A DNA stretch of 64,000 bases from NCBI GenBank assembly GCA_030998225.1, contig JAPYXD010000715.1:2728001-2792000 (forward strand), in the 5' to 3' direction. The translations under genes and the position numbers were made by a program. Position 1 is the first letter of the stretch, and each line of letters begins with the position of its first letter. Below the pieces are notes generated by a model, which was given only the letters and a program-made list of their open reading frames with translations, made no database searches and was not told the DNA's origin. Shown one piece after another: positions 1 through 64,000 of the stretch. This DNA is from Diplolepis rosae. Its lineage: Eukaryota; Arthropoda; Insecta; Hymenoptera; Diplolepididae.

Positions 1-340
1 GAAGATACATTGAATTTCTATTTCTGACGTAAGAACCAACATTCATTTCGGCGTTTCTTTTACAATTTGTATTTTTTGCATTTGACTATTTGATGCCAAT
101 ATCGAACATTTTTTTTGGATCTCATAAAAATTTATGTTATCTAAATATTATAATTTTTTTGTTATAAATAATTACATAGTTTTGTTTTTGAACTTAACAT
201 AAGGTTACATGTGATTTTTTCTTATATAACTAAATACATCAATAATTTTTATTTCATATTCGTAAATTATAAATATCAGCTAATATAAAATAATAATACA
301 TAAAACTGTAATATAAAACGTAATTTCATAATGTAGATTT
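1..340. other. AT-rich stretch, no gene seen
   Basis: Very AT-rich sequence downstream of the last retroelement gene. Nothing here matches the LTR at 15,668-16,421, so the 3' LTR and polypurine tract must lie to the left of the window or be lost. Confidence 0.6.
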
Positions 341-790
341 TTAAGAATTATTTTTATATTTTCTATTACGTAAAGGATTGCGGCAGTTATGAGCTAAATG
401 CCCTCTTTGAAAACACCTTTCACAAGAGTTGGTCCATTTTTGCAAGGTTTCTTTACTGATTTCATCAGTTATTTTGAAAATTCTCGTTTCTGGGATTAAG
501 CTTTTTTCTTTCATTTCTTCTAAAAATACATATCTTGTGGAAAGCATTTCCAAGAGTTTAGATGCTGCATTTTGCTTTGCAGACTTTTTTTGAGGGGCCG
601 GTTCCCCAATACAAGAGAAAGTTATTTTATTTTTAAAGATTTCGCAAGTTGCTTGGAACGGTGGCAGTTCTTGGTGTTTTCCAAGCGATTTTACAATATA
701 TGAAGGTTCGGAGAAATCATACTCAATGCTTATCTCGTTTAAAACTTGTACAGCAGTGACTTTCGATAGGTCTCTTGTCTGCAAGGCCAT
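341..790 (-). CDS. dsRNA-binding domain plus CCHC zinc-knuckle protein (copy 3)
   Basis: 149 aa. Residues about 11-84 read as a dsRNA-binding domain: an N-terminal helix, the P-S-Y strand start, G-K-H, an F-x-A-x-C strand, then a basic K-K-S-A-K-x-x-A-A helix that in this fold contacts the dsRNA backbone. A zinc knuckle follows, C123-x2-C126-x4-H131-x4-C136, then a short basic tail. The same dsRBD-then-knuckle order occurs in the ORF at 3984-4568, and a related two-domain form at 4606-5343, so these look like diverged duplicates. The ATG lies 10 bases after a splice acceptor-like TTTTGCAG on the minus strand. Known dsRBD proteins of insect viruses bind long dsRNA and suppress RNAi. That role here is inference. 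Host capture versus an old viral gene cannot be decided. Confidence 0.75.
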   Translation of the reverse strand: MALQTRDLSKVTAVQVLNEISIEYDFSEPSYIVKSLGKHQELPPFQATCEIFKNKITFSCIGEPAPQKKSAKQNAASKLLEMLSTRYVFLEEMKEKSLIPETRIFKITDEISKETLQKWTNSCERCFQRGHLAHNCRNPLRNRKYKNNS

Positions 791-811
791 TGTTTTTGAT
801 CTGCAAAAGAA
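791..811 (-). promoter_or_regulatory. Splice acceptor-like site before dsRBD ORF
   Basis: Minus-strand TTCTTTTGCAG at 811-801, ten bases before the ATG at 790. A T-rich tract ending in CAG fits a 3' splice site for a subgenomic mRNA. No matching donor is proven. Confidence 0.4.
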
Positions 812-1041
812 TTACCTGTTTGAGTTGATGATTGAATTTGTTGAAATTCTAAAGTTAGTTAGTTTTTTTTTGTAATAATTTTGTGTTTGTTGATATATTC
901 ACTTTCCGCGTTTCCTAACTCAAAGAGATATTTCATGCAGAGAAAACAGTGGTCCGTTTTTAAGAATATTTTAATTTATTAAGGTTTGTCGTTACATTAT
1001 AGCGGTTAAGGAAGAAGTAGTGGTGTATATGAAATATGATT

Positions 1042-1260
1042 TTAAACAACGAATAAAAAATTAAAAGGGAAAAAGCTGAGTTCTGTCATCCAACAATCCT
1101 CGCAAACAAGTTTTTTTTCGAGAACATTCATGTAAAAATTCTCGACCAGGGTTGTGCAGCAGTATTCTGACCATAATTGATTTTCAAAATACGGCTGAAC
1201 ATCCTGCTCGCTTGCTCGAACTTCTTCTGCTTCGATTGTTTCGATTTCTTGGGGCAGCAT
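1042..1260 (-). CDS. Small Cys-containing ORF of unknown function
   Basis: 72 aa. The N-terminus is acidic and Glu-rich, followed by a Y-C-C ... C-x2-C-W pattern that could bind a metal, and a hydrophobic Phe-rich C-terminal tail. I do not recognise a family. The Y-C ... C-x2-C-aromatic spacing resembles the neighbouring ORF at 1459-1806, so the two may be distant duplicates or two parts of one spliced product. The ATG sits four bases after the acceptor-like CCCCAACAG. The reading frame could be fortuitous, as it is short and lies in AT-rich DNA. Confidence 0.35.
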   Translation of the reverse strand: MLPQEIETIEAEEVRASEQDVQPYFENQLWSEYCCTTLVENFYMNVLEKKLVCEDCWMTELSFFPFNFLFVV

Positions 1261-1458
1261 TTTTCTGTTGGGGAAATTTACAATATTTAAGGAATTTGAA
1301 ATATTTGCAAAATTTACAATTTTTTAGTATTAAGGATTTTATTAAATTTAACAAAATTTTTCATGCGTGATTACATGCGTGGAAGGTAGATACGTATAAT
1401 CATGCAGGGGTATTTTCTACTTGAACTTCGTTTCCTTGGCTAATTTCGAATTTATAAT

Positions 1459-1806
1459 TTAAATATCGTTCGATACATTCTCTACAATCAGCTGCTTTTT
1501 TCGCGGAGTAATTAATAGTTCTTGACAACCGTAACAATTCATATATATGCATTCCAATTTACAAATGGAATGCCATGAAGTAAAAAATTCACAGTTATTT
1601 TGAGTTTCCTGATCTAATTTCTCGAAACAGAATTGGCAATATCTTTTTGTGGTTTGGTGATTATAATATAAAAACAATGTTGAGGGTTCTAATTCGAAGC
1701 AATAACTCTGTAATAAGTGCGCGTATGCTATCGGATAGTCTTGCGGACATACACCGTCTACTGGTCCAAGATGGTTAACAATAGGTTCACTTGGAGTTGG
1801 TATCAT
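1459..1806 (-). CDS. Cys-rich small protein, possible zinc-binding, unknown family
   Basis: 115 aa with about nine cysteines. The second half contains C-x2-C, then further Cys residues with a W-H-S-I-C segment, and ends with C-x2-C before a basic P-R-K-K tail. The paired cysteines and histidine suggest one or two zinc sites, loosely like MYND or RING modules, but the spacing fits neither family well enough to name it. It has no signal peptide and no membrane segment. The ATG lies three bases after an acceptor-like TAG preceded by CTAAC on the minus strand. Its place between env and a dsRBD gene in the retroelement suggests an accessory protein. The function is unknown. Confidence 0.5.
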   Translation of the reverse strand: MIPTPSEPIVNHLGPVDGVCPQDYPIAYAHLLQSYCFELEPSTLFLYYNHQTTKRYCQFCFEKLDQETQNNCEFFTSWHSICKLECIYMNCYGCQELLITPRKKQLIVENVSNDI

Positions 1807-2142
1807 TTTCTACAAATTGTTAGAATAGATTTATTTTATTAAGGTCTGATAAGGAGATTGAAAAATAACTTTTTGAATATATTTTCTAATCATGCAAGGT
1901 AAAAGATTTTGCTAAAAGTATTTTACTTTCCGTCAGAAAAACAACTTTTATATTACAGTTTGTTTTTCCTTTAGTAAGAAACATTAAAGACGTGGGTACA
2001 AAAACTGTCCTTCTGATGGTATAGGTCGTTTATGCACGTGGTTTTGAGAAAGGTAAGGACGGAATGTACCTGTATCTGAAAATTTTGTGAATTGACTTTA
2101 AGTCTATTAAAGAAAAGGGTGAAAGATGGAATAAAGGAAAGG
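1807..2142. other. Non-coding gap between accessory genes
   Basis: About 336 bases. I see no ORF of interest, only the acceptor-like site before the Cys-rich ORF. Confidence 0.5.
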
Positions 2143-3924
2143 TCAAAAGTTAAACGTCAAGTCGGTCAGTAAAGGTTTTGTCACTGAGCTTAAAGGAGTT
2201 TTTTGTATAAGTTCTATACGTGTTGGCGTTTTGTTTATTTTTTTAGATATTTTTTGAATTTTCAATAGTAATAATCCTAAAATTGTAATCATAAGTAAAG
2301 TGATAAAGATTAGTGCTAATGTTAATTTATGTGCACTAGAAATAAAAATTGATGGAATGATTTTTTGAATGTTTGTATATTTTGTAAGGATAAAGACATG
2401 GTTTTCGAAGATTGATAATGGCATGTCTTCTTTTTGCTGAAGAAGAAGTAATACCTTTTTTAGTAAGTGAGGCTTTTGAATGGAAATATTATATAAGAAT
2501 GGTGAAATTATAGCAAGGGAAGTAGTTGATTTGCTGACTGGAATTGAATTATCCATTATATTCAAATGGTTTTGAAGATGGTAATATGGAGTTGATGAAT
2601 CTAGATTGCAACCTGATTTTGTTTGCAAAATTCCTATTCCTTGGAGTGTGATTAAGGTCTTAGAGTTTTTTCGACATGATAAGAAAATTTGTCGGGGGAA
2701 AATTGTTGAGTATAGCCATCCATGATGAAATTGCAATGGTGTTACAAAGGGATATTCACTAAAACTGATGAATATTTTACACTTGTATGGTTCTGAATTT
2801 AGAAACATTGATGTTTCACAAATAGGATTGTTATCGATGTTAGATATAGATCTTGGTGGGTGACAAAATGTTTGGAATCCATTTTGATAACATGCATTGA
2901 GGAAATTTTCATTTGTTATAAAGTATGATTGGTTATTTGAAGAAATAGCGAAATAAGAATTTTGAGGTTTTATGTAAATAGAGGAAATTACGTCAGTATT
3001 AAAATCGAGATGTATTGGAATTGGATGTGGTTTAAATAATTGAAATTCTTCAGCAGATGGGATTGGTATAGTCATAATAAAAATCAAGTACTTATCGAAT
3101 AAGAAGTATTGTATTTTAGAAAATGGAAGGACCATAGAAAAAAGGGATGTTGAAAGGTGTGGGTCTTCTTTGTTGGATTTGAAGTCTAAGAAGGTATCAG
3201 GAAGTAGCATAGGGTGCCATAAATTAGTTGCGGCATGGGTAATAGCTTCTGTAAGTTGGTCAAGGAGTAAAAGAAAAGATTGAGAAATTTCATGCAGGTC
3301 TTTAAGCCAATTTGCTGCTAATATTCGATATAGGTGAATATTTGGATCTTTTTGAGAATTATGCCATTTTTTGTAGGTCATAATGTTGTCAAGTTTTGAA
3401 GAAAGATTTGTAACTTTTTGGAAAAATGGATTTGGAAGTAGAAATAAATTTTCTTTGGGCCAGTAAAGGGAGGTTTCATGTCTCATTCTTAATTCTAAAA
3501 GTACTTTTTGTATCTGTTGCAAGAATGGATCATTAGTGTTAGAAATATTCGTGATATTACGAGCTTGTCTAGATATAAATGATATTTCTTCAAGAAAATA
3601 GTTGATGCGTTGTTCTATAAAATCAAGTTGTGTCTGATGATCGTATAAATTACAATTATTGGCAATATTTGAGAGTATGCAATATTCATATAATTTATGT
3701 GAGAAATCTATTATTTTGTATTTAAGTACGTCTGGCTGAAAGATATCGATATAAGATATAAAATGATATTTTTCAGAAAAAAGACGAACTTTTGAAATTG
3801 GTTCAAAATAAATCCCTGAAGAATGAGAAAATTGTGAGTCTATGAAGTATTTTTCTGCTTTGGAGAAAAGGAGTGGAATTAAAATTAAATACACTCTGGA
3901 TGCTAGTTGATTAAGGAAATTCAT
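2143..3924 (-). CDS. env: Errantivirus/baculovirus-F-like envelope protein
   Basis: 593 aa. There is an N-terminal hydrophobic segment (about residues 8-20) as a possible signal peptide and a G-I-Y-F-E-P start of the F-like ectodomain. A long helical region follows, then the typical errantivirus Env core with a strand-rich block ending in P-H-P-I-P-I (about residues 280-305), several Cys residues, and one transmembrane helix at about 530-554 followed by a basic cytoplasmic tail of about 39 residues. The family mediates membrane fusion. I do not see the dibasic furin site and Gly-rich fusion peptide expected near the N-terminus of F proteins, so fusion activity is doubtful. The start is preceded by a strong splice acceptor (TTTTCTTTTTCAG), matching spliced env mRNAs of errantiviruses. 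It is the second env of this element. Confidence 0.65.
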   Translation of the reverse strand: MNFLNQLASRVYLILIPLLFSKAEKYFIDSQFSHSSGIYFEPISKVRLFSEKYHFISYIDIFQPDVLKYKIIDFSHKLYEYCILSNIANNCNLYDHQTQLDFIEQRINYFLEEISFISRQARNITNISNTNDPFLQQIQKVLLELRMRHETSLYWPKENLFLLPNPFFQKVTNLSSKLDNIMTYKKWHNSQKDPNIHLYRILAANWLKDLHEISQSFLLLLDQLTEAITHAATNLWHPMLLPDTFLDFKSNKEDPHLSTSLFSMVLPFSKIQYFLFDKYLIFIMTIPIPSAEEFQLFKPHPIPIHLDFNTDVISSIYIKPQNSYFAISSNNQSYFITNENFLNACYQNGFQTFCHPPRSISNIDNNPICETSMFLNSEPYKCKIFISFSEYPFVTPLQFHHGWLYSTIFPRQIFLSCRKNSKTLITLQGIGILQTKSGCNLDSSTPYYHLQNHLNIMDNSIPVSKSTTSLAIISPFLYNISIQKPHLLKKVLLLLQQKEDMPLSIFENHVFILTKYTNIQKIIPSIFISSAHKLTLALIFITLLMITILGLLLLKIQKISKKINKTPTRIELIQKTPLSSVTKPLLTDLTFNF

Positions 3925-3940
3925 TAGGCTTCTCGGAAGG

Positions 3941-3955
3941 CTGAAAAAGAAAAGT
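3941..3955 (-). promoter_or_regulatory. Strong splice acceptor before env
   Basis: Minus-strand CTTTTCTTTTTCAG, a long pyrimidine tract ending in CAG, 16 bases before the env ATG at 3924. Errantivirus env genes are known to be expressed from spliced RNA. Confidence 0.55.
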
Positions 3956-3983
3956 AGGATTAATATTGGATAAAATAGGATGT

Positions 3984-4568
3984 TTACATGTGGTTGGATT
4001 TAGGTCTAGAAGTGTTTTGGAGAAAAGGGGAAAAAAGTCTACTAAATGTTGAGGAGTTTCTTGGTGGAACTGGAGGGGGAAATTGGGTTGATTTGTCTAC
4101 TTTAAAAATATTTCGTCTACGGCATTCTTTTGTAGCATGCATTTGAGTGTTACAAAATCTACAGGAATTTTCCCAAGGTATTAATTTTGGTCTTGGATCG
4201 GTTTGAATACTTTGATTTTTGGTTTTTTGCCTTTTTTTATCATCATTATTATAAAAATTTTCGTCGCAGAGATCGTATGATCTTATTAGTAGTAATAATA
4301 ATTTTAAAGCTGCTCTATTTTCTGCTAATTCACTAGTAGGGCCGGCTTGTATAACGAAATGTTCATTTATATTAATTTGTGCGAGAAAAAATGAGTTTGT
4401 TTTCGAATTCGGATCAGGATAGACTGTATATTGCGGTAACGGCAGTCCATATTTTATCGTGAAGTTTCTTAAAATTTCTACATGATTTAAAAATCCCATG
4501 GAGTCTGTTCTGTATTTCTTTTTTGGGTAACTTGGTACGTGTGTAGGCTCGTTGTAGTAATGCTCCAT
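3984..4568 (-). CDS. dsRNA-binding domain plus CCHC zinc-knuckle protein (copy 2)
   Basis: 194 aa. Residues about 27-96 fit a dsRNA-binding fold: helix, P-Q-Y-T-V strand, a loop with H-F-V-I, then the helix A-E-N-R-A-A-L-K-L-L-L. The basic K-K-x-A-K motif that normally grips dsRNA is replaced by S-E-L-A-E-N-R, so RNA affinity may be reduced. The zinc knuckle is C136-x2-C139-x4-H144-x4-C149. A proline-rich P-P-P-V-P-P-R stretch near the C-terminus looks like an SH3-type or late-domain-like motif. The gene sits between env and the two-dsRBD gene. The same architecture at 341-790 argues for duplication inside the element. Family assignment is from the pattern, the function is inferred. Confidence 0.65.
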   Translation of the reverse strand: MEHYYNEPTHVPSYPKKKYRTDSMGFLNHVEILRNFTIKYGLPLPQYTVYPDPNSKTNSFFLAQININEHFVIQAGPTSELAENRAALKLLLLLIRSYDLCDENFYNNDDKKRQKTKNQSIQTDPRPKLIPWENSCRFCNTQMHATKECRRRNIFKVDKSTQFPPPVPPRNSSTFSRLFSPFLQNTSRPKSNHM

Positions 4569-4605
4569 TGCAGTTGATTTCCTGAATCGGTATGGAATGT
4601 TTATA

Positions 4606-5343
4606 TTAGAATTTATTGTACTGGTTGGGAGGTCTATATCCGCATTTAAAACACTTTTTAAAGCTTTTCGTAGAGAAAGATGATGAAGTATGATTATTAT
4701 TTGTTTTCATTTTATATGAGTTTGTATTTTTATCACGATTGTTATTTGAAGTAATAGGTTTTGTAATTTGGCTACTCGTTGAAGGTTTCGGATCGTTTAT
4801 AGATGATTCTTGAATTGTTACATGCAAATGTTCCAGTGAGTTTATCAAACGTAGTTCACATTTCTCGTCTTTATGTGAAAGAGAATTAATAACTTTTATG
4901 GCAGCAAAATCCTTAGCTGTTTTTATTGAGTTTGCTATTCCTATTTGTTTAATGTTATTAATGAAACAAATTGCTATGTATGTTGAGTCTTTTGATGAGG
5001 TTTTTATTCGTAATACTGTATATTTTGGATACTCAAATTTATTTTCAGTGCAAATTTCGTTTAATTTTTTGCAATTTTTACTAATAGAGTTTGGTTGGAC
5101 GTTTTGATTTGTTTCCTTTGATTCATTAATTAAGGCATTATATAAATTTTGTGCTACCTTTTGCTTTACATTTTCTTTATCTTTGCCACTATTCATTATT
5201 ATATAATTTTTATATTGTAAATTAACGTGAAATAGACATTCATTATTATTGGTTTGTTCAATGAGTATCTCATAAATGAGGGGTGGATCTCCTCTTTGTT
5301 GAATAATTTTGTTTAGTAAGGTTGTAAAAGGAACATGCGACAT
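4606..5343 (-). CDS. Tandem dsRNA-binding-domain protein
   Basis: 245 aa with two dsRBD-like modules, about residues 5-73 and 87-156. Both show the helix / P-x-Y-x-(V/I) strand / strand / strand / A-A helix order; the second ends with T-A-K-D-F-A-A-I-K, close to the family's dsRNA-contact helix. A Ser/Asn/Lys-rich linker follows, and a C-terminal K-C-F-K-C-G that begins like a zinc knuckle but runs into a stop before the His and last Cys, so the knuckle is absent or truncated. Tandem dsRBDs resemble host R2D2/Loquacious-type proteins and viral silencing suppressors. The gene overlaps neither neighbour and starts just after an acceptor-like CTAACATCCTTAG. Confidence 0.7.
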   Translation of the reverse strand: MSHVPFTTLLNKIIQQRGDPPLIYEILIEQTNNNECLFHVNLQYKNYIIMNSGKDKENVKQKVAQNLYNALINESKETNQNVQPNSISKNCKKLNEICTENKFEYPKYTVLRIKTSSKDSTYIAICFINNIKQIGIANSIKTAKDFAAIKVINSLSHKDEKCELRLINSLEHLHVTIQESSINDPKPSTSSQITKPITSNNNRDKNTNSYKMKTNNNHTSSSFSTKSFKKCFKCGYRPPNQYNKF

Positions 5344-5353
5344 TCTAAGGATG

Positions 5354-6073
5354 TTAGATTTGGATAGAGTAGTGGGTTCTACTAAGTTCTTCTTTTAGTT
5401 CAGAGTGAGGATAAAGAGTTGTGTTTGTATTATTGTGATCTTTACCTGAAGTAGTATTTGCGTAATACGAAGGACTTTTAGGTGCCTCTTTTGAGCTTTG
5501 TGGCGCTGAAGCTGTTAGCAGTTCTTGATGACTCTCAGCAGGAGGTCCAGGAGGTCGATGGGTACCTAAGTGTAATAAGAGGTTAGTGACCGAATCCCAG
5601 AAGGCGCCTAGTAGATGGAGAGACCATCCAAATAATCTGTGTAGCGCATATCCATGAATAATGGTATCAGCTATCAATTTAATCCCTCTAATTATTATTA
5701 TTAATCCAATTAGGCCTGCACTAGTAGTTCCAAAACTTGTAAAAATTGTCCAAAATCTACCCCATGCGGATTCAGCAATTTTATCAATTACATCTTCATT
5801 AAATAAATTCGTTAATGATATTCCTTGATTAATAGTTGGATGTCCTGTTATTTCTCTAGCTAAAGAATTTAGAATCATTGGTTTTTCTGCTGGAAACATA
5901 ATATGATCTCGCAGTTTATCAAGATCAGATTGAGAATAAATGCCACTTGTTGCTAAGGATGAAGGATTTGTGTATTTCCAGGTTGCTTTTGTGAGAGGTT
6001 TAACTATAGTTGGTGCTATGGATTCGACAGGATTTGGAAGTAATTTGTACCACGTTTCTCCAAAAAGGTACAT
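5354..6073 (-). pseudogene. C-terminal part of frameshifted class III (gB/chuvirus-like) glycoprotein
   Basis: 239 aa in a different frame from the ORF at 6000-7385 and continuing it: a P-P-M-Y-L-F-G segment, an ectodomain stem, a hydrophobic transmembrane run at about residues 115-130 (G-L-I-G-L-I-I-I-I), a second hydrophobic amphipathic region, and a Pro/Ser-rich cytoplasmic tail. The reading frame stays open upstream of the ATG at 6073, which shows that this ATG is not the true start. The join between frames falls within roughly 6095-6120 and is consistent with a one-base indel. I therefore read the two ORFs as one broken envelope gene. Confidence 0.6.
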
Positions 6074-7385
6074 TGGTGGAAGGAAAAGAATTGCAATTTG
6101 TTTGGATACCTGATTTTGTTAATATATGAGTTCGTGGAGAAAGGAAAAAGGATTGATTTCCTCTAAATATTGGTAGTTGTAGATAACATTCTTCAGTTTT
6201 GCGATATTTTACTTCAACCGGTATACATTTTACGATATGTACTACTTCTCCTGCAATTACTGACATATATCCTGGGCCTTTCATTAAATGATATGCAAAT
6301 TCGTCTGGTGATTGGGTTGCTAAGGTTAATGTATTTCTAAAAACTTGCTGTTCAAGTATGCATCGTTGAGTAAGAACATCGTGATAAAGTCTATTTACTT
6401 CAGTGCGTATGTGTCGTTCTACATATATAAATTTAGAATTGACGTATGTGAAAATGTCCATATTTTGAACTTCTAAATGTTTATTTTCTAAAAATGAATT
6501 CCCAGGTCTGGTTTCAAAAATTAATAATTTTGGATGCTCAGTTTGTATTAAAACGTAACTGCAAACTGGTTTTCTTGTTTTTTCAGCCAGTACGAAGGTT
6601 ATATCTTCAGTCGTTAAAGAATAAAAGGTTTCAGAATTGTCTGTCGTGTTGTCATATGTTTTATTTGCTGGTCCTTCATAAATAATTTCATATTTGTTAA
6701 AATTACATACGTCATTAGGTAATGTATCCCAGAATGTTTGTCCATATTCTACGTCTGTACAGAATGTGTCTGAAAGTGTGCATATTATTCCAGATCCTAA
6801 TTGAATTTTATTTGAATTTAAATGAATAGTCGCGTAATGTTCTTGTAAAGTTATTTTGAATATTGCTTGGACTACGACATTATTCCATGTTCCATATGGG
6901 TCAGAAAATTGTGTACCAGTACAGTCTCCGTTAGGTGTTACAGAACCTGCTAAAGTAACGCTATGAAATGAAGTTTCGTTTACTTTTAACTTTGATATCT
7001 GAAGAGAAGGGGTTACTAAAAATGTTCCTATTGTGTGCATTTGATTACATTGATCTCGTGTAACATCATGTATATATTCACTGTGGCCATTTGCTACTAT
7101 GGAACTGTGAGAATGCATACCACAATGAGAGATAGCGCGTCGAATTTCTATTTTGCATTGTATTACTTTTGTATTTGAAAATCCAGTTAATTGTAAAAGT
7201 TGTATATAAGTTCTTTCAACATGTACTTGAGATCGAGGTAAATCACATTCTCCTACCTCTAGTAAAGATAATGTCGTAATATTTGATTGATTTGAACCGC
7301 AATCGACTCCTATGATGGCGTAGACTGTTGTTATATAGTTGAAGTTGAAAGTGAGCAGTGCCAAAAGGAAGCCTCGTAATCCCAT
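6000..7385 (-). pseudogene. N-terminal part of frameshifted class III (gB/chuvirus-like) glycoprotein
   Basis: 461 aa. There is a clear signal peptide (about residues 1-23, hydrophobic, ending V-Y-A), directly followed by an N-terminal D-C ... S-L-L-E-V-G-E-C pattern that I associate with chuvirus and related Monjiviricetes glycoproteins. There are many Cys residues and several N-x-S/T sites. It lacks its transmembrane anchor, which is found in the next frame (5354-6073). The last roughly 35 residues here are out-of-frame read-through. Chuvirus-type glycoproteins are reported as env genes of some insect BEL/Pao elements; finding one in a Gypsy-type element beside an F-like env is unusual. A strong acceptor (CCTCCTTTTTCCAG) precedes the ATG by two bases. 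The family call is from memory of the pattern and needs a profile search. Confidence 0.6.
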
Positions 7386-7400
7386 CTCTGGAAAAAGGAG
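7386..7400 (-). promoter_or_regulatory. Strong splice acceptor before gB-like env
   Basis: Minus-strand CCTCCTTTTTCCAG ending two bases before the ATG, with a GCTAAT branch-point-like motif just upstream. This is the best 3' splice site in the element. Confidence 0.55.
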
Positions 7401-7496
7401 GTTCCAATTAGCAGCTTGCTTTGTAATATGAGAATAGAAAAATGTTTTATATGTATATTTTTGGAGTTATTGATTTACTTTTTGTATTTTGCGTTC

Positions 7497-7778
7497 CTAG
7501 TTCATTATATCCAACATGTGGGCTATGACAATGTGATTTGATAGCCGTAAACTGAGAATTAAATTTTTGTATGCGTCCGGTCCTCTTGTTTTGATTGTTG
7601 AAAAAATGTCTTTTATTATTTCTGGATTGTTTAGATTTCTGCTCCATGTGGGAATATTACAGTCGTCTTGATTAAAAATTCCGGTTTGAATTAAATATGG
7701 CCAGAGAGCTACAATGTCGATAAAACAGGGAACTATTTCAATGAGATCATCTATGCGTTTGCGATGAATTTGTTCCAT
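7497..7778 (-). CDS. CARD-only protein resembling the Dronc (initiator caspase) prodomain
   Basis: 93 aa, all of it one death-fold module. The first helix starts M-E-Q-I-H-R-K-R-I; the middle has a Leu/Ile-rich L-I-Q-x-G-I-F stretch; the last part has the hallmark T-R-G-P-D-A-Y-K-N-L-I-x-x-L-R, the (K/R)RGPxA(Y/F)xxL motif of caspase-2/Dronc-type CARDs. There is no caspase domain, so it is a CARD-only protein. In animals such proteins bind the CARD of an initiator caspase or Apaf-1 homologue and usually block apoptosome assembly. I infer capture of a host Dronc CARD and an anti-apoptotic role for the retroelement. It sits first after pol, separated by about 240 bases of AT-rich DNA, with an acceptor-like TTTTCAG 24 bases before the ATG. 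Confidence 0.7.
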   Translation of the reverse strand: MEQIHRKRIDDLIEIVPCFIDIVALWPYLIQTGIFNQDDCNIPTWSRNLNNPEIIKDIFSTIKTRGPDAYKNLILSLRLSNHIVIAHMLDIMN

Positions 7779-8017
7779 TATATTTGGAATAATGTGTTAT
7801 GTCTGAAAATTCATTTTTATTTTGTTTTATATATATTTTTTATTTTATATATAAAACATATATTTTCATAAAAAAAAATTTTATTTTTTATATTTTTACT
7901 ATTTATCGACAAAATAAAATTTCTATATCTTATTTAAGTTGTATATGTATATATATAAATATATATGTATTTTTTTTATAATTAAGGTACAGATATTTTG
8001 TTTCTATTTTTATTTAT

Positions 8018-11000
8018 TTACTTTTGTACTTGCACATGTGAGCGTTTTAGTCTATTAATGTGGACAACAGTAGGTTTGCCTTTATAGCTTATTTTGACAT
8101 TCCCTTTTCCTAACACTTCCAATATTTCATAAGGCCCTGTATAATGGCTGTCAAGTTTTTTAATTTTTCCTCCTTTTAATAAAAACACGTAATCTCCAAT
8201 TTTTACTTCTAAAGGACTTATTTTTTTGTCATAATATAATTTCGATTTTTCTTTTGCTGAAATAAGATTTTCTCTTGCTTGTGTTCGCATTTCATGTAGT
8301 TGTGTTACGAAATTAATTAAATAATCGTCATATGTTTGTAATTTTTCTTGTTGTGATAAAGGTTCACTGGAAGGTTCACGAGCTAGTTTACCAAAAACCA
8401 ATTCATAGGGTGTGCATTTTGTGCCTTCATGTACACTAGTATTATATGAGAACATTGCTAGTTCAAGCCAATCATCCCATTCTGAATTTTTTGTAACAAA
8501 TTGTATGAGATATTCTCCTAAAACATGATGTGAACGTTCTAATGACCCGTTTGATTGAGGGTGAAATGCTGTGGTACGAAATTGTTTAATTCTAAAACGT
8601 TTTGCCAATCTTTTTAATAAATTACTTAAAAAATCTCTGCCTTGGTCAGTAAGTACTCCTTTCGGTGATCCAAATATGCAAATAAATTTTTTCACGAAAG
8701 CATCTGCTATCGTACTAGCTTGGTGAATAGGAAGAGGTATTGCTAAGGAATATTTGGTAAAATTGTCTTGTATCGTTAGAATATATAAGTTACCAGATTT
8801 TGTTTCAGGTAGTGGACCAACAATGTCCATTGATATTTTTTCAAAAGCAGTAGTGGGTGTGTCAGTGATTACCATAGGGTTTTTTTTTTTGACTCTGATT
8901 AATTTTTTCAGTTGACATTGTAAACAGCCTTGAATATATTTTTGAATGTCTACTTTCATATTTTCCCAAAAAAATTTTTGGCGAATTCGGCTATAAGTTT
9001 TTGTAACGCCTTTATGGCCTCCTAATGCTGAAGAATGAGCTTCTTCAATTAAATGAGTTCGTTGTTCCTTTGTTGGATATTGCGTTATTCCATTGCAAAC
9101 TATAATTTTTGTAGTTGAATTTGAAAAAATTAAATCGAAAATTGATTTCACTTCTTCCCAAGGTATATGATTAATTATGGAAGTTTTTGATATACTAATA
9201 GATCGTAATTTAAATTTTTGAGATAATTCATGTAATGAATGAATTGATAATTTTATATTATTTAAAGTTTCAGATAAATTATCTTTAGTTTCTTCTTCAA
9301 TTGGAAGTGCAAAATGGTAGTAGTTTCCTTTTTTAATCTCTTTTGCTATCCCCTTTTGTAAATTTTTAAATTTTGGTAAAGTTTCACGTTTTTCTAAAGT
9401 TTTTGATCCGTTGTCGCGAGGACTTCCATTTGTTGTAACAAAATATGCATAATTATCTTTTCGCATAGTTAATTGATCGCGACATTCAACTAAATTTTTC
9501 TTTGTTATAATTTTTTCTGTTTGAGAGTTTATAGGAGGAGGTTCTGGGGGTGGACGATTATAATTATCATGATCTTTATCGATTTTTTCAGGATTTATTT
9601 GAGATCTTCGGTTTAATCTCAAATTTTCTTCAAAATAAGGCTCTTCAAATTCTTCTTCCAATTTTTCTTCTTGGTTTTCTTCAAACTTCTCTTCAAAATT
9701 TTCCTCAAGAATGTCTTCAAAATTTTCTTCAAAATTCTGTTCGAAATTCTTTTCAAAATCGTCTTCAAGATCATCTTCAAAATTCTCTTCCCAATTTTCT
9801 TCATAATTTTCTCCATCATTTCCTTCGTGTGAGGTTTCAATGTCGTTGATTTCATCTTCTGAGGTTGAAAAATAATTCTCACTTTCTTCACTTTCAAATT
9901 CATTAATATTTTTTGGCTTCTTGGCATTTTTCTTCTTTTTATTTTTTGCTTGAGTTTGTTTCAAATAATCTAAATAATCAGGATCAGAGTCGGAATCTGA
10001 TTCTACTTTTGTTCGGCTTCCCTTTTGCACATTTATTTCTGGTAATTCGTTTTCAAACATTTGTTTTCTTGGCCTACCTCTCTTTCTTTTTGTTTGAGAG
10101 GGAATATTTTTCAATTTTGTAAGTAGATTTTTTCTTGGCCTACCTCGTGGTTTTTTCATAAGAGGTTTAGAAGAACAATTTTCGTCTAATTTTTCTTGAG
10201 TTTCGTTTCGATTCAAATTTTTTGCTTTTTCTTGCTCTATTCTCTTTTGAGCTCTCGTAGTAATAGTTTTCCATGATAAATTTTCGTATTTTTTGGAAAA
10301 CACTGGACTTAATAAAAATATTGTCATAAAAATAAGTCTTGAAGCCATATTTTTGAATAAATTTGTGTATTTTAAAATATTCTTACCAATCTCACTGAGT
10401 GATTCTTCACTAAGGAATTCCGGAAAATATTCTGGAATTTTTGAGTCAATATTTAATATTTGGGCTTCCGGAATTTCGCTAAAATGATCTACGTCGTCTG
10501 GTACGATTTCTGGATTCAAGTTTCTTCGTTTTGAAGGTTTTACCTCATTTTTAGAGTTTTCTTGTTTTTTTCTTGTAAAAGTTTTCTTGGAAAACATTTT
10601 TTCTTGGGAAGTCATAAAAGTATCATTGGCGTCAACTTGTAAATATCTTGATTTCTTTTTGTTATCATCAATAGGGTTTCTTGAGAGAGCGTCTGCATTT
10701 ACATTCATTTTTCCAGCTTTGTAAATTACATCAAAATCATATTCTGCGAGTTTCAATCTCCAACGTGAAACTCGTGAACAAGGGTCTTTAGAATTTTGAA
10801 ACCAAACTAGAGGTTTGTGATCAGTCACTAAAGTAAATTTTCTCCCATACAAATAAGGACGAAAATGAGTTACACAAAATATTATAGCAAGAGCTTCCTT
10901 CTCATATGTATCATATTTTTTCTCAGTATCACTTAGACTACGTGAAGCATATGCTATTGGCTTATCTTTACCTATTTTACCTTGTGATAAAATACCTCCT

Positions 11001-12787
11001 ATTGCAAATCCTGAGGCATCTGTTGTGAGTATAAAAGGTTGAGAAAAATCAGGTCGTTGTAAAAGTGGTTCTTCACATAATTTTGCTTTTAAAATTTCGA
11101 AAGCTGCTTGTTGTTTTTCTGTCCAATTAAAAGGTGTATCTTTTTTCAGAAGTTGATTTAAAGGACTTGCAATTTTTGAAAATCCATCAATAAATCGTCT
11201 ATAATATCCTGCTAAGCCTAAAAATTGTTTAACATTTTTCTGTGTTTTTGGGATTGGAAAGTTTTTTACAGCTATTATCTTTTTTGGATCTGGACGTACT
11301 CCATTTTTATCAATTGTATGACCTAAATATCCTACTTCAGGTCGTAAAAATTCGCATTTGTCTGGTTGTAAATGAAGATTTGCTTTTCTAAGTCTTTCTG
11401 CTAAATTGTTGAATTTAATTTCGTGTTCTTCTAGAGTATTTGCATATATAACTATGTCATCAAGATATACAAAAAGTTCCGTTCCGATTAATCCAGTTAA
11501 TGTTAAATCCATTAATCTTTGAAATGTAGCAGGTGCAGTTTTTAAACCGAAAGGCATTCTATCGAATTCGTAATGACCGTGAGGTGTAGAAAACGCGGTT
11601 TTATGCGAGTCTTTTGGATCCATTTTTATATGGTGAAAACCGGTAGCTAAATCAAACACTGAAAAATATTTTGCTGATCCTAGAGAATCAAGTATATCGT
11701 TTATATTAGGTAAAGGATACGAATCGCCAATTGTTTTTTCATTTAATTTACGAAAATCAAGAACCATTCTCCATTTTATTTTTCCTTGAGAATCAGGTTT
11801 TTTAGGAACTATCCACACTGGAGTGTTATATGGTGATTGTGAGGGCTTGATTATTTTATTTTTTAATAATTCATCGACTTGTCTTGTAATTTCTTCCTTG
11901 TGAACTGGGGGAAATCTATATTGTCTTGAAAAAATTGGAGCGTCATCTACAGTTGGAATTGAATGTTGTAATACATTAGTAGCTTCAAGTGGTTCTCCTG
12001 GGATTTGAAATCTGTCTGCATTATTTTTAATTAATTTTTCTACATGTTCATATTCATCTTGATTTAAATGGTCTAATCGAAGAAGTTTTTTAATACATTC
12101 TACTCTGTCTTCGTCTGTTACATTATAAAATTTGCATGAGTTAATTAGAGAATTGTCAGTTTTTAAAAAGTTATTTAATATTTTACTTGATAAATCTTCG
12201 TTATTTCTTTGTTTGAAAGTAATTAAATTTCCAATTTGTTTATAACATTCTTGTTCTTCAAAGTCTTCTAAATTAACTAATGGGACGGATAATGTAATTG
12301 GGATTTCATTTGTGTTTGCAAATTTTAAATAGGCTTTTCCCTTGTGATTTTTTACAACTGCGTCACCTACGTAGACGCCATCTTGGATATGCAATCGAGG
12401 TACATACCCTTCACTCTTTTCTGTATTTTTTATATTAACATAAAATGTTATAACTGTTCGAGCTGGAATAGTAAATGATTTGGTAGATTTAAAAGGGTAA
12501 CAGTGGTTCTCAATTTCTAAGCATTTTGAAGTATAGTTTATATTCACACTATTATCTTGAAAAAATTCTGATCCTAATACTCCATCTTCTTCTACTGGGA
12601 CTTTATTCGGAATAATGTTAAATATCGTTGGATAACCAAAAATGTTTATTTTTACCTGTCCTAACGTGTAAAGTGGTAAATCATTAATTCCTGTAAGTTT
12701 CAATACGTTATGCCTATTTATTGGTACTTCAGGGTTGAGAACCTTTTGTTTAATTAAATTTCGAGCAGCACCAGTATCAATCATCAT
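8018..12787 (-). CDS. pol: Pol polyprotein (protease, reverse transcriptase, RNase H, integrase) with AT-hook/acidic insert
   Basis: 1589 aa from the first Met, but that Met lies just before the protease active site D4-T-G-A, so translation must start upstream; the frame is open back to a TAG at 12,977-12,979. Order: aspartic protease, RT with Y-L-D-D at about 441-444, RNase H starting T-T-D-A-S-G near 590, integrase zinc finger (H-x-H then C-L-Q-C) near 1245-1300, the integrase D-D-E triad near 1320, 1380 and 1415, and a C-terminal GPY/F-type Y-T-G-P-Y near 1550. Between RNase H and integrase are roughly 400 extra residues with two AT-hooks (G-R-P-R-K near 880 and 903) and a run of E-E-N-F-E-type acidic repeats (about 980-1050). 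The frame is intact over its full length. It probably needs ribosomal frameshifting after gag. Confidence 0.95.
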   Translation of the reverse strand: MMIDTGAARNLIKQKVLNPEVPINRHNVLKLTGINDLPLYTLGQVKINIFGYPTIFNIIPNKVPVEEDGVLGSEFFQDNSVNINYTSKCLEIENHCYPFKSTKSFTIPARTVITFYVNIKNTEKSEGYVPRLHIQDGVYVGDAVVKNHKGKAYLKFANTNEIPITLSVPLVNLEDFEEQECYKQIGNLITFKQRNNEDLSSKILNNFLKTDNSLINSCKFYNVTDEDRVECIKKLLRLDHLNQDEYEHVEKLIKNNADRFQIPGEPLEATNVLQHSIPTVDDAPIFSRQYRFPPVHKEEITRQVDELLKNKIIKPSQSPYNTPVWIVPKKPDSQGKIKWRMVLDFRKLNEKTIGDSYPLPNINDILDSLGSAKYFSVFDLATGFHHIKMDPKDSHKTAFSTPHGHYEFDRMPFGLKTAPATFQRLMDLTLTGLIGTELFVYLDDIVIYANTLEEHEIKFNNLAERLRKANLHLQPDKCEFLRPEVGYLGHTIDKNGVRPDPKKIIAVKNFPIPKTQKNVKQFLGLAGYYRRFIDGFSKIASPLNQLLKKDTPFNWTEKQQAAFEILKAKLCEEPLLQRPDFSQPFILTTDASGFAIGGILSQGKIGKDKPIAYASRSLSDTEKKYDTYEKEALAIIFCVTHFRPYLYGRKFTLVTDHKPLVWFQNSKDPCSRVSRWRLKLAEYDFDVIYKAGKMNVNADALSRNPIDDNKKKSRYLQVDANDTFMTSQEKMFSKKTFTRKKQENSKNEVKPSKRRNLNPEIVPDDVDHFSEIPEAQILNIDSKIPEYFPEFLSEESLSEIGKNILKYTNLFKNMASRLIFMTIFLLSPVFSKKYENLSWKTITTRAQKRIEQEKAKNLNRNETQEKLDENCSSKPLMKKPRGRPRKNLLTKLKNIPSQTKRKRGRPRKQMFENELPEINVQKGSRTKVESDSDSDPDYLDYLKQTQAKNKKKKNAKKPKNINEFESEESENYFSTSEDEINDIETSHEGNDGENYEENWEENFEDDLEDDFEKNFEQNFEENFEDILEENFEEKFEENQEEKLEEEFEEPYFEENLRLNRRSQINPEKIDKDHDNYNRPPPEPPPINSQTEKIITKKNLVECRDQLTMRKDNYAYFVTTNGSPRDNGSKTLEKRETLPKFKNLQKGIAKEIKKGNYYHFALPIEEETKDNLSETLNNIKLSIHSLHELSQKFKLRSISISKTSIINHIPWEEVKSIFDLIFSNSTTKIIVCNGITQYPTKEQRTHLIEEAHSSALGGHKGVTKTYSRIRQKFFWENMKVDIQKYIQGCLQCQLKKLIRVKKKNPMVITDTPTTAFEKISMDIVGPLPETKSGNLYILTIQDNFTKYSLAIPLPIHQASTIADAFVKKFICIFGSPKGVLTDQGRDFLSNLLKRLAKRFRIKQFRTTAFHPQSNGSLERSHHVLGEYLIQFVTKNSEWDDWLELAMFSYNTSVHEGTKCTPYELVFGKLAREPSSEPLSQQEKLQTYDDYLINFVTQLHEMRTQARENLISAKEKSKLYYDKKISPLEVKIGDYVFLLKGGKIKKLDSHYTGPYEILEVLGKGNVKISYKGKPTVVHINRLKRSHVQVQK
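9640..10150 (-). other. AT-hook pair and acidic repeat inside Pol
   Basis: Part of the pol frame. Two G-R-P-R-K AT-hook cores are encoded near 10,132-10,150 and 10,070-10,085, then an Asp/Glu-rich low-complexity tract made of about ten E-x-N-F-E-type units (9640-9850). AT-hooks bind the minor groove of AT-rich DNA. Placed just before integrase, they may steer integration or tether Pol to chromatin; that is inference. The acidic tract gives rise to overlapping spurious ORFs on both strands. Confidence 0.7.
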
Positions 12788-12976
12788 GTGTGTTGGATTT
12801 TTTAAACCTTCCGTTGATATTATAATTGATGGAATTGAAGTGGACTTTGAAATATTTATTGTTGTTGTTGTATGATCGTTAGAAGTGGATGCCAGTGGTT
12901 CTCGATTTATGCTTTCCTCAGTGCACCCGTGCTGGGGAGAGCTTTGGAGTTTTCCTGATGAGCTGTTTGTGATTGG

Positions 12977-14764
12977 CTATTTGGTCGTATCTTGCAGTCT
13001 CGTACTAAATGACCGGGTTTTTTTACAATAATTGCAAACTACTTCAGTATAATTTGAATTTTGTTGATTATTATTATTTTGTAAAAACCTATATTCATAT
13101 GGTTTATTTCGATTTTGAGACTGTCCTAAGTTAAAGTTTTGATACTGTCCTGGATTCCATTGTCTATTATTATTATTAACATTATTGTTATTATTGTAAA
13201 AATTTCTAGGAAAATTATTATTATTGTTGTATCTTTGTTGTAAAACATTATTATTATTGTTTTTATAATTATTATTTCTATTTTGCAAATTATTATTGTT
13301 ATTAAAATTATAATTTTTATTTCTTAAAAAATTGTTATTCGGAAAATTATTGTAATTGTTTCTTGCAAAATTATTATTATTATTACTTCTTTGACCATTG
13401 AAATTACTATATCCTTGTTGGTTAGGACGCAAAAAATTTTTTTGTTTATTATTAAAAACTGCATCTTGAGCTTTACTTAAATGAAAACATTTTTCAGTTG
13501 TGTGACCTGGTTTTTTACAAATTAAACAAATAGTTTTGTTTTCAAGTCCTACGTTAAATCGGGTTGTTTTATTATTTTTATTATTAGATGATTCGTCACT
13601 TTTTGAATAATCCATATTTTTATTTCTTCGTAGTGCGGAATTTGCATCTAATCTTCGTTCTATATCAATACTGTCGCTAATAACTTCTTTAAAAGTATCC
13701 TTTTCTTCAACACGAATTTCTAACTCAGGACGCAAACCGCGTATAAAACATTGAATTACGTCTTTTTCAAGGTTTACTTTAAAATTATTATCTACCTGAC
13801 CATTATTATTGAGCCCGTGAGCATCTTCGATTTTGTCGGCAATTTCTTTTATCCTAGCAGCATAGGAAAGTACATTTTCTCTTTCCCACATAAATGTATT
13901 ACCTAATTCTCCCTGTAACTGGTACACGCTTTTCGCAGGGGCATATACTCTTTTCAATTTTTCTATCAATTCTTCTATTGTTGTATAAGTAGAACCAAAA
14001 ATGCATTTTCTGGCTTCTCCAGTTAATTTACCTCTTAATAGCCTTGCGAGGTTTTCTTGAGCTGCAGGTGTCGGTAGCATTGCCTTTGCCTCCATGCAAC
14101 CCTCAATAAAATGTGACAATGGGAGGTTACTTCCGTCGAACAATGGGACCACCTCTAGCGCGTCGCGTAAGGATACCTGCTGGCTGTTGGGTATGACCAC
14201 GGCCATCTCTTCGTTATTTACTCTTACGGGATTATCCTGATTTATGGCTTCTGTGTCGCTTTTGTCGTCGTCGCTATCGTTGTTACTAATTATAGATTCG
14301 CGTGCCAATGAGGTTTCCAATCTTTCTTTCAAAGTTTTATTATCTACTGTTATTACTGTTGAGCTTAGCAAATTGAATTCGTCCAAATAAGATAATTCAT
14401 TCGTTAGAGTTTGATCTTGATTACTGGATCCTGTTACAATGCTTAAATCTGGACAGAAACTTGAATGAATCCCGCTAGTTTTTCCTGAATTTTCACGTGA
14501 TATATTTTGATTATTAATTAGAGTCTTGTCTAAACTTGAATCATCTAACTTAAGAGTGTTATCTAATTCTTGTTCTGTAGGGATTGGATCAGGGATATTT
14601 TGGCATTTATTATCAGTTGAATATTCTCTATTTCTAATTGGTTTTATTTTTAAATTACCCTTTTGATTCAAATCTACTATTTTTGCAAGCTGACTATCTT
14701 GTTTAGCTTGACTACGTGTTATAACTTTTGGGGTAGATTCTAAAGGGATATTTGGTTTTGACAT
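12977..14764 (-). CDS. gag: Gag structural polyprotein, broken in its second zinc knuckle
   Basis: 595 aa. A Ser/Asp-rich N-terminus is followed by a capsid-like core (about residues 190-370; L-F-D-G-S, then L-x-G-x-A, then Y-x-x-x-I). An intact zinc knuckle C-L-I-C-x4-H-x4-C lies at about 415-430, followed by an Asn-rich low-complexity region (about 440-570). The second knuckle begins C-N-Y-C-K-K and then fails. In the +1 frame the next codons give P-G-H-L-V-R-D-C, exactly completing a C-x2-C-x4-H-x4-C knuckle and running on to a TAA near 12,919. A seven-A run (13,018-13,024 region) therefore holds one extra base. The ancestral gag probably ended near 12,919 and overlapped pol by about 60 bases in the -1 relation typical of retroelements. 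Confidence 0.9.
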   Translation of the reverse strand: MSKPNIPLESTPKVITRSQAKQDSQLAKIVDLNQKGNLKIKPIRNREYSTDNKCQNIPDPIPTEQELDNTLKLDDSSLDKTLINNQNISRENSGKTSGIHSSFCPDLSIVTGSSNQDQTLTNELSYLDEFNLLSSTVITVDNKTLKERLETSLARESIISNNDSDDDKSDTEAINQDNPVRVNNEEMAVVIPNSQQVSLRDALEVVPLFDGSNLPLSHFIEGCMEAKAMLPTPAAQENLARLLRGKLTGEARKCIFGSTYTTIEELIEKLKRVYAPAKSVYQLQGELGNTFMWERENVLSYAARIKEIADKIEDAHGLNNNGQVDNNFKVNLEKDVIQCFIRGLRPELEIRVEEKDTFKEVISDSIDIERRLDANSALRRNKNMDYSKSDESSNNKNNKTTRFNVGLENKTICLICKKPGHTTEKCFHLSKAQDAVFNNKQKNFLRPNQQGYSNFNGQRSNNNNNFARNNYNNFPNNNFLRNKNYNFNNNNNLQNRNNNYKNNNNNVLQQRYNNNNNFPRNFYNNNNNVNNNNRQWNPGQYQNFNLGQSQNRNKPYEYRFLQNNNNQQNSNYTEVVCNYCKKTRSFSTRLQDTTK

Positions 14765-15635
14765 TGAGTCATTATAAATTTACAATATTTCGTATTGAGC
14801 GTTGATTGTTTATTGTTATTTTAAATTTGTTTATAACAATAAAAAAACTATATATAAAATTTGTTTTTTAAGAAAAATAAAATGAGATTAGTAAAATTTA
14901 TTTTTAATTTGTTTATTTATTTTTAATAACAATATAATTTGAAATGAAATTTGTATTTCGTCATTTGAAAATAAAATAATGATATAAAAATATAATTATT
15001 TTAAATATTCAAATTAAATAAATAATCGCTCAATTGTTTGTAAATTTATAATTTTTAATAATAAATTTCTTAAAATAATAAAATATTTTTCTTTACCAAC
15101 TGCATGTGCCCTTTATGTAAAATCAAAATAATTTATTTGATTTATTTATAAATTGTTTATAACAATTAAACAAATTTGTTTATAACAATGATCATTCGAA
15201 ATATTCATAAATTATTTTTATTATATTGGAAAAGTTAACTTAAGTGCAAATCTTTGGACAATTTTTTTTTTTTGCAAATAAAAATATTCTGTTTTTTATG
15301 TTTGTTTTAACTTAAATCAAAACTTGGTTAACAAATTAGAATATCTTTTTAAATAAGATAAGTTACTTAATCACTTAGGTTAGCCTCAAGGTCAGATCCC
15401 TGCGTGATTTTTCAAACTTATTTTATTTTTAAACAATTTATATAAATTATAAAATGTCAAAGAAATGATTTGATTATTAAATCATTAAGGTTAGCCTCAA
15501 GGTCAAATCCCTTTGTGATCTAACAAATCTATTTTATTGAAATTTTAAGTTTTAAAGTTGAAATAATATTTCATAATCATTTATTTATTTATTTATTATT
15601 AAGAACCAATGTGTTCAATTTCAATTGACTTGTGT
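14765..15635 (-). other. Long AT-rich 5' leader between primer site and gag
   Basis: About 870 bases without ORFs, very AT-rich, with repeated TTTATAACAAT-type motifs. It holds the 39-bp direct repeat annotated separately. A weak splice donor candidate, TTGGTAAAGA on the minus strand at 15,100-15,091, could feed the downstream acceptors. A leader this long usually hosts packaging or regulatory signals. Confidence 0.6.
15370..15519 (-). repeat. 39-bp direct repeat in retroelement leader
   Basis: Copies at 15,370-15,408 and 15,481-15,519 share GGTTAGCCTCAAGGTCA and flanking bases, with about 33 of 39 positions identical, 111 bp apart. They stand out in the AT-rich leader. They could be protein-binding or RNA packaging sites; the Drosophila gypsy 5' UTR carries repeated insulator sites in a comparable position. 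Confidence 0.7.
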
Positions 15636-15653
15636 TTCCCGGCCGATGCACCA
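15636..15653 (-). promoter_or_regulatory. Primer-binding site, tRNA-Gly(GCC)
   Basis: The minus strand reads TGGTGCATCGGCCGGGAA, an 18-base complement of the 3' end of tRNA-Gly (acceptor stem GATGCA plus CCA). It lies 14 bases inside the LTR edge and marks the start of minus-strand DNA synthesis. The tRNA identity is from my memory of the conserved tRNA-Gly 3' end. Confidence 0.85.
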
Positions 15654-15802
15654 GAAAAAAGGAAGTATGTTACGTCACAAGTACGTAAATACTGACCTTG
15701 ATCGAAGATTCCTCGTTTTAAGTTAGGATCGAATGATCCTCGCTTAGGGATGAGGATAAGTCAATGAAAAGACACAATGATTATCAAATAATAAAAATTG
15801 AA

Positions 15803-15808
15803 TTTATT
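15803..15808 (-). terminator. Candidate polyadenylation signal in LTR
   Basis: AATAAA on the minus strand about 440 bases downstream of the TATA box, a usual place for the R-region poly(A) signal. The region is AT-rich, so chance is possible. Confidence 0.4.
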
Positions 15809-15963
15809 AAAATAATTATAAATTGAAAATATTAAATTGCCGATACAATTGATTTATAATTGGAGGCACAGGCTGGTTGGTTGGAAAGAGACAGAACATA
15901 TATATAGAGAGAGAGAAGAGTTCGGTACCTTTATGATTTCCCTTTGTTTCCTTAAATATTCCT

Positions 15964-16031
15964 CACAGGTATGACTGCGATGCGATTCCCACAGGTGTGA
16001 CTGCGAAGGAGTGAATATCCACAGGTGTGAT
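15964..16031 (-). repeat. Three CACAGGTRTGA motifs in LTR
   Basis: Plus-strand copies start at 15,964, 15,990 and 16,020. The first two share CACAGGT(A/G)TGACTGCGA (17 bp), the third the first 11 bases. Being within the transcribed LTR part, they could be enhancer or RNA elements; CAGGTG is also an E-box core. Confidence 0.65.
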
Positions 16032-16243
16032 AAGGACACAACAACTATTCACTCTTTTTGGCACTGAGTCTAAGATCCTTTCAAGAATTGAAAAACGGAC
16101 CACGGTAAATTTATGACTCTCGGGTCTTTACATTGTCAAACTGCACGGTATAATTGTCTCACGCTGAGAATCCCTTTTAGTTTTTTAGAAAATCCCGCAC
16201 TTAAATACTGCTCACAAGACTAGTTTTCCCTTGGCGGTGTGTC

Positions 16244-16273
16244 CTTTTTATATTATATTTTTTGGTGACGTCA
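16244..16273 (-). promoter_or_regulatory. LTR core promoter: CRE-like site and TATA box
   Basis: The minus strand reads TGACGTCA (16,273-16,266, a perfect CRE/ATF palindrome) and, a few bases downstream, TATAATATAAAAAG (16,257-16,244). A second TGACGT-type half site lies near 16,300 in reverse. This is a plausible RNA polymerase II promoter for the element. Confidence 0.6.
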
Positions 16274-16421
16274 CGCGTTGCGCAGTCTCCCGCTGCGTGT
16301 GACGTAGTTATACCTCTCTTTTCAATAGGTGGTTTTCTCTCTCTTTTAGTAATTTCCCCAGATTTCTCTCTAGACCTAGCCTGTGCCTATAGTACATTCG
16401 AATGCGTCGCGGGACGTGACA

Positions 16422-18574
16422 CTTGATTAGATTCTATTTTATGTGCTCTTCTTCTTGAGAAATGAACTTCCTCCTTCTCAATTGTGCTTAAATTAAAAAA
16501 TTTGATACTAATTAAATCTATTTCGATTTACTCTGAAATATTGGAAACTAAAATCGTATCTATAATTTGATGACCATGCATCAAATATTAAAAATCGATG
16601 AGCGCGTTTCCATTCTCACAATAAGTGTAGAAAGAGAGGAGAAATATTTGCCATCTAAAAATCAGCAGATCGTGCAATAGCAACATCAGCATTCGTGCAA
16701 ATTCCTAAATTCTCCGTGCCATTATTAACTTTGTTCAATCTTAGGTTCCTTAATCATCAAAAAACCTTACTATGTTCACCTTGCGTTGAACCAATAAAAC
16801 ACATCAAGACAAAATCAAATTCCCAGTCTTCTGAGTGTCTTAATCGGGTTCAGAGCTTAGAATACTAAAAAAAACATTTTTCTATTATCGTGCTTGTCTG
16901 GGGTCTAGGGCGATAGTTTTCAGATTCGTTAGTTGACTAAAGTCCTAAAATTGCCTATCGAAATATTTTACAAAATCTTGTCGGGCGGACGTAAAACACA
17001 CAAGCCTTCATCTTGACGAAAGAGGATATATAAGATATATTAAAATAAATTAATCTTCGGCGGACCATCTAATCTCCAATTGAAGTTTTCGGTTTCTCAA
17101 AACGGCAAAAATGTGTTAAAATCACTGGAAAATTAACACTACCGAATCTCAAAACGGTAGTAATGATTTTTCATGAAATATTTAATATTAGAATTAATAG
17201 GAAAATTTAACGGTGAAAAGGGCGAATTTAAAAGCATTCGATCCTTTTCGGGTTCAAAGCCAATCGTTCATTTCCCCTATTAAAGCTAATAGAACTGGAG
17301 TTGTTTTCGTTGCAACGATCATCAAAAAATCTCTTCGCCCAATCCAGGAAGAGCAAGGAATTAAGGGATAGATCTCCCCCTCTTTCTCACCTAGGACTGG
17401 TAAAATTTAGAAACTCTCGCTGTAAAAGGTATCGTTCCATATTTATGTATGTGTTTTTAACAAAATTGTTAAGATTGGGAGATTAACGCTTAAATTCTTA
17501 TGCACTCTTGATTTTCTTTTGTTTAATCGGGTATAGCCTCTTTAGTCAAAATAAAGGGACATAACGATCCCAAAATGAAAAAGAATTTTAATTGATCTCT
17601 TCTTTTAAATTTTAGCAGTTTGAAGCCTGAACGAACGGTATATTTATTATTTAAATTTTAGTCCATACTTTATACGCATTTATTTTCCATAATTTAAATT
17701 AAATTATTCGTACGTAACAGATTCCACCAAGACATAGCAACTATTGGGAAGAGATATCAGGGTAAATGGAGTACCAGCAGTCTTGCTGATTATTGTTGGA
17801 GTGTCATCTGTGAGGATCGGATCAAAAAACATGTTCGCTCAAGCAAACTTCGAACATTTTAATATGGATAAATAAAGATATCATGCCCAGTACAGCATTA
17901 AGTGTAAGTTTTCAGAAATTGAAAAGAAGAGTACGCATTTTTCAAGATACAAATTAAATTAAAAGCAGTTCAGACGCTAAATCATGTGCGGGGAACAAAT
18001 GTAAATATTTTTTCTTTTATAATAACGATAATAAAATTATTTTATAACTTTTTCTATCTTAACCTTTCTTTTGAAAATACAACAAAAATTGTAGACTTCT
18101 TCTTCACATTATAAGTTTTTTTTTATATGTAATGATAAATGCTAATAATTATAGTAGTATTCTGTAAACTTATCAGAAATGTCAAGGAAAAAAAATTACA
18201 ACTAAGGGTTATTGATGATCTGCTCATAACAATGAAAGAGGAATACCTTATTGATCAAAACATTTTATTTTTGGGTGTGGGAAAACATAACCGACATTAG
18301 ACCTCGTAATTGAATTTTATTTTATAAAAATCCTTGTTCTCCATATTCTTATTGTTTACCAGGAGAACCGCAACGATTGGGAGAATTGTATTCGCGGCTT
18401 GTCCAAGTTATTTTTGCTTCGAAAAGAATAATAAAACCTAAGTTCGTTCGCACCAATCCTCTCATTTCAAATTTCAGAATGCCATCACGAAATTTTCCTC
18501 CCTTCGTGTGACCCTGTTATGAATTTTAAAATAGGAAAATTGAACCCAAATTGATTGAAATTACTCTTGTAGAA
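16422..18574. other. Flanking DNA, no gene recognised
   Basis: AT-rich sequence immediately upstream of the retroelement LTR. Only short ORFs without recognisable domains occur here. I see no RNA gene or repeat structure. Confidence 0.5.
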
Positions 18575-19425
18575 ACACTAAAATTTAGAATTTTGATGAT
18601 ACATATTATGAAATGTTTCAGTATTTATGCTTCTTCTTAGTTTCTGTAGCTGAAGTTCATACATTATCATGCTAACAATAACTTGAAAATATTAAGTCAT
18701 GTTTCAGAGACACTACACCTTGATACACGAACACTGTTTTGAAAATAGTTCCCAAAGAAAAATAATGGGTTTTAATTTCAGCAAAGTGACTCGTGAGTCT
18801 TGATTTATATATTCTATCAGCCCTCATAGTAAAAACTTGCAAAAAATCATTCTTTAAAAAATCTGAGAATCATAACTACCTCATTGATTTTTGTAAAAAT
18901 CGTTCCCAGGACAAAAATATAGGTTTATAAATTTTGTAAACTGGCTCAGGAGTCTGAATTTATGTATTCTATTAGTCATCAAAGTGAAAAGTTGTAAAGA
19001 ATCATTTTTCTAAAAATTCGATATTCATAGCTGTCGCTGTATGATGGTCCCATTTCAAATACACACAAACTATGAAAATCGTTGACTGGAACTAAAATAA
19101 TTTTTCGCAACTTTTTACCACGAGAGCTAATAGAGTACATGAATTCAGACTCCTGAACCAGTTTACAGAAATTATAAACCTTTATTTGTGTCCTGAGAAC
19201 GATTTATACAATAATTATTGGGTGTCGAGAATTTGATAACAGAAACATCAGTTAATGGTTTGATATTTTTATTAGAATGATATAGTATGAACTTTAGCTA
19301 TAGGAACTGATAGAAAATATGAATAGCTATTTGCAGACTAAATATTTGTTATTGTTAACATGATAGTATATGAAATTTAGCTAAAGAAAATGATAAAAAG
19401 CATGAATACTTATCTGTAAACTAAG
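18575..19425. repeat. Complex foldback repeat
   Basis: A segment of about 110 bp occurs twice in direct orientation (about 18,748-18,858 and 18,901-19,010) and once inverted (about 19,095-19,205); shared landmarks are the GACTC(C/A)TGA / TCAGGAGTC block and TTTATAAATT. An outer pair around 18,615-18,680 and 19,340-19,410 is also inverted, and the second has a further direct copy near 19,270-19,335. Together they could fold into a long imperfect hairpin. It is probably a decayed foldback transposon or non-autonomous TIR element. Confidence 0.6.
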
Positions 19426-19434
19426 ATTGAAATT

Positions 19435-20515
19435 TTTTAATTATTATTTTAGTTTCACTCGCTTCAGTGGAGTGAAGACGGCAATGATCCAACTGGCTGA
19501 GGCAGGCACAGCGCGCCTGCTTCAGCTCGAAAAAGTAAGGTTCGGATGGGTAGAGTGTCGCATCCGAGAGCGTGCCTCGCAGCGCGGTGGAAATTCACCT
19601 GGTCTAAGGGAAATGCTCTGCTGTATAAGGCATTGAAAACGGCAAAAGCAACTTTGAGGCAAGGCGTAAAGAGAAGCTGACTTCAATGCTGGAAAGACTT
19701 GGTTGGTGAAGTCGAAAAGGATCCATGGGGTCTCGCCTTCAAAATAGTTACCAAAAGAAAGCTTTTAACATCTGTCTTCGGGAGGGGAGGTTCTTCGACG
19801 ACTGGAAAAGGCAGAGGTCGTCCTTCTGAGGAAAGGAAACAAACCTCTGGCAGGTGCGTCATCCTATAGACCAATATGTCTATTAAATACAATGGAGAAG
19901 CTTCTTGACGAGTTGATTCAACAACGACTTCAGAGTCTCTTTGTTGGGGAGAACGGTCTTTCGGAGAACCAGTTCGGATTCAGGAAAGGCAGGTCCACTG
20001 GGGACGCCATTCAAGCTGTGGTAGACGTAGCCACCAAAGCAACAATAGGGACTGTTAAGCGTAAAGGATTCTGCGCGCTGATTAGCATTGACATACGTGA
20101 TGCGCTCAATACTGCGAGATGGGAGATCTGCATCGAGGCGATGGTGGAGAAGAAGGTTCCAGCCTGCCTGTTACGGATGATACATAACTATCTGAGCGAA
20201 AGGTGGGAGATATACGAGGGCGATAAATGGTCTTTCAAAGAAAAGGTGACATGTACTAGTACAAGCTTCATCGGGTTCGCGGATAACGGAATTGTCGTGT
20301 GCGCCGCTGAAGACGTCAGAATACTTGAACTACGTTCAATGAAAGCCTGTGGCGCACAAAGCGTTAGTTGGACAGCTTCGGCGAACACCTACAGATCGCG
20401 ACTGCCAAAGCCATCCAATGTGAAGCAAACTTGGCTCGGCTCATGCCAAACATTAATGGACCCAAGAAAGTAAAGAGAAGCCCCAGGTAAACTGACCCAT
20501 CACGTTAGTAGGGGA
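19435..20515 (+). pseudogene. R1-clade LINE ORF2 fragment, decayed
   Basis: Several frames together give R1-type ORF2: an endonuclease-RT linker (19,440-19,800), then the RT start with S-S-Y-R-P-I-C-L-L, F-G-F-R-K-G-R-S-T and I-S-I-D-I-R in the ORF at 19,892-20,473. The catalytic box reads F-A-D-N instead of F-A-D-D, so one catalytic Asp is lost. Compared with the copy at 29,604-31,450, about 90 bp (the G-A-P-Q-G-S-R-V-G-P region) and about 150 bp further on are deleted. Both deletions keep the frame open, which makes the ORF look intact when it is not. It is non-functional. Confidence 0.85.
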
Positions 20516-20533
20516 AGGGATCCTTCAAAAATA

Positions 20534-20878
20534 TCACGTGTACAAATAAGTTTCCGCCGTTTGACAAAAGTTGGCGTCACAAGTAAGTTTTGGTTGAAAT
20601 TGACAGATGTAAAACGTCACTATCGTAAGGTTCGACTTCTGTCATGAAATATAAGTGCATTTTTATCAGCATAATATATTCTATTGTCTGCGAAAATGGC
20701 GAGTTTTGAGCCAAATAACGAAGACGCGGAATTGGAAGCATTATTGGATCAAGATTCGTGCCAAACGCAAGAAGAAAAATACGATGGACAATAATTCAAA
20801 TAAAACATAAGGTTCCGTTCTTTCACAATAAATGCCAAATTTTTTATAAAAACGGCGGAAACTTATTTGTACACCTGA
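20534..20878 (+). mobile_element. mariner MITE (internally deleted)
   Basis: 345 bp, flanked by TA on both sides (20,532-20,533 and 20,879-20,880). The terminal inverted repeats are about 30 bp, sharing GTGTACAAATAAGTTTCC. Inside, an ATG at 20,697 opens M-A-S-F-E-P-N, the usual mariner transposase N-terminus, then jumps to E-L-E-A-L-L-D-Q-D-S-C-Q-T-Q-E-E and stops. Most of the transposase is missing, so it needs a partner in trans. Confidence 0.85.
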
Positions 20879-20880
20879 TA

Positions 20881-21526
20881 GAAGAGAATGACATGCAGTC
20901 GACTAAGAAATGAATTATATTCAATTAAATATAAGGTTTTTGTAAAATCATTTTATTCGTGTTTTTCATAGTTTTTTAAAATTATCTCATCAATTGTATA
21001 AGATATCGAAAAGACAATCAATATATTCTGCGTTAGAAAATACATCAAAATCATGTTTTGCTTTCCGTTCGAAAAAATTTTTACAACCTTTTATCATACG
21101 ATTTGTGATTTTTCAAAAAAAAATTTAACTAAATAAATTCCAAAAACCTGGCGTGCTAGGAATTAACAGAGGCCAGATTTTGATTCAGCACAGGAAACTA
21201 CTCTGGGAATGATATATCTCATTCCGTGAACACATAGGTCATATTTTTTTACCAGTGTAGTCGCAGGACGAGTTACGATGGAAACCGCGACGCCGAGAAA
21301 ATTCCTGACTTTCCCCATAGATATGACACTCACTGGTAAATGAATGGAACCAAACATGGGATTAAAGCAGAGATGCCATCCAGCAAACGAACATTTGGCA
21401 CATACATGCTTCCTCAGAGGCTTACCGGCCCAAATTCAGATTTTATCTTGAGTTTTCACCCGCACCAAAATGTAGGTTGAAGATTTTTCATTAATTTTAA
21501 TTTACCGAACATAGGGATTTTTTAAA
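20881..21526. other. No gene recognised
   Basis: AT-rich sequence with only short ORFs of no recognisable family. No repeat structure was seen. Confidence 0.5.
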
Positions 21527-21842
21527 TAAAAAATAATTATTACAATCCTGCAAATAAATCCATCTCGTTGAACCTGGAAATTTTGAATTTTAAAATAATT
21601 ATTTCAAACCTACAAATTGATCTAAAACTCTCCTAACTCGGTGCTATTTGATTTGGAATAAATTACTTTAATCCTGTAGATTAATCCAACTCGACGAACC
21701 TGGAAACTTTTTGATTTATAGATAATTATTACAAACCTACGAATTAACCTAACTCACCAAAGCTAAAAACTTTTTGACTTATAAATAATTTTTACAAATC
21801 TACGAAATAATGTAAAACTCGCCAAACCTGCTGCTACACTGA
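21527..21842. repeat. 63-bp degenerate tandem repeat, about five copies
   Basis: Units start with AATAATTATT, contain (A/T)CCT(A/G)(C/T)(A/G)(A/G)AT, and end in an ACCTGG(A/C)AA...TTTGA block. Adjacent units are about 63 bp long and roughly 70 percent alike, so the array is old. Confidence 0.65.
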
Positions 21843-23127
21843 GACACTTTTTTAAATATAGGTACACGGAGAGAACATACTTACATTTAATGAGTGAGAA
21901 ATCCATGAATCTGATGTTTGATTTATTCATGCTAAGACGGTATGAATTTCGAGCATTAATAGTTCAATGTTTGCACTGAAAATGCAAAACAATATTCATG
22001 GACAAGTATTATTGCGCTCCAACTTTTTCTTCATAAATTTTGACAGTTGACATGCTTTTAATGTACAATAGCGTAGAAACTGAGGCATAACTAGTCTTTT
22101 ACTCGAAACTCTCGAACTCCATACTATTATAGTAAGATAGCCGAGCGTCGAGAATGTCATTTTTCCGCTCTATCTTCCTTTTGTTATGCACGGGTTAGGA
22201 AAAGACACGAGAATTCTTAATCCAGAGCCGTCACTTCTGAAGGTCAAACCTGTTGGTGGAACGAGTGATTTTTCATAAAGTGGTTTTCAGATTCACATTT
22301 TCTTTGTTTCCCTTCGCAACTTTGATATAGTGAATTTCAAATTCTCGTAGGTTAAGATAATCTTAACGGTCTTAAAGATCTAGAATTCCATGAATGGCGG
22401 GAAGAGGTATTTTCCATAGAAGATCCAAAAACAGGCGTTCGATTCCTTCATTTATACACCCGTAATTTGGAAATCAGAAAATTAGGTATGCGTCCATCTC
22501 CACGTCCTCTCTGGCTTCCGTCGACCAGGCCGGATGAGCGCAAAGGGACGGGTACATTATGAAGTCAGTATTGCATGCTTTATCGAGCTCACCAATACTC
22601 AACGCCTTCGCGTGTGCGCTAACGGTTCGTTTGCTGGATGGCATCTTTGGAGTAAAGCATGCAATTCCCCCAATTTTGCAGAAAGCCTCCAAGTGCCCCT
22701 GCTGCCCTTCTGCCCCTGTGCCCGAATAATATCCGAAATCAAATTTTTATATATCTGAAGCGATTTAGTGTTAAAATTACAAAACCTTATATCACCATGT
22801 ATTAAGCAGTAAATATAGTGTTGTAATTGGGAAAAAACGACGGAAGAAAAATTGTACACCTAATAGTAAAATTAAAAATAGACATCTAAATGCAATTGAG
22901 AGGAACGTATTATATCTATAAGCCAATAATAAAACTATTAGTTATTATAATTATACATGAATTAAAATTTTTATTTGCGTAACTTCCCACCTATTTATTT
23001 CTACATTTTTGGGTCATTAAATTTGAGTTGGGAAACAATGTTTAAAATTCTAAAATACAATCACGAACTCTTTTAATGTCAATTTCCTAAAGGAAGCCTT
23101 CATAGAAAAAAATATATATACAGCGTG
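21843..23127. other. No gene recognised; GC-richer patch at 22,440-22,740
   Basis: Mostly AT-rich. The patch at about 22,440-22,740 is GC-richer and open on both strands for about 60-70 codons, so an exon is possible, but neither translation shows a domain I know and no clear splice pair defines it. Confidence 0.4.
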
Positions 23128-23845
23128 AGGCACATAAAGTGTTAACGAGCGATAGTACTCAAACTATTGATCATATCCAAAAATGTTTCAGACAAAAGTT
23201 TCAGTGTTCGAGAAGGCCGTCATACTGGACCACCCTATGAATTTTATCGGTGGAGGTGCTGTAGCTACGTCAAGGTAAACTCCACTTTTTTAAATGGAAC
23301 CATGTATGTTTTATTCGATGACATTATTACCGATTTTAAGACGAGTTCAGCGACCTAAAACACAAGGTCATTCTACGCACGCAAAGTATGAAAATAGTCG
23401 AAAAATCGAAACATATCGGAACAATCACTTTCAAAGGATCCACTAACCTTGGTTTGGGCCTACCTACAGAAGATGCTCGAAGTGATGACCCTTGACTTGT
23501 CAACAATACATTATCGATGTGTGTTATCATGGGTATCGTAAAAAATAAAAATAAATGAAAATGATTTTTCGACTATTTTCATATTTTGCGTAACTAGAAT
23601 GACCATGTGTTGTAGGTCGCTAAATTCGTCTTAAAATCGGCAATAATGTCAACGAAAAAAAATGCATGGTTCCATTTTAAAAAGTGGAGTTGACCTTGAC
23701 GTAGCTTCAGCGCCTCCACCGATGAAAATCATAGGGTGGTCCAGTATGACGGCCTTCTCGAACACTGAAACTTTTGTCTAAAAAATTTTTGGATAGGATC
23801 AATAGTTTGAGTAATATCGCTCTACAATACTTTATATACTTTATG
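23128..23845. mobile_element. Foldback element with about 280-bp inverted arms
   Basis: The left arm (about 23,128-23,410) is repeated inverted as the right arm (about 23,555-23,845), enclosing about 145 bp of unique sequence. Landmarks include CGAGAAGGCCGTCATACTGG against CCAGTATGACGGCCTTCTCG and ACTCAAACTATTGATC against its complement. The arms are about 85-90 percent alike. It has no coding capacity and is probably a non-autonomous TIR or foldback transposon. Confidence 0.75.
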
Positions 23846-24250
23846 TGTATATAGAATCTTATATAGGTTCGTATGTGATTTTGAAAAATGTGCAAACAAA
23901 TTACGAAAATACTGCGCAGTAGTTTTCTTTATAAGAGCTATAGTTGCGCAATAGTTTTTCTTTAAAAAAATATGTTATGGGCCTCAATAGTACAATGTTA
24001 CAAAATATTGTAGAATTATTTTGGCAAATGGAACCGTTGAATAATTTTTCTCAATTTTTCGGAGTTTTTTCATGAGGTTTTCTTCGTATGCCACCATCAT
24101 TTCTCACTAAAAAATCTTCCATTGATTTTTGTAATATACACCATTTTCAGAACTACCTTCAGATCTTACAGATGATTGTGCTACCGGCATCTTCCAAGTG
24201 TCCAAAAATTAATGCAAATTTTAAATTTTAAGGTTGTTATGATAAGATAC
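23846..24250. other. No gene recognised
   Basis: AT-rich DNA with no ORF, RNA gene or repeat that I can support. Confidence 0.5.
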
Positions 24251-24306
24251 TATCACCTGATGGAGCATTCGACCGGCAATCGAAAGGCTCTGGGCTCGAT
24301 ACATTA
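24251..24306 (+). repeat. Decayed tRNA-like fragment
   Basis: Shares CGGCAATCGAAAGG and TGGGCTCGATAC with the better copy at 24,439-24,508, but has lost the D-arm start and the T-stem 3' side. It is probably a second SINE head or a local duplicate. Confidence 0.4.
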
Positions 24307-24438
24307 TTACGGTAAGTGGTATACTCTTCTAATGATTGACATACTTAATTAAAAAGACTTGAGAAAATTAGTAAATAGTTCATGATATATCTATGGCCAA
24401 AGAGACGTAAATAGTTTCTATGAATAAAGTTGTATGGA

Positions 24439-24508
24439 ACCTCCGTAGCTCAGATGATAGAACATTCGATCGGCAATCGAAAGGTCTTGGGCTCGATACC
24501 CAGCGAAG
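24439..24508 (+). repeat. tRNA-like SINE head or tRNA pseudogene
   Basis: Has TAGCTCAGATGATAG (A box-like), a perfect five-pair anticodon stem TTCGA/TCGAA around a 7-base loop TCGGCAA, and a T-arm TTGGG/CCCAG around CTCGATA. The acceptor ends do not pair and position 33 is C instead of U, so it is not a working tRNA gene. Formally the anticodon would be GGC (Ala), unusual in eukaryotes. It is best read as a tRNA-derived SINE promoter region. Confidence 0.55.
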
Positions 24509-24886
24509 TTAAAGCGTACCTTTTTCGTACAGAATATTTTTCAAACATAAGAGATTATCGTGTAAATGAGCAGTATATTGGGAATAACGTATTGAAATGT
24601 AGAATATAGACAAGATGTTATTTAATAAATTTGTTTTTGAAGTTACGTATGAAAACCACAATTGTAATTCCTTTGCATATTGCAATATATCTATGAAATA
24701 ATAATAATAAACACTAAAAAGAATAATAGTGTAGATATTCCAACATTTCAAACTTCTTGGGCGCTCAAAGGACATCAAGATTATTATTACTTAATTTCAA
24801 ATTAAGCATTCATTTAAACGCAATACAGATTGTTATTAATAATCGAACTTATTTATAGATAAAATATTTATGCACACCAATAGTAT
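24509..24886. other. No gene recognised
   Basis: AT-rich. The minus-strand open stretch of 89 codons here shows no recognisable domain and is low complexity. Confidence 0.45.
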
Positions 24887-25016
24887 CCTTATGAAAAAGA
24901 AGTGTTGGTAAGTATTAGATCCAGTACCATTTTCGCGAAAAAGGATTGATTTTCCAATACTTATTCTTTAAAAAAGTCTCTGATCCAATATTTACCAATA
25001 CTTTTTCTTCATAAGA
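24887..25016. repeat. Short inverted repeat (about 37-bp arms)
   Basis: CTTATGAAAAAGAAGTGTTGG near 24,890 is mirrored by CCAATACTTTTTCTTCATAAG near 25,000, with about 50 bases between the arms. It is probably a tiny MITE remnant. Confidence 0.6.
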
Positions 25017-25298
25017 GAAAATTTGAAAATAAACGTTTTTTCTATTACTGCATCCACCAGATATCGATTTTTATCCTTTTTATTTTTCTACACGGTGTAC
25101 TTTCGACTTGCGTAAATTTCAAGTCAATTGATAACTTGCATTTCTTGTGTATTTTACTTTTAACATGGCAACTTCAGCACGAAGACATCAATTTGTATAG
25201 TGTTGGCTATCAATACTGTAAGATTTTTTTTATAGTGCGAGTGCTGAGAAGCACTGTCCGCTATATAGTGCAAGTACTAACTCAGAGTCCCTATCCCC

Positions 25299-25530
25299 TT
25301 AGAATTTATATAAACTCACGATTAATAAATTAATATAGTGTTCATAATGGACTTTGTTGGTTTCCGAAATGCAAGCAACTGACATCATTTCATTTAATTC
25401 TTCTTTGGAAAATGGTTCACCAATTTCTATGAGAGCTTTTTCTAAATTACTTCTCATGACATAACCACAATTTTCTACATCCAGTAAGTGGAAAGCTTTC
25501 AGTAAGTCTTCTGGCTCCGCTGGTCTGTAC
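25299..25530 (-). CDS. Terminal exon of EF-hand gene, EFCAB2/DRC8-like (partial)
   Basis: The minus strand has an acceptor TTTTTAG at 25,537-25,531, then a 76-codon open exon to a TAA at 25,301-25,299, starting with split-codon phase 1. The peptide reads as a C-terminal EF-hand pair: K-A-F-H-L-L-D-V-E-N-C-G-Y-V, then I-G-E-P-F-S-K-E-E-L-N-E-M-M and a final H-Y-E-H-Y-I-N. This pattern is that of EFCAB2/DRC8, the calmodulin-like subunit of the axonemal nexin-dynein regulatory complex. The first loop keeps D at position 1 but has V, N and G where acidic ligands are expected, so Ca2+ binding is doubtful. Upstream exons should lie to the right; the neighbouring transposons would be in its last intron. 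I could not find another exon. Confidence 0.65.
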
Positions 25531-25589
25531 CTAAAAATTCGTAAGATTATATTTTAGGAAATTTAAAAAAAAACAAAAAACACGACCAA

Positions 25590-25899
25590 ATATGGATCAA
25601 AACCACCACACCTCAATTAAAAAACCATGAGAAAACAACCAGAAAAGGAGGAAATAAAAAAGAAGGCAATCTTCAAAAACCCCTTCCTTCTTTTTCTTTC
25701 TTTCGTCTTCTTTTGTCTTTATTACCCACCACCATTTACATAAACACAAACTTAAAAATAAAACTACTCGCCGACGTTTTGGTGCTTTTCCAGCACCCTC
25801 TCCAAGGCTGAAATTCTATAAAAAAGTGAAAAAATTATGTCTCTCATCACCCTCCATAAGGACGTAGACCCTTCTGCATGGAACTCCAATAGGAAACTG
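25590..25899 (-). repeat. Penelope 3'/pLTR segment, left part
   Basis: About 80-85 percent like each arm of the palindrome at 26,954-27,868, including the ACCACCATTTAC block and the stem-loop GGTGCT...AGCACC. It continues at 26,606-26,700 after the P-like insertion. The hammerhead-like core at 25,812-25,768 has CAAAAC in place of CGAAAC and so is probably inactive. Confidence 0.7.
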
Positions 25900-26605
25900 C
25901 ACGGTGTACCCACTCCCATGTATTTTGAAGGGGTACTTACAGATGGTGGCGGGTGAATGAATTTCTATCAGCGACATCTAGGGGACGTAGCAGGAACTAT
26001 ATTGCACGAAAACTACCCATCCCCCTCCACTTCAGATCCAGTAATGAAGGGCGCGAAATTTTCGCCATCCCATCCGAAAAAGGAAAAATTCAGATTTTAT
26101 TATATTTGAGGTGACTTTGCATGGCTTAAATCGGCTTTGAAGGGGACTGGAGTTTTATCTTTATCGACACTTAAATGCGGATTTAAAACTGACGGACAAA
26201 AATACTTTTTAATGCAAGCTTTCTTACCGGGTTTTGCAATATGATAATACGTAATGAATTTTTATACACAAAACGAGAAACCAAGCCTTTACGAGTTTTA
26301 TTTTAGATTCAAAACAAAAGTTATTGGTGCCGTACTCGATTTGCAGCTACCGCTATTTTAATTTGGAGGGCAAACAGTAAAGCACTGCTAATTGTTGGCA
26401 CATTAGGTATTAGCACTTTATAGATCGAATTTCATTAAAATCACTTGAAATCGCTATGAATTTTAATCAACTAAAACATGCAGACAAGTGACAACATGTC
26501 GACTCCGCACGACGTTCATTTCGATGACACACTAGCGGCGACTAGGGGACGTAGCAATTACTATTTTTCTTTCGCCACTTGGCCTATAGGAGTGGGCACA
26601 CCGTG
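25900..26605. mobile_element. 706-bp P-superfamily-like MITE with 8-bp target duplication
   Basis: The ends are inverted: CACGGTGTACCCACTCC at the left and GGAGTGGGCACACCGTG at the right, one mismatch in 17. Both sides carry GGAAACTG (25,892-25,899 and 26,606-26,613). The two palindrome arms near 27,363 and 27,518 preserve the uninterrupted sequence with a single GGAAACTG, so the empty site is visible in the same window. An 8-bp duplication with a CANRG end fits the P superfamily; hAT is the alternative. There is no transposase ORF. Confidence 0.85.
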
Positions 26606-26824
26606 GGAAACTGCAACAAGACCTTACGTATCTCTCCCTATTAGGTACCTGATTTACCCTAAGGGTCATTCAATAAAATCTTAATCGTTTCGCAGAATCT
26701 AGAAACCTCAAGAAAATTTACTGTAAACATTGCCTTAAAATATAACCCATCATGCTGTCATACCAATCATTATACTTAACCAAATCCGTTTTTAAATGTA
26801 TAGAATATGTTCACTCTATTTTTA
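26606..26824 (-). repeat. Penelope 3' region continued
   Basis: Resumes the pLTR homology (CTGCAACAAGACC...CGTTTCGCAGAAT) and then, from about 26,750 to 26,824, encodes the last Penelope ORF residues (frameshifted) that continue the tail seen at 28,720-28,838. Confidence 0.55.
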
Positions 26825-26828
26825 TATA

Positions 26829-28715
26829 CAGGGTATCTCGGTACTTGAAGTACATATTTATATTTTTGAATTCCAAAAAAATGGAGTAAGAAATTCTTAT
26901 ACAAAAAATTTGTGAAGTGTATAATTACCGAGTAATTAGCAATTAAAGATTAACATGAACTTGAACCCGTATCACTACCAACCCGGATTCCTCTCAACGT
27001 CCAAACAAAATCACAATTAAAAATTCCAAGAATTCGAAAGTAATCGAATCCCCAAAATACAAAAACAACCAAATTTGGACCAAAATCACAAGTAGAAAAA
27101 ACCTTGAGAAAGCAAACAAAAAAGGAGGAAAGAAAAAAGAAGGCAACCTTCCAAAACCCCTTCCTTCTTTTTCTTTCTTTCGTCCTCTTTTGTCTTTATT
27201 ACCCACCACCATTTACAAAAATAAAATTTAAACTACTCGCAGACGTTTCGGTGCTCTTCCAGCACCCTCTTCAAAGCTGCAACACTATAAAAATATTTAA
27301 AAATTGTTGCGTCTCCTATCACCCTCCATGGGGACGTAGATCCTTCTCCATGGAACGCCAACAGGAAACTGCAACAAGACCCTGCGTATCCCTCCCTTTT
27401 AAGCACTTGAAGGACCCCAAGGGTCATTCAATGAAATTTAAATCGTTTCGCAGAATGACTCTTAGGGTCCTTCAGTTGCTTAAAAAGGAGGGATGCACAG
27501 GGTCTTGTTGCAGTTTCCTGTTGGCGTTCCATGGAGAAGGATCTACGTCCCCATGGAGGTTGATAGGAGTCGCAACAATTTTTAAATATTTTTATAGTGT
27601 TGCTGCTTTGAAGAGGGTGCTGGAAGAGCACCGAAACGTCTGCGAGTAGTTTAAATTTCATTTATGTAAATGGTGGTGGGTAATAAAGACAAAAGAGGAC
27701 GAAAGAAAGAAAAAGAAGGAAAGGGTTTTGGAAGGTTGCCTTCTTTTTTCTTTCCTCCTTTTTTGTTTGTTTTCTCAAGGTTTTTTCTACTTGTAATTCT
27801 GGTCCAAACTTGGTTGTGTTATTGTATTTTAAGGATTCGATTACTTTCGAATTCTTGAAATTTTTAATAAAGATTAAGCAATCAAAAAAATCCGTTTGAT
27901 AGACGACAGTTCATATGCCATCGCTGAGAGAGTGTGAGAATGCATGTTCAGATCGTATAATATGCCATCAGTTTAGTTTTGTAAGAGGTTTTAACTCTTT
28001 GGTGCAACTTCACACTTGATTATTGCCAATTTAAAGATTTTTAAATTTCAATTAATTTGGTGGAAATTCTACAAAATCCATGAGAATTCTGCGCGAGTTA
28101 ATTAACAAATACATGTTGATTTACTACTAGCTTAGCAGACGACTATCTACACTAATTGTAAAAGAATTAGGAAAACTGCAATGATTGCATCCAAATTCGG
28201 AGGAATTTACAGTATTTAAAAGTCTTGAAATTCCGAATAATTAAATGTATCCAAAAGTGTTCAAGGTAATTCAAAAATGTTAAAGGGATTTTTATAGAAC
28301 TCGAGAGAATTCTACTGAATGCTAAGAATTCAGGAGGATTGTACAGAACTCAAACAACGCATACATTTTAAGTAGAGTAATTAACTCATCGAGCAATGAT
28401 TTCTAATTTGGTTGCTACGAAAAAGATACTTGTTAATTTTCGAATCTCGTTTAAGTGTGAATTTGCATCAGAGTTAAGACCTCTTAAAAAAATAAACTGA
28501 GGGCAATTTATACGATCTGAACTTGCATTCTCACACTCTCTCAGTGATGGCACATGAACTGTCCTCCATCCAACTCATTTTTTTAATTGGTAAATCTTTA
28601 ATTGCTAATTACTCGGTAATTATGCACATCACAAATTTTTTGTATTAGAATTTTTTACTCCATTTTTTTTTAATTCAAAAATATAAATATGTACCTTGAG
28701 AACCGGGACACCCTG
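26829..28715. mobile_element. Long-TIR element inserted in the Penelope ORF
   Basis: The ends are CAGGGTATCTCGG (left) and the complement of CAGGGTGTCCCGG (right), flanked by TATA on both sides. The inverted arms are long: 26,829-26,953 continuing at 27,878-28,020 on the left, against about 28,440-28,715 on the right. Shared inner landmarks are GACAGTTCAT and CTGAGAGAGTGTGAGAATGC. The left arm is interrupted at 26,954-27,868. It has no transposase and is probably a foldback or Tc1/mariner-related non-autonomous element. Confidence 0.7.
26954..27868. repeat. Near-perfect palindrome of two Penelope pLTR segments
   Basis: Arms 27,014-27,440 and 27,445-27,866 are reverse complements at roughly 90-95 percent, with the axis near 27,443. 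AAAGATTAA borders both sides (26,945-26,953 and 27,869-27,877), so it inserted as one unit. Each arm carries a hammerhead-like motif (27,284-27,236 minus; 27,601-27,646 plus). Penelope elements are known to carry inverted or tandem pLTRs. Open frames across the palindrome are mirror artefacts. Confidence 0.8.
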
Positions 28716-28719
28716 TATA

Positions 28720-29150
28720 ACATCTCCATAAATTCTCTTTTTCCCTTATTACTTTCCGAGTGCAAAATCTTTACATTGTACCAGTCAAAGTCATGACCAG
28801 CGTATTCCTTTCTATGATCAGACAAAACATTATGATAATTACACTTCCTCCCAAGATTTTTTATGTGATTTAAGTTTGATCCATCTTTTTGAAACAGCTT
28901 TTTTGACTAACTCCAACGGAATATTCGGAAATATCGCAAGAACATCCACAGAAATCATTACATGACCATCAGGTATCGTCTTTGTAACTATAATCTTTTG
29001 AGATTCCCAACTATTTTTAACAGTATAATTTGACTTTGATAATGAATTTTTAAGTATCATATTAAAACTTTGTTCTAAAAATCTAGTAGGTGTATTAATA
29101 GTTGAAACGACTAGTCTCACAGGATAGTTTTCCTTATGAATTATTCTCAA
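28720..29150 (-). pseudogene. Penelope RT core fragment and ORF C-terminal tail
   Basis: At 28,839-29,150, residues R-L-V-V-S-T-I-N-T-P then I-S-V-D-V-L-A-I-F-P-N-I-P are the Penelope RT motif with the first catalytic Asp (family pattern D-V-x-x-L-F-x-N-I-P). After E-E-V the frame jumps to the ORF tail at 28,720-28,838 (D-W-Y-N-V-K-I-L, K-R-E-F-M-E-M-L), so the Y-x-D-D box and any GIY-YIG domain are deleted. Confidence 0.75.
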
Positions 29151-29156
29151 TCCATA

Positions 29157-29500
29157 TCATCTAGCCAAAAAAGTATTCTTTGTGTCAATATCTCTCCACC
29201 TAGTATCCTTCCCCAATAGTTCTTTTTTCCTCCAATTGTCCGCCATCCTGAAACTACTGCTTTTTAATTTTTTCAAAGGATCTTGATCCAATATTTCAAA
29301 GTTCTCGACATTACCAAGCAACTCCTCCATGTCCCTTATGTATTCTGACCTTCTCATGATAACTGAAATATTCCCTTTTCTGCATTTTTACACATTAAAT
29401 CTTTGTTTTTTCTAAGGAACTCTTTAGTTATTCTAAAATTATTAACAAACTAAGGATCACTCTTTTCTCTCTCATAAGCCCTATGTAAATTTAATTTTTG
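29157..29500 (-). pseudogene. Penelope RT N-terminal (RT0) fragment
   Basis: Two frames give E-K-G-N-I-S-V-I-M then R-R-S-E-Y-I-R-D-M-E-E-L-L and D-P-L-K-K-L, the segment before RT motif 1 in Penelope proteins where K-A-D-K-G is usually followed by a YI-x-K-M stretch. Stops interrupt it. Its left neighbour carries the following RT motif. Confidence 0.7.
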
Positions 29501-29603
29501 CTTTTGGGTACTACATTTATCATTTATCCCTGAACTTTGAATTTGATCATGTATTTTTTTTATATTTATTTTTTGTTATATTTATTATATTATATTTTAT
29601 ATT

Positions 29604-31450
29604 TGTTATCCCGATCGAGTCAAGTACATTGTGCGGAGCTTGTTTCCACACGTAGAGCCGTTCCAAAGACAGGACTGAAGTTCCTGCGTGGTCCGGCGCG
29701 AAGAACTCTTCACTCTCGAGAAACTAATGAGAGCGGGTGGAAGGCTGAAGGCAAATCCAGCGCGGGGTATCGACGGGGTGCCAAACGAGATCCTCAAAGA
29801 GTGATCGGGGAATGCCCGGAGGGGAGGTTCGTCGTAGACTGGAAGAAGCAGAGGTTGGTCCTGCTGAGGAAGGGCAAAAAACCTCTAGGGGATGCCTCGT
29901 CGTATAGACCAATATGTCTATTGGATACGATGGGGAAGCTTCTGGAGGAGTTGATTCTGCAACGGCTTCAGACTCTCTTGGTCGGGGAGAACGGTCTCTC
30001 GCAAATCCGCTTCGGATTTAGGAAAGGCAGGTCCACTGTGGACGCTATCCAAGCTGTGGTTAACATCGCCACAAATGCAAGAAAAGGAATTGGTAAGCTT
30101 AAGGGATTCTACGTTTGATCAGCGTTGACATACGCAATGCGTTCAATACCGCGAGGTGGAATATCTGCATCGAGGCGATGATGCGGTAAAAGGTTCCAGA
30201 CTACCTGTTGCGAATGATAGATGACTATCTGAGCAACAGGTGGGTGATATACGAGGGCGACAAATGGTTACTCAAAGAAGAGATGACATGTGGCGCCCCT
30301 CAAGGGTCGCGGGTGGGTCCTCTCGTTTGGAACGTCATGTACGACGACTTCCTGCGTATGGACCTACCAGCTGGAACGCATCATCGGCTTCGCGGATGAC
30401 ACACTTCTCGCGTGCGCTGCTGTCGACGTCAGAATCCTGGAGCTGAGTATCAATGAAAGTCTGTGGCGGGCAAAGCGTTGCTTGGATAGCAGAGGTCTGA
30501 AAATGGCCCCTGAGATAACCGAGGCTTTGCTCGTCACGGACAGGAGATCCTTTCAGTACCCGAGGATCGTTCTCGGAGAGCATAAGGTCGAGTAGAAACA
30601 AGCATTAAGTACCTGGAGGTGCAGTTGGATCGTAGGCTTAGCTTTGGCGAACACCTAAAGACCGCAACTGCCAAAGCCATCCAATGTGGAGCAAAGTTGG
30701 CTCGACTTAAGCCCAACATTGGTGAACCCAGGGAAGCGAAAAGGAAACTGGTGGAGAGTGTGGTGCATTCAAAGCTGCTTTATGCAGCTCCGGTCTGGGC
30801 TAATGTCCTGTAAAACAATGCTATCAAGAGGAAGCTGTTCTCAGTGCAGAGATCTGTCGCGCTGAGAATAGTTTCAGCATATAAAACTGTCTTGACGAGT
30901 GCTGTGTTAGTCCTGATGAGCGTACCGCCAATAGATTCATTGGCGGAGGGTAGGCAGGAGACCTTTCAGCTCCGCAAGGAGCTTACCTGTACCGACCTGC
31001 AGGAAATCGTTCGCGCGAAGGAGGCCATCCGCAAGGATGGAAGGCACAGACTCGTAGAGAAATGGCAGTTGAGTTGGCATGGTGAGCAGACCGGGAGATT
31101 GACCTACCGCCTGATCCTGGAACTCGCCACCTGGCTGAACAGAGAGCACGGGGAAGTCGGCTTCTATTTGGCGCAAGCGCTCTCAGGCCATGGCTGTTTT
31201 AACGCGTACCTGAGGCGCTAGTGCTAGTCGGCTTGCTCAACGGGCGTGCGGCCGCGGATGGAAGTTTCGGGCGAACGGATGACGGAAGTGTCGTACGCGA
31301 CTTTAAGCTGGAACCAATCGCCCGCGAAGTTTAAAGTCGAAAGGCGGCTCCGCGGGCGGTGTATTGGTTCGTGAGAGGGGTTTTTTGGATTTAACAGGTA
31401 TGCCTGGACCCGTCCTAGGAGAGTCCTGTACAACGACTTCAAAAGATTTT
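29604..31450 (+). pseudogene. R1-clade LINE ORF2, larger decayed copy
   Basis: Translating all three frames gives most of an R1 ORF2 RT: A-R-G-I-D-G-V-P-N-E-I-L, S-S-Y-R-P-I-C-L-L, F-G-F-R-K-G-R-S-T, M-T-C-G-A-P-Q-G-S-R-V-G-P, F-A-D-D-T (catalytic pair intact), G-V/E-Q-L-D-R-R-L-S-F-G-E-H, and the thumb/C-terminal part to Y-L-R-R at 31,221. At least five frameshifts or stops break it. The endonuclease half is missing (5' truncated, as usual) and the C-terminal zinc motif is lost at a stop. About 230 bases of 3' UTR-like sequence follow. Confidence 0.85.
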
Positions 31451-32252
31451 GCCATTTTTCCTCCTCACAAAAAAAATATAGTTAATAAAGTGCGTTATAC
31501 AGGAAGACCAGTGAATTCTACTAGCCCAAACGCTACGCCCAACTTGAGTATCAATAGCGGTTTAGAAGTGATAGAATTTTCGTTGAACTGAATTGGAATT
31601 CTACTGATTGCATGACCATAAATAAATCCCTAAATAATTCTGAGTACTTATATTCAGAATTTGTTTTCAAAAAAATTTCATTTTCTAACTAAAGACACTG
31701 TCCTATTAAAAATTCCCACATGCGTACATACATAGGAACCTATGTGAGGACGTATGTAGGAAAGTATGTGGGATCCTCCCTAGTTTCATATGTATGTACG
31801 TATATAGGAAACTGTGTGGGATCCCAAATATTTTTATATGTAAAAATCGTACACGTAATTCGGATCAGTAAATTACATAAGAAATATATAAGAATTGTAG
31901 CGTATGCATGTGTGTGTGTGAGTTCGTATGTATAGCGAGGCACAGCGGTATAAATACAGGGTAGAAGGTATTTAGACCTGAGGCACCAAAATGAGCAGAA
32001 CAGGCTCTTTCGTACTGTATCTATTTACTACACTAAACTACGTTACGGTCATGAAAAGAGTACTTCAAAATAATTTCGAGACATGTTTGTATTAATGTCT
32101 TCAGTTTTTATCTTGACCCAAAAATAAATTCAATGTAGTTTATTTATATTGGCATTGGGTCATAATTTTTCATTAAAAAACAATGTTCAAGCAAACATAT
32201 CAAAAAATTTTTATTTTTAAAGGGGCAAAAAATATATTGTAGGGGTGAAAAA
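31451..32252. other. No gene recognised; short GTATGT-rich repeat at 31,715-31,830
   Basis: AT-rich. At 31,715-31,830 the motif TATGTAGGAAAGTATGTGGGATCC and near copies recur in both orientations, a small imperfect repeat. Nothing else stands out. Confidence 0.45.
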
Positions 32253-32293
32253 GGCAAACGTTTCGGCCACAAATGGGGGCCCTCTTCAGTGCC
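32253..32293 (-). ncRNA. Hammerhead ribozyme core, Penelope type
   Basis: On the minus strand: stem I GGCA, core CTGAAGA, a G-extended stem II GGCC...GGCC around a 9-base loop, then GAAA, a two-base palindromic stem III (AC/GT), the cleavage triplet GTT, and stem I partner TGCC. All invariant hammerhead bases (CUGANGA, GAAA, UH) are present. A stem III this short is typical of Penelope ribozymes, which are thought to act as dimers. The extra base before stem II also occurs in the palindrome copies. It is probably the remnant of another Penelope pLTR, since no RT is nearby. Confidence 0.6.
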
Positions 32294-33169
32294 AAATTTA
32301 ATGTATTTAGTGTCTAAGCTGTAAACGTGCAAGAAAAGTTATTAGCACTAACATTAGATTTTTTTTTGTTTTTGTTTTTTTGGTATTTTTTAATGATATT
32401 TTATAAACATGCAAAACTTATGTGAGAAAGGAAGATGGTAAGCTCCAAGGCATCTAGGAACGAGACCGCTCCAAAACACAGCCTTAAAAAAGTGTGAGAA
32501 CTCCTATCTTGCAGGTCCGCGAAGAGTGAATCCGCAAACTGCCCCTCCTCAAAGGTACAAACGAGAACCACCTATGGACACTGATATCTCCTACAAAATA
32601 AGCACAGATCCTGCAGAAAAAACATCACCATCCACAAGGGGGCTCACAACACCCACAAGAAGTAAGCACTTCACAAAATCACAAAACACGAACCCGGACG
32701 GAAACAGATTTTTCGTTGAAGGGCAAAATCAAAAATTGATAGTTTTAATTTCAATTTTTAATCTTCTATTTTCCTTTAAGACACAGAGGCGGCAGATAGA
32801 AGTAGCCACACACTCTGTTTGGTGTCAAAAAGGAAACTGATTTGAGAAGAGAGCAGTACCGCTTGAAAACTAGCGTAAAATTTTAATATATACAGTGAAA
32901 ATTTGTTGTGGAGGGTCAAGTTACAAACGCATAAACAAACCCCATACACGGTCTATGTCCTGGAAACTCGGGACCCGAGTACGCTTAAGTGTTCGGAGAG
33001 CGGAGAGAGAGAAAGAAGGGTTTCAGACCACATGTTGAGAGAGACCCTCGGAGGAAGTAATTTTGGAATAAAATAAAATGTGATGATTAAAAAACATATT
33101 CTTAGAAAGAGAGTTGCAAAACAATGAAAAGGGCTATGTCTTATTCAGTTAGTTTATTTAAAAATGCAT
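32294..33169. other. No gene recognised
   Basis: A 104-codon plus-strand ORF (32,526-32,840), Pro/Thr/Lys-rich at its start, shows no known domain and may be a remnant of a Penelope or other element 5' region. GA-rich sequence lies near 33,000. Nothing else is supported. Confidence 0.4.
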
Positions 33170-33250
33170 TATTTTATATTCATAAAAACCTTATATTCAT
33201 AAAAATTTTTATATTTATAAAAATTTTATACTTATAAAAATTTTATGTTC
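33170..33250. repeat. Short AT-rich tandem repeat bordering the satellite
   Basis: About four units of 18-20 bases built on TATTCATAAAAATTTT. It lies just outside the satellite edge. Confidence 0.6.
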
Positions 33251-33284
33251 GGATTAAAACAAAAATATCATATTTAAGATGGTA

Positions 33285-33600
33285 AGAATACGTATAAAAA
33301 TCGCATTTCTTTTAAAGGTACCACTCGCGTGTGTACGTTATTATGTAGCGTTAATTAAGTAAAGAATGTATTCATAATATTAAACAGGCGTTGAATCAAA
33401 ATAATTCTCAATTGCTTTAAATCAGCGAGAAGTATAAGCGTATGTAATATAGTGAACGCTTCGAGGCTTGTTAATGCGATTTAATATTCGCATCGAACTA
33501 ACGTTGATCAATCTCACATAAGATACGTTAACTGTTAATGAAAGTCGTATTTATTTCATAAGTAAAACTCGCGTTTATAAATTTTATGTACCGTTGAGAA
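33285..33600. repeat. Diverged edge monomer of the satellite array
   Basis: The first monomer (about 33,320-33,566, 245 bp) aligns to the array consensus over its whole length (CTCGCGTG, GGCTTGTT, AATCTCA, TCGTATTTATTT) but with many differences; the next one is much closer. Diverged monomers at the edge are expected where unequal exchange no longer homogenises the array. Confidence 0.75.
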
Positions 33601-36600
33601 TGTGTTTAAAGAATCCATCATTCGTTAAACGGCACGGGGCGCCAAACTCAAAAATCTCGGAGATTATATTCCGCGAAAAGTATTCGCGTATTTAATATAT
33701 AGAATGCTTTGCGGCTTGTTTATGCAAATTGATGTTCACATAGGACCAATTCTGATGAATCTCATATGTAAGACGTTAAATATAGATAAAAATCGTATTT
33801 ATTTCCGAAAGTAAACTCGCGTGTATAAATTTTATGTAGCGTTGAGTACCTGTTGAAAGAATCCATCATTTGATAAACGACACGGGGCGCGAAATTCAAA
33901 ATTCTCCGAGATTATATTCTGCGAGAAATATTCGCGTATGTAATATATTGAACGCTTCGCGGCTTGTTTATGCGAATATATGTTCACATAGGACTAATCC
34001 TGACGAATCTCATATATGAGACGTTAAATATACATAAAAATCGTATTTATTTCCCAAAAGTAAACTCGCGTGTAAAAATTTTAATGTAGCGTTGAGTACC
34101 TGTTGAAAGAATCCATCATTCGGTAAACGGCACGGGGCGCGAAACTCAAAAATCTCGGAGATTATATTCCGCGAAAAGTATTCGCGTATTTAATATATAG
34201 AATGCTTTGCGGCTTGTTTATGCAAATTGATGTTCACATAGGACCAATCCTGATGAATCTCATATGTAAGACGTTAAATATAGATAAAAATCGTATTTAT
34301 TTCCGAAAGTAAACTCGCGTGAATAAATGTTATTAAGCGCTGAGTACCTGTTGAAAGAATCCATCATTTGATAAACGACACGGGGCGCGAAATTCAAAAT
34401 TCTCCGAGATTATATTCTGCGAGAAATATTCGCGTATGTAATATATTGAACGCTTCGCGGCTTGTTTATGCGAATATATGTTCACATAGGACTAATCCTG
34501 ACGAATCTCATATATGAGACGTTAAATATACATAAAAATCGTATTTATTTCCCAAAAGTAAACTCGCGTGTAAAAATTTTAATGTAGCGTTGAGTACCTG
34601 TTGAAAGAATCCATCATTCGGTAAACGGCACGGGGCGCGAAACTCAAAAATCTCGGAGATTATATTCCGCGAAAAGTATTCGCGTATTTAATATATAGAA
34701 TGCTTTGCGGCTTGTTTATGCAAATTGATGTTCACATAGGACCAATTCTGATGAATCTCATATGTAAGACGTTAAATATAGATAAAAATCGTATTTATTT
34801 CCGAAAGTAAACTCGCGTGAATAAATGTTATTAAGCGCTGAGTACCTGTTGAAAGAATCCATCATTTGATAAACGACACGGGGCGCGAAATTCAAAATTC
34901 TCCGAGATTATATTCTGCGAGAAATATTCGCGTATGTAATATATTGAACGCTTCGCGGCTTGTTTATGCGAATATATGTTCACATAGGACTAATCCTGAC
35001 GAATCTCATATATGAGACGTTAAATATACATAAAAATCGTATTTATTTCCCAAAAGTAAACTCGCGTGTGAAAATTTTAATGTAGCGTTGAGTACCTGTT
35101 GAAAGAATCCATCATTCGGTAAACGGCACGGGGCGCGAAACTCAAAAATCTCGGAGATTATATTCCGCGAAAAGTATTCGCGTATTTAATATATAGAATG
35201 CTTTGCGGCTTGTTTATGCAAATTGATGTTCACATAGGACCAATCCTGATGAATCTCATATGTAAGACGTTAAATATAGTTAAAAATCGTATTTATTTCC
35301 GAAAGTAAACTCGCGTGAATAAATGTTATTAAGCGCTGAGTACCTGTTGAAAGAATCCATCATTTGATAAACGACACGGGGCGCGAAATTCAAAATTCTC
35401 CGAGATTATATTCTGCGAGAAATATTCGCGTATGTAATATATTGAACGCTTCGCGGCTTGTTTATGCGAATATATGTTCACATAGGACTAATCCTGACGA
35501 ATCTCATATATGAGACGTTAAATATACATAAAAATCGTATTTATTTCCGAAAGTAAACTCGCGTGAATAAATGTTATAAAGCGTTGAGTACCTGTTGAAA
35601 GAATCCATCATTTGATAAACGACACGGGGCGCGAAATTCAAAATTCTCCGAGATTATATTCTGCGAGAAATATTCGCGTATGTAATATATTGAACGCTTC
35701 GCGGCTTGTTTATGCGAATATATGTTCACATAGGACTAATCCTGACGAATCTCATATATGAGACGTTAAATATAGATAAAAATCGTATTTATTTCCAAAA
35801 GTAAACTCGCGTGTAAAAATTTTAATGTAGCCTTGAGTACCTGTTGAAAGAATCCATCATTCGGTAAACGGCACGGGGCGCGAAACTCAAAAATCTCGGA
35901 GATTATATTCCGCGAAAAGTATTCGCGTATGTAATATATAGAACGCTTTGTGGCTTGTTTATGCAAATTGATGTTCACATGGGACCAATCCTGATGAATC
36001 TCATATGTAAGACGTTAAATATAGATAAAAATCGTATTTATTTCCGAAAGTAAACTCGCGTGAATAAATGTTATTAAGCGCTGAGTACCTGTTGAAAGAA
36101 TCCATCATTTGATAAACGACACGGGGCGCGAAATTCAAAATTCTCCGAGATTATATTCTGCGAGAAATATTCGCGTATGTAATATATTGAACGCTTCGCG
36201 GCTTGTTTATGCGAATATATGTTCACATAGGACTAATCCTGACGAATCTCATATATGAGACGTTAAATATACATAAAAATCGTATTTATTTCCCAAAAGT
36301 AAACTCGCGTGTAAAAATTTTAATGTAGCGTTGAGTACCTGTTGAAAGAATCCATCATTCGGTAAACGGCACGGGGCGCGAAACTCAAAAATCTCGGAGA
36401 TTATATTCCGCGAAAAGTATTCGCGTATTTAATATATAGAATGCTTTGCGGCTTGTTTATGCAAATTGATGTTCACATAGGACCAATCCTGATGAATCTC
36501 ATATGTAAGACGTTAAATATAGATAAAAATCGTATTTATTTCCGAAAGTAAACTCGCGTGAATAAATGTTATTAAGCGCTGAGTACCTGTTGAAAGAATC

Positions 36601-39600
36601 CATCATTTGATAAACGACACGGGGCGCGAAATTCAAAATTCTCCGAGATTATATTCTGCGAGAAATATTCGCGTATGTAATATATTGAACGCTTCGCGGC
36701 TTGTTTATGCGAATATATGTTCACATAGGACTAATCCTGACGAATCTCATATATGAGACGTTAAATATACATAAAAATCGTATTTATTTCCCAAAAGTAA
36801 ACTCGCGTGTGAAAATTTTAATGTAGCGTTGAGTACCTGTTGAAAGAATCCATCATTCGGTAAACGGCACGGGGCGCGAAACTCAAAAATCTCGGAGATT
36901 ATATTCCGCGAAAAGTATTCGCGTATTTAATATATAGAATGCTTTGCGGCTTGTTTATGCGAATATATGTTCACATAGGACCAATTCTGATGAATCTCAT
37001 ATGTAAGACGTTAAATATAGATAAAAATCGTATTTATTTCCGAAAGTAAACTCGCGTGTATAAATTTTATGTAGCGTTGAGAACGTGTTTAGAGAATCCA
37101 TCATTTGATAAACGACACAGGGCGCGAATTCAAAATTCTCAGAGATTATATTCCGCGAGAAATATTCGCGTATGTAATATATTGAATGCTTTGCGGCTTG
37201 TTTATGCAAATTGATGTTCACATAGGACCAATCCTGATGAATCTCATATGTAAAAAGTTAAATATAGTTAAAAATCGTATTTATTTCCGAAAGTAAACTC
37301 GCGTGAATAAATGTTATTAAGCGCTGAGTACCTGTTGAAAGAATCCATCATTTGATAAACGACACGGGGCGCGAAATTCAAAATTCTCCGAGATTATATT
37401 CTGCGAGAAATATTCGCGTATGTAATATATTGAACGCTTCGCGGCTTGTTTATGCGAATATATGTTCACATAGGACTAATCCTGACGAATCTCATATATG
37501 AGACGTTAAATATACATAAAAATCGTATTTATTTCCCAAAAGTAAACTCGCGTGTAAAAATTTTAATGTAGCGTTGAGTACCTGTTGAAAGAATCCATCA
37601 TTCGGTAAACGGCACGGGGCGCGAAACTCAAAAATCTCGGAGATTATATTCCGCGAAAAGTATTCGCGTATTTAATATATAGAATGCTTTGCGGCTTGTT
37701 TATGCAAATTGATGTTCACATAGGACCAATCCTGATGAATCTCATATGTAAGACGTTAAATATAGATAAAAATCGTATTTATTTCCGAAAGTAAACTCGC
37801 GTGAATAAATGTTATTAAGCGCTGAGTACCTGTTGAAAGAATCCATCATTTGATAAACGACACGGGGCGCGAAATTCAAAATTCTCCGAGATTATATTCT
37901 GCGAGAAATATTCGCGTATGTAATATATTGAACGCTTCGCGGCTTGTTTATGCGAATATATGTTCACATAGGACTAATCCTGACGAATCTCATATATGAG
38001 ACGTTAAATATAGTTAAAAATCGTATTTATTTCCGAAAGTAAACTCGCGTGAATAAATGTTATTAAGCGCTGAGTACCTGTTGAAAGAATCCATCATTTG
38101 ATAAACGACACGGGGCGCGAAATTCAAAATTCTCCGAGATTATATTCTGCGAGAAATATTCGCGTATGTAATATATTGAACGCTTCGCGGCTTGTTTATG
38201 CGAATATATGTTCACATAGGACTAATCCTGACGAATCTCATATATGAGACGTTAAATATACATAAAAATCGTATTTATTTCCCAAAAGTAAACTCGCGTG
38301 TGAAAATTTTAATGTAGCGTTGAGTACCTGTTGAAAGAATCCATCATTCGGTAAACGGCACGGGGCGCGAAACTCAAAAATCTCGGAGATTATATTCCGC
38401 GAAAAGTATTCGCGTATTTAATATATAGAATGCTTTGCGGCTTGTTTATGCAAATTGATGTTCACATAGGACCAATTCTGATGAATCTCATATGTAAGAC
38501 GTTAAATATAGATAAAAATCGTATTTATTTCCGAAAGTAAACTCGCGTGTATAAATTTTATGTAGCGTTGAGAACGTGTTTAGAGAATCCATCATTTGAT
38601 AAACGACACAGGGCGCGAAATTCAAAATTCTCAGAGATTATATTCCGCGAGAAATATTCGCGTATGTAATATATTGAACGCTTCGCGGCTTGTTTATGCG
38701 AATATATGTTCACATAGGACTAATCCTGACGAATCTCATATATGAGACGTTAAATATACATAAAAATCGTATTTATTTCCCAAAAGTAAACTCGCGTGTG
38801 AAAATTTTAATGTAGCGTTGAGTACCTGTTGAAAGAATCCATCATTCGGTAAACGGCACGGGGCGCGAAACTCAAAAATCTCGGAGATTATATTCCGCGA
38901 AAAGTATTCGCGTATTTAATATATAGAATGCTTTGCGGCTTGTTTATGCAAATTGATGTTCACATAGGACCAATTCTGATGAATCTCATATGTAAGACGT
39001 TAAATATAGATAAAAATCGTATTTATTTCCGAAAGTAAACTCGCGTGTATAAATTTTAATGTAACGTTGAGTACCTGTTGAAAGAATCCATCATTCGGTA
39101 AACGGCACGGGGCGCGAAACTCAAAAATCTCGGAGATTATATTCCGCGAGAAGTATTCGCGTATGTAATATATTGAACGCTTTGCGGCTTGTTTATGCGA
39201 ATATATGTTCACATGGGACCAATCCTGATGAATCCCATATGTAAGACGTTAAATATACATAAAAATCGTATTTATTTCCGAAAGTAAACTCGCGTGTATA
39301 AATTTTATGTAGCGTTGAGAACGTGTTTAGAGAATCCATCATTTCATAAACGACACAGGGCGCGAAATTCAAAATTCTCAGAGATTATATTCCGCGAGAA
39401 ATATTCGCGTATGTAATATATTGAACGCTTCGCGGCTTGTTTATGCGAATATATGTTCACATAGGACTAATCCTGACGAATCTCATATATGAGACGTTAA
39501 ATATACATAAAAATCGTATTTATTTCCCAAAAGTAAACTCGCGTGTAAAAATTTTAATGTAGCGTTGAGTACCTGTTGAAAGAATCCATCATTCGGTAAA

Positions 39601-42600
39601 CGGCACGGGGCGCGAAACTCAAAAATCTCGGAGATTATATTCCGCGAAAAGTATTCGCGTATTTAATATATAGAATGCTTTGCGGCTTGTTTATGCAAAT
39701 TGATGTTCACATAGGACCAATTCTGATGAATCTCATATGTAAGACGTTAAATATAGATAAAAATCGTATTTATTTCCGAAAGTAAACTCGCGTGTATAAA
39801 TTTTATGTAGCGTTGAGAACGTGTTTAGAGAATCCATCATTTGATAAACGACACAGGGCGCGAAATTCAAAATTCTCAGAGATTATATTCCGCGAGAAAT
39901 ATTCGCGTATGTAATATATTGAACGCTTCGCGGCTTGTTTATGCGAATATATGTTCACATAGGACTAATCCTGACGAATCTCATATATGAGACGTTAAAT
40001 ATACATAAAAATCGTATTTATTTCCCAAAAGTAAACTCGCGTGTAAAAATTTTAATGTAGCGTTGAGTACCTGTTGAAAGAATCCATCATTCGGTAAACG
40101 GCACGGGGCGCGAAACTCAAAAATCTCGGAGATTATATTCCGCGAAAAGTATTCGCGTATTTAATATATAGAATGCTTTGCGGCTTGTTTATGCAAATTG
40201 ATGTTCACATAGGACCAATTCTGATGAATCTCATATGTAAGACGTTAAATATAGATAAAAATCGTATTTATTTCCGAAAGTAAACTCGCGTGTATAAATT
40301 TTATGTAGCGTTGAGAACGTGTTTAGAGAATCCATCATTTGATAAACGACACAGGGCGCGAAATTCAAAATTCTCAGAGATTATATTCCGCGAGAAATAT
40401 TCGCGTATGTAATATATTGAACGCTTCGCGGCTTGTTTATGCGAATATATGTTCACATAGGACTAATCCTGACGAATCTCATATATGAGACGTTAAATAT
40501 ACATAAAAATCGTATTTATTTCCCAAAAGTAAACTCGCGTGTAAAAATTTTAATGTAGCGTTGAGTACCTGTTGAAAGAATCCATCATTCGGTAAACGGC
40601 ACGGGGCGCGAAACTCAAAAATCTCGGAGATTATATTCCGCGAAAAGTATTCGCGTATTTAATATATAGAATGCTTTGCGGCTTGTTTATGCAAATTGAT
40701 GTTCACATAGGACCAATTCTGATGAATCTCATATGTAAGACGTTAAATATAGATAAAAATCGTATTTATTTCCCAAAAGTAAACTCGCGTGTATAAATTT
40801 TATGTAGCGTTGAGTACCTGTTGAAAGAATCCATCATTTGATAAACGACACGGGGCGCGAAATTCAAAAATCTCGGAGATTATATTCCCCGAGAAGTATT
40901 CGCGTATGTAATATATTGAACGCTTCGCGGCTTGTTTATGCGAATATATGTTCACATAGGACCAATCCTGATGAATCTCATATGTAAGACGTTAAATATA
41001 GTTAAAAATCGTATTTATTTCCGAAAGTAAACTCGCGTGAATAAATGTTATTAAGCGCTGAGTACCTGTTGAAAGAATCCATCATTTGATAAACGACACG
41101 GGGCGCGAAATTCAAAATTCTCCGAGATTATATTCTGCGAGAAATATTCGCGTATGTAATATATTGAACGCTTCGCGGCTTGTTTATGCGAATATATGTT
41201 CACATAGGACTAATCCTGACGAATCTCATATATGAGACGTTAAATATACATAAAAATCGTATTTATTTCCCAAAAGTAAACTCGCGTGTAAAAATTTTAA
41301 TGTAGCGTTGAGTACCTGTTGAAAGAATCCATCATTCGGTAAACGGCACGGGGCGCGAAACTCAAAAATCTCGGAGATTATATTCCGCGAAAAGTATTCG
41401 CGTATTTAATATATAGAATGCTTTGCGGCTTGTTTATGCAAATTGATGTTCACATAGGACCAATTCTGATGAATCTCATATGTAAGACGTTAAATATAGA
41501 TAAAAATCGTATTTATTTCCGAAAGTAAACTCGCGTGTATAAATTTTATGTAGCGTTGAGAACGTGTTTAGAGAATCCATCATTTGATAAACGACACAGG
41601 GCGCGAAATTCAAAATTCTCAGAGATTATATTCCGCGAGAAATATTCGCGTATGTAATATATTGAACGCTTCGCGGCTTGTTTATGCGAATATATGTTCA
41701 CATAGGACTAATCCTGACGAATCTCATATATGAGACGTTAAATATACATAAAAATCGTATTTATTTCCCAAAAGTAAACTCGCGTGTAAAAATTTTAATG
41801 TAGCGTTGAGTACCTGTTGAAAGAATCCATCATTCGGTAAACGGCACGGGGCGCGAAACTCAAAAATCTCGGAGATTATATTCCGCGAAAAGTATTCGCG
41901 TATTTAATATATAGAATGCTTTGCGGCTTGTTTATGCAAATTGATGTTCACATAGGACCAATCCTGATGAATCTCATATGTAAGACGTTAAATATAGTTA
42001 AAAATCGTATTTATTTCCGAAAGTAAACTCGCGTGAATAAATGTTATTAAGCGCTGAGTACCTGTTGAAAGAATCCATCATTTGATAAACGACACGGGGC
42101 GCGAAATTCAAAATTCTCCGAGATTATATTCTGCGAGAAATATTCGCGTATGTAATATATTGAACGCTTCGCGGCTTGTTTATGCGAATATATGTTCACA
42201 TAGGACTAATCCTGACGAATCTCATATATGAGACGTTAAATATACATAAAAATCGTATTTATTTCCCAAAAGTAAACTCGCGTGTAAAAATTTTAATGTA
42301 GCGTTGAGTACCTGTTGAAAGAATCCATCATTCGGTAAACGGCACGGGGCGCGAAACTCAAAAATCTCGGAGATTATATTCCGCGAAAAGTATTCGCGTA
42401 TGTAATATATAGAACGCTTTGCGGCTTGTTTATGCGAATATATGTTCACATAGGACCAATCCTGATGAATCTCATATGTAAGACGTTAAATATAGATAAA
42501 AATCGTATTTATTTCCGAAAGTAAACTCGCGTGTATAAATTTTATGTAGCGTTGAGAACGTGTTTAGAGAATCCATCATTTGATAAACGACACAGGGCGC

Positions 42601-45600
42601 GAAATTCAAAATTCTCAGAGATTATATTCCGCGAGAAATATTCGCGTATGTAATATATTGAACGCTTCGCGGCTTGTTTATGCGAATATATGTTCACATA
42701 GGACTAATCCTGACGAATCTCATATATGAGACGTTAAATATACATAAAAATCGTATTTATTTCCCAAAAGTAAACTCGCGTGTAAAAATTTTAATGTAGC
42801 GTTGAGTACCTGTTGAAAGAATCCATCATTCGGTAAACGGCACGGGGCGCGAAACTCAAAAATCTCGGAGATTATATTCCGCGAAAAGTATTCGCGTATT
42901 TAATATATAGAATGCTTTGCGGCTTGTTTATGCAAATTGATGTTCACATAGGACCAATCCTGATGAATCTCATATGTAAGACGTTAAATATAGATAAAAA
43001 TCGTATTTATTTCCGAAAGTAAACTCGCGTGAATAAATGTTATTAAGCGCTGAGTACCTGTTGAAAGAATCCATCATTTGATAAACGACACGGGGCGCGA
43101 AATTCAAAATTCTCCGAGATTATATTCTGCGAGAAATATTCGCGTATGTAATATATTGAACGCTTCGCGGCTTGTTTATGCGAATATATGTTCACATAGG
43201 ACTAATCCTGACGAATCTCATATATGAGACGTTAAATATACATAAAAATCGTATTTATTTCCCAAAAGTAAACTCTCGTGTGAAAATTTTAATGTAGCGT
43301 TGAGTACCTGTTGAAAGAATCAATCATTCGGTAAACGGAACGGGGCGCGAAACTCAAAAATCTCGGAGATTATATTCCGCGAAAAGTATTCGCGTATTTA
43401 ATATATAGAATGCTTTGCGGCTTGTTTATGCAAATTGATGTTCACATAGGACCAATTCTGATGAATCTCATATGTAAGACGTTAAATATAGATAAAAATC
43501 GTATTTATTTCCGAAAGTAAACTCGCGTGTATAAATTTTATGTAGCGTTGAGAACGTGTTTAGAGAATCCATCATTTGATAAACGACACAGGGCGCGAAA
43601 TTCAAAATTCTCAGAGATTATATTCCGCGAGAAATATTCGCGTATGTAATATATTGAACGCTTCGCGGCTTGTTTATGCGAATATATGTTCACATAGGAC
43701 TAATCCTGACGAATCTCATATATGAGACGTTAAATATACATAAAAATCGTATTTATTTCCCAAAAGTAAACTCGCGTGTAAAAATTTTAATGTAGCGTTG
43801 AGTACCTGTTGAAAGAATCCATCATTCGGTAAACGGCACGGGGCGCCAAACTCAAAAATCTCGGAGATTATATTCCGCGAAAAGTATTCGCGTATTTAAT
43901 ATATAGAATGCTTTGCGGCTTGTTTATGCAAATTGATGTTCACATAGGACCAATTCTGATGAATCTCATATGTAAGACGTTAAATATAGATAAAAATCGT
44001 ATTTATTTGCAAAAGTAAACTCGCGTGAATAAATGTTATTAAGCGCTGAGTACCTGTTGAAAGAATCCATCATTTGATAAGCGACACAGGGCGCGAAATT
44101 CAAAATTCTCCGAGATTATATTCCGCGAGAAATATTCGCGTATGTAATATATTGAACGCTTCGCGGCTTGTTTATGCGAATATATGTTCACATAGGACTA
44201 ATCCTGACGAATCTCATATATGAGACGTTAAATATACATAAAAATCGTATTTATTTACCAAAAGTAAACTCGCGTGTAAAAATTTTAATGTAGCGTTGAG
44301 TACCTGTTGAAAGAATCCATCATTCGGTAAACGGCACGGGGCGCGAAACTCAAAAATCTCGGAGATTATATTCCGCGAAAAGTATTCGCGTATTTAATAT
44401 ATAGAATGCTTTGCGGCTTGTTTATGCAAATTGATGTTCACATAGGACCAATCCTGATGAATCTCATATGTAAGACGTTAAATATAGATAAAAATCGTAT
44501 TTATTTCCGAAAGTAAACTCGCGTGAATAAATGTTATTAAGCGCTGAGTACCTGTTGAAAGAATCCATCATTTGATAAACGACACGGGGCGCGAAATTCA
44601 AAATTCTCAGAGATTATATTCCGCGAGAAATATTCGCGTATGTAATATATTGAACGCTTCGCGGCTTGTTTATGCGAATATATGTTCACATAGGACTAAT
44701 CCTGACGAATCTCATATATGAGACGTTAAATATACATAAAAATCGTATTTATTTCCCAAAAGTAAACTCGCGTGTAAAAATTTTAATGTAGCGTTGAGTA
44801 CCTGTTGAAAGAATCCATCATTCGGTAAACGGCACGGGGCGCGAAACTCAAAAATCTCGGAGATTATATTCCGCGAAAAGTATTCGCGTATTTAATATAT
44901 AGAATGCTTTGCGGCTTGTTTATGCAAATTGATGTTCACATGGGACCAATCCTGATGAATCTCATATGTAAGACGTTAAATATAGATAAAAATCGTATTT
45001 ATTTCCAAAAGTAAACTCGCGTGTAAAAATTTTAATGTAGCCTTGAGTACCTGTTGAAAGAATCCATCATTCGGTAAACGGCACGGGGCGCGAAACTCAA
45101 AAATCTCGGAGATTATATTCCGCGAAAAGTATTCGCGTATTTAATATATAGAATGCTTTGCGGCTTGTTTATGCAAATTGATGTTCACATAGGACCAATC
45201 CTGATGAATCTCATATGTAAGACGTTAAATATAGATAAAAATCGTATTTATTTCCGAAAGTAAACTCGCGTGAATAAATGTTATTAAGCGCTGAGTACCT
45301 GTTGAAAGAATCCATCATTTGATAAACGACACGGGGCGCGAAATTCAAAATTCTCCGAGATTATATTCCGCGAGAAATATTCGCGTATGTAATATATTGA
45401 ACGCTTCGCGGCTTGTTTATGCGAATATATGTTCACATAGGACTCATCCTCACGAATCTCATATATGAGACGTTAAATATACATAAAAATCGTATTTATT
45501 TCCGAAAGTAAACTCGCGTGTATAAATTTTATGTAGCGTTGAGAACGTGTTTAGAGAATCCATCATTTGATAAACGACACAGGGCGCGAAATTCAAAATT

Positions 45601-48600
45601 CTCAGAGATTATATTCCGCGAGAAATATTCGCGTATGTAATATATTGAACGCTTCGCGGCTTGTTTATGCGAATATATGTTCACATAGGACTAATCCTGA
45701 CGAATCTCATATATGAGACGTTAAATATACATAAAAATCGTATTTATTTCCCAAAAGTAAACTCTCGTGTGAAAATTTTAATGTAGCGTTGAGTACCTGT
45801 TGAAAGAATCCATCATTCGGTAAACGGCACGGGGCGCGAAACTCAAAAATCTCGGAGATTATATTCCGCGAAAAGTATTCGCGTATTTAATATATAGAAT
45901 GCTTTGCGGCTTGTTTATGCAAATTGATGTTCACATAGGACCAATTCTGATGAATCTCATATGTAAGACGTTAAATATAGATAAAAATCGTATTTATTTC
46001 CGAAAGTAAACTCGCGTGTATAAATTTTATGTAGCGTTGAGAACGTGTTTAGAGAATCCATCATTTGATAAACGACACAGGGCGCGAAAATTAAAATTCT
46101 CAGAGATTATATTCCGCGAGAAATATTCGTGTATGTAATATATTGAACGCTTCGCGGCTTGTTTATGCGAATATATGTTCACATAGGACTAATCCTGACG
46201 AATCTCATATATGAGACGTTAAATATACATAAAAATCGTATTTATTTCCCAAAAGTAAACTCGCGTGTAAAAATTTTAATGTAGCGTTGAGTACCTGTTG
46301 AAAGAATCCATCATTCGGTAAACGACACGGGGCGCGAAATTCAAATTTCTCCGAGATTATATTCTGCGAGAAATATTCGCGTATGTAATATATAGAAAGC
46401 TTAGCGGCTTGTTTATGCGAATATATGTTCACATAGGACTAATCCTGACGAATCTCATATGTAAGAAGGTAAATATAGTTAAAAATCGTATTTATTCCCA
46501 AAAGTAAACTCGCGTGTAAAAATTTTAATGTAGCGTTGAGTACCTGTTGAAAGAATCCATCATTTGATAAACGACACGGGGCGCGAAATTCAAAATTCTC
46601 CGAGATTATATTCTGCGAGAAATATTCGCGTATGTAATATATTGAACGCTTCGCGGCTTGTTTATGCGAATATATGTTCACATAGGACTAATCCTGACGA
46701 ATCTCATATATGAGACGTTAAATATACATAAAAATCGTATTTATTTCCCAAAAGTAAACTCGCGTGTGAAAATTTTAATGTAGCGTTGAGTACCTGTTGA
46801 AAGAATCCATCATTCGGTAAACGGCACGGGGCGCGAAACTCAAAAATCTCGGAGATTATATTCCGCGAAAAGTATTCGCGTATTTAATATATAGAATGCT
46901 TTGCGGCTTGTTTATGCAAATTGATGTTCACATAGGACCAATTCTGATGAATCTCATATGTAAGACGTTAAATATAGATAAAAATCGTATTTATTTCCGA
47001 AAGTAAACTCGCGTGTATAAATGTTTTATGCGCGTTGAGAACGTGTTTAGAGAATCCATCATTTGATAAACGACAGGGCGCGAAATTCAATATTTCTCAG
47101 AGATTATATTCCGCGAGAAATATTCGCGTATGTAATATATTGAACGCTTCGCGGCTTGTTTATGCGAATATATGTTCACATAGGACTAATCCTGACGAAT
47201 CTCATATATGAGACGTTAAATATACATAAAAATCGTATTTATTTCCGAAAGTAAACTCGCGTGTATAAATTTTATTAAGCGTTGAGAACGTGTTTAGAGA
47301 ATACATCATTTGATAAACGACTCAGGGCGCGAAATTCAAAATCCTCAGAGATTATATTCCGCGAGAAATATTCGCGTACGTAAATATATTGAACGCGTCG
47401 CGGCTTGTTTATGCTAATATATGTTCACATAGGACTCATCCTCACGAATCTCATATATGAGACGTTAAATATACATAAAAATCGTATTTATTTCCGAAAG
47501 TAAACTCGCGTGTATAAATTTTATGTAGCGTTGAGAACGTGTTTAGAGAATCCATCATTTGATAAACGACACAGGGCGCGAAATTCAAAATTCTCAGAGA
47601 TTATATTCCGCGAGAAATATTCGCGTATGTAATATATTGAACGCTTCGCGGCTTGTTTATGCGAATATATGTTCACATAGGACTAATCCTGACGAATCTC
47701 ATATATGAGACGTTAAATATACATAAAAATCGTATTTATTTCCCAAAAGTAAACTCGCGTGTAAAAATTTTAATGTAGCGTTGAGTACCTGTTGAAAGAA
47801 TCCATCATTCGGTAAACGGCACGGGGCGCGAAACTCAAAAATCTCGGAGATTATATTCCGCGAAAAGTATTCGCGTATTTAATATATAGAATGCTTTGCG
47901 GCTTGTTTATGCAAATTGATGTTCACATAGGACCAATCCTGATGAATCTCATATGTAAGACGTTAAATATAGATAAAAATCGTATTTATTTCCGAAAGTA
48001 AACTCGCGTGAATAAATGTTATTAAGCGCTGAGTACCTGTTGAAAGAATCCATCATTTGATAAACGACACGGGGCGCGAAATTCAAAATTCTCCGAGATT
48101 ATATTCTGCGAGAAATATTCGCGTATGTAATATATTGAACGCTTCGCGGCTTGTTTATGCGAATATATGTTCACATAGGACTAATCCTGACGAATCTCAT
48201 ATATGAGACGTTAAATATACATAAAAATCGTATTTATTTCCCAAAAGTAAACTCGCGTGTGAAAATTTTAATGTAGCGTTGAGTACCTGTTGAAAGAATC
48301 CATCATTCGGTAAACGGCACGGGGCGCGAAACTCAAAAATCTCGGAGATTATATTCCGCGAAAAGTATTCGCGTATTTAATATATAGAATGCTTTGCGGC
48401 TTGTTTATGCAAATTGATGTTCACATAGGACCAATCCTGATGAATCTCATATGTAAGACGTTAAATATAGTTAAAAATCGTATTTATTTCCGAAAGTAAA
48501 CTCGCGTGAATAAATGTTATTAAGCGCTGAGTACCTGTTGAAAGAATCCATCATTTGATAAACGACACGGGGCGCGAAATTCAAAATTCTCCGAGATTAT

Positions 48601-49329
48601 ATTCTGCGAGAAATATTCGCGTATGTAATATATTGAACGCTTCGCGGCTTGTTTATGCGAATATATGTTCACATAGGACTAATCCTGACGAATCTCATAT
48701 ATGAGACGTTAAATATACATAAAAATCGTATTTATTTCCCAAAAGTAAACTCGCGTGTAAAAATTTTAATGTAGCGTTGAGTACCTGTTGAAAGAATCCA
48801 TCATTCGGTAAACGGCACGGGGCGCGAAACTCAAAAATCTCGGAGATTATATTCCGCGAAAAGTATTCGCGTATTTAATATATAGAATGCTTTGCGGCTT
48901 GTTTATGCAAATTGATGTTCACATAGGACCAATCCTGATGAATCTCATATGTAAGACGTTAAATATAGTTAAAAATCGTATTTATTTCCGAAAGTAAACT
49001 CGCGTGAATAAATGTTATTAAGCGCTGAGTACCTGTTGAAAGAATCCATCATTTGATAAACGACACGGGGCGCGAAATTCAAAATTCTCCGAGATTATAT
49101 TCTGCGAGAAATATTCGCGTATGTAATATATTGAACGCTTCGCGGCTTGTTTATGCGAATATATGTTCACATAGGACTAATCCTGACGAATCTCATATAT
49201 GAGACGTTAAATATACATAAAAATCGTATTTATTTCCCAAAAGTAAACTCGCGTGTGAAAATTTTAATGTAGCGTTGAGTACCTGTTGAAAGAATCCATC
49301 ATTCGGTAAACGGCACGGGGCGCGAAACT

Positions 49330-50540
49330 CAAAAATTCTCGGAGATTATATTCCGCGAAAATGTATTCGCGTATTTAATATATAGAATGCTTTGCGGGCT
49401 TGTTTATGCAAATTGATTTTCACATAGGACCAATTCTGATGAATCTCATATGTAAGACGTTAAATATAGATAAAAATCGTATTTATTTCCGAAAGTAAAC
49501 TCGCGTGTAAAAGTTTTTTTATGTAGCGTTGAGTACCTGTTTAGAAGAATCCATCATTCGGTAAACGGCACGTGGCGCGAAACTCAAAACTCTCGGAGAT
49601 TATATTCCGCGAAAAGTATTCGCGTATTTAATATATAGAATGCTTTGCGGCTTGTTTATGCGAATATATGTTCACATAGGACTAATCCTGATGAATCTCA
49701 TATATGAGACGTTAAATATACATAAAAATCGTATTTATTTCCCAAAAGTAAACTCGCGTGTATAAATTTTTATGTAGCGTTGAGTACCGTGTTTAGAGAA
49801 CCCATCATTTCATAAACGACACAGGGCGCGAAATTCAAAATTCTCGGAGATTATATTCATAGCGAGAAATATTCGCGTATGTAATATATTAGAACGCTTC
49901 GCGGCTTGTTTATGCGAATATATGTTCACATAGGACTCATCCTGACGAATCTCATATATGAGACGTTAAATATACATAAAAATCGTATTTATTTCCCAAA
50001 AGTAAACTCGCGTGTAAAAATTTTATTTATGGGTTGAGTACGTGTTGAGAGAATCCATCATTTGATAAACGACAAAACGGGGCGCGTGAAATTCAAAAAT
50101 TCTCAAGAGATTATATTCTGCGAAAAAAAATATTCGCGTATTTTAATATATAGAATGCTTTGCGGCTTAATTATGCGAATATATGTTCACATAGAACTAA
50201 TCCTGTCTAATCCTGATGAATCTCATATATGAGACGTTAAATATACATAAAAATCGTATTTATTTCCGAAAGTAAACTCGCGTTATTAAATAAATTTTAT
50301 GTAGCGTTGAGAACGTGTTTAGAGAATCCATCATTTGATAAACGCACAGAGTTAATATGAATATTCGCGTCACGATGCGAATATATGTTTATAGGACTAT
50401 TCCTGACGAATATTCTAATATGCATTCGTCGAAAGTAAAGTATATGTGCGAGCGAATAATCATCATTTGTAATGCAATATATTTGCGATATTCGCTTATT
50501 GAACGCTACGCGGCTTGTTTATGCGAATATATGTTCACAT
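49330..50540. repeat. Irregular, indel-rich monomers inside the satellite
   Basis: Five monomers in a row carry many small insertions (extra A or T in homopolymers, a doubled CTAATCCTG, an inserted block near 50,345-50,500 with CACGATGCGAATATATG), while monomers on either side are clean. This is either an old, unhomogenised island or poorly corrected sequence at an assembly joint. Confidence 0.7.
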
Positions 50541-53500
50541 AGGACTAATCCTGACGAATCTCATATATGAGACGTTAAATATACATAAAAATCGTATTTA
50601 TTTCCCAAAAGTAAACTCGCGTGTGAAAATTTTAATGTAGCGTTGAGTACCTGTTGAAAGAATCCATCATTCGGTAAACGGCACGGGGCGCGAAACTCAA
50701 AAATCTCGGAGATTATATTCCGCGAAAAGTATTCGCGTATTTAATATATAGAATGCTTTGCGGCTTGTTTATGCAAATTGATGTTCACATAGGACCAATT
50801 CTGATGAATCTCATATGTAAGACGTTAAATATAGATAAAAATCGTATTTATTTCCGAAAGTAAACTCGCGTGTATAAATTTTATGTAGCGTTGAGAACGT
50901 GTTTAGAGAATCCATCATTTGATAAACGACACAGGGCGCGAAATTCAAAATTCTCAGAGATTATATTCCGCGAGAAATATTCGCGTATGTAATATATTGA
51001 ACGCTTCGCGGCTTGTTTATGCGAATATATGTTCACATAGGACTAATCCTGACGAATCTCATATATGAGACGTTAAATATACATAAAAATCGTATTTATT
51101 TCCCAAAAGTAAACTCGCGTGTATAAATTTTAATGTAACGTTGAGTACCTGTTGAAAGAATCCATCATTCGGTAAACGGCACGGGGCGCGAAACTCAAAA
51201 ATCTCGGAGATTATATTCTGCGAAAAGTATTCGCGTATTTAATATATAGAATGCTTTGCGGCTTGTTTATGCAAATTGATGTTCACATGGGACCAATCCT
51301 GATGAATCTCATATGTAAGACGTTAAATATAGATAAAAATCGTATTTATTTCCAAAAGTAAGCTCGCGTGAATAAATTTTCTGTAGCGTTGAGTACCAAT
51401 TTAAAGAATCCATCATTTGATAAACGACACAGGGCGCGAAATTCAAAATTCTCAGAGATTATATTCCGCGAGAAATATTCGCGTATGTAATATATTGAAC
51501 GCTTCGCGGCTTGTTTATGCGAATATATGTTCACATAGGACTAATCCTGACGAATCTCATATATGAGACGTTAAATATACATAAAAATCGTATTTATTTC
51601 CCAAAAGTAAACTCGCGTGTAAAAATTTTAATGTAGCGTTGAGTACCTGTTGAAAGAATCCATCATTCGGTAAACGGCACGGGGCGCGAAACTCAAAAAT
51701 CTCGGAGATTATATTCCGCGAAAAGTATTCGCGTATTTAATATATAGAATGCTTTGCGGCTTGTTTATGCAAATTGATGTTCACATAGGACCAATCCTGA
51801 TGAATCTCATATGTAAGACGTTAAATATAGATAAAAATCGTATTTATTTCCGAAAGTAAACTCGCGTGAATAAATGTTATTAAGCGCTGAGTACCTGTTG
51901 AAAGAATCCATCATTTGATAAACGACACGGGGCGCGAAATTCAAAATTCTCCGAGATTATATTCTGCGAGAAATATTCGCGTATGTAATATATTGAACGC
52001 TTCGCGGCTTGTTTATGCGAATATATGTTCACATAGGACTAATCCTGACGAATCTCATATATGAGACGTTAAATATACATAAAAATCGTATTTATTTCCC
52101 AAAAGTAAACTCGCGTGTGAAAATTTTAATGTAGCGTTGAGTACCTGTTGAAAGAATCCATCATTCGGTAAACGGCACGGGGCGCGAAACTCAAAAATCT
52201 CGGAGATTATATTCCGCGAAAAGTATTCGCGTATTTAATATATAGAATGCTTTGCGGCTTGTTTATGCAAATTGATGTTCACATAGGACCAATTCTGATG
52301 AATCTCATATGTAAGACGTTAAATATAGATAAAAATCGTATTTATTTCCGAAAGTAAACTCGCGTGTATAAATTTTATGTAGCGTTGAGAACGTGTTTAG
52401 AGAATCCATCATTTGATAAACGACACAGGGCGCGAAATTCAAAATTCTCAGAGATTATATTCCGCGAGAAATATTCGCGTATGTAATATATTGAACGCTT
52501 CGCGGCTTGTTTATGCGAATATATGTTCACATAGGACTAATCCTGACGAATCTCATATATGAGACGTTAAATATACATAAAAATCGTATTTATTTCCCAA
52601 AAGTAAACTCGCGTGTAAAAATTTTAATGTAGCGTTGAGTACCTGTTGAAAGAATCCATCATTCGGTAAACGGCACGGGGCGCGAAACTCAAAAATCTCG
52701 GAGATTATATTCCGCGAAAAGTATTCGCGTATTTAATATATAGAATGCTTTGCGGCTTGTTTATGCAAATTGATGTTCACATAGGACCAATCCTGATGAA
52801 TCTCATATGTAAGACGTTAAATATAGATAAAAATCGTATTTATTTCCGAAAGTAAACTCGCGTGAATAAATGTTATTAAGCGCTGAGTACCTGTTGAAAG
52901 AATCCATCATTTGATAAACGACACGGGGCGCGAAATTCAAAATTCTCCGAGATTATATTCTGCGAGAAATATTCGCGTATGTAATATATTGAACGCTTCG
53001 CGGCTTGTTTATGCGAATATATGTTCACATAGGACTAATCCTGACGAATCTCATATATGAGACGTTAAATATACATAAAAATCGTATTTATTTCCGAAAG
53101 TAAACTCGCGTGTATAAATTTTATGTAGCGTTGAGAACGTGTTTAGAGAATCCATCATTTGATAAACGACACAGGGCGCGAAATTCAAAATCTCGGAGAT
53201 TATATTCCGCGAAAAGTATTCGCGTATTTAATATATAGAACGCTTTGCGGCTTGTTTATGCAAATTGATGTTCACATGGGACCAATCCTGATGAATCTCA
53301 TATGTAAGACGTTAAATATAGATAAAAATCGTATTTATTTCCAAAAGTAAACTCGCGTGTAATAAATGTTATTAAGCGCTGAGTACCTGTTGAAAGAATC
53401 CATCATTTGATAAACGACACGGGGCGCGAAATTCAAAATTCTCCGAGATTATATTCTGCGAGAAATATTCGCGTATGTAATATATTGAACGCTTCGCGGC

Positions 53501-56500
53501 TTGTTTATGCGAATATATGTTCACATAGGACTAATCCTGACGAATCTCATATATGAGACGTTAAATATACATAAAAATCGTATTTATTTCCCAAAAGTAA
53601 ACTCGCGTGTAAAAATTTTAATGTAGCGTTGAGTACCTGTTGAAAGAATCCATCATTCGGTAAACGGCACGGGGCGCGAAACTCAAAAATCTCGGAGATT
53701 ATATTCCGCGAAAAGTATTCGCGTATTTAATATATAGAATGCTTTGCGGCTTGTTTATGCAAATTGATGTTCACATAGGACCAATTCTGATGAATCTCAT
53801 ATGTAAGACGTTAAATATAGATAAAAATCGTATTTATTTCCGAAAGTAAACTCGCGTGTATAAATTTTATGTAGCGTTGAGAACGTGTTTAGAGAATCCA
53901 TCATTTGATAAACGACACAGGGCGCGAAATTCAAAATTCTCAGAGATTATATTCCGCGAGAAATATTCGCGTATGTAATATATTGAACGCTTCGCGGCTT
54001 GTTTATGCGAATATATGTTCACATAGGACTAATCCTGACGAATCTCATATATGAGACGTTAAATATACATAAAAATCGTATTTATTTCCCAAAAGTAAAC
54101 TCGCGTGTAAAAATTTTAATGTAGCGTTGAGTACCTGTTGAAAGAATCCATCATTCGGTAAACGGCACGGGGCGCGAAACTCAAAAATCTCGGAGATTAT
54201 ATTCCGCGAAAAGTATTCGCGTATTTAATATATAGAATGCTTTGCGGCTTGTTTATGCAAATTGATGTTCACATAGGACCAATCCTGATGAATCTCATAT
54301 GTAAGACGTTAAATATAGATAAAAATCGTATTTATTTCCGAAAGTAAACTCGCGTGAATAAATGTTATTAAGCGCTGAGTACCTGTTGAAAGAATCCATC
54401 ATTTGATAAACGACACGGGGCGCGAAATTCAAAATTCTCCGAGATTATATTCTGCGAGAAATATTCGCGTATGTAATATATTGAACGCTTCGCGGCTTGT
54501 TTATGCGAATATATGTTCACATAGGACTAATCCTGACGAATCTCATATATGAGACGTTAAATATACATAAAAATCGTATTTATTTCCCAAAAGTAAACTC
54601 GCGTGTAAAAATTTTAATGTAGCGTTGAGTACCTGTTGAAAGAATCCATCATTCGGTAAACGGCACGGGGCGCGAAACTCAAAAATCTCGGAGATTATAT
54701 TCCGCGAAAAGTATTCGCGTATTTAATATATAGAATGCTTTGCGGCTTGTTTATGCAAATTGATGTTCACATAGGACCAATCCTGATGAATCTCATATGT
54801 AAGACGTTAAATATAGATAAAAATCGTATTTATTTCCGAAAGTAAACTCGCGTGAATAAATGTTATTAAGCGCTGAGTACCTGTTGAAAGAATCCATCAT
54901 TTGATAAACGACACGGGGCGCGAAATTCAAAATTCTCCGAGATTATATTCTGCGAGAAATATTCGCGTATGTAATATATTGAACGCTTCGCGGCTTGTTT
55001 ATGCGAATATATGTTCACATAGGACTAATCCTGACGAATCACATATATGAGACGTTAAATATACATAAAAATCGTATTTATTTCCGAAAGTAAACTCGCG
55101 TGTATAAATTTTATGTAGCGTTGAGAACGTGTTTAGAGAATCCATCATTTGATAAACGACACAGGGCGCGAAATTCAAAATTCTCAGAGATTATATTCCG
55201 CGAGAAATATTCGCGTATGTAATATATTGAACGCTTCGCGGCTTGTTTATGCGAATATATGTTCACATAGGACTAATCCTGACGAATCTCATATATGAGA
55301 CGTTAAATATACATAAAAATCGTATATATTTCCCAAAAGTAAACTCGCGTGTGAAAATTTTAATGTAGCGTTGAGTACCTGTTGAAAGAATCCATCATTC
55401 GGTAAACGGCACGGGGCGCGAAACTCAAAAATCTCGGAGATTATATTCCGCGAAAAGTATTCGCGTATTTAATATATAGAATGCTTTGCGGCTTGTTTAT
55501 GCAAATTGATGTTCACATAGGACCAATTCTGATGAATCTCATATGTAAGACGTTAAATATAGATAAAAATCGTATTTATTTCCGAAAGTAAACTCGCGTG
55601 TATAAATTTTATGTAGCGTTGAGAACGTGTTTAGAGAATCCATCATTTGATAAACGACACAGGGCGCGAAATTCAAAATTCTCAGAGATTATATTCCGCG
55701 AGAAATATTCGCGTATGTAATATATTGAACGCTTCGCGGCTTGTTTATGCGAATATATGTTCACATAGGACTAATCCTGACGAATCTCATATATGAGACG
55801 TTAAATATACATAAAAATCGTATTTATTTCCCAAAAGTAAACTCGCGTGTAAAAATTTTAATGTAGCGTTGAGTACCTGTTGAAAGAATCCATCATTCGG
55901 TAAACGGCACGGGGCGCGAAACTCAAAAATCTCGGAGATTATATTCCGCGAAAAGTATTCGCGTATTTAATATATAGAATGCTTTGCGGCTTGTTTATGC
56001 AAATTGATGTTCACATAGGACCAATTCTGATGAATCTCATATGTAAGACGTTAAATATAGATAAAAATCGTATTTATTTCCGAAAGTAAACTCGCGTGTA
56101 TAAATTTTATGTAGCGTTGAGAACGTGTTTAGAGAATCCATCATTTGATAAACGACACAGGGCGCGAAATTCAAAATTCTCAGAGATTATATTCCGCGAG
56201 AAATATTCGCGTATGTAATATATTGAACGCTTCGCGGCTTGTTTATGCGAATATATGTTCACATAGGACTAATCCTGACGAATCTCATATATGAGACGTT
56301 AAATATACATAAAAATCGTATTTATTTCCCAAAAGTAAACTCGCGTGTAAAAATTTTAATGTAGCGTTGAGTACCTGTTGAAAGAATCCATCATTCGGTA
56401 AACGGCACGGGGCGCGAAACTCAAAAATCTCGGAGATTATATTCCGCGAAAAGTATTCGCGTATTTAATATATAGAATGCTTTGCGGCTTGTTTATGCAA

Positions 56501-59500
56501 ATTGATGTTCACATAGGACCAATCCTGATGAATCTCATATGTAAGACGTTAAATATAGATAAAAATCGTATTTATTTCCGAAAGTAAACTCGCGTGAATA
56601 AATGTTATTAAGCGCTGAGTACCTGTTGAAAGAATCCATCATTTGATAAACGACACGGGGCGCGAAATTCAAAATTCTCCGAGATTATATTCTGCGAGAA
56701 ATATTCGCGTATGTAATATATTGAACGCTTCGCGGCTTGTTTATGCGAATATATGTTCACATAGGACTAATCCTGACGAATCTCATATATGAGACGTTAA
56801 ATATACATAAAAATCGTATTTATTTCCCAAAAGTAAACTCGCGTGTAAAAATTTTAATGTAGCGTTGAGTACCTGTTGAAAGAATCCATCATTCGGTAAA
56901 CGGCACGGGGCGCGAAACTCAAAAATCTCGGAGATTATATTCCGCGAAAAGTATTCGCGTATTTAATATATAGAATGCTTTGCGGCTTGTTTATGCAAAT
57001 TGATGTTCACATAGGACCAATTCTGATGAATCTCATATGTAAGACGTTAAATATAGATAAAAATCGTATTTATTTCCGAAAGTAAACTCGCGTGTATAAA
57101 TTTTATGTAGCGTTGAGAACGTGTTTAGAGAATCCATCATTTGATAAACGACACAGGGCGCGAAATTCAAAATTCTCAGAGATTATATTCCGCGAGAAAT
57201 ATTCGCGTATGTAATATATTGAACGCTTCGCGGCTTGTTTATGCGAATATATGTTCACATAGGACTCATCCTCACGAATCTCATATATGAGACGTTAAAT
57301 ATACATAAAAATCGTATTTATTTCCGAAAGTAAACTCGCGTGTATAAATTTTATGTAGCGTTGAGAACGTGTTTAGAGAATCCATCATTTGATAAACGAC
57401 ACGGGGCGCGAAATTCAAAATTCTCCGAGATTATATTCCGCGAGAAATATTCGCGTATGTAATATATTGAACGCTTCGCGGCTTGTTTATGCGAATATAT
57501 GTTCACATAGGACTAATCCTGACGAATCTCATATATGAGACGTTAAATATACATAAAAATCGTATTTATTTACCAAAAGTAAACTCGCGTGTAAAAATTT
57601 TAATGTAGCGTTGAGTACCTGTTGAAAGAATCCATCATTCGGTAAACGGCACGGGGCGCGAAACTCAAAAATCTCGGAGATTATATTCCGCGAAAAGTAT
57701 TCGCGTATTTAATATATAGAATGCTTTGCGGCTTGTTTATGCAAATTGATGTTCACATAGGACCAATCCTGATGAATCTCATATGTAAGACGTTAAATAT
57801 AGATAAAAATCGTATTTATTTCCGAAAGTAAACTCGCGTGAATAAATGTTATTAAGCGCTGAGTACCTGTTGAAAGAATCCATCATTTGATAAACGACAC
57901 GGGGCGCGAAATTCAAAATTCTCCGAGATTATATTCTGCGAGAAATATTCGCGTATGTAATATATTGAACGCTTCGCGGCTTGTTTATGCGAATATATGT
58001 TCACATAGGACTAATCCTGACGAATCTCATATATGAGACGTTAAATATACATAAAAATCGTATTTATTTCCCAAAAGTAAACTCGCGTGTAAAAATTTTA
58101 ATGTAGCGTTGAGTACCTGTTGAAAGAATCCATCATTCGGTAAACGGCACGGGGCGCGAAACTCAAAAATCTCGGAGATTATATTCCGCGAAAAGTATTC
58201 GCGTATTTAATATATAGAATGCTTTGCGGCTTGTTTATGCAAATTGATGTTCACATAGGACCAATCCTGATGAATCTCATATGTAAGACGTTAAATATAG
58301 ATAAAAATCGTATTTATTTCCGAAAGTAAACTCGCGTGTATAAATTTTATGTAGCGTTGAGAACGTGTTTAGAGAATCCATCATTTGATAAACGACACAG
58401 GGCGCGAAATTCAAAATTCTCAGAGATTATATTCCGCGAGAAATATTCGCGTATGTAATATATTGAACGCTTCGCGGCTTGTTTATGCGAATATATGTTC
58501 ACATAGGACTAATCCTGACGAATCTCATATATGAGACGTTAAATATACATAAAAATCGTATTTATTTCCCAAAAGTAAACTCGCGTGTAAAAATTTTAAT
58601 GTAGCGTTGAGTACCTGTTGAAAGAATCCATCATTCGGTAAACGGCACGGGGCGCGAAACTCAAAAATCTCGGAGATTATATTCCGCGAAAAGTATTCGC
58701 GTATTTAATATATAGAATGCTTTGCGGCTTGTTTATGCAAATTGATGTTCACATAGGACCAATCCTGATGAATCTCATATGTAAGACGTTAAATATAGAT
58801 AAAAATCGTATTTATTTCCGAAAGTAAACTCGCGTGAATAAATGTTATTAAGCGCTGAGTACCTGTTGAAAGAATCCATCATTTGATAAACGACACGGGG
58901 CGCGAAATTCAAAATTCTCCGAGATTATATTCTGCGAGAAATATTCGCGTATGTAATATATTGAACGCTTCGCGGCTTGTTTATGCGAATATATGTTCAC
59001 ATAGGACTAATCCTGACGAATCTCATATATGAGACGTTAAATATACATAAAAATCGTATTTATTTCCCAAAAGTAAACTCGCGTGTGAAAATTTTAATGT
59101 AGCGTTGAGTACCTGTTGAAAGAATCCATCATTCGGTAAACGGCACGGGGCGCGAAACTCAAAAATCTCGGAGATTATATTCCGCGAAAAGTATTCGCGT
59201 ATTTAATATATAGAATGCTTTGCGGCTTGTTTATGCAAATTGATGTTCACATAGGACCAATTCTGATGAATCTCATATGTAAGACGTTAAATATAGATAA
59301 AAATCGTATTTATTTCCGAAAGTAAACTCGCGTGTATAAATTTTATGTAGCGTTGAGAACGTGTTTAGAGAATCCATCATTTGATAAACGACACAGGGCG
59401 CGAAATTCAAAATTCTCAGAGATTATATTCCGCGAGAAATATTCGCGTATGTAATATATTGAACGCTTCGCGGCTTGTTTATGCGAATATATGTTCACAT

Positions 59501-62500
59501 AGGACTAATCCTGACGAATCTCATATATGAGACGTTAAATATACATAAAAATCGTATTTATTTCCCAAAAGTAAACTCGCGTGTAAAAATTTTAATGTAG
59601 CGTTGAGTACCTGTTGAAAGAATCCATCATTCGGTAAACGGCACGGGGCGCGAAACTCAAAAATCTCGGAGATTATATTCCGCGAAAAGTATTCGCGTAT
59701 TTAATATATAGAATGCTTTGCGGCTTGTTTATGCAAATTGATGTTCACATAGGACCAATCCTGATGAATCTCATATGTAAGACGTTAAATATACATAAAA
59801 ATCGTATTTATTTCCCAAAAGTAAACTCGCGTGTAAAAATTTTATTGTAGCGTTGAGTACCTGTTTAAAGAATCAATCATTTGATAAACGACACAGGGCG
59901 CGAAACTCAAAAATCTCGGAGATTATATTCCGCGAGAAATATTCGCGTATGTAATATATTAAACGCTTCGCGGCTTGTTTATGCGAATATATGTTCACAT
60001 AGGACCAATCCTGATGAATGTCATATGTAGGCCGTTAAATTTAGATAAAAATCGTATTTATTTCCGAAAGTAAACTCGCGTGAATAAATGTTATTAAGCG
60101 CTGAGTACCTGTTGAAAGAATCCATCATTTGATAAACGACACGGGGCGCGAAATTCAAAATTCTCCGAGATTATATTCTGCGAGAAATATTCGCGTATGT
60201 AATATATTGAACGCTTCGCGGCTTGTTTATGCGAATATATGTTCACATAGGACTAATCCTGACGAATCTCATATATGAGACGTTAAATATACATAAAAAT
60301 CGTATTTATTTCCCAAAAGTAAACTCGCGTGTAAAAATTTTAATGTAGCGTTGAGTACCTGTTGAAAGAATCCATCATTCGGTAAACGGCACGGGGCGCG
60401 AAACTCAAAAATCTCGGAGATTATATTCCGCGAAAAGTATTCGCGTATTTAATATATAGAATGCTTTGCGGCTTGTTTATGCAAATTGATGTTCACATAG
60501 GACCAATCCTGATGAATCTCATATGTAAGACGTTAAATATAGATAAAAATCGTATTTATTTCCGAAAGTAAACTCGCGTGTATAAATTTTATGTAGCGTT
60601 GAGAACGTGTTTAGAGAATCCATCATTTGATAAACGACACAGGGCGCGAAATTCAAAATTCTCAGAGATTATATTCCGCGAGAAATATTCGCGTATGTAA
60701 TATATTGAACGCTTCGCGGCTTGTTTATGCGAATATATGTTCACATAGGACTAATCCTGACGAATCTCATATATGAGACGTTAAATATACATAAAAATCG
60801 TATTTATTTCCCAAAAGTAAACTCGCGTGTAAAAATTTTAATGTAGCGTTGAGTACCTGTTGAAAGAATCCATCATTCGGTAAACGGCACGGGGCGCGAA
60901 ACTCAAAAATCTCGGAGATTATATTCCGCGAAAAGTATTCGCGTATTTAATATATAGAATGCTTTGCGGCTTGTTTATGCAAATTGATGTTCACATAGGA
61001 CCAATTCTGATGAATCTCATATGTAAGACGTTAAATATAGATAAAAATCGTATTTATTTCCGAAAGTAAACTCGCGTGTATAAATTTTATGTAGCGTTGA
61101 GAACGTGTTTAGAGAATCCATCATTTGATAAACGACACAGGGCGCGAAATTCAAAATTCTCAGAGATTATATTCCGCGAGAAATATTCGCGTATGTAATA
61201 TATTGAACGCTTCGCGGCTTGTTTATGCGAATATATGTTCACATAGGACTAATCCTGACGAATCTCATATATGAGACGTTAAATATACATAAAAATCGTA
61301 TTTATTTCCCAAAAGTAAACTCGCGTGTAAAAATTTTAATGTAGCGTTGAGTACCTGTTGAAAGAATCCATCATTCGGTAAACGGCACGGGGCGCGAAAC
61401 TCAAAAATCTCGGAGATTATATTCCGCGAAAAGTATTCGCGTATTTAATATATAGAATGCTTTGCGGCTTGTTTATGCAAATTGATGTTCACATAGGACC
61501 AATCCTGATGAATCTCATATGTAAGACGTTAAATATAGATAAAAATCGTATTTATTTCCGAAAGTAAACTCGCGTGAATAAATGTTATTAAGCGCTGAGT
61601 ACCTGTTGAAAGAATCCATCATTTGATAAACGACACGGGGCGCGAAATTCAAAATTCTCCGAGATTATATTCTGCGAGAAATATTCGCGTATGTAATATA
61701 TTGAACGCTTCGCGGCTTGTTTATGCGAATATATGTTCACATAGGACTAATCCTGACGAATCTCATATATGAGACGTTAAATATACATAAAAATCGTATT
61801 TATTTCCCAAAAGTAAACTCGCGTGTGAAAATTTTAATGTAGCGTTGAGTACCTGTTGAAAGAATCCATCATTCGGTAAACGGCACGGGGCGCGAAACTC
61901 AAAAATCTCGGAGATTATATTCCGCGAAAAGTATTCGCGTATTTAATATATAGAATGCTTTGCGGCTTGTTTATGCAAATTGATGTTCACATAGGACCAA
62001 TTCTGATGAATCTCATATGTAAGACGTTAAATATAGATAAAAATCGTATTTATTTCCGAAAGTAAACTCGCGTGTATAAATTTTATGTAGCGTTTAGTAC
62101 CTGTTTAGAGAATCCATCATTTGATAAACGACACAGGGCGCGAAATTCAAAATTCTCAGAGATTATATTCCGCGAGAAATATTCGCGTATGTAATATATT
62201 GAACGCTTCGCGGCTTGTTTATGCGAATATATGTTCACATAGGACTAATCCTGACGAATCTCATATATGAGACGTTAAATATACATAAAAATCGTATTTA
62301 TTTCCCAAAAGTAAACTCGCGTGTAAAAATTTTAATGTAGCGTTGAGTACCTGTTGAAAGAATCCATCATTCGGTAAACGGCACGGGGCGCGAAACTCAA
62401 AAATCTCGGAGATTATATTCCGCGAAAAGTATTCGCGTATTTAATATATAGAATGCTTTGCGGCTTGTTTATGCAAATTGATGTTCACATAGGACCAATC

Positions 62501-64000
62501 CTGATGAATCTCATATGTAAGACGTTAAATATAGATAAAAATCGTATTTATTTCCGAAAGTAAACTCGCGTGAATAAATGTTATTAAGCGCTGAGTACCT
62601 GTTGAAAGAATCCATCATTTGATAAACGACACGGGGCGCGAAATTCAAAATTCTCCGAGATTATATTCTGCGAGAAATATTCGCGTATGTAATATATTGA
62701 ACGCTTCGCGGCTTGTTTATGCGAATATATGTTCACATAGGACTAATCCTGACGAATCTCATATATGAGACGTTAAATATACATAAAAATCGTATTTATT
62801 TCCCAAAAGTAAACTCGCGTGTAAAAATTTTAATGTAGCGTTGAGTACCTGTTGAAAGAATCCATCATTCGGTAAACGGCACGGGGCGCGAAACTCAAAA
62901 ATCTCGGAGATTATATTCTGCGAAAAGTATTCGCGTATTTAATATATAGAATGCTTTGCGGCTTGTTTATGCAAATTGATGTTCACATAGGACCAATCCT
63001 GATGAATGTCATATGTAGGCCGTTAAATTTAGATAAAAATCGTATTTATTTCCGAAAGTAAACTCGCGTGAATAAATGTTATTAAGCGTTGAGTACCTGT
63101 TGAAAGAATCCATCATTCGGTAAACGACACGGGGCGCGAAATTCAAAATTCTCCGAGATTATATTCCGCGAGAAATATTCGCGTATGTAATATATTGAAC
63201 GCTTCGCGGCTTGTTTATGCGAATATATGTTCACATAGGACTAATCCTGACGAATCTCATATATGAGACGTTAAATATACATAAAAATCGTATTTATTTC
63301 CCAAAAGTAAACTCGCGTGTATAAATTTTATGTAGCGTTGAGTACCTGTTGAAAGAATCCATCATTCGGTAAACGGCACGGGGCGCGAAACTCAAAAATC
63401 TCGGAGATTATATTCCGCGAAAAGTATTCGCGTATTTAATATATAGAATGCTTTGCGGCTTATTTATGCAAAGTGATGTTCACGTAGGACCAATCCTGAT
63501 GAATCTCATATGTAAGACGTTAAATATAGATAAAAATCGGATTTATTTCCGAAAGTAAACTCGCGTGAATAAATGTTATTAAGCGCTGAGTACCTGTTGA
63601 AAGAATCCATCATTTGATAAACGACACGGGGCGCGAAATTCAAAATTCTCCGAGATTATATTCTGCGAGAAATATTCGCGTATGTAATATATTGAACGCT
63701 TCGCGGCTTGTTTATGCGAATATATGTTCACATAGGACTAATCCTGACGAATCTCATATATGAGACGTTAAATATACATAAAAATCGTATTTATTTCCGA
63801 AAGTAAACTCGCGTGTATAAATTTTATGTAAACGTTCGCGTGAACGTAGCGTTGAGTACCTGTTGAGAATCCATCATTTGATAAACGACACAGGGCGCGA
63901 AATTCAAAATTCTCAGAGATTATATTCCGCGAGAAATATTCGCGTATGTAATATATTGAACGCTTCGCGGCTTGTTTATGCGAATATATGTTCACATAGG

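What the first reader, a model, noticed from the sequence alone, without database searches (positions are those of the whole stretch)
1..16421. Complex Gypsy-type endogenous retrovirus longer than 16 kb with at least seven genes beyond gag-pol
The sequence shows an LTR, tRNA-Gly primer site, gag and pol followed by about eight same-strand ORFs with recognisable domains (CARD, class III glycoprotein, tandem dsRBD, two dsRBD-CCHC, F-like Env, Cys-rich). Known errantiviruses carry gag, pol and one env in about 7-9 kb. A Metaviridae element with an accessory gene set of this size would be the insect counterpart of complex retroviruses, with apparent tools against apoptosis and RNAi.
Basis: partly seen in the sequence, partly recalled or inferred. 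Interest (0 to 1): 0.95.

Follow-up and report, generated by a model that had tools for sequence, protein, structure and literature searches.

The report
Insect retrovirus-like element with ten genes
A young, many-copy retrovirus-like element in an unnamed, probably hymenopteran insect genome carries, besides the usual gag and pol genes, two unrelated membrane-fusion proteins, three proteins with double-stranded-RNA-binding-type domains and a CARD-like protein, which resembles a complex retrovirus outside the retrovirus family.

Summary
The window contains most of one 17,255-bp LTR element on the minus strand; its 3' LTR lies 80-833 bp left of the window. The 754-bp LTRs differ at 3 sites and a 4-bp duplication (CAAG) flanks them. 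Gene order: gag, pol (Ty3/gypsy type), CARD-like, chuvirus-type fusion glycoprotein, tandem dsRBD, dsRBD-CCHC, Baculo_F-type Env, two small Cys-rich ORFs, dsRBD-CCHC.

It is not a chance row of neighbours. Of the 29 best-scoring pol copies (the window's included), 27 have the glycoprotein and/or Env downstream. GP-to-Env and Env-to-last-dsRBD spacings mostly repeat within tens of bases. A diverged subfamily keeps the CARD-to-Env order, with dN/dS of 0.09-0.34.

The window copy looks damaged: its glycoprotein, and gag's second zinc knuckle, lie across two frames. The glycoprotein break recurs in four other listed copies; 68 of 93 listed rows are open over its length.

Function is inferred. The dsRBDs fit suppression of RNAi or RNA packaging; CARD is a weak match; both structure predictions were uninformative. 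My searches found no published insect gypsy element with two fusogen families plus such a set, but one key paper could not be read.

The parts
15668..16421 (-). 5' LTR (754 bp). TATA-like motifs at 16257 and 16252, AATAAA at 15808. The 3' LTR is outside the window (-833 to -80).
15636..15653 (-). primer binding site, 18 of 18 to a tRNA-Gly 3' end (tRNA identity recalled), 14 nt after the LTR
12977..14764 (-). gag, 595 aa ORF with a CCHC knuckle; a second knuckle lies across two frames at its end in this copy
   Evidence: alignment to all ten other copies stops at residue 582
8018..12787 (-). pol, 1589 aa from its first ATG: RT, RNase H, ~555-aa charged spacer, integrase (H2C2, rve, C-terminal domain)
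7497..7778 (-). CARD-like protein, 93 aa
   Evidence: E 0.0037; six further orthologues E 0.001-0.018, all below cut-off; constraint
6000..7385 (-). fusion glycoprotein of the Monjiviricetes (chuvirus) family, N-terminal piece, signal-peptide-like start; frame broken at its end in this copy
   Evidence: (E 1.8e-166)
5354..6073 (-). same glycoprotein, C-terminal piece with transmembrane stretch
   Evidence: (E 1.9e-68)
4606..5343 (-). tandem dsRBD protein, 245 aa, ends in a CxxC half knuckle
   Evidence: (E 3.2e-10, 2 stretches)
3984..4568 (-). dsRBD-CCHC protein, 194 aa (dsRBD below cut-off, E 6.7e-4; knuckle CX2CX4HX4C)
2143..3924 (-). Baculo_F / errantivirus-type Env, 593 aa, RQAR site, C-terminal transmembrane stretch, uninterrupted
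   Evidence: (E 1e-22)
1459..1806 (-). Cys-rich protein, 115 aa, no significant domain
1045..1260 (-). small Cys ORF, 72 aa, no significant domain
   Evidence: no significant constraint
341..790 (-). dsRBD-CCHC protein, 149 aa, dsRBD with a QKKSAKQNAA segment (KKxAK-type RNA-contact motif, recalled)
   Evidence: (E 8.5e-07)

Best explanation
This is a young, high-copy endogenous retrovirus of the Ty3/gypsy (Metaviridae) type that replicates with ten genes. Shown: two LTRs, 4-bp target duplication, a PBS-like site, gag-pol, a fixed order of eight further genes in many copies, and purifying selection on most of the cargo. Inferred: the genomic RNA is made from the LTR promoter and the downstream genes are reached by splicing or internal initiation. 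Particles can carry two fusogens of different ancestry (chuvirus-type glycoprotein and Baculo_F-type Env), which would give two routes into cells, for example soma to germline and individual to individual. The dsRBD proteins bind dsRNA and blunt the siRNA pathway or help package RNA. The CARD-like protein interferes with caspase recruitment. Confidence: structure about 0.95; both glycoproteins maintained by selection about 0.85; dsRBDs as RNAi suppressors about 0.5; CARD as cell-death modulator about 0.3.
For: Both LTRs and TSD; a second copy (C370) with TSD CAGC and LTRs differing by one gap only. Six pairs of window-type LTRs spanning 17.3-19.7 kb, five with Env and/or the last dsRBD gene listed inside (27 of 40 LTR rows used) and the sixth with a glycoprotein. 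27 of 29 scored pol copies (26 of 28 without the window's) with GP and/or Env downstream. Ten further copies read on both sides of Env: CARD in 9, GP in 9, tandem dsRBD in 8, dsRBD-CCHC in 10, both Cys ORFs in 10, last dsRBD in 9 of 10. No stop in the matched part: pol 15 of 29, Env 59 of 74, GP 82 of 93 rows, counted from the tables. Window against a diverged subfamily: dN/dS CARD 0.20, GP 0.13-0.34, tandem dsRBD 0.23-0.25, dsRBD-CCHC 0.09-0.11, Env 0.14-0.16; binomial p 0.0016 to 5.5e-23 (131, N-terminal GP piece not included). Pieces of other copies in public contigs run from one gene into the next: P0035 (GP to dsRBD), P0012 (dsRBD to Env), P0038 and P0039 (GP to Env), P0032 and P0036 (dsRBD to dsRBD).
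Against: The window copy is broken in the glycoprotein and at gag's second knuckle, and four other listed GP copies share the window's reading to its end, so a sublineage seems to spread without a one-frame GP. 2 of 29 pol copies lack the cargo (C108; C45:4532224, rearranged). Some copies lost genes (C364 tandem dsRBD; C387:469k last dsRBD; C370 most of pol to tandem dsRBD; C368 everything after GP). Whole-gene open frames among the copies read: CARD 18 of 18, GP-N 14 of 18, GP-C 8 of 14, tandem dsRBD 16 of 19, dsRBD-CCHC 11 of 21, Env 17 of 21, last dsRBD 6 of 11, but pol only 3 of 10 and gag 1 of 10, partly because loci were cut. Differences private to the window show significant constraint only in tandem dsRBD and the last dsRBD; Env has 1 synonymous to 5 replacement. 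CARD never reaches Pfam's cut-off. Both AlphaFold models are of low confidence (pLDDT 51 and 32) and Foldseek found no CARD. The 72-aa ORF shows no significant constraint. Scored copies are the best few of thousands of candidates, biased towards the window and intact copies. No expression data.
Confidence: 0.9

Rival explanations
1. Two or more nested or adjacent elements: an ordinary gypsy gag-pol next to an unrelated viral insertion carrying GP, dsRBDs and Env.
For: A mosaic of protein origins; 2 of 29 pol copies without cargo.
Against: One LTR pair with TSD encloses all genes; no internal LTR in the window; repeated spacings in tens of copies; fused pieces in public contigs.
Confidence: 0.02
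2. The dsRBD-CCHC proteins are nucleocapsid-like RNA chaperones or packaging factors, not RNAi suppressors.
For: Two carry CX2CX4HX4C knuckles like gag; the dsRBD of the 194-aa protein lacks a KKxAK-type segment (read from the sequence; motif recalled).
Against: Tandem dsRBD is weakly closest in the PDB to Loquacious and R2D2, RNAi cofactors (E 0.004, 0.025); the 149-aa protein has KKSAK.
Confidence: 0.4
3. The cargo is a neutral passenger amplified because pol moves it.
For: Many copies carry stops; singletons in several genes look nearly neutral.
Against: Changes shared by two or more copies: cargo 63 synonymous to 45 replacement and no stop, where sites are about 1:4; dN/dS 0.09-0.34 against the diverged subfamily.
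Confidence: 0.03
4. One of the two glycoproteins is the working fusogen and the other is a relic, a decoy or a superinfection block.
For: The window's GP and four others are broken at the same place; C368 lost Env by deletion (L045, 115).
Against: 68 of 93 GP rows have no stop and a frame long enough for the whole protein; Env has no stop in 59 of 74; both are constrained.
Confidence: 0.25

Closest known systems
Errantivirus-type (envelope-carrying) gypsy elements
   Same: LTRs, gag, Ty3-type pol, a Baculo_F-type Env; gypsy elements with type III glycoproteins are also mentioned in PMC13172572 (passages and Discussion read).
   Different: Two fusogens of different families in one element, three dsRBD-type proteins, a CARD-like and Cys-rich proteins, 17.3 kb. 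Clade of the RT not tested; tRNA-Gly primer (errantiviruses: Lys or Ser, recalled).
Anakin (BEL/Pao element with chuvirus glycoprotein, PMC7642597; passages read)
   Same: Chuvirus-type glycoprotein captured by an LTR element.
   Different: Here the pol is Ty3/gypsy-type and further genes are present.
Jingchuvirales-glycoprotein EVEs beside Gypsy fragments in Hymenoptera (PMC10084718; abstract, Results, Discussion read)
   Same: Hymenopteran endogenous chuvirus-type glycoproteins; the window GP falls among them.
   Different: That paper states no clear evidence of capture by Gypsy; here the capture is direct, with LTRs, TSD and many copies.
Complex retroviruses (Retroviridae; recalled)
   Same: Accessory genes beyond gag-pol-env, apparent counter-defence.
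   Different: Metaviridae-type pol; the Pfam matches of the cargo name no retroviral accessory family.

Membership tests
Metaviridae / Ty3-gypsy | paired LTRs with short target duplication | tested here: met
   754-bp LTRs, CAAG; second copy CAGC
Metaviridae / Ty3-gypsy | pol order RT-RNase H-integrase | tested here: met
   best solved relative Ty3 (E 1.8e-125)
Metaviridae / Ty3-gypsy | placement in an RT tree with named clades | not tested
   no set of named gypsy references was at hand; only the PDB ranking
Errantivirus | Env homologous to baculovirus F | tested here: met
   PF12259 E 1e-22
Errantivirus | RT inside the errantivirus clade | not tested
   as above
   two fusogens of different Pfam families
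Anakin (BEL/Pao) | BEL/Pao polymerase | tested here: not met
   Ty3-type RT/RNase H/integrase; no Pao-type protease among Pfam matches
Anakin (BEL/Pao) | chuvirus-type glycoprotein | tested here: met
   PF24664 E 1.8e-166; about 50% identical to the glycoprotein of Hymenopteran chu-related virus OKIAV146
CARD proteins | CARD above curated score | tested here: not met
   17.7 bits against 23.9; 15.5-19.5 in six orthologues; model uninformative. Hence only 'CARD-like'.
viral suppressors of RNAi | suppresses Dicer/Ago2 silencing | not tested
   needs an assay

The most novel reading that the evidence does not exclude
A lineage of gypsy-type viruses in insects has independently become 'complex': it carries two alternative fusogens acquired from different virus groups and a counter-defence module (three dsRBD proteins and a CARD-like protein), kept by selection, exchanges modules by recombination, and is or was until very recently infectious.
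Probability: 0.55. Interest if true: 0.95.

Novelty: new variant of a known kind. Interest (0 to 1): 0.87.

Why it matters
Accessory genes against host defence are regarded as a hallmark of complex retroviruses of vertebrates (recalled). Here a Metaviridae-type element has built a comparable set from different sources, in a host group whose main antiviral defence is RNAi (recalled). It also bears on a question left open in print, whether Gypsy elements ever captured Jingchuvirales glycoproteins (PMC10084718 found no clear evidence), and offers natural dsRBD proteins that may show how retroelements meet siRNA and piRNA defence.

Tried and rejected
Rejected: nested or tandem unrelated elements; neutral passenger cargo; a chance ORF row. 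Uninformative: AlphaFold of the CARD ORF (pLDDT 51; Foldseek no hit at E 0.001) and of the tandem dsRBD (pLDDT 32); scans of viral contigs for Env, GP, pol and a GP alignment and of prokaryote genomes gave no relatives; PDB sequence searches for GP, Env and gag gave nothing meaningful; NCBIfam gave only sub-cut-off matches, among them RNase III-type for two dsRBD proteins and transposase-type for pol; PHROGs gave one weak match. Novelty searches in the paper library; the most relevant paper (Chary and Hayashi 2025, eLife 108449) is not held, so nothing of it was seen beyond what PMC13172572 says of it.

Dropped before counts: in the codon counts HSPs under 70% identity, copies with under 60% of a gene, gag beyond residue 582 and GP-N beyond 434 (the two last in 110 and 115 only); HSPs under 60% or under 60 columns. 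One search counted some copies twice (overlapping loci) and its dN/dS values are not used here. In one search one of the 93 GP rows (second half of a split copy) was left out; the last 13 of 40 LTR rows.
Full report
The finding. On the minus strand of the window, from 16421 down to its left edge, lies an LTR element with gag, pol and a row of further genes. In 1-8000 there are eight minus-strand ATG ORFs of at least 90 aa, against a mean of 0.17 in 500 first-order Markov sequences.

Ends. The 5' LTR is 16421-15668 (754 bp), followed after 14 nt by an 18-nt match to a tRNA-Gly 3' end (tRNA identity recalled). No second LTR lies in the window. The window is G000:C387:2728001-2792000 of an unnamed 757.7-Mb genome. 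The 8 kb to its left hold the 3' LTR at C387:2727167-2727920, differing at 3 of 754 positions. Both ends are flanked by CAAG, so the boundaries are exact and the element is 17,255 bp. A second copy on C370 has the duplication CAGC and LTRs that differ only by one gap. Both insertions are therefore young; no absolute date is given because the host's rate is unknown.

Genes. Pfam finds RT, RNase H, H2C2 and integrase core in pol; the closest solved structure is Ty3 (E 1.8e-125). Downstream, in order: a 93-aa CARD-like protein (E 0.0037, below the curated cut-off; 0.001-0.018 in six orthologues, each time the first hit and each time below the cut-off); a Monjiviricetes fusion glycoprotein (E 1.8e-166 and 1.9e-68 on two pieces); a tandem dsRBD protein (E 3.2e-10); a dsRBD-CCHC protein (E 6.7e-4, below the cut-off); a Baculo_F-type Env (E 1e-22) with an RQAR site and a C-terminal transmembrane stretch; a 115-aa Cys-rich protein and a 72-aa Cys ORF without significant domain; and a second dsRBD-CCHC protein (E 8.5e-7). 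That the Monjiviricetes glycoprotein is class III is family knowledge, not tested here.

Damage in this copy. The glycoprotein passes from one frame to another where profile position 433 meets 434, and the second zinc knuckle of gag is spread over two frames; alignments of gag to all ten other copies read stop at residue 582 of 595. For the glycoprotein, 82 of 93 listed rows have no stop in the matched part, and 68 of them also have an open frame of at least 676 codons, enough for the whole protein. But four rows besides the window (C252:12839004, C387:6891149, C358:1700030, C422:1161566) match the window's reading through to its broken end (query 1-460 or 1-461). So the break is not private to this copy; a sublineage seems to have spread with it, or it recurs.

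Same gene order in other copies. Whole-genome searches score only the best candidates (Env 74 of 2629; pol 29 of 17,791; GP 92 of 2443; window-type LTR 40 of 2338; last dsRBD 150 of 2286), so counts are of a capped list, biased to close copies, and the window's own copy is included in each. Comparing the listed coordinates: 44 of 92 GP copies have a listed Env downstream, 41 of them at 3,431-3,516 nt (window 3,461); 50 of 74 Env copies have the last dsRBD gene downstream, 37 of them at 3,402-3,468 nt (the window itself 3,134); 19 of 29 pol copies have GP and/or Env downstream. Of the ten pol copies without a listed partner I read 2-5 kb downstream of each: eight carry CARD and GP; one (C45:4532224) runs after about 200 nt into an inverted stretch; one (C108) has no cargo before an LTR fragment. 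Hence 27 of 29. Six pairs of window-type LTRs span 17,255-19,670 bp (27 of the 40 LTR rows were used); five enclose a listed Env and/or last dsRBD, and the sixth (C350) a listed GP.

Ten copies read on both sides of Env were the ten best-scoring Env matches after the window's own: CARD in 9, both GP pieces in 9, tandem dsRBD in 8, dsRBD-CCHC in 10, both Cys ORFs in 10, last dsRBD in 9, downstream LTR within 4.5 kb in 9 (the tenth, C263, has it slightly further). The gaps are losses inside the element (C370 from early pol to the dsRBD-CCHC gene, C364 tandem dsRBD, C387:469k last dsRBD). C368, read downstream of pol, goes from GP straight into an LTR (L045). Over the copies read, whole genes in one open frame: CARD 18 of 18, GP-N 14 of 18, GP-C 8 of 14, tandem dsRBD 16 of 19, dsRBD-CCHC 11 of 21, Env 17 of 21, Cys115 14 of 18, Cys72 15 of 18, last dsRBD 6 of 11, pol 3 of 10, gag 1 of 10; loci that cut a gene count against it.

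Selection. Among up to 19 copies and the window, changes shared by at least two copies in the nine cargo ORFs number 63 synonymous, 45 replacement and no stop, while replacement sites outnumber synonymous ones about four to one. The 194-aa dsRBD-CCHC gene accounts for 36 of the 45. Singletons, which include decay after insertion, contain stops and are mixed (omega 0.23 to 6.55). Differences private to the window are few and significantly constrained only in tandem dsRBD (5 S, 1 N) and the last dsRBD (5 S, 4 N); Env has 1 S to 5 N. Between the window and a diverged subfamily (C182, C55; L043, L044) dN/dS is 0.20 for CARD, 0.25-0.34 and 0.13-0.15 for the two GP pieces, 0.23-0.25 for tandem dsRBD, 0.09-0.11 for dsRBD-CCHC and 0.14-0.16 for Env, with one stop in L043 GP-C and two in L044 Env. 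With CARD also taken from L050 and L052, binomial p against neutrality runs from 0.0016 (CARD, L050) to 5.5e-23 (Env, L043); the N-terminal GP piece was not in that test, and the comparisons share the window and are not independent. The Cys ORFs and last dsRBD could not be tested at that depth; for them the evidence is the shared changes (Cys115 4 S, 2 N, p 0.015; last dsRBD 2 S, 0 N, p 0.041; Cys72 1 S, 0 N, p 0.19). In the diverged subfamily synonymous divergence rises from 0.04 in the N-terminal GP piece to above 1 in Env, which points to recombination between element lineages.

Origins. The GP query found 376 proteins; of the 120 listed, the 19 rows that name an organism or virus are all hymenopteran, mostly ants, or 'Hymenopteran chu-related virus OKIAV146'. 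In a tree of 121 rows the window GP groups with two close pieces and then with P0040, P0041, P0067 and P0069. The host is therefore probably a hymenopteran, an inference. The tandem dsRBD has 36 homologues in public contigs, 68-99% identical, several of them running on into GP, the next dsRBD gene or Env; they may come from the same or a near species. Env has three homologues, two of them joined to GP pieces.

How it may work. Shown: LTRs, TSD, PBS-like site, gene order, constraint. Inferred: transcription from the LTR (TATA-like motifs at 16257 and 16252, AATAAA at 15808), access to the downstream genes by splicing or internal initiation, particles with one or both fusogens, dsRNA binding that blunts siRNA defence or assists packaging, and interference with caspase recruitment. 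The tandem dsRBD is weakly closest to Loquacious and R2D2 in the PDB (E 0.004 and 0.025) and has a match below cut-off to the seadornavirus dsRNA-binding protein (E 1.3e-4).

What is known. Anakin, a BEL/Pao element with a chuvirus glycoprotein, is published (PMC7642597, passages read). PMC10084718 (abstract, Results and Discussion read) reports Gypsy fragments around such glycoproteins in Hymenoptera but no clear capture by Gypsy. PMC13172572 (passages and Discussion read) mentions gypsy elements with type III fusion glycoproteins in mosquitoes. Troyka (PMC12440569, abstract and passages read) lacks envelopes. I found no description of an element with two fusogen families plus dsRBD and CARD-like genes (searches; mostly listings seen), but the most relevant survey (Chary and Hayashi 2025) was not available.

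Verdict. A real, recently mobile, many-copy gypsy-type ERV with an accessory gene set; a new variant of a known kind. Function of the accessory genes is open.

Noticed in passing
33425-64000: Large tandem satellite array (248-bp unit, 498-bp dimer) starting about 17 kb from the element; a pericentromeric or piRNA-cluster-like setting is possible.
   Followed up: no
10738-9074 (inside pol): A spacer of about 555 aa, rich in Lys and Glu with an AT-hook-like motif (Pfam E 0.81), sits between RNase H and integrase; unusually long for a gypsy pol (recalled).
   Followed up: no
G000 C252:12839004, C387:6891149, C358:1700030, C422:1161566: Four other copies match the window's glycoprotein reading to its broken end: a sublineage that spreads with a truncated glycoprotein, or a recurrent or used frame change.
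   Followed up: no
L043, L044 against the window: Synonymous divergence rises from 0.04 in the GP N-terminus to above 1 in Env: mosaic origin by recombination between element lineages.
   Followed up: partly
L027, L033-L041 against window LTR: The other copies read mostly carry a different LTR subtype (83% over 1-435, 93-94% over 609-754) with nearly the same genes; the window belongs to another LTR subfamily.
   Followed up: partly
1260-1045: 72-aa Cys ORF has a weak match to the ZZ zinc domain of CPEB proteins (E 0.074).
   Followed up: no
19769-20473 and 29534-31221: Fragments of a non-LTR-type reverse transcriptase in two about 82%-similar copies.
   Followed up: no
27016-27868: Long inverted repeat, arms of 375 nt (94% complementary) with a 9-nt centre (foldback or MITE-like), related pieces at 25568-25901.
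   Followed up: no
P0147 (Calliopsis andreniformis): An annotated bee protein joins a full chuvirus-type glycoprotein to a gypsy-type RNase H, in the reverse order to this element.
   Followed up: no
4568-3984: The middle dsRBD-CCHC gene has by far the most shared replacement changes among close copies (36, against 22 synonymous), yet dN/dS about 0.1 at depth; fast recent evolution or recombination.
   Followed up: no
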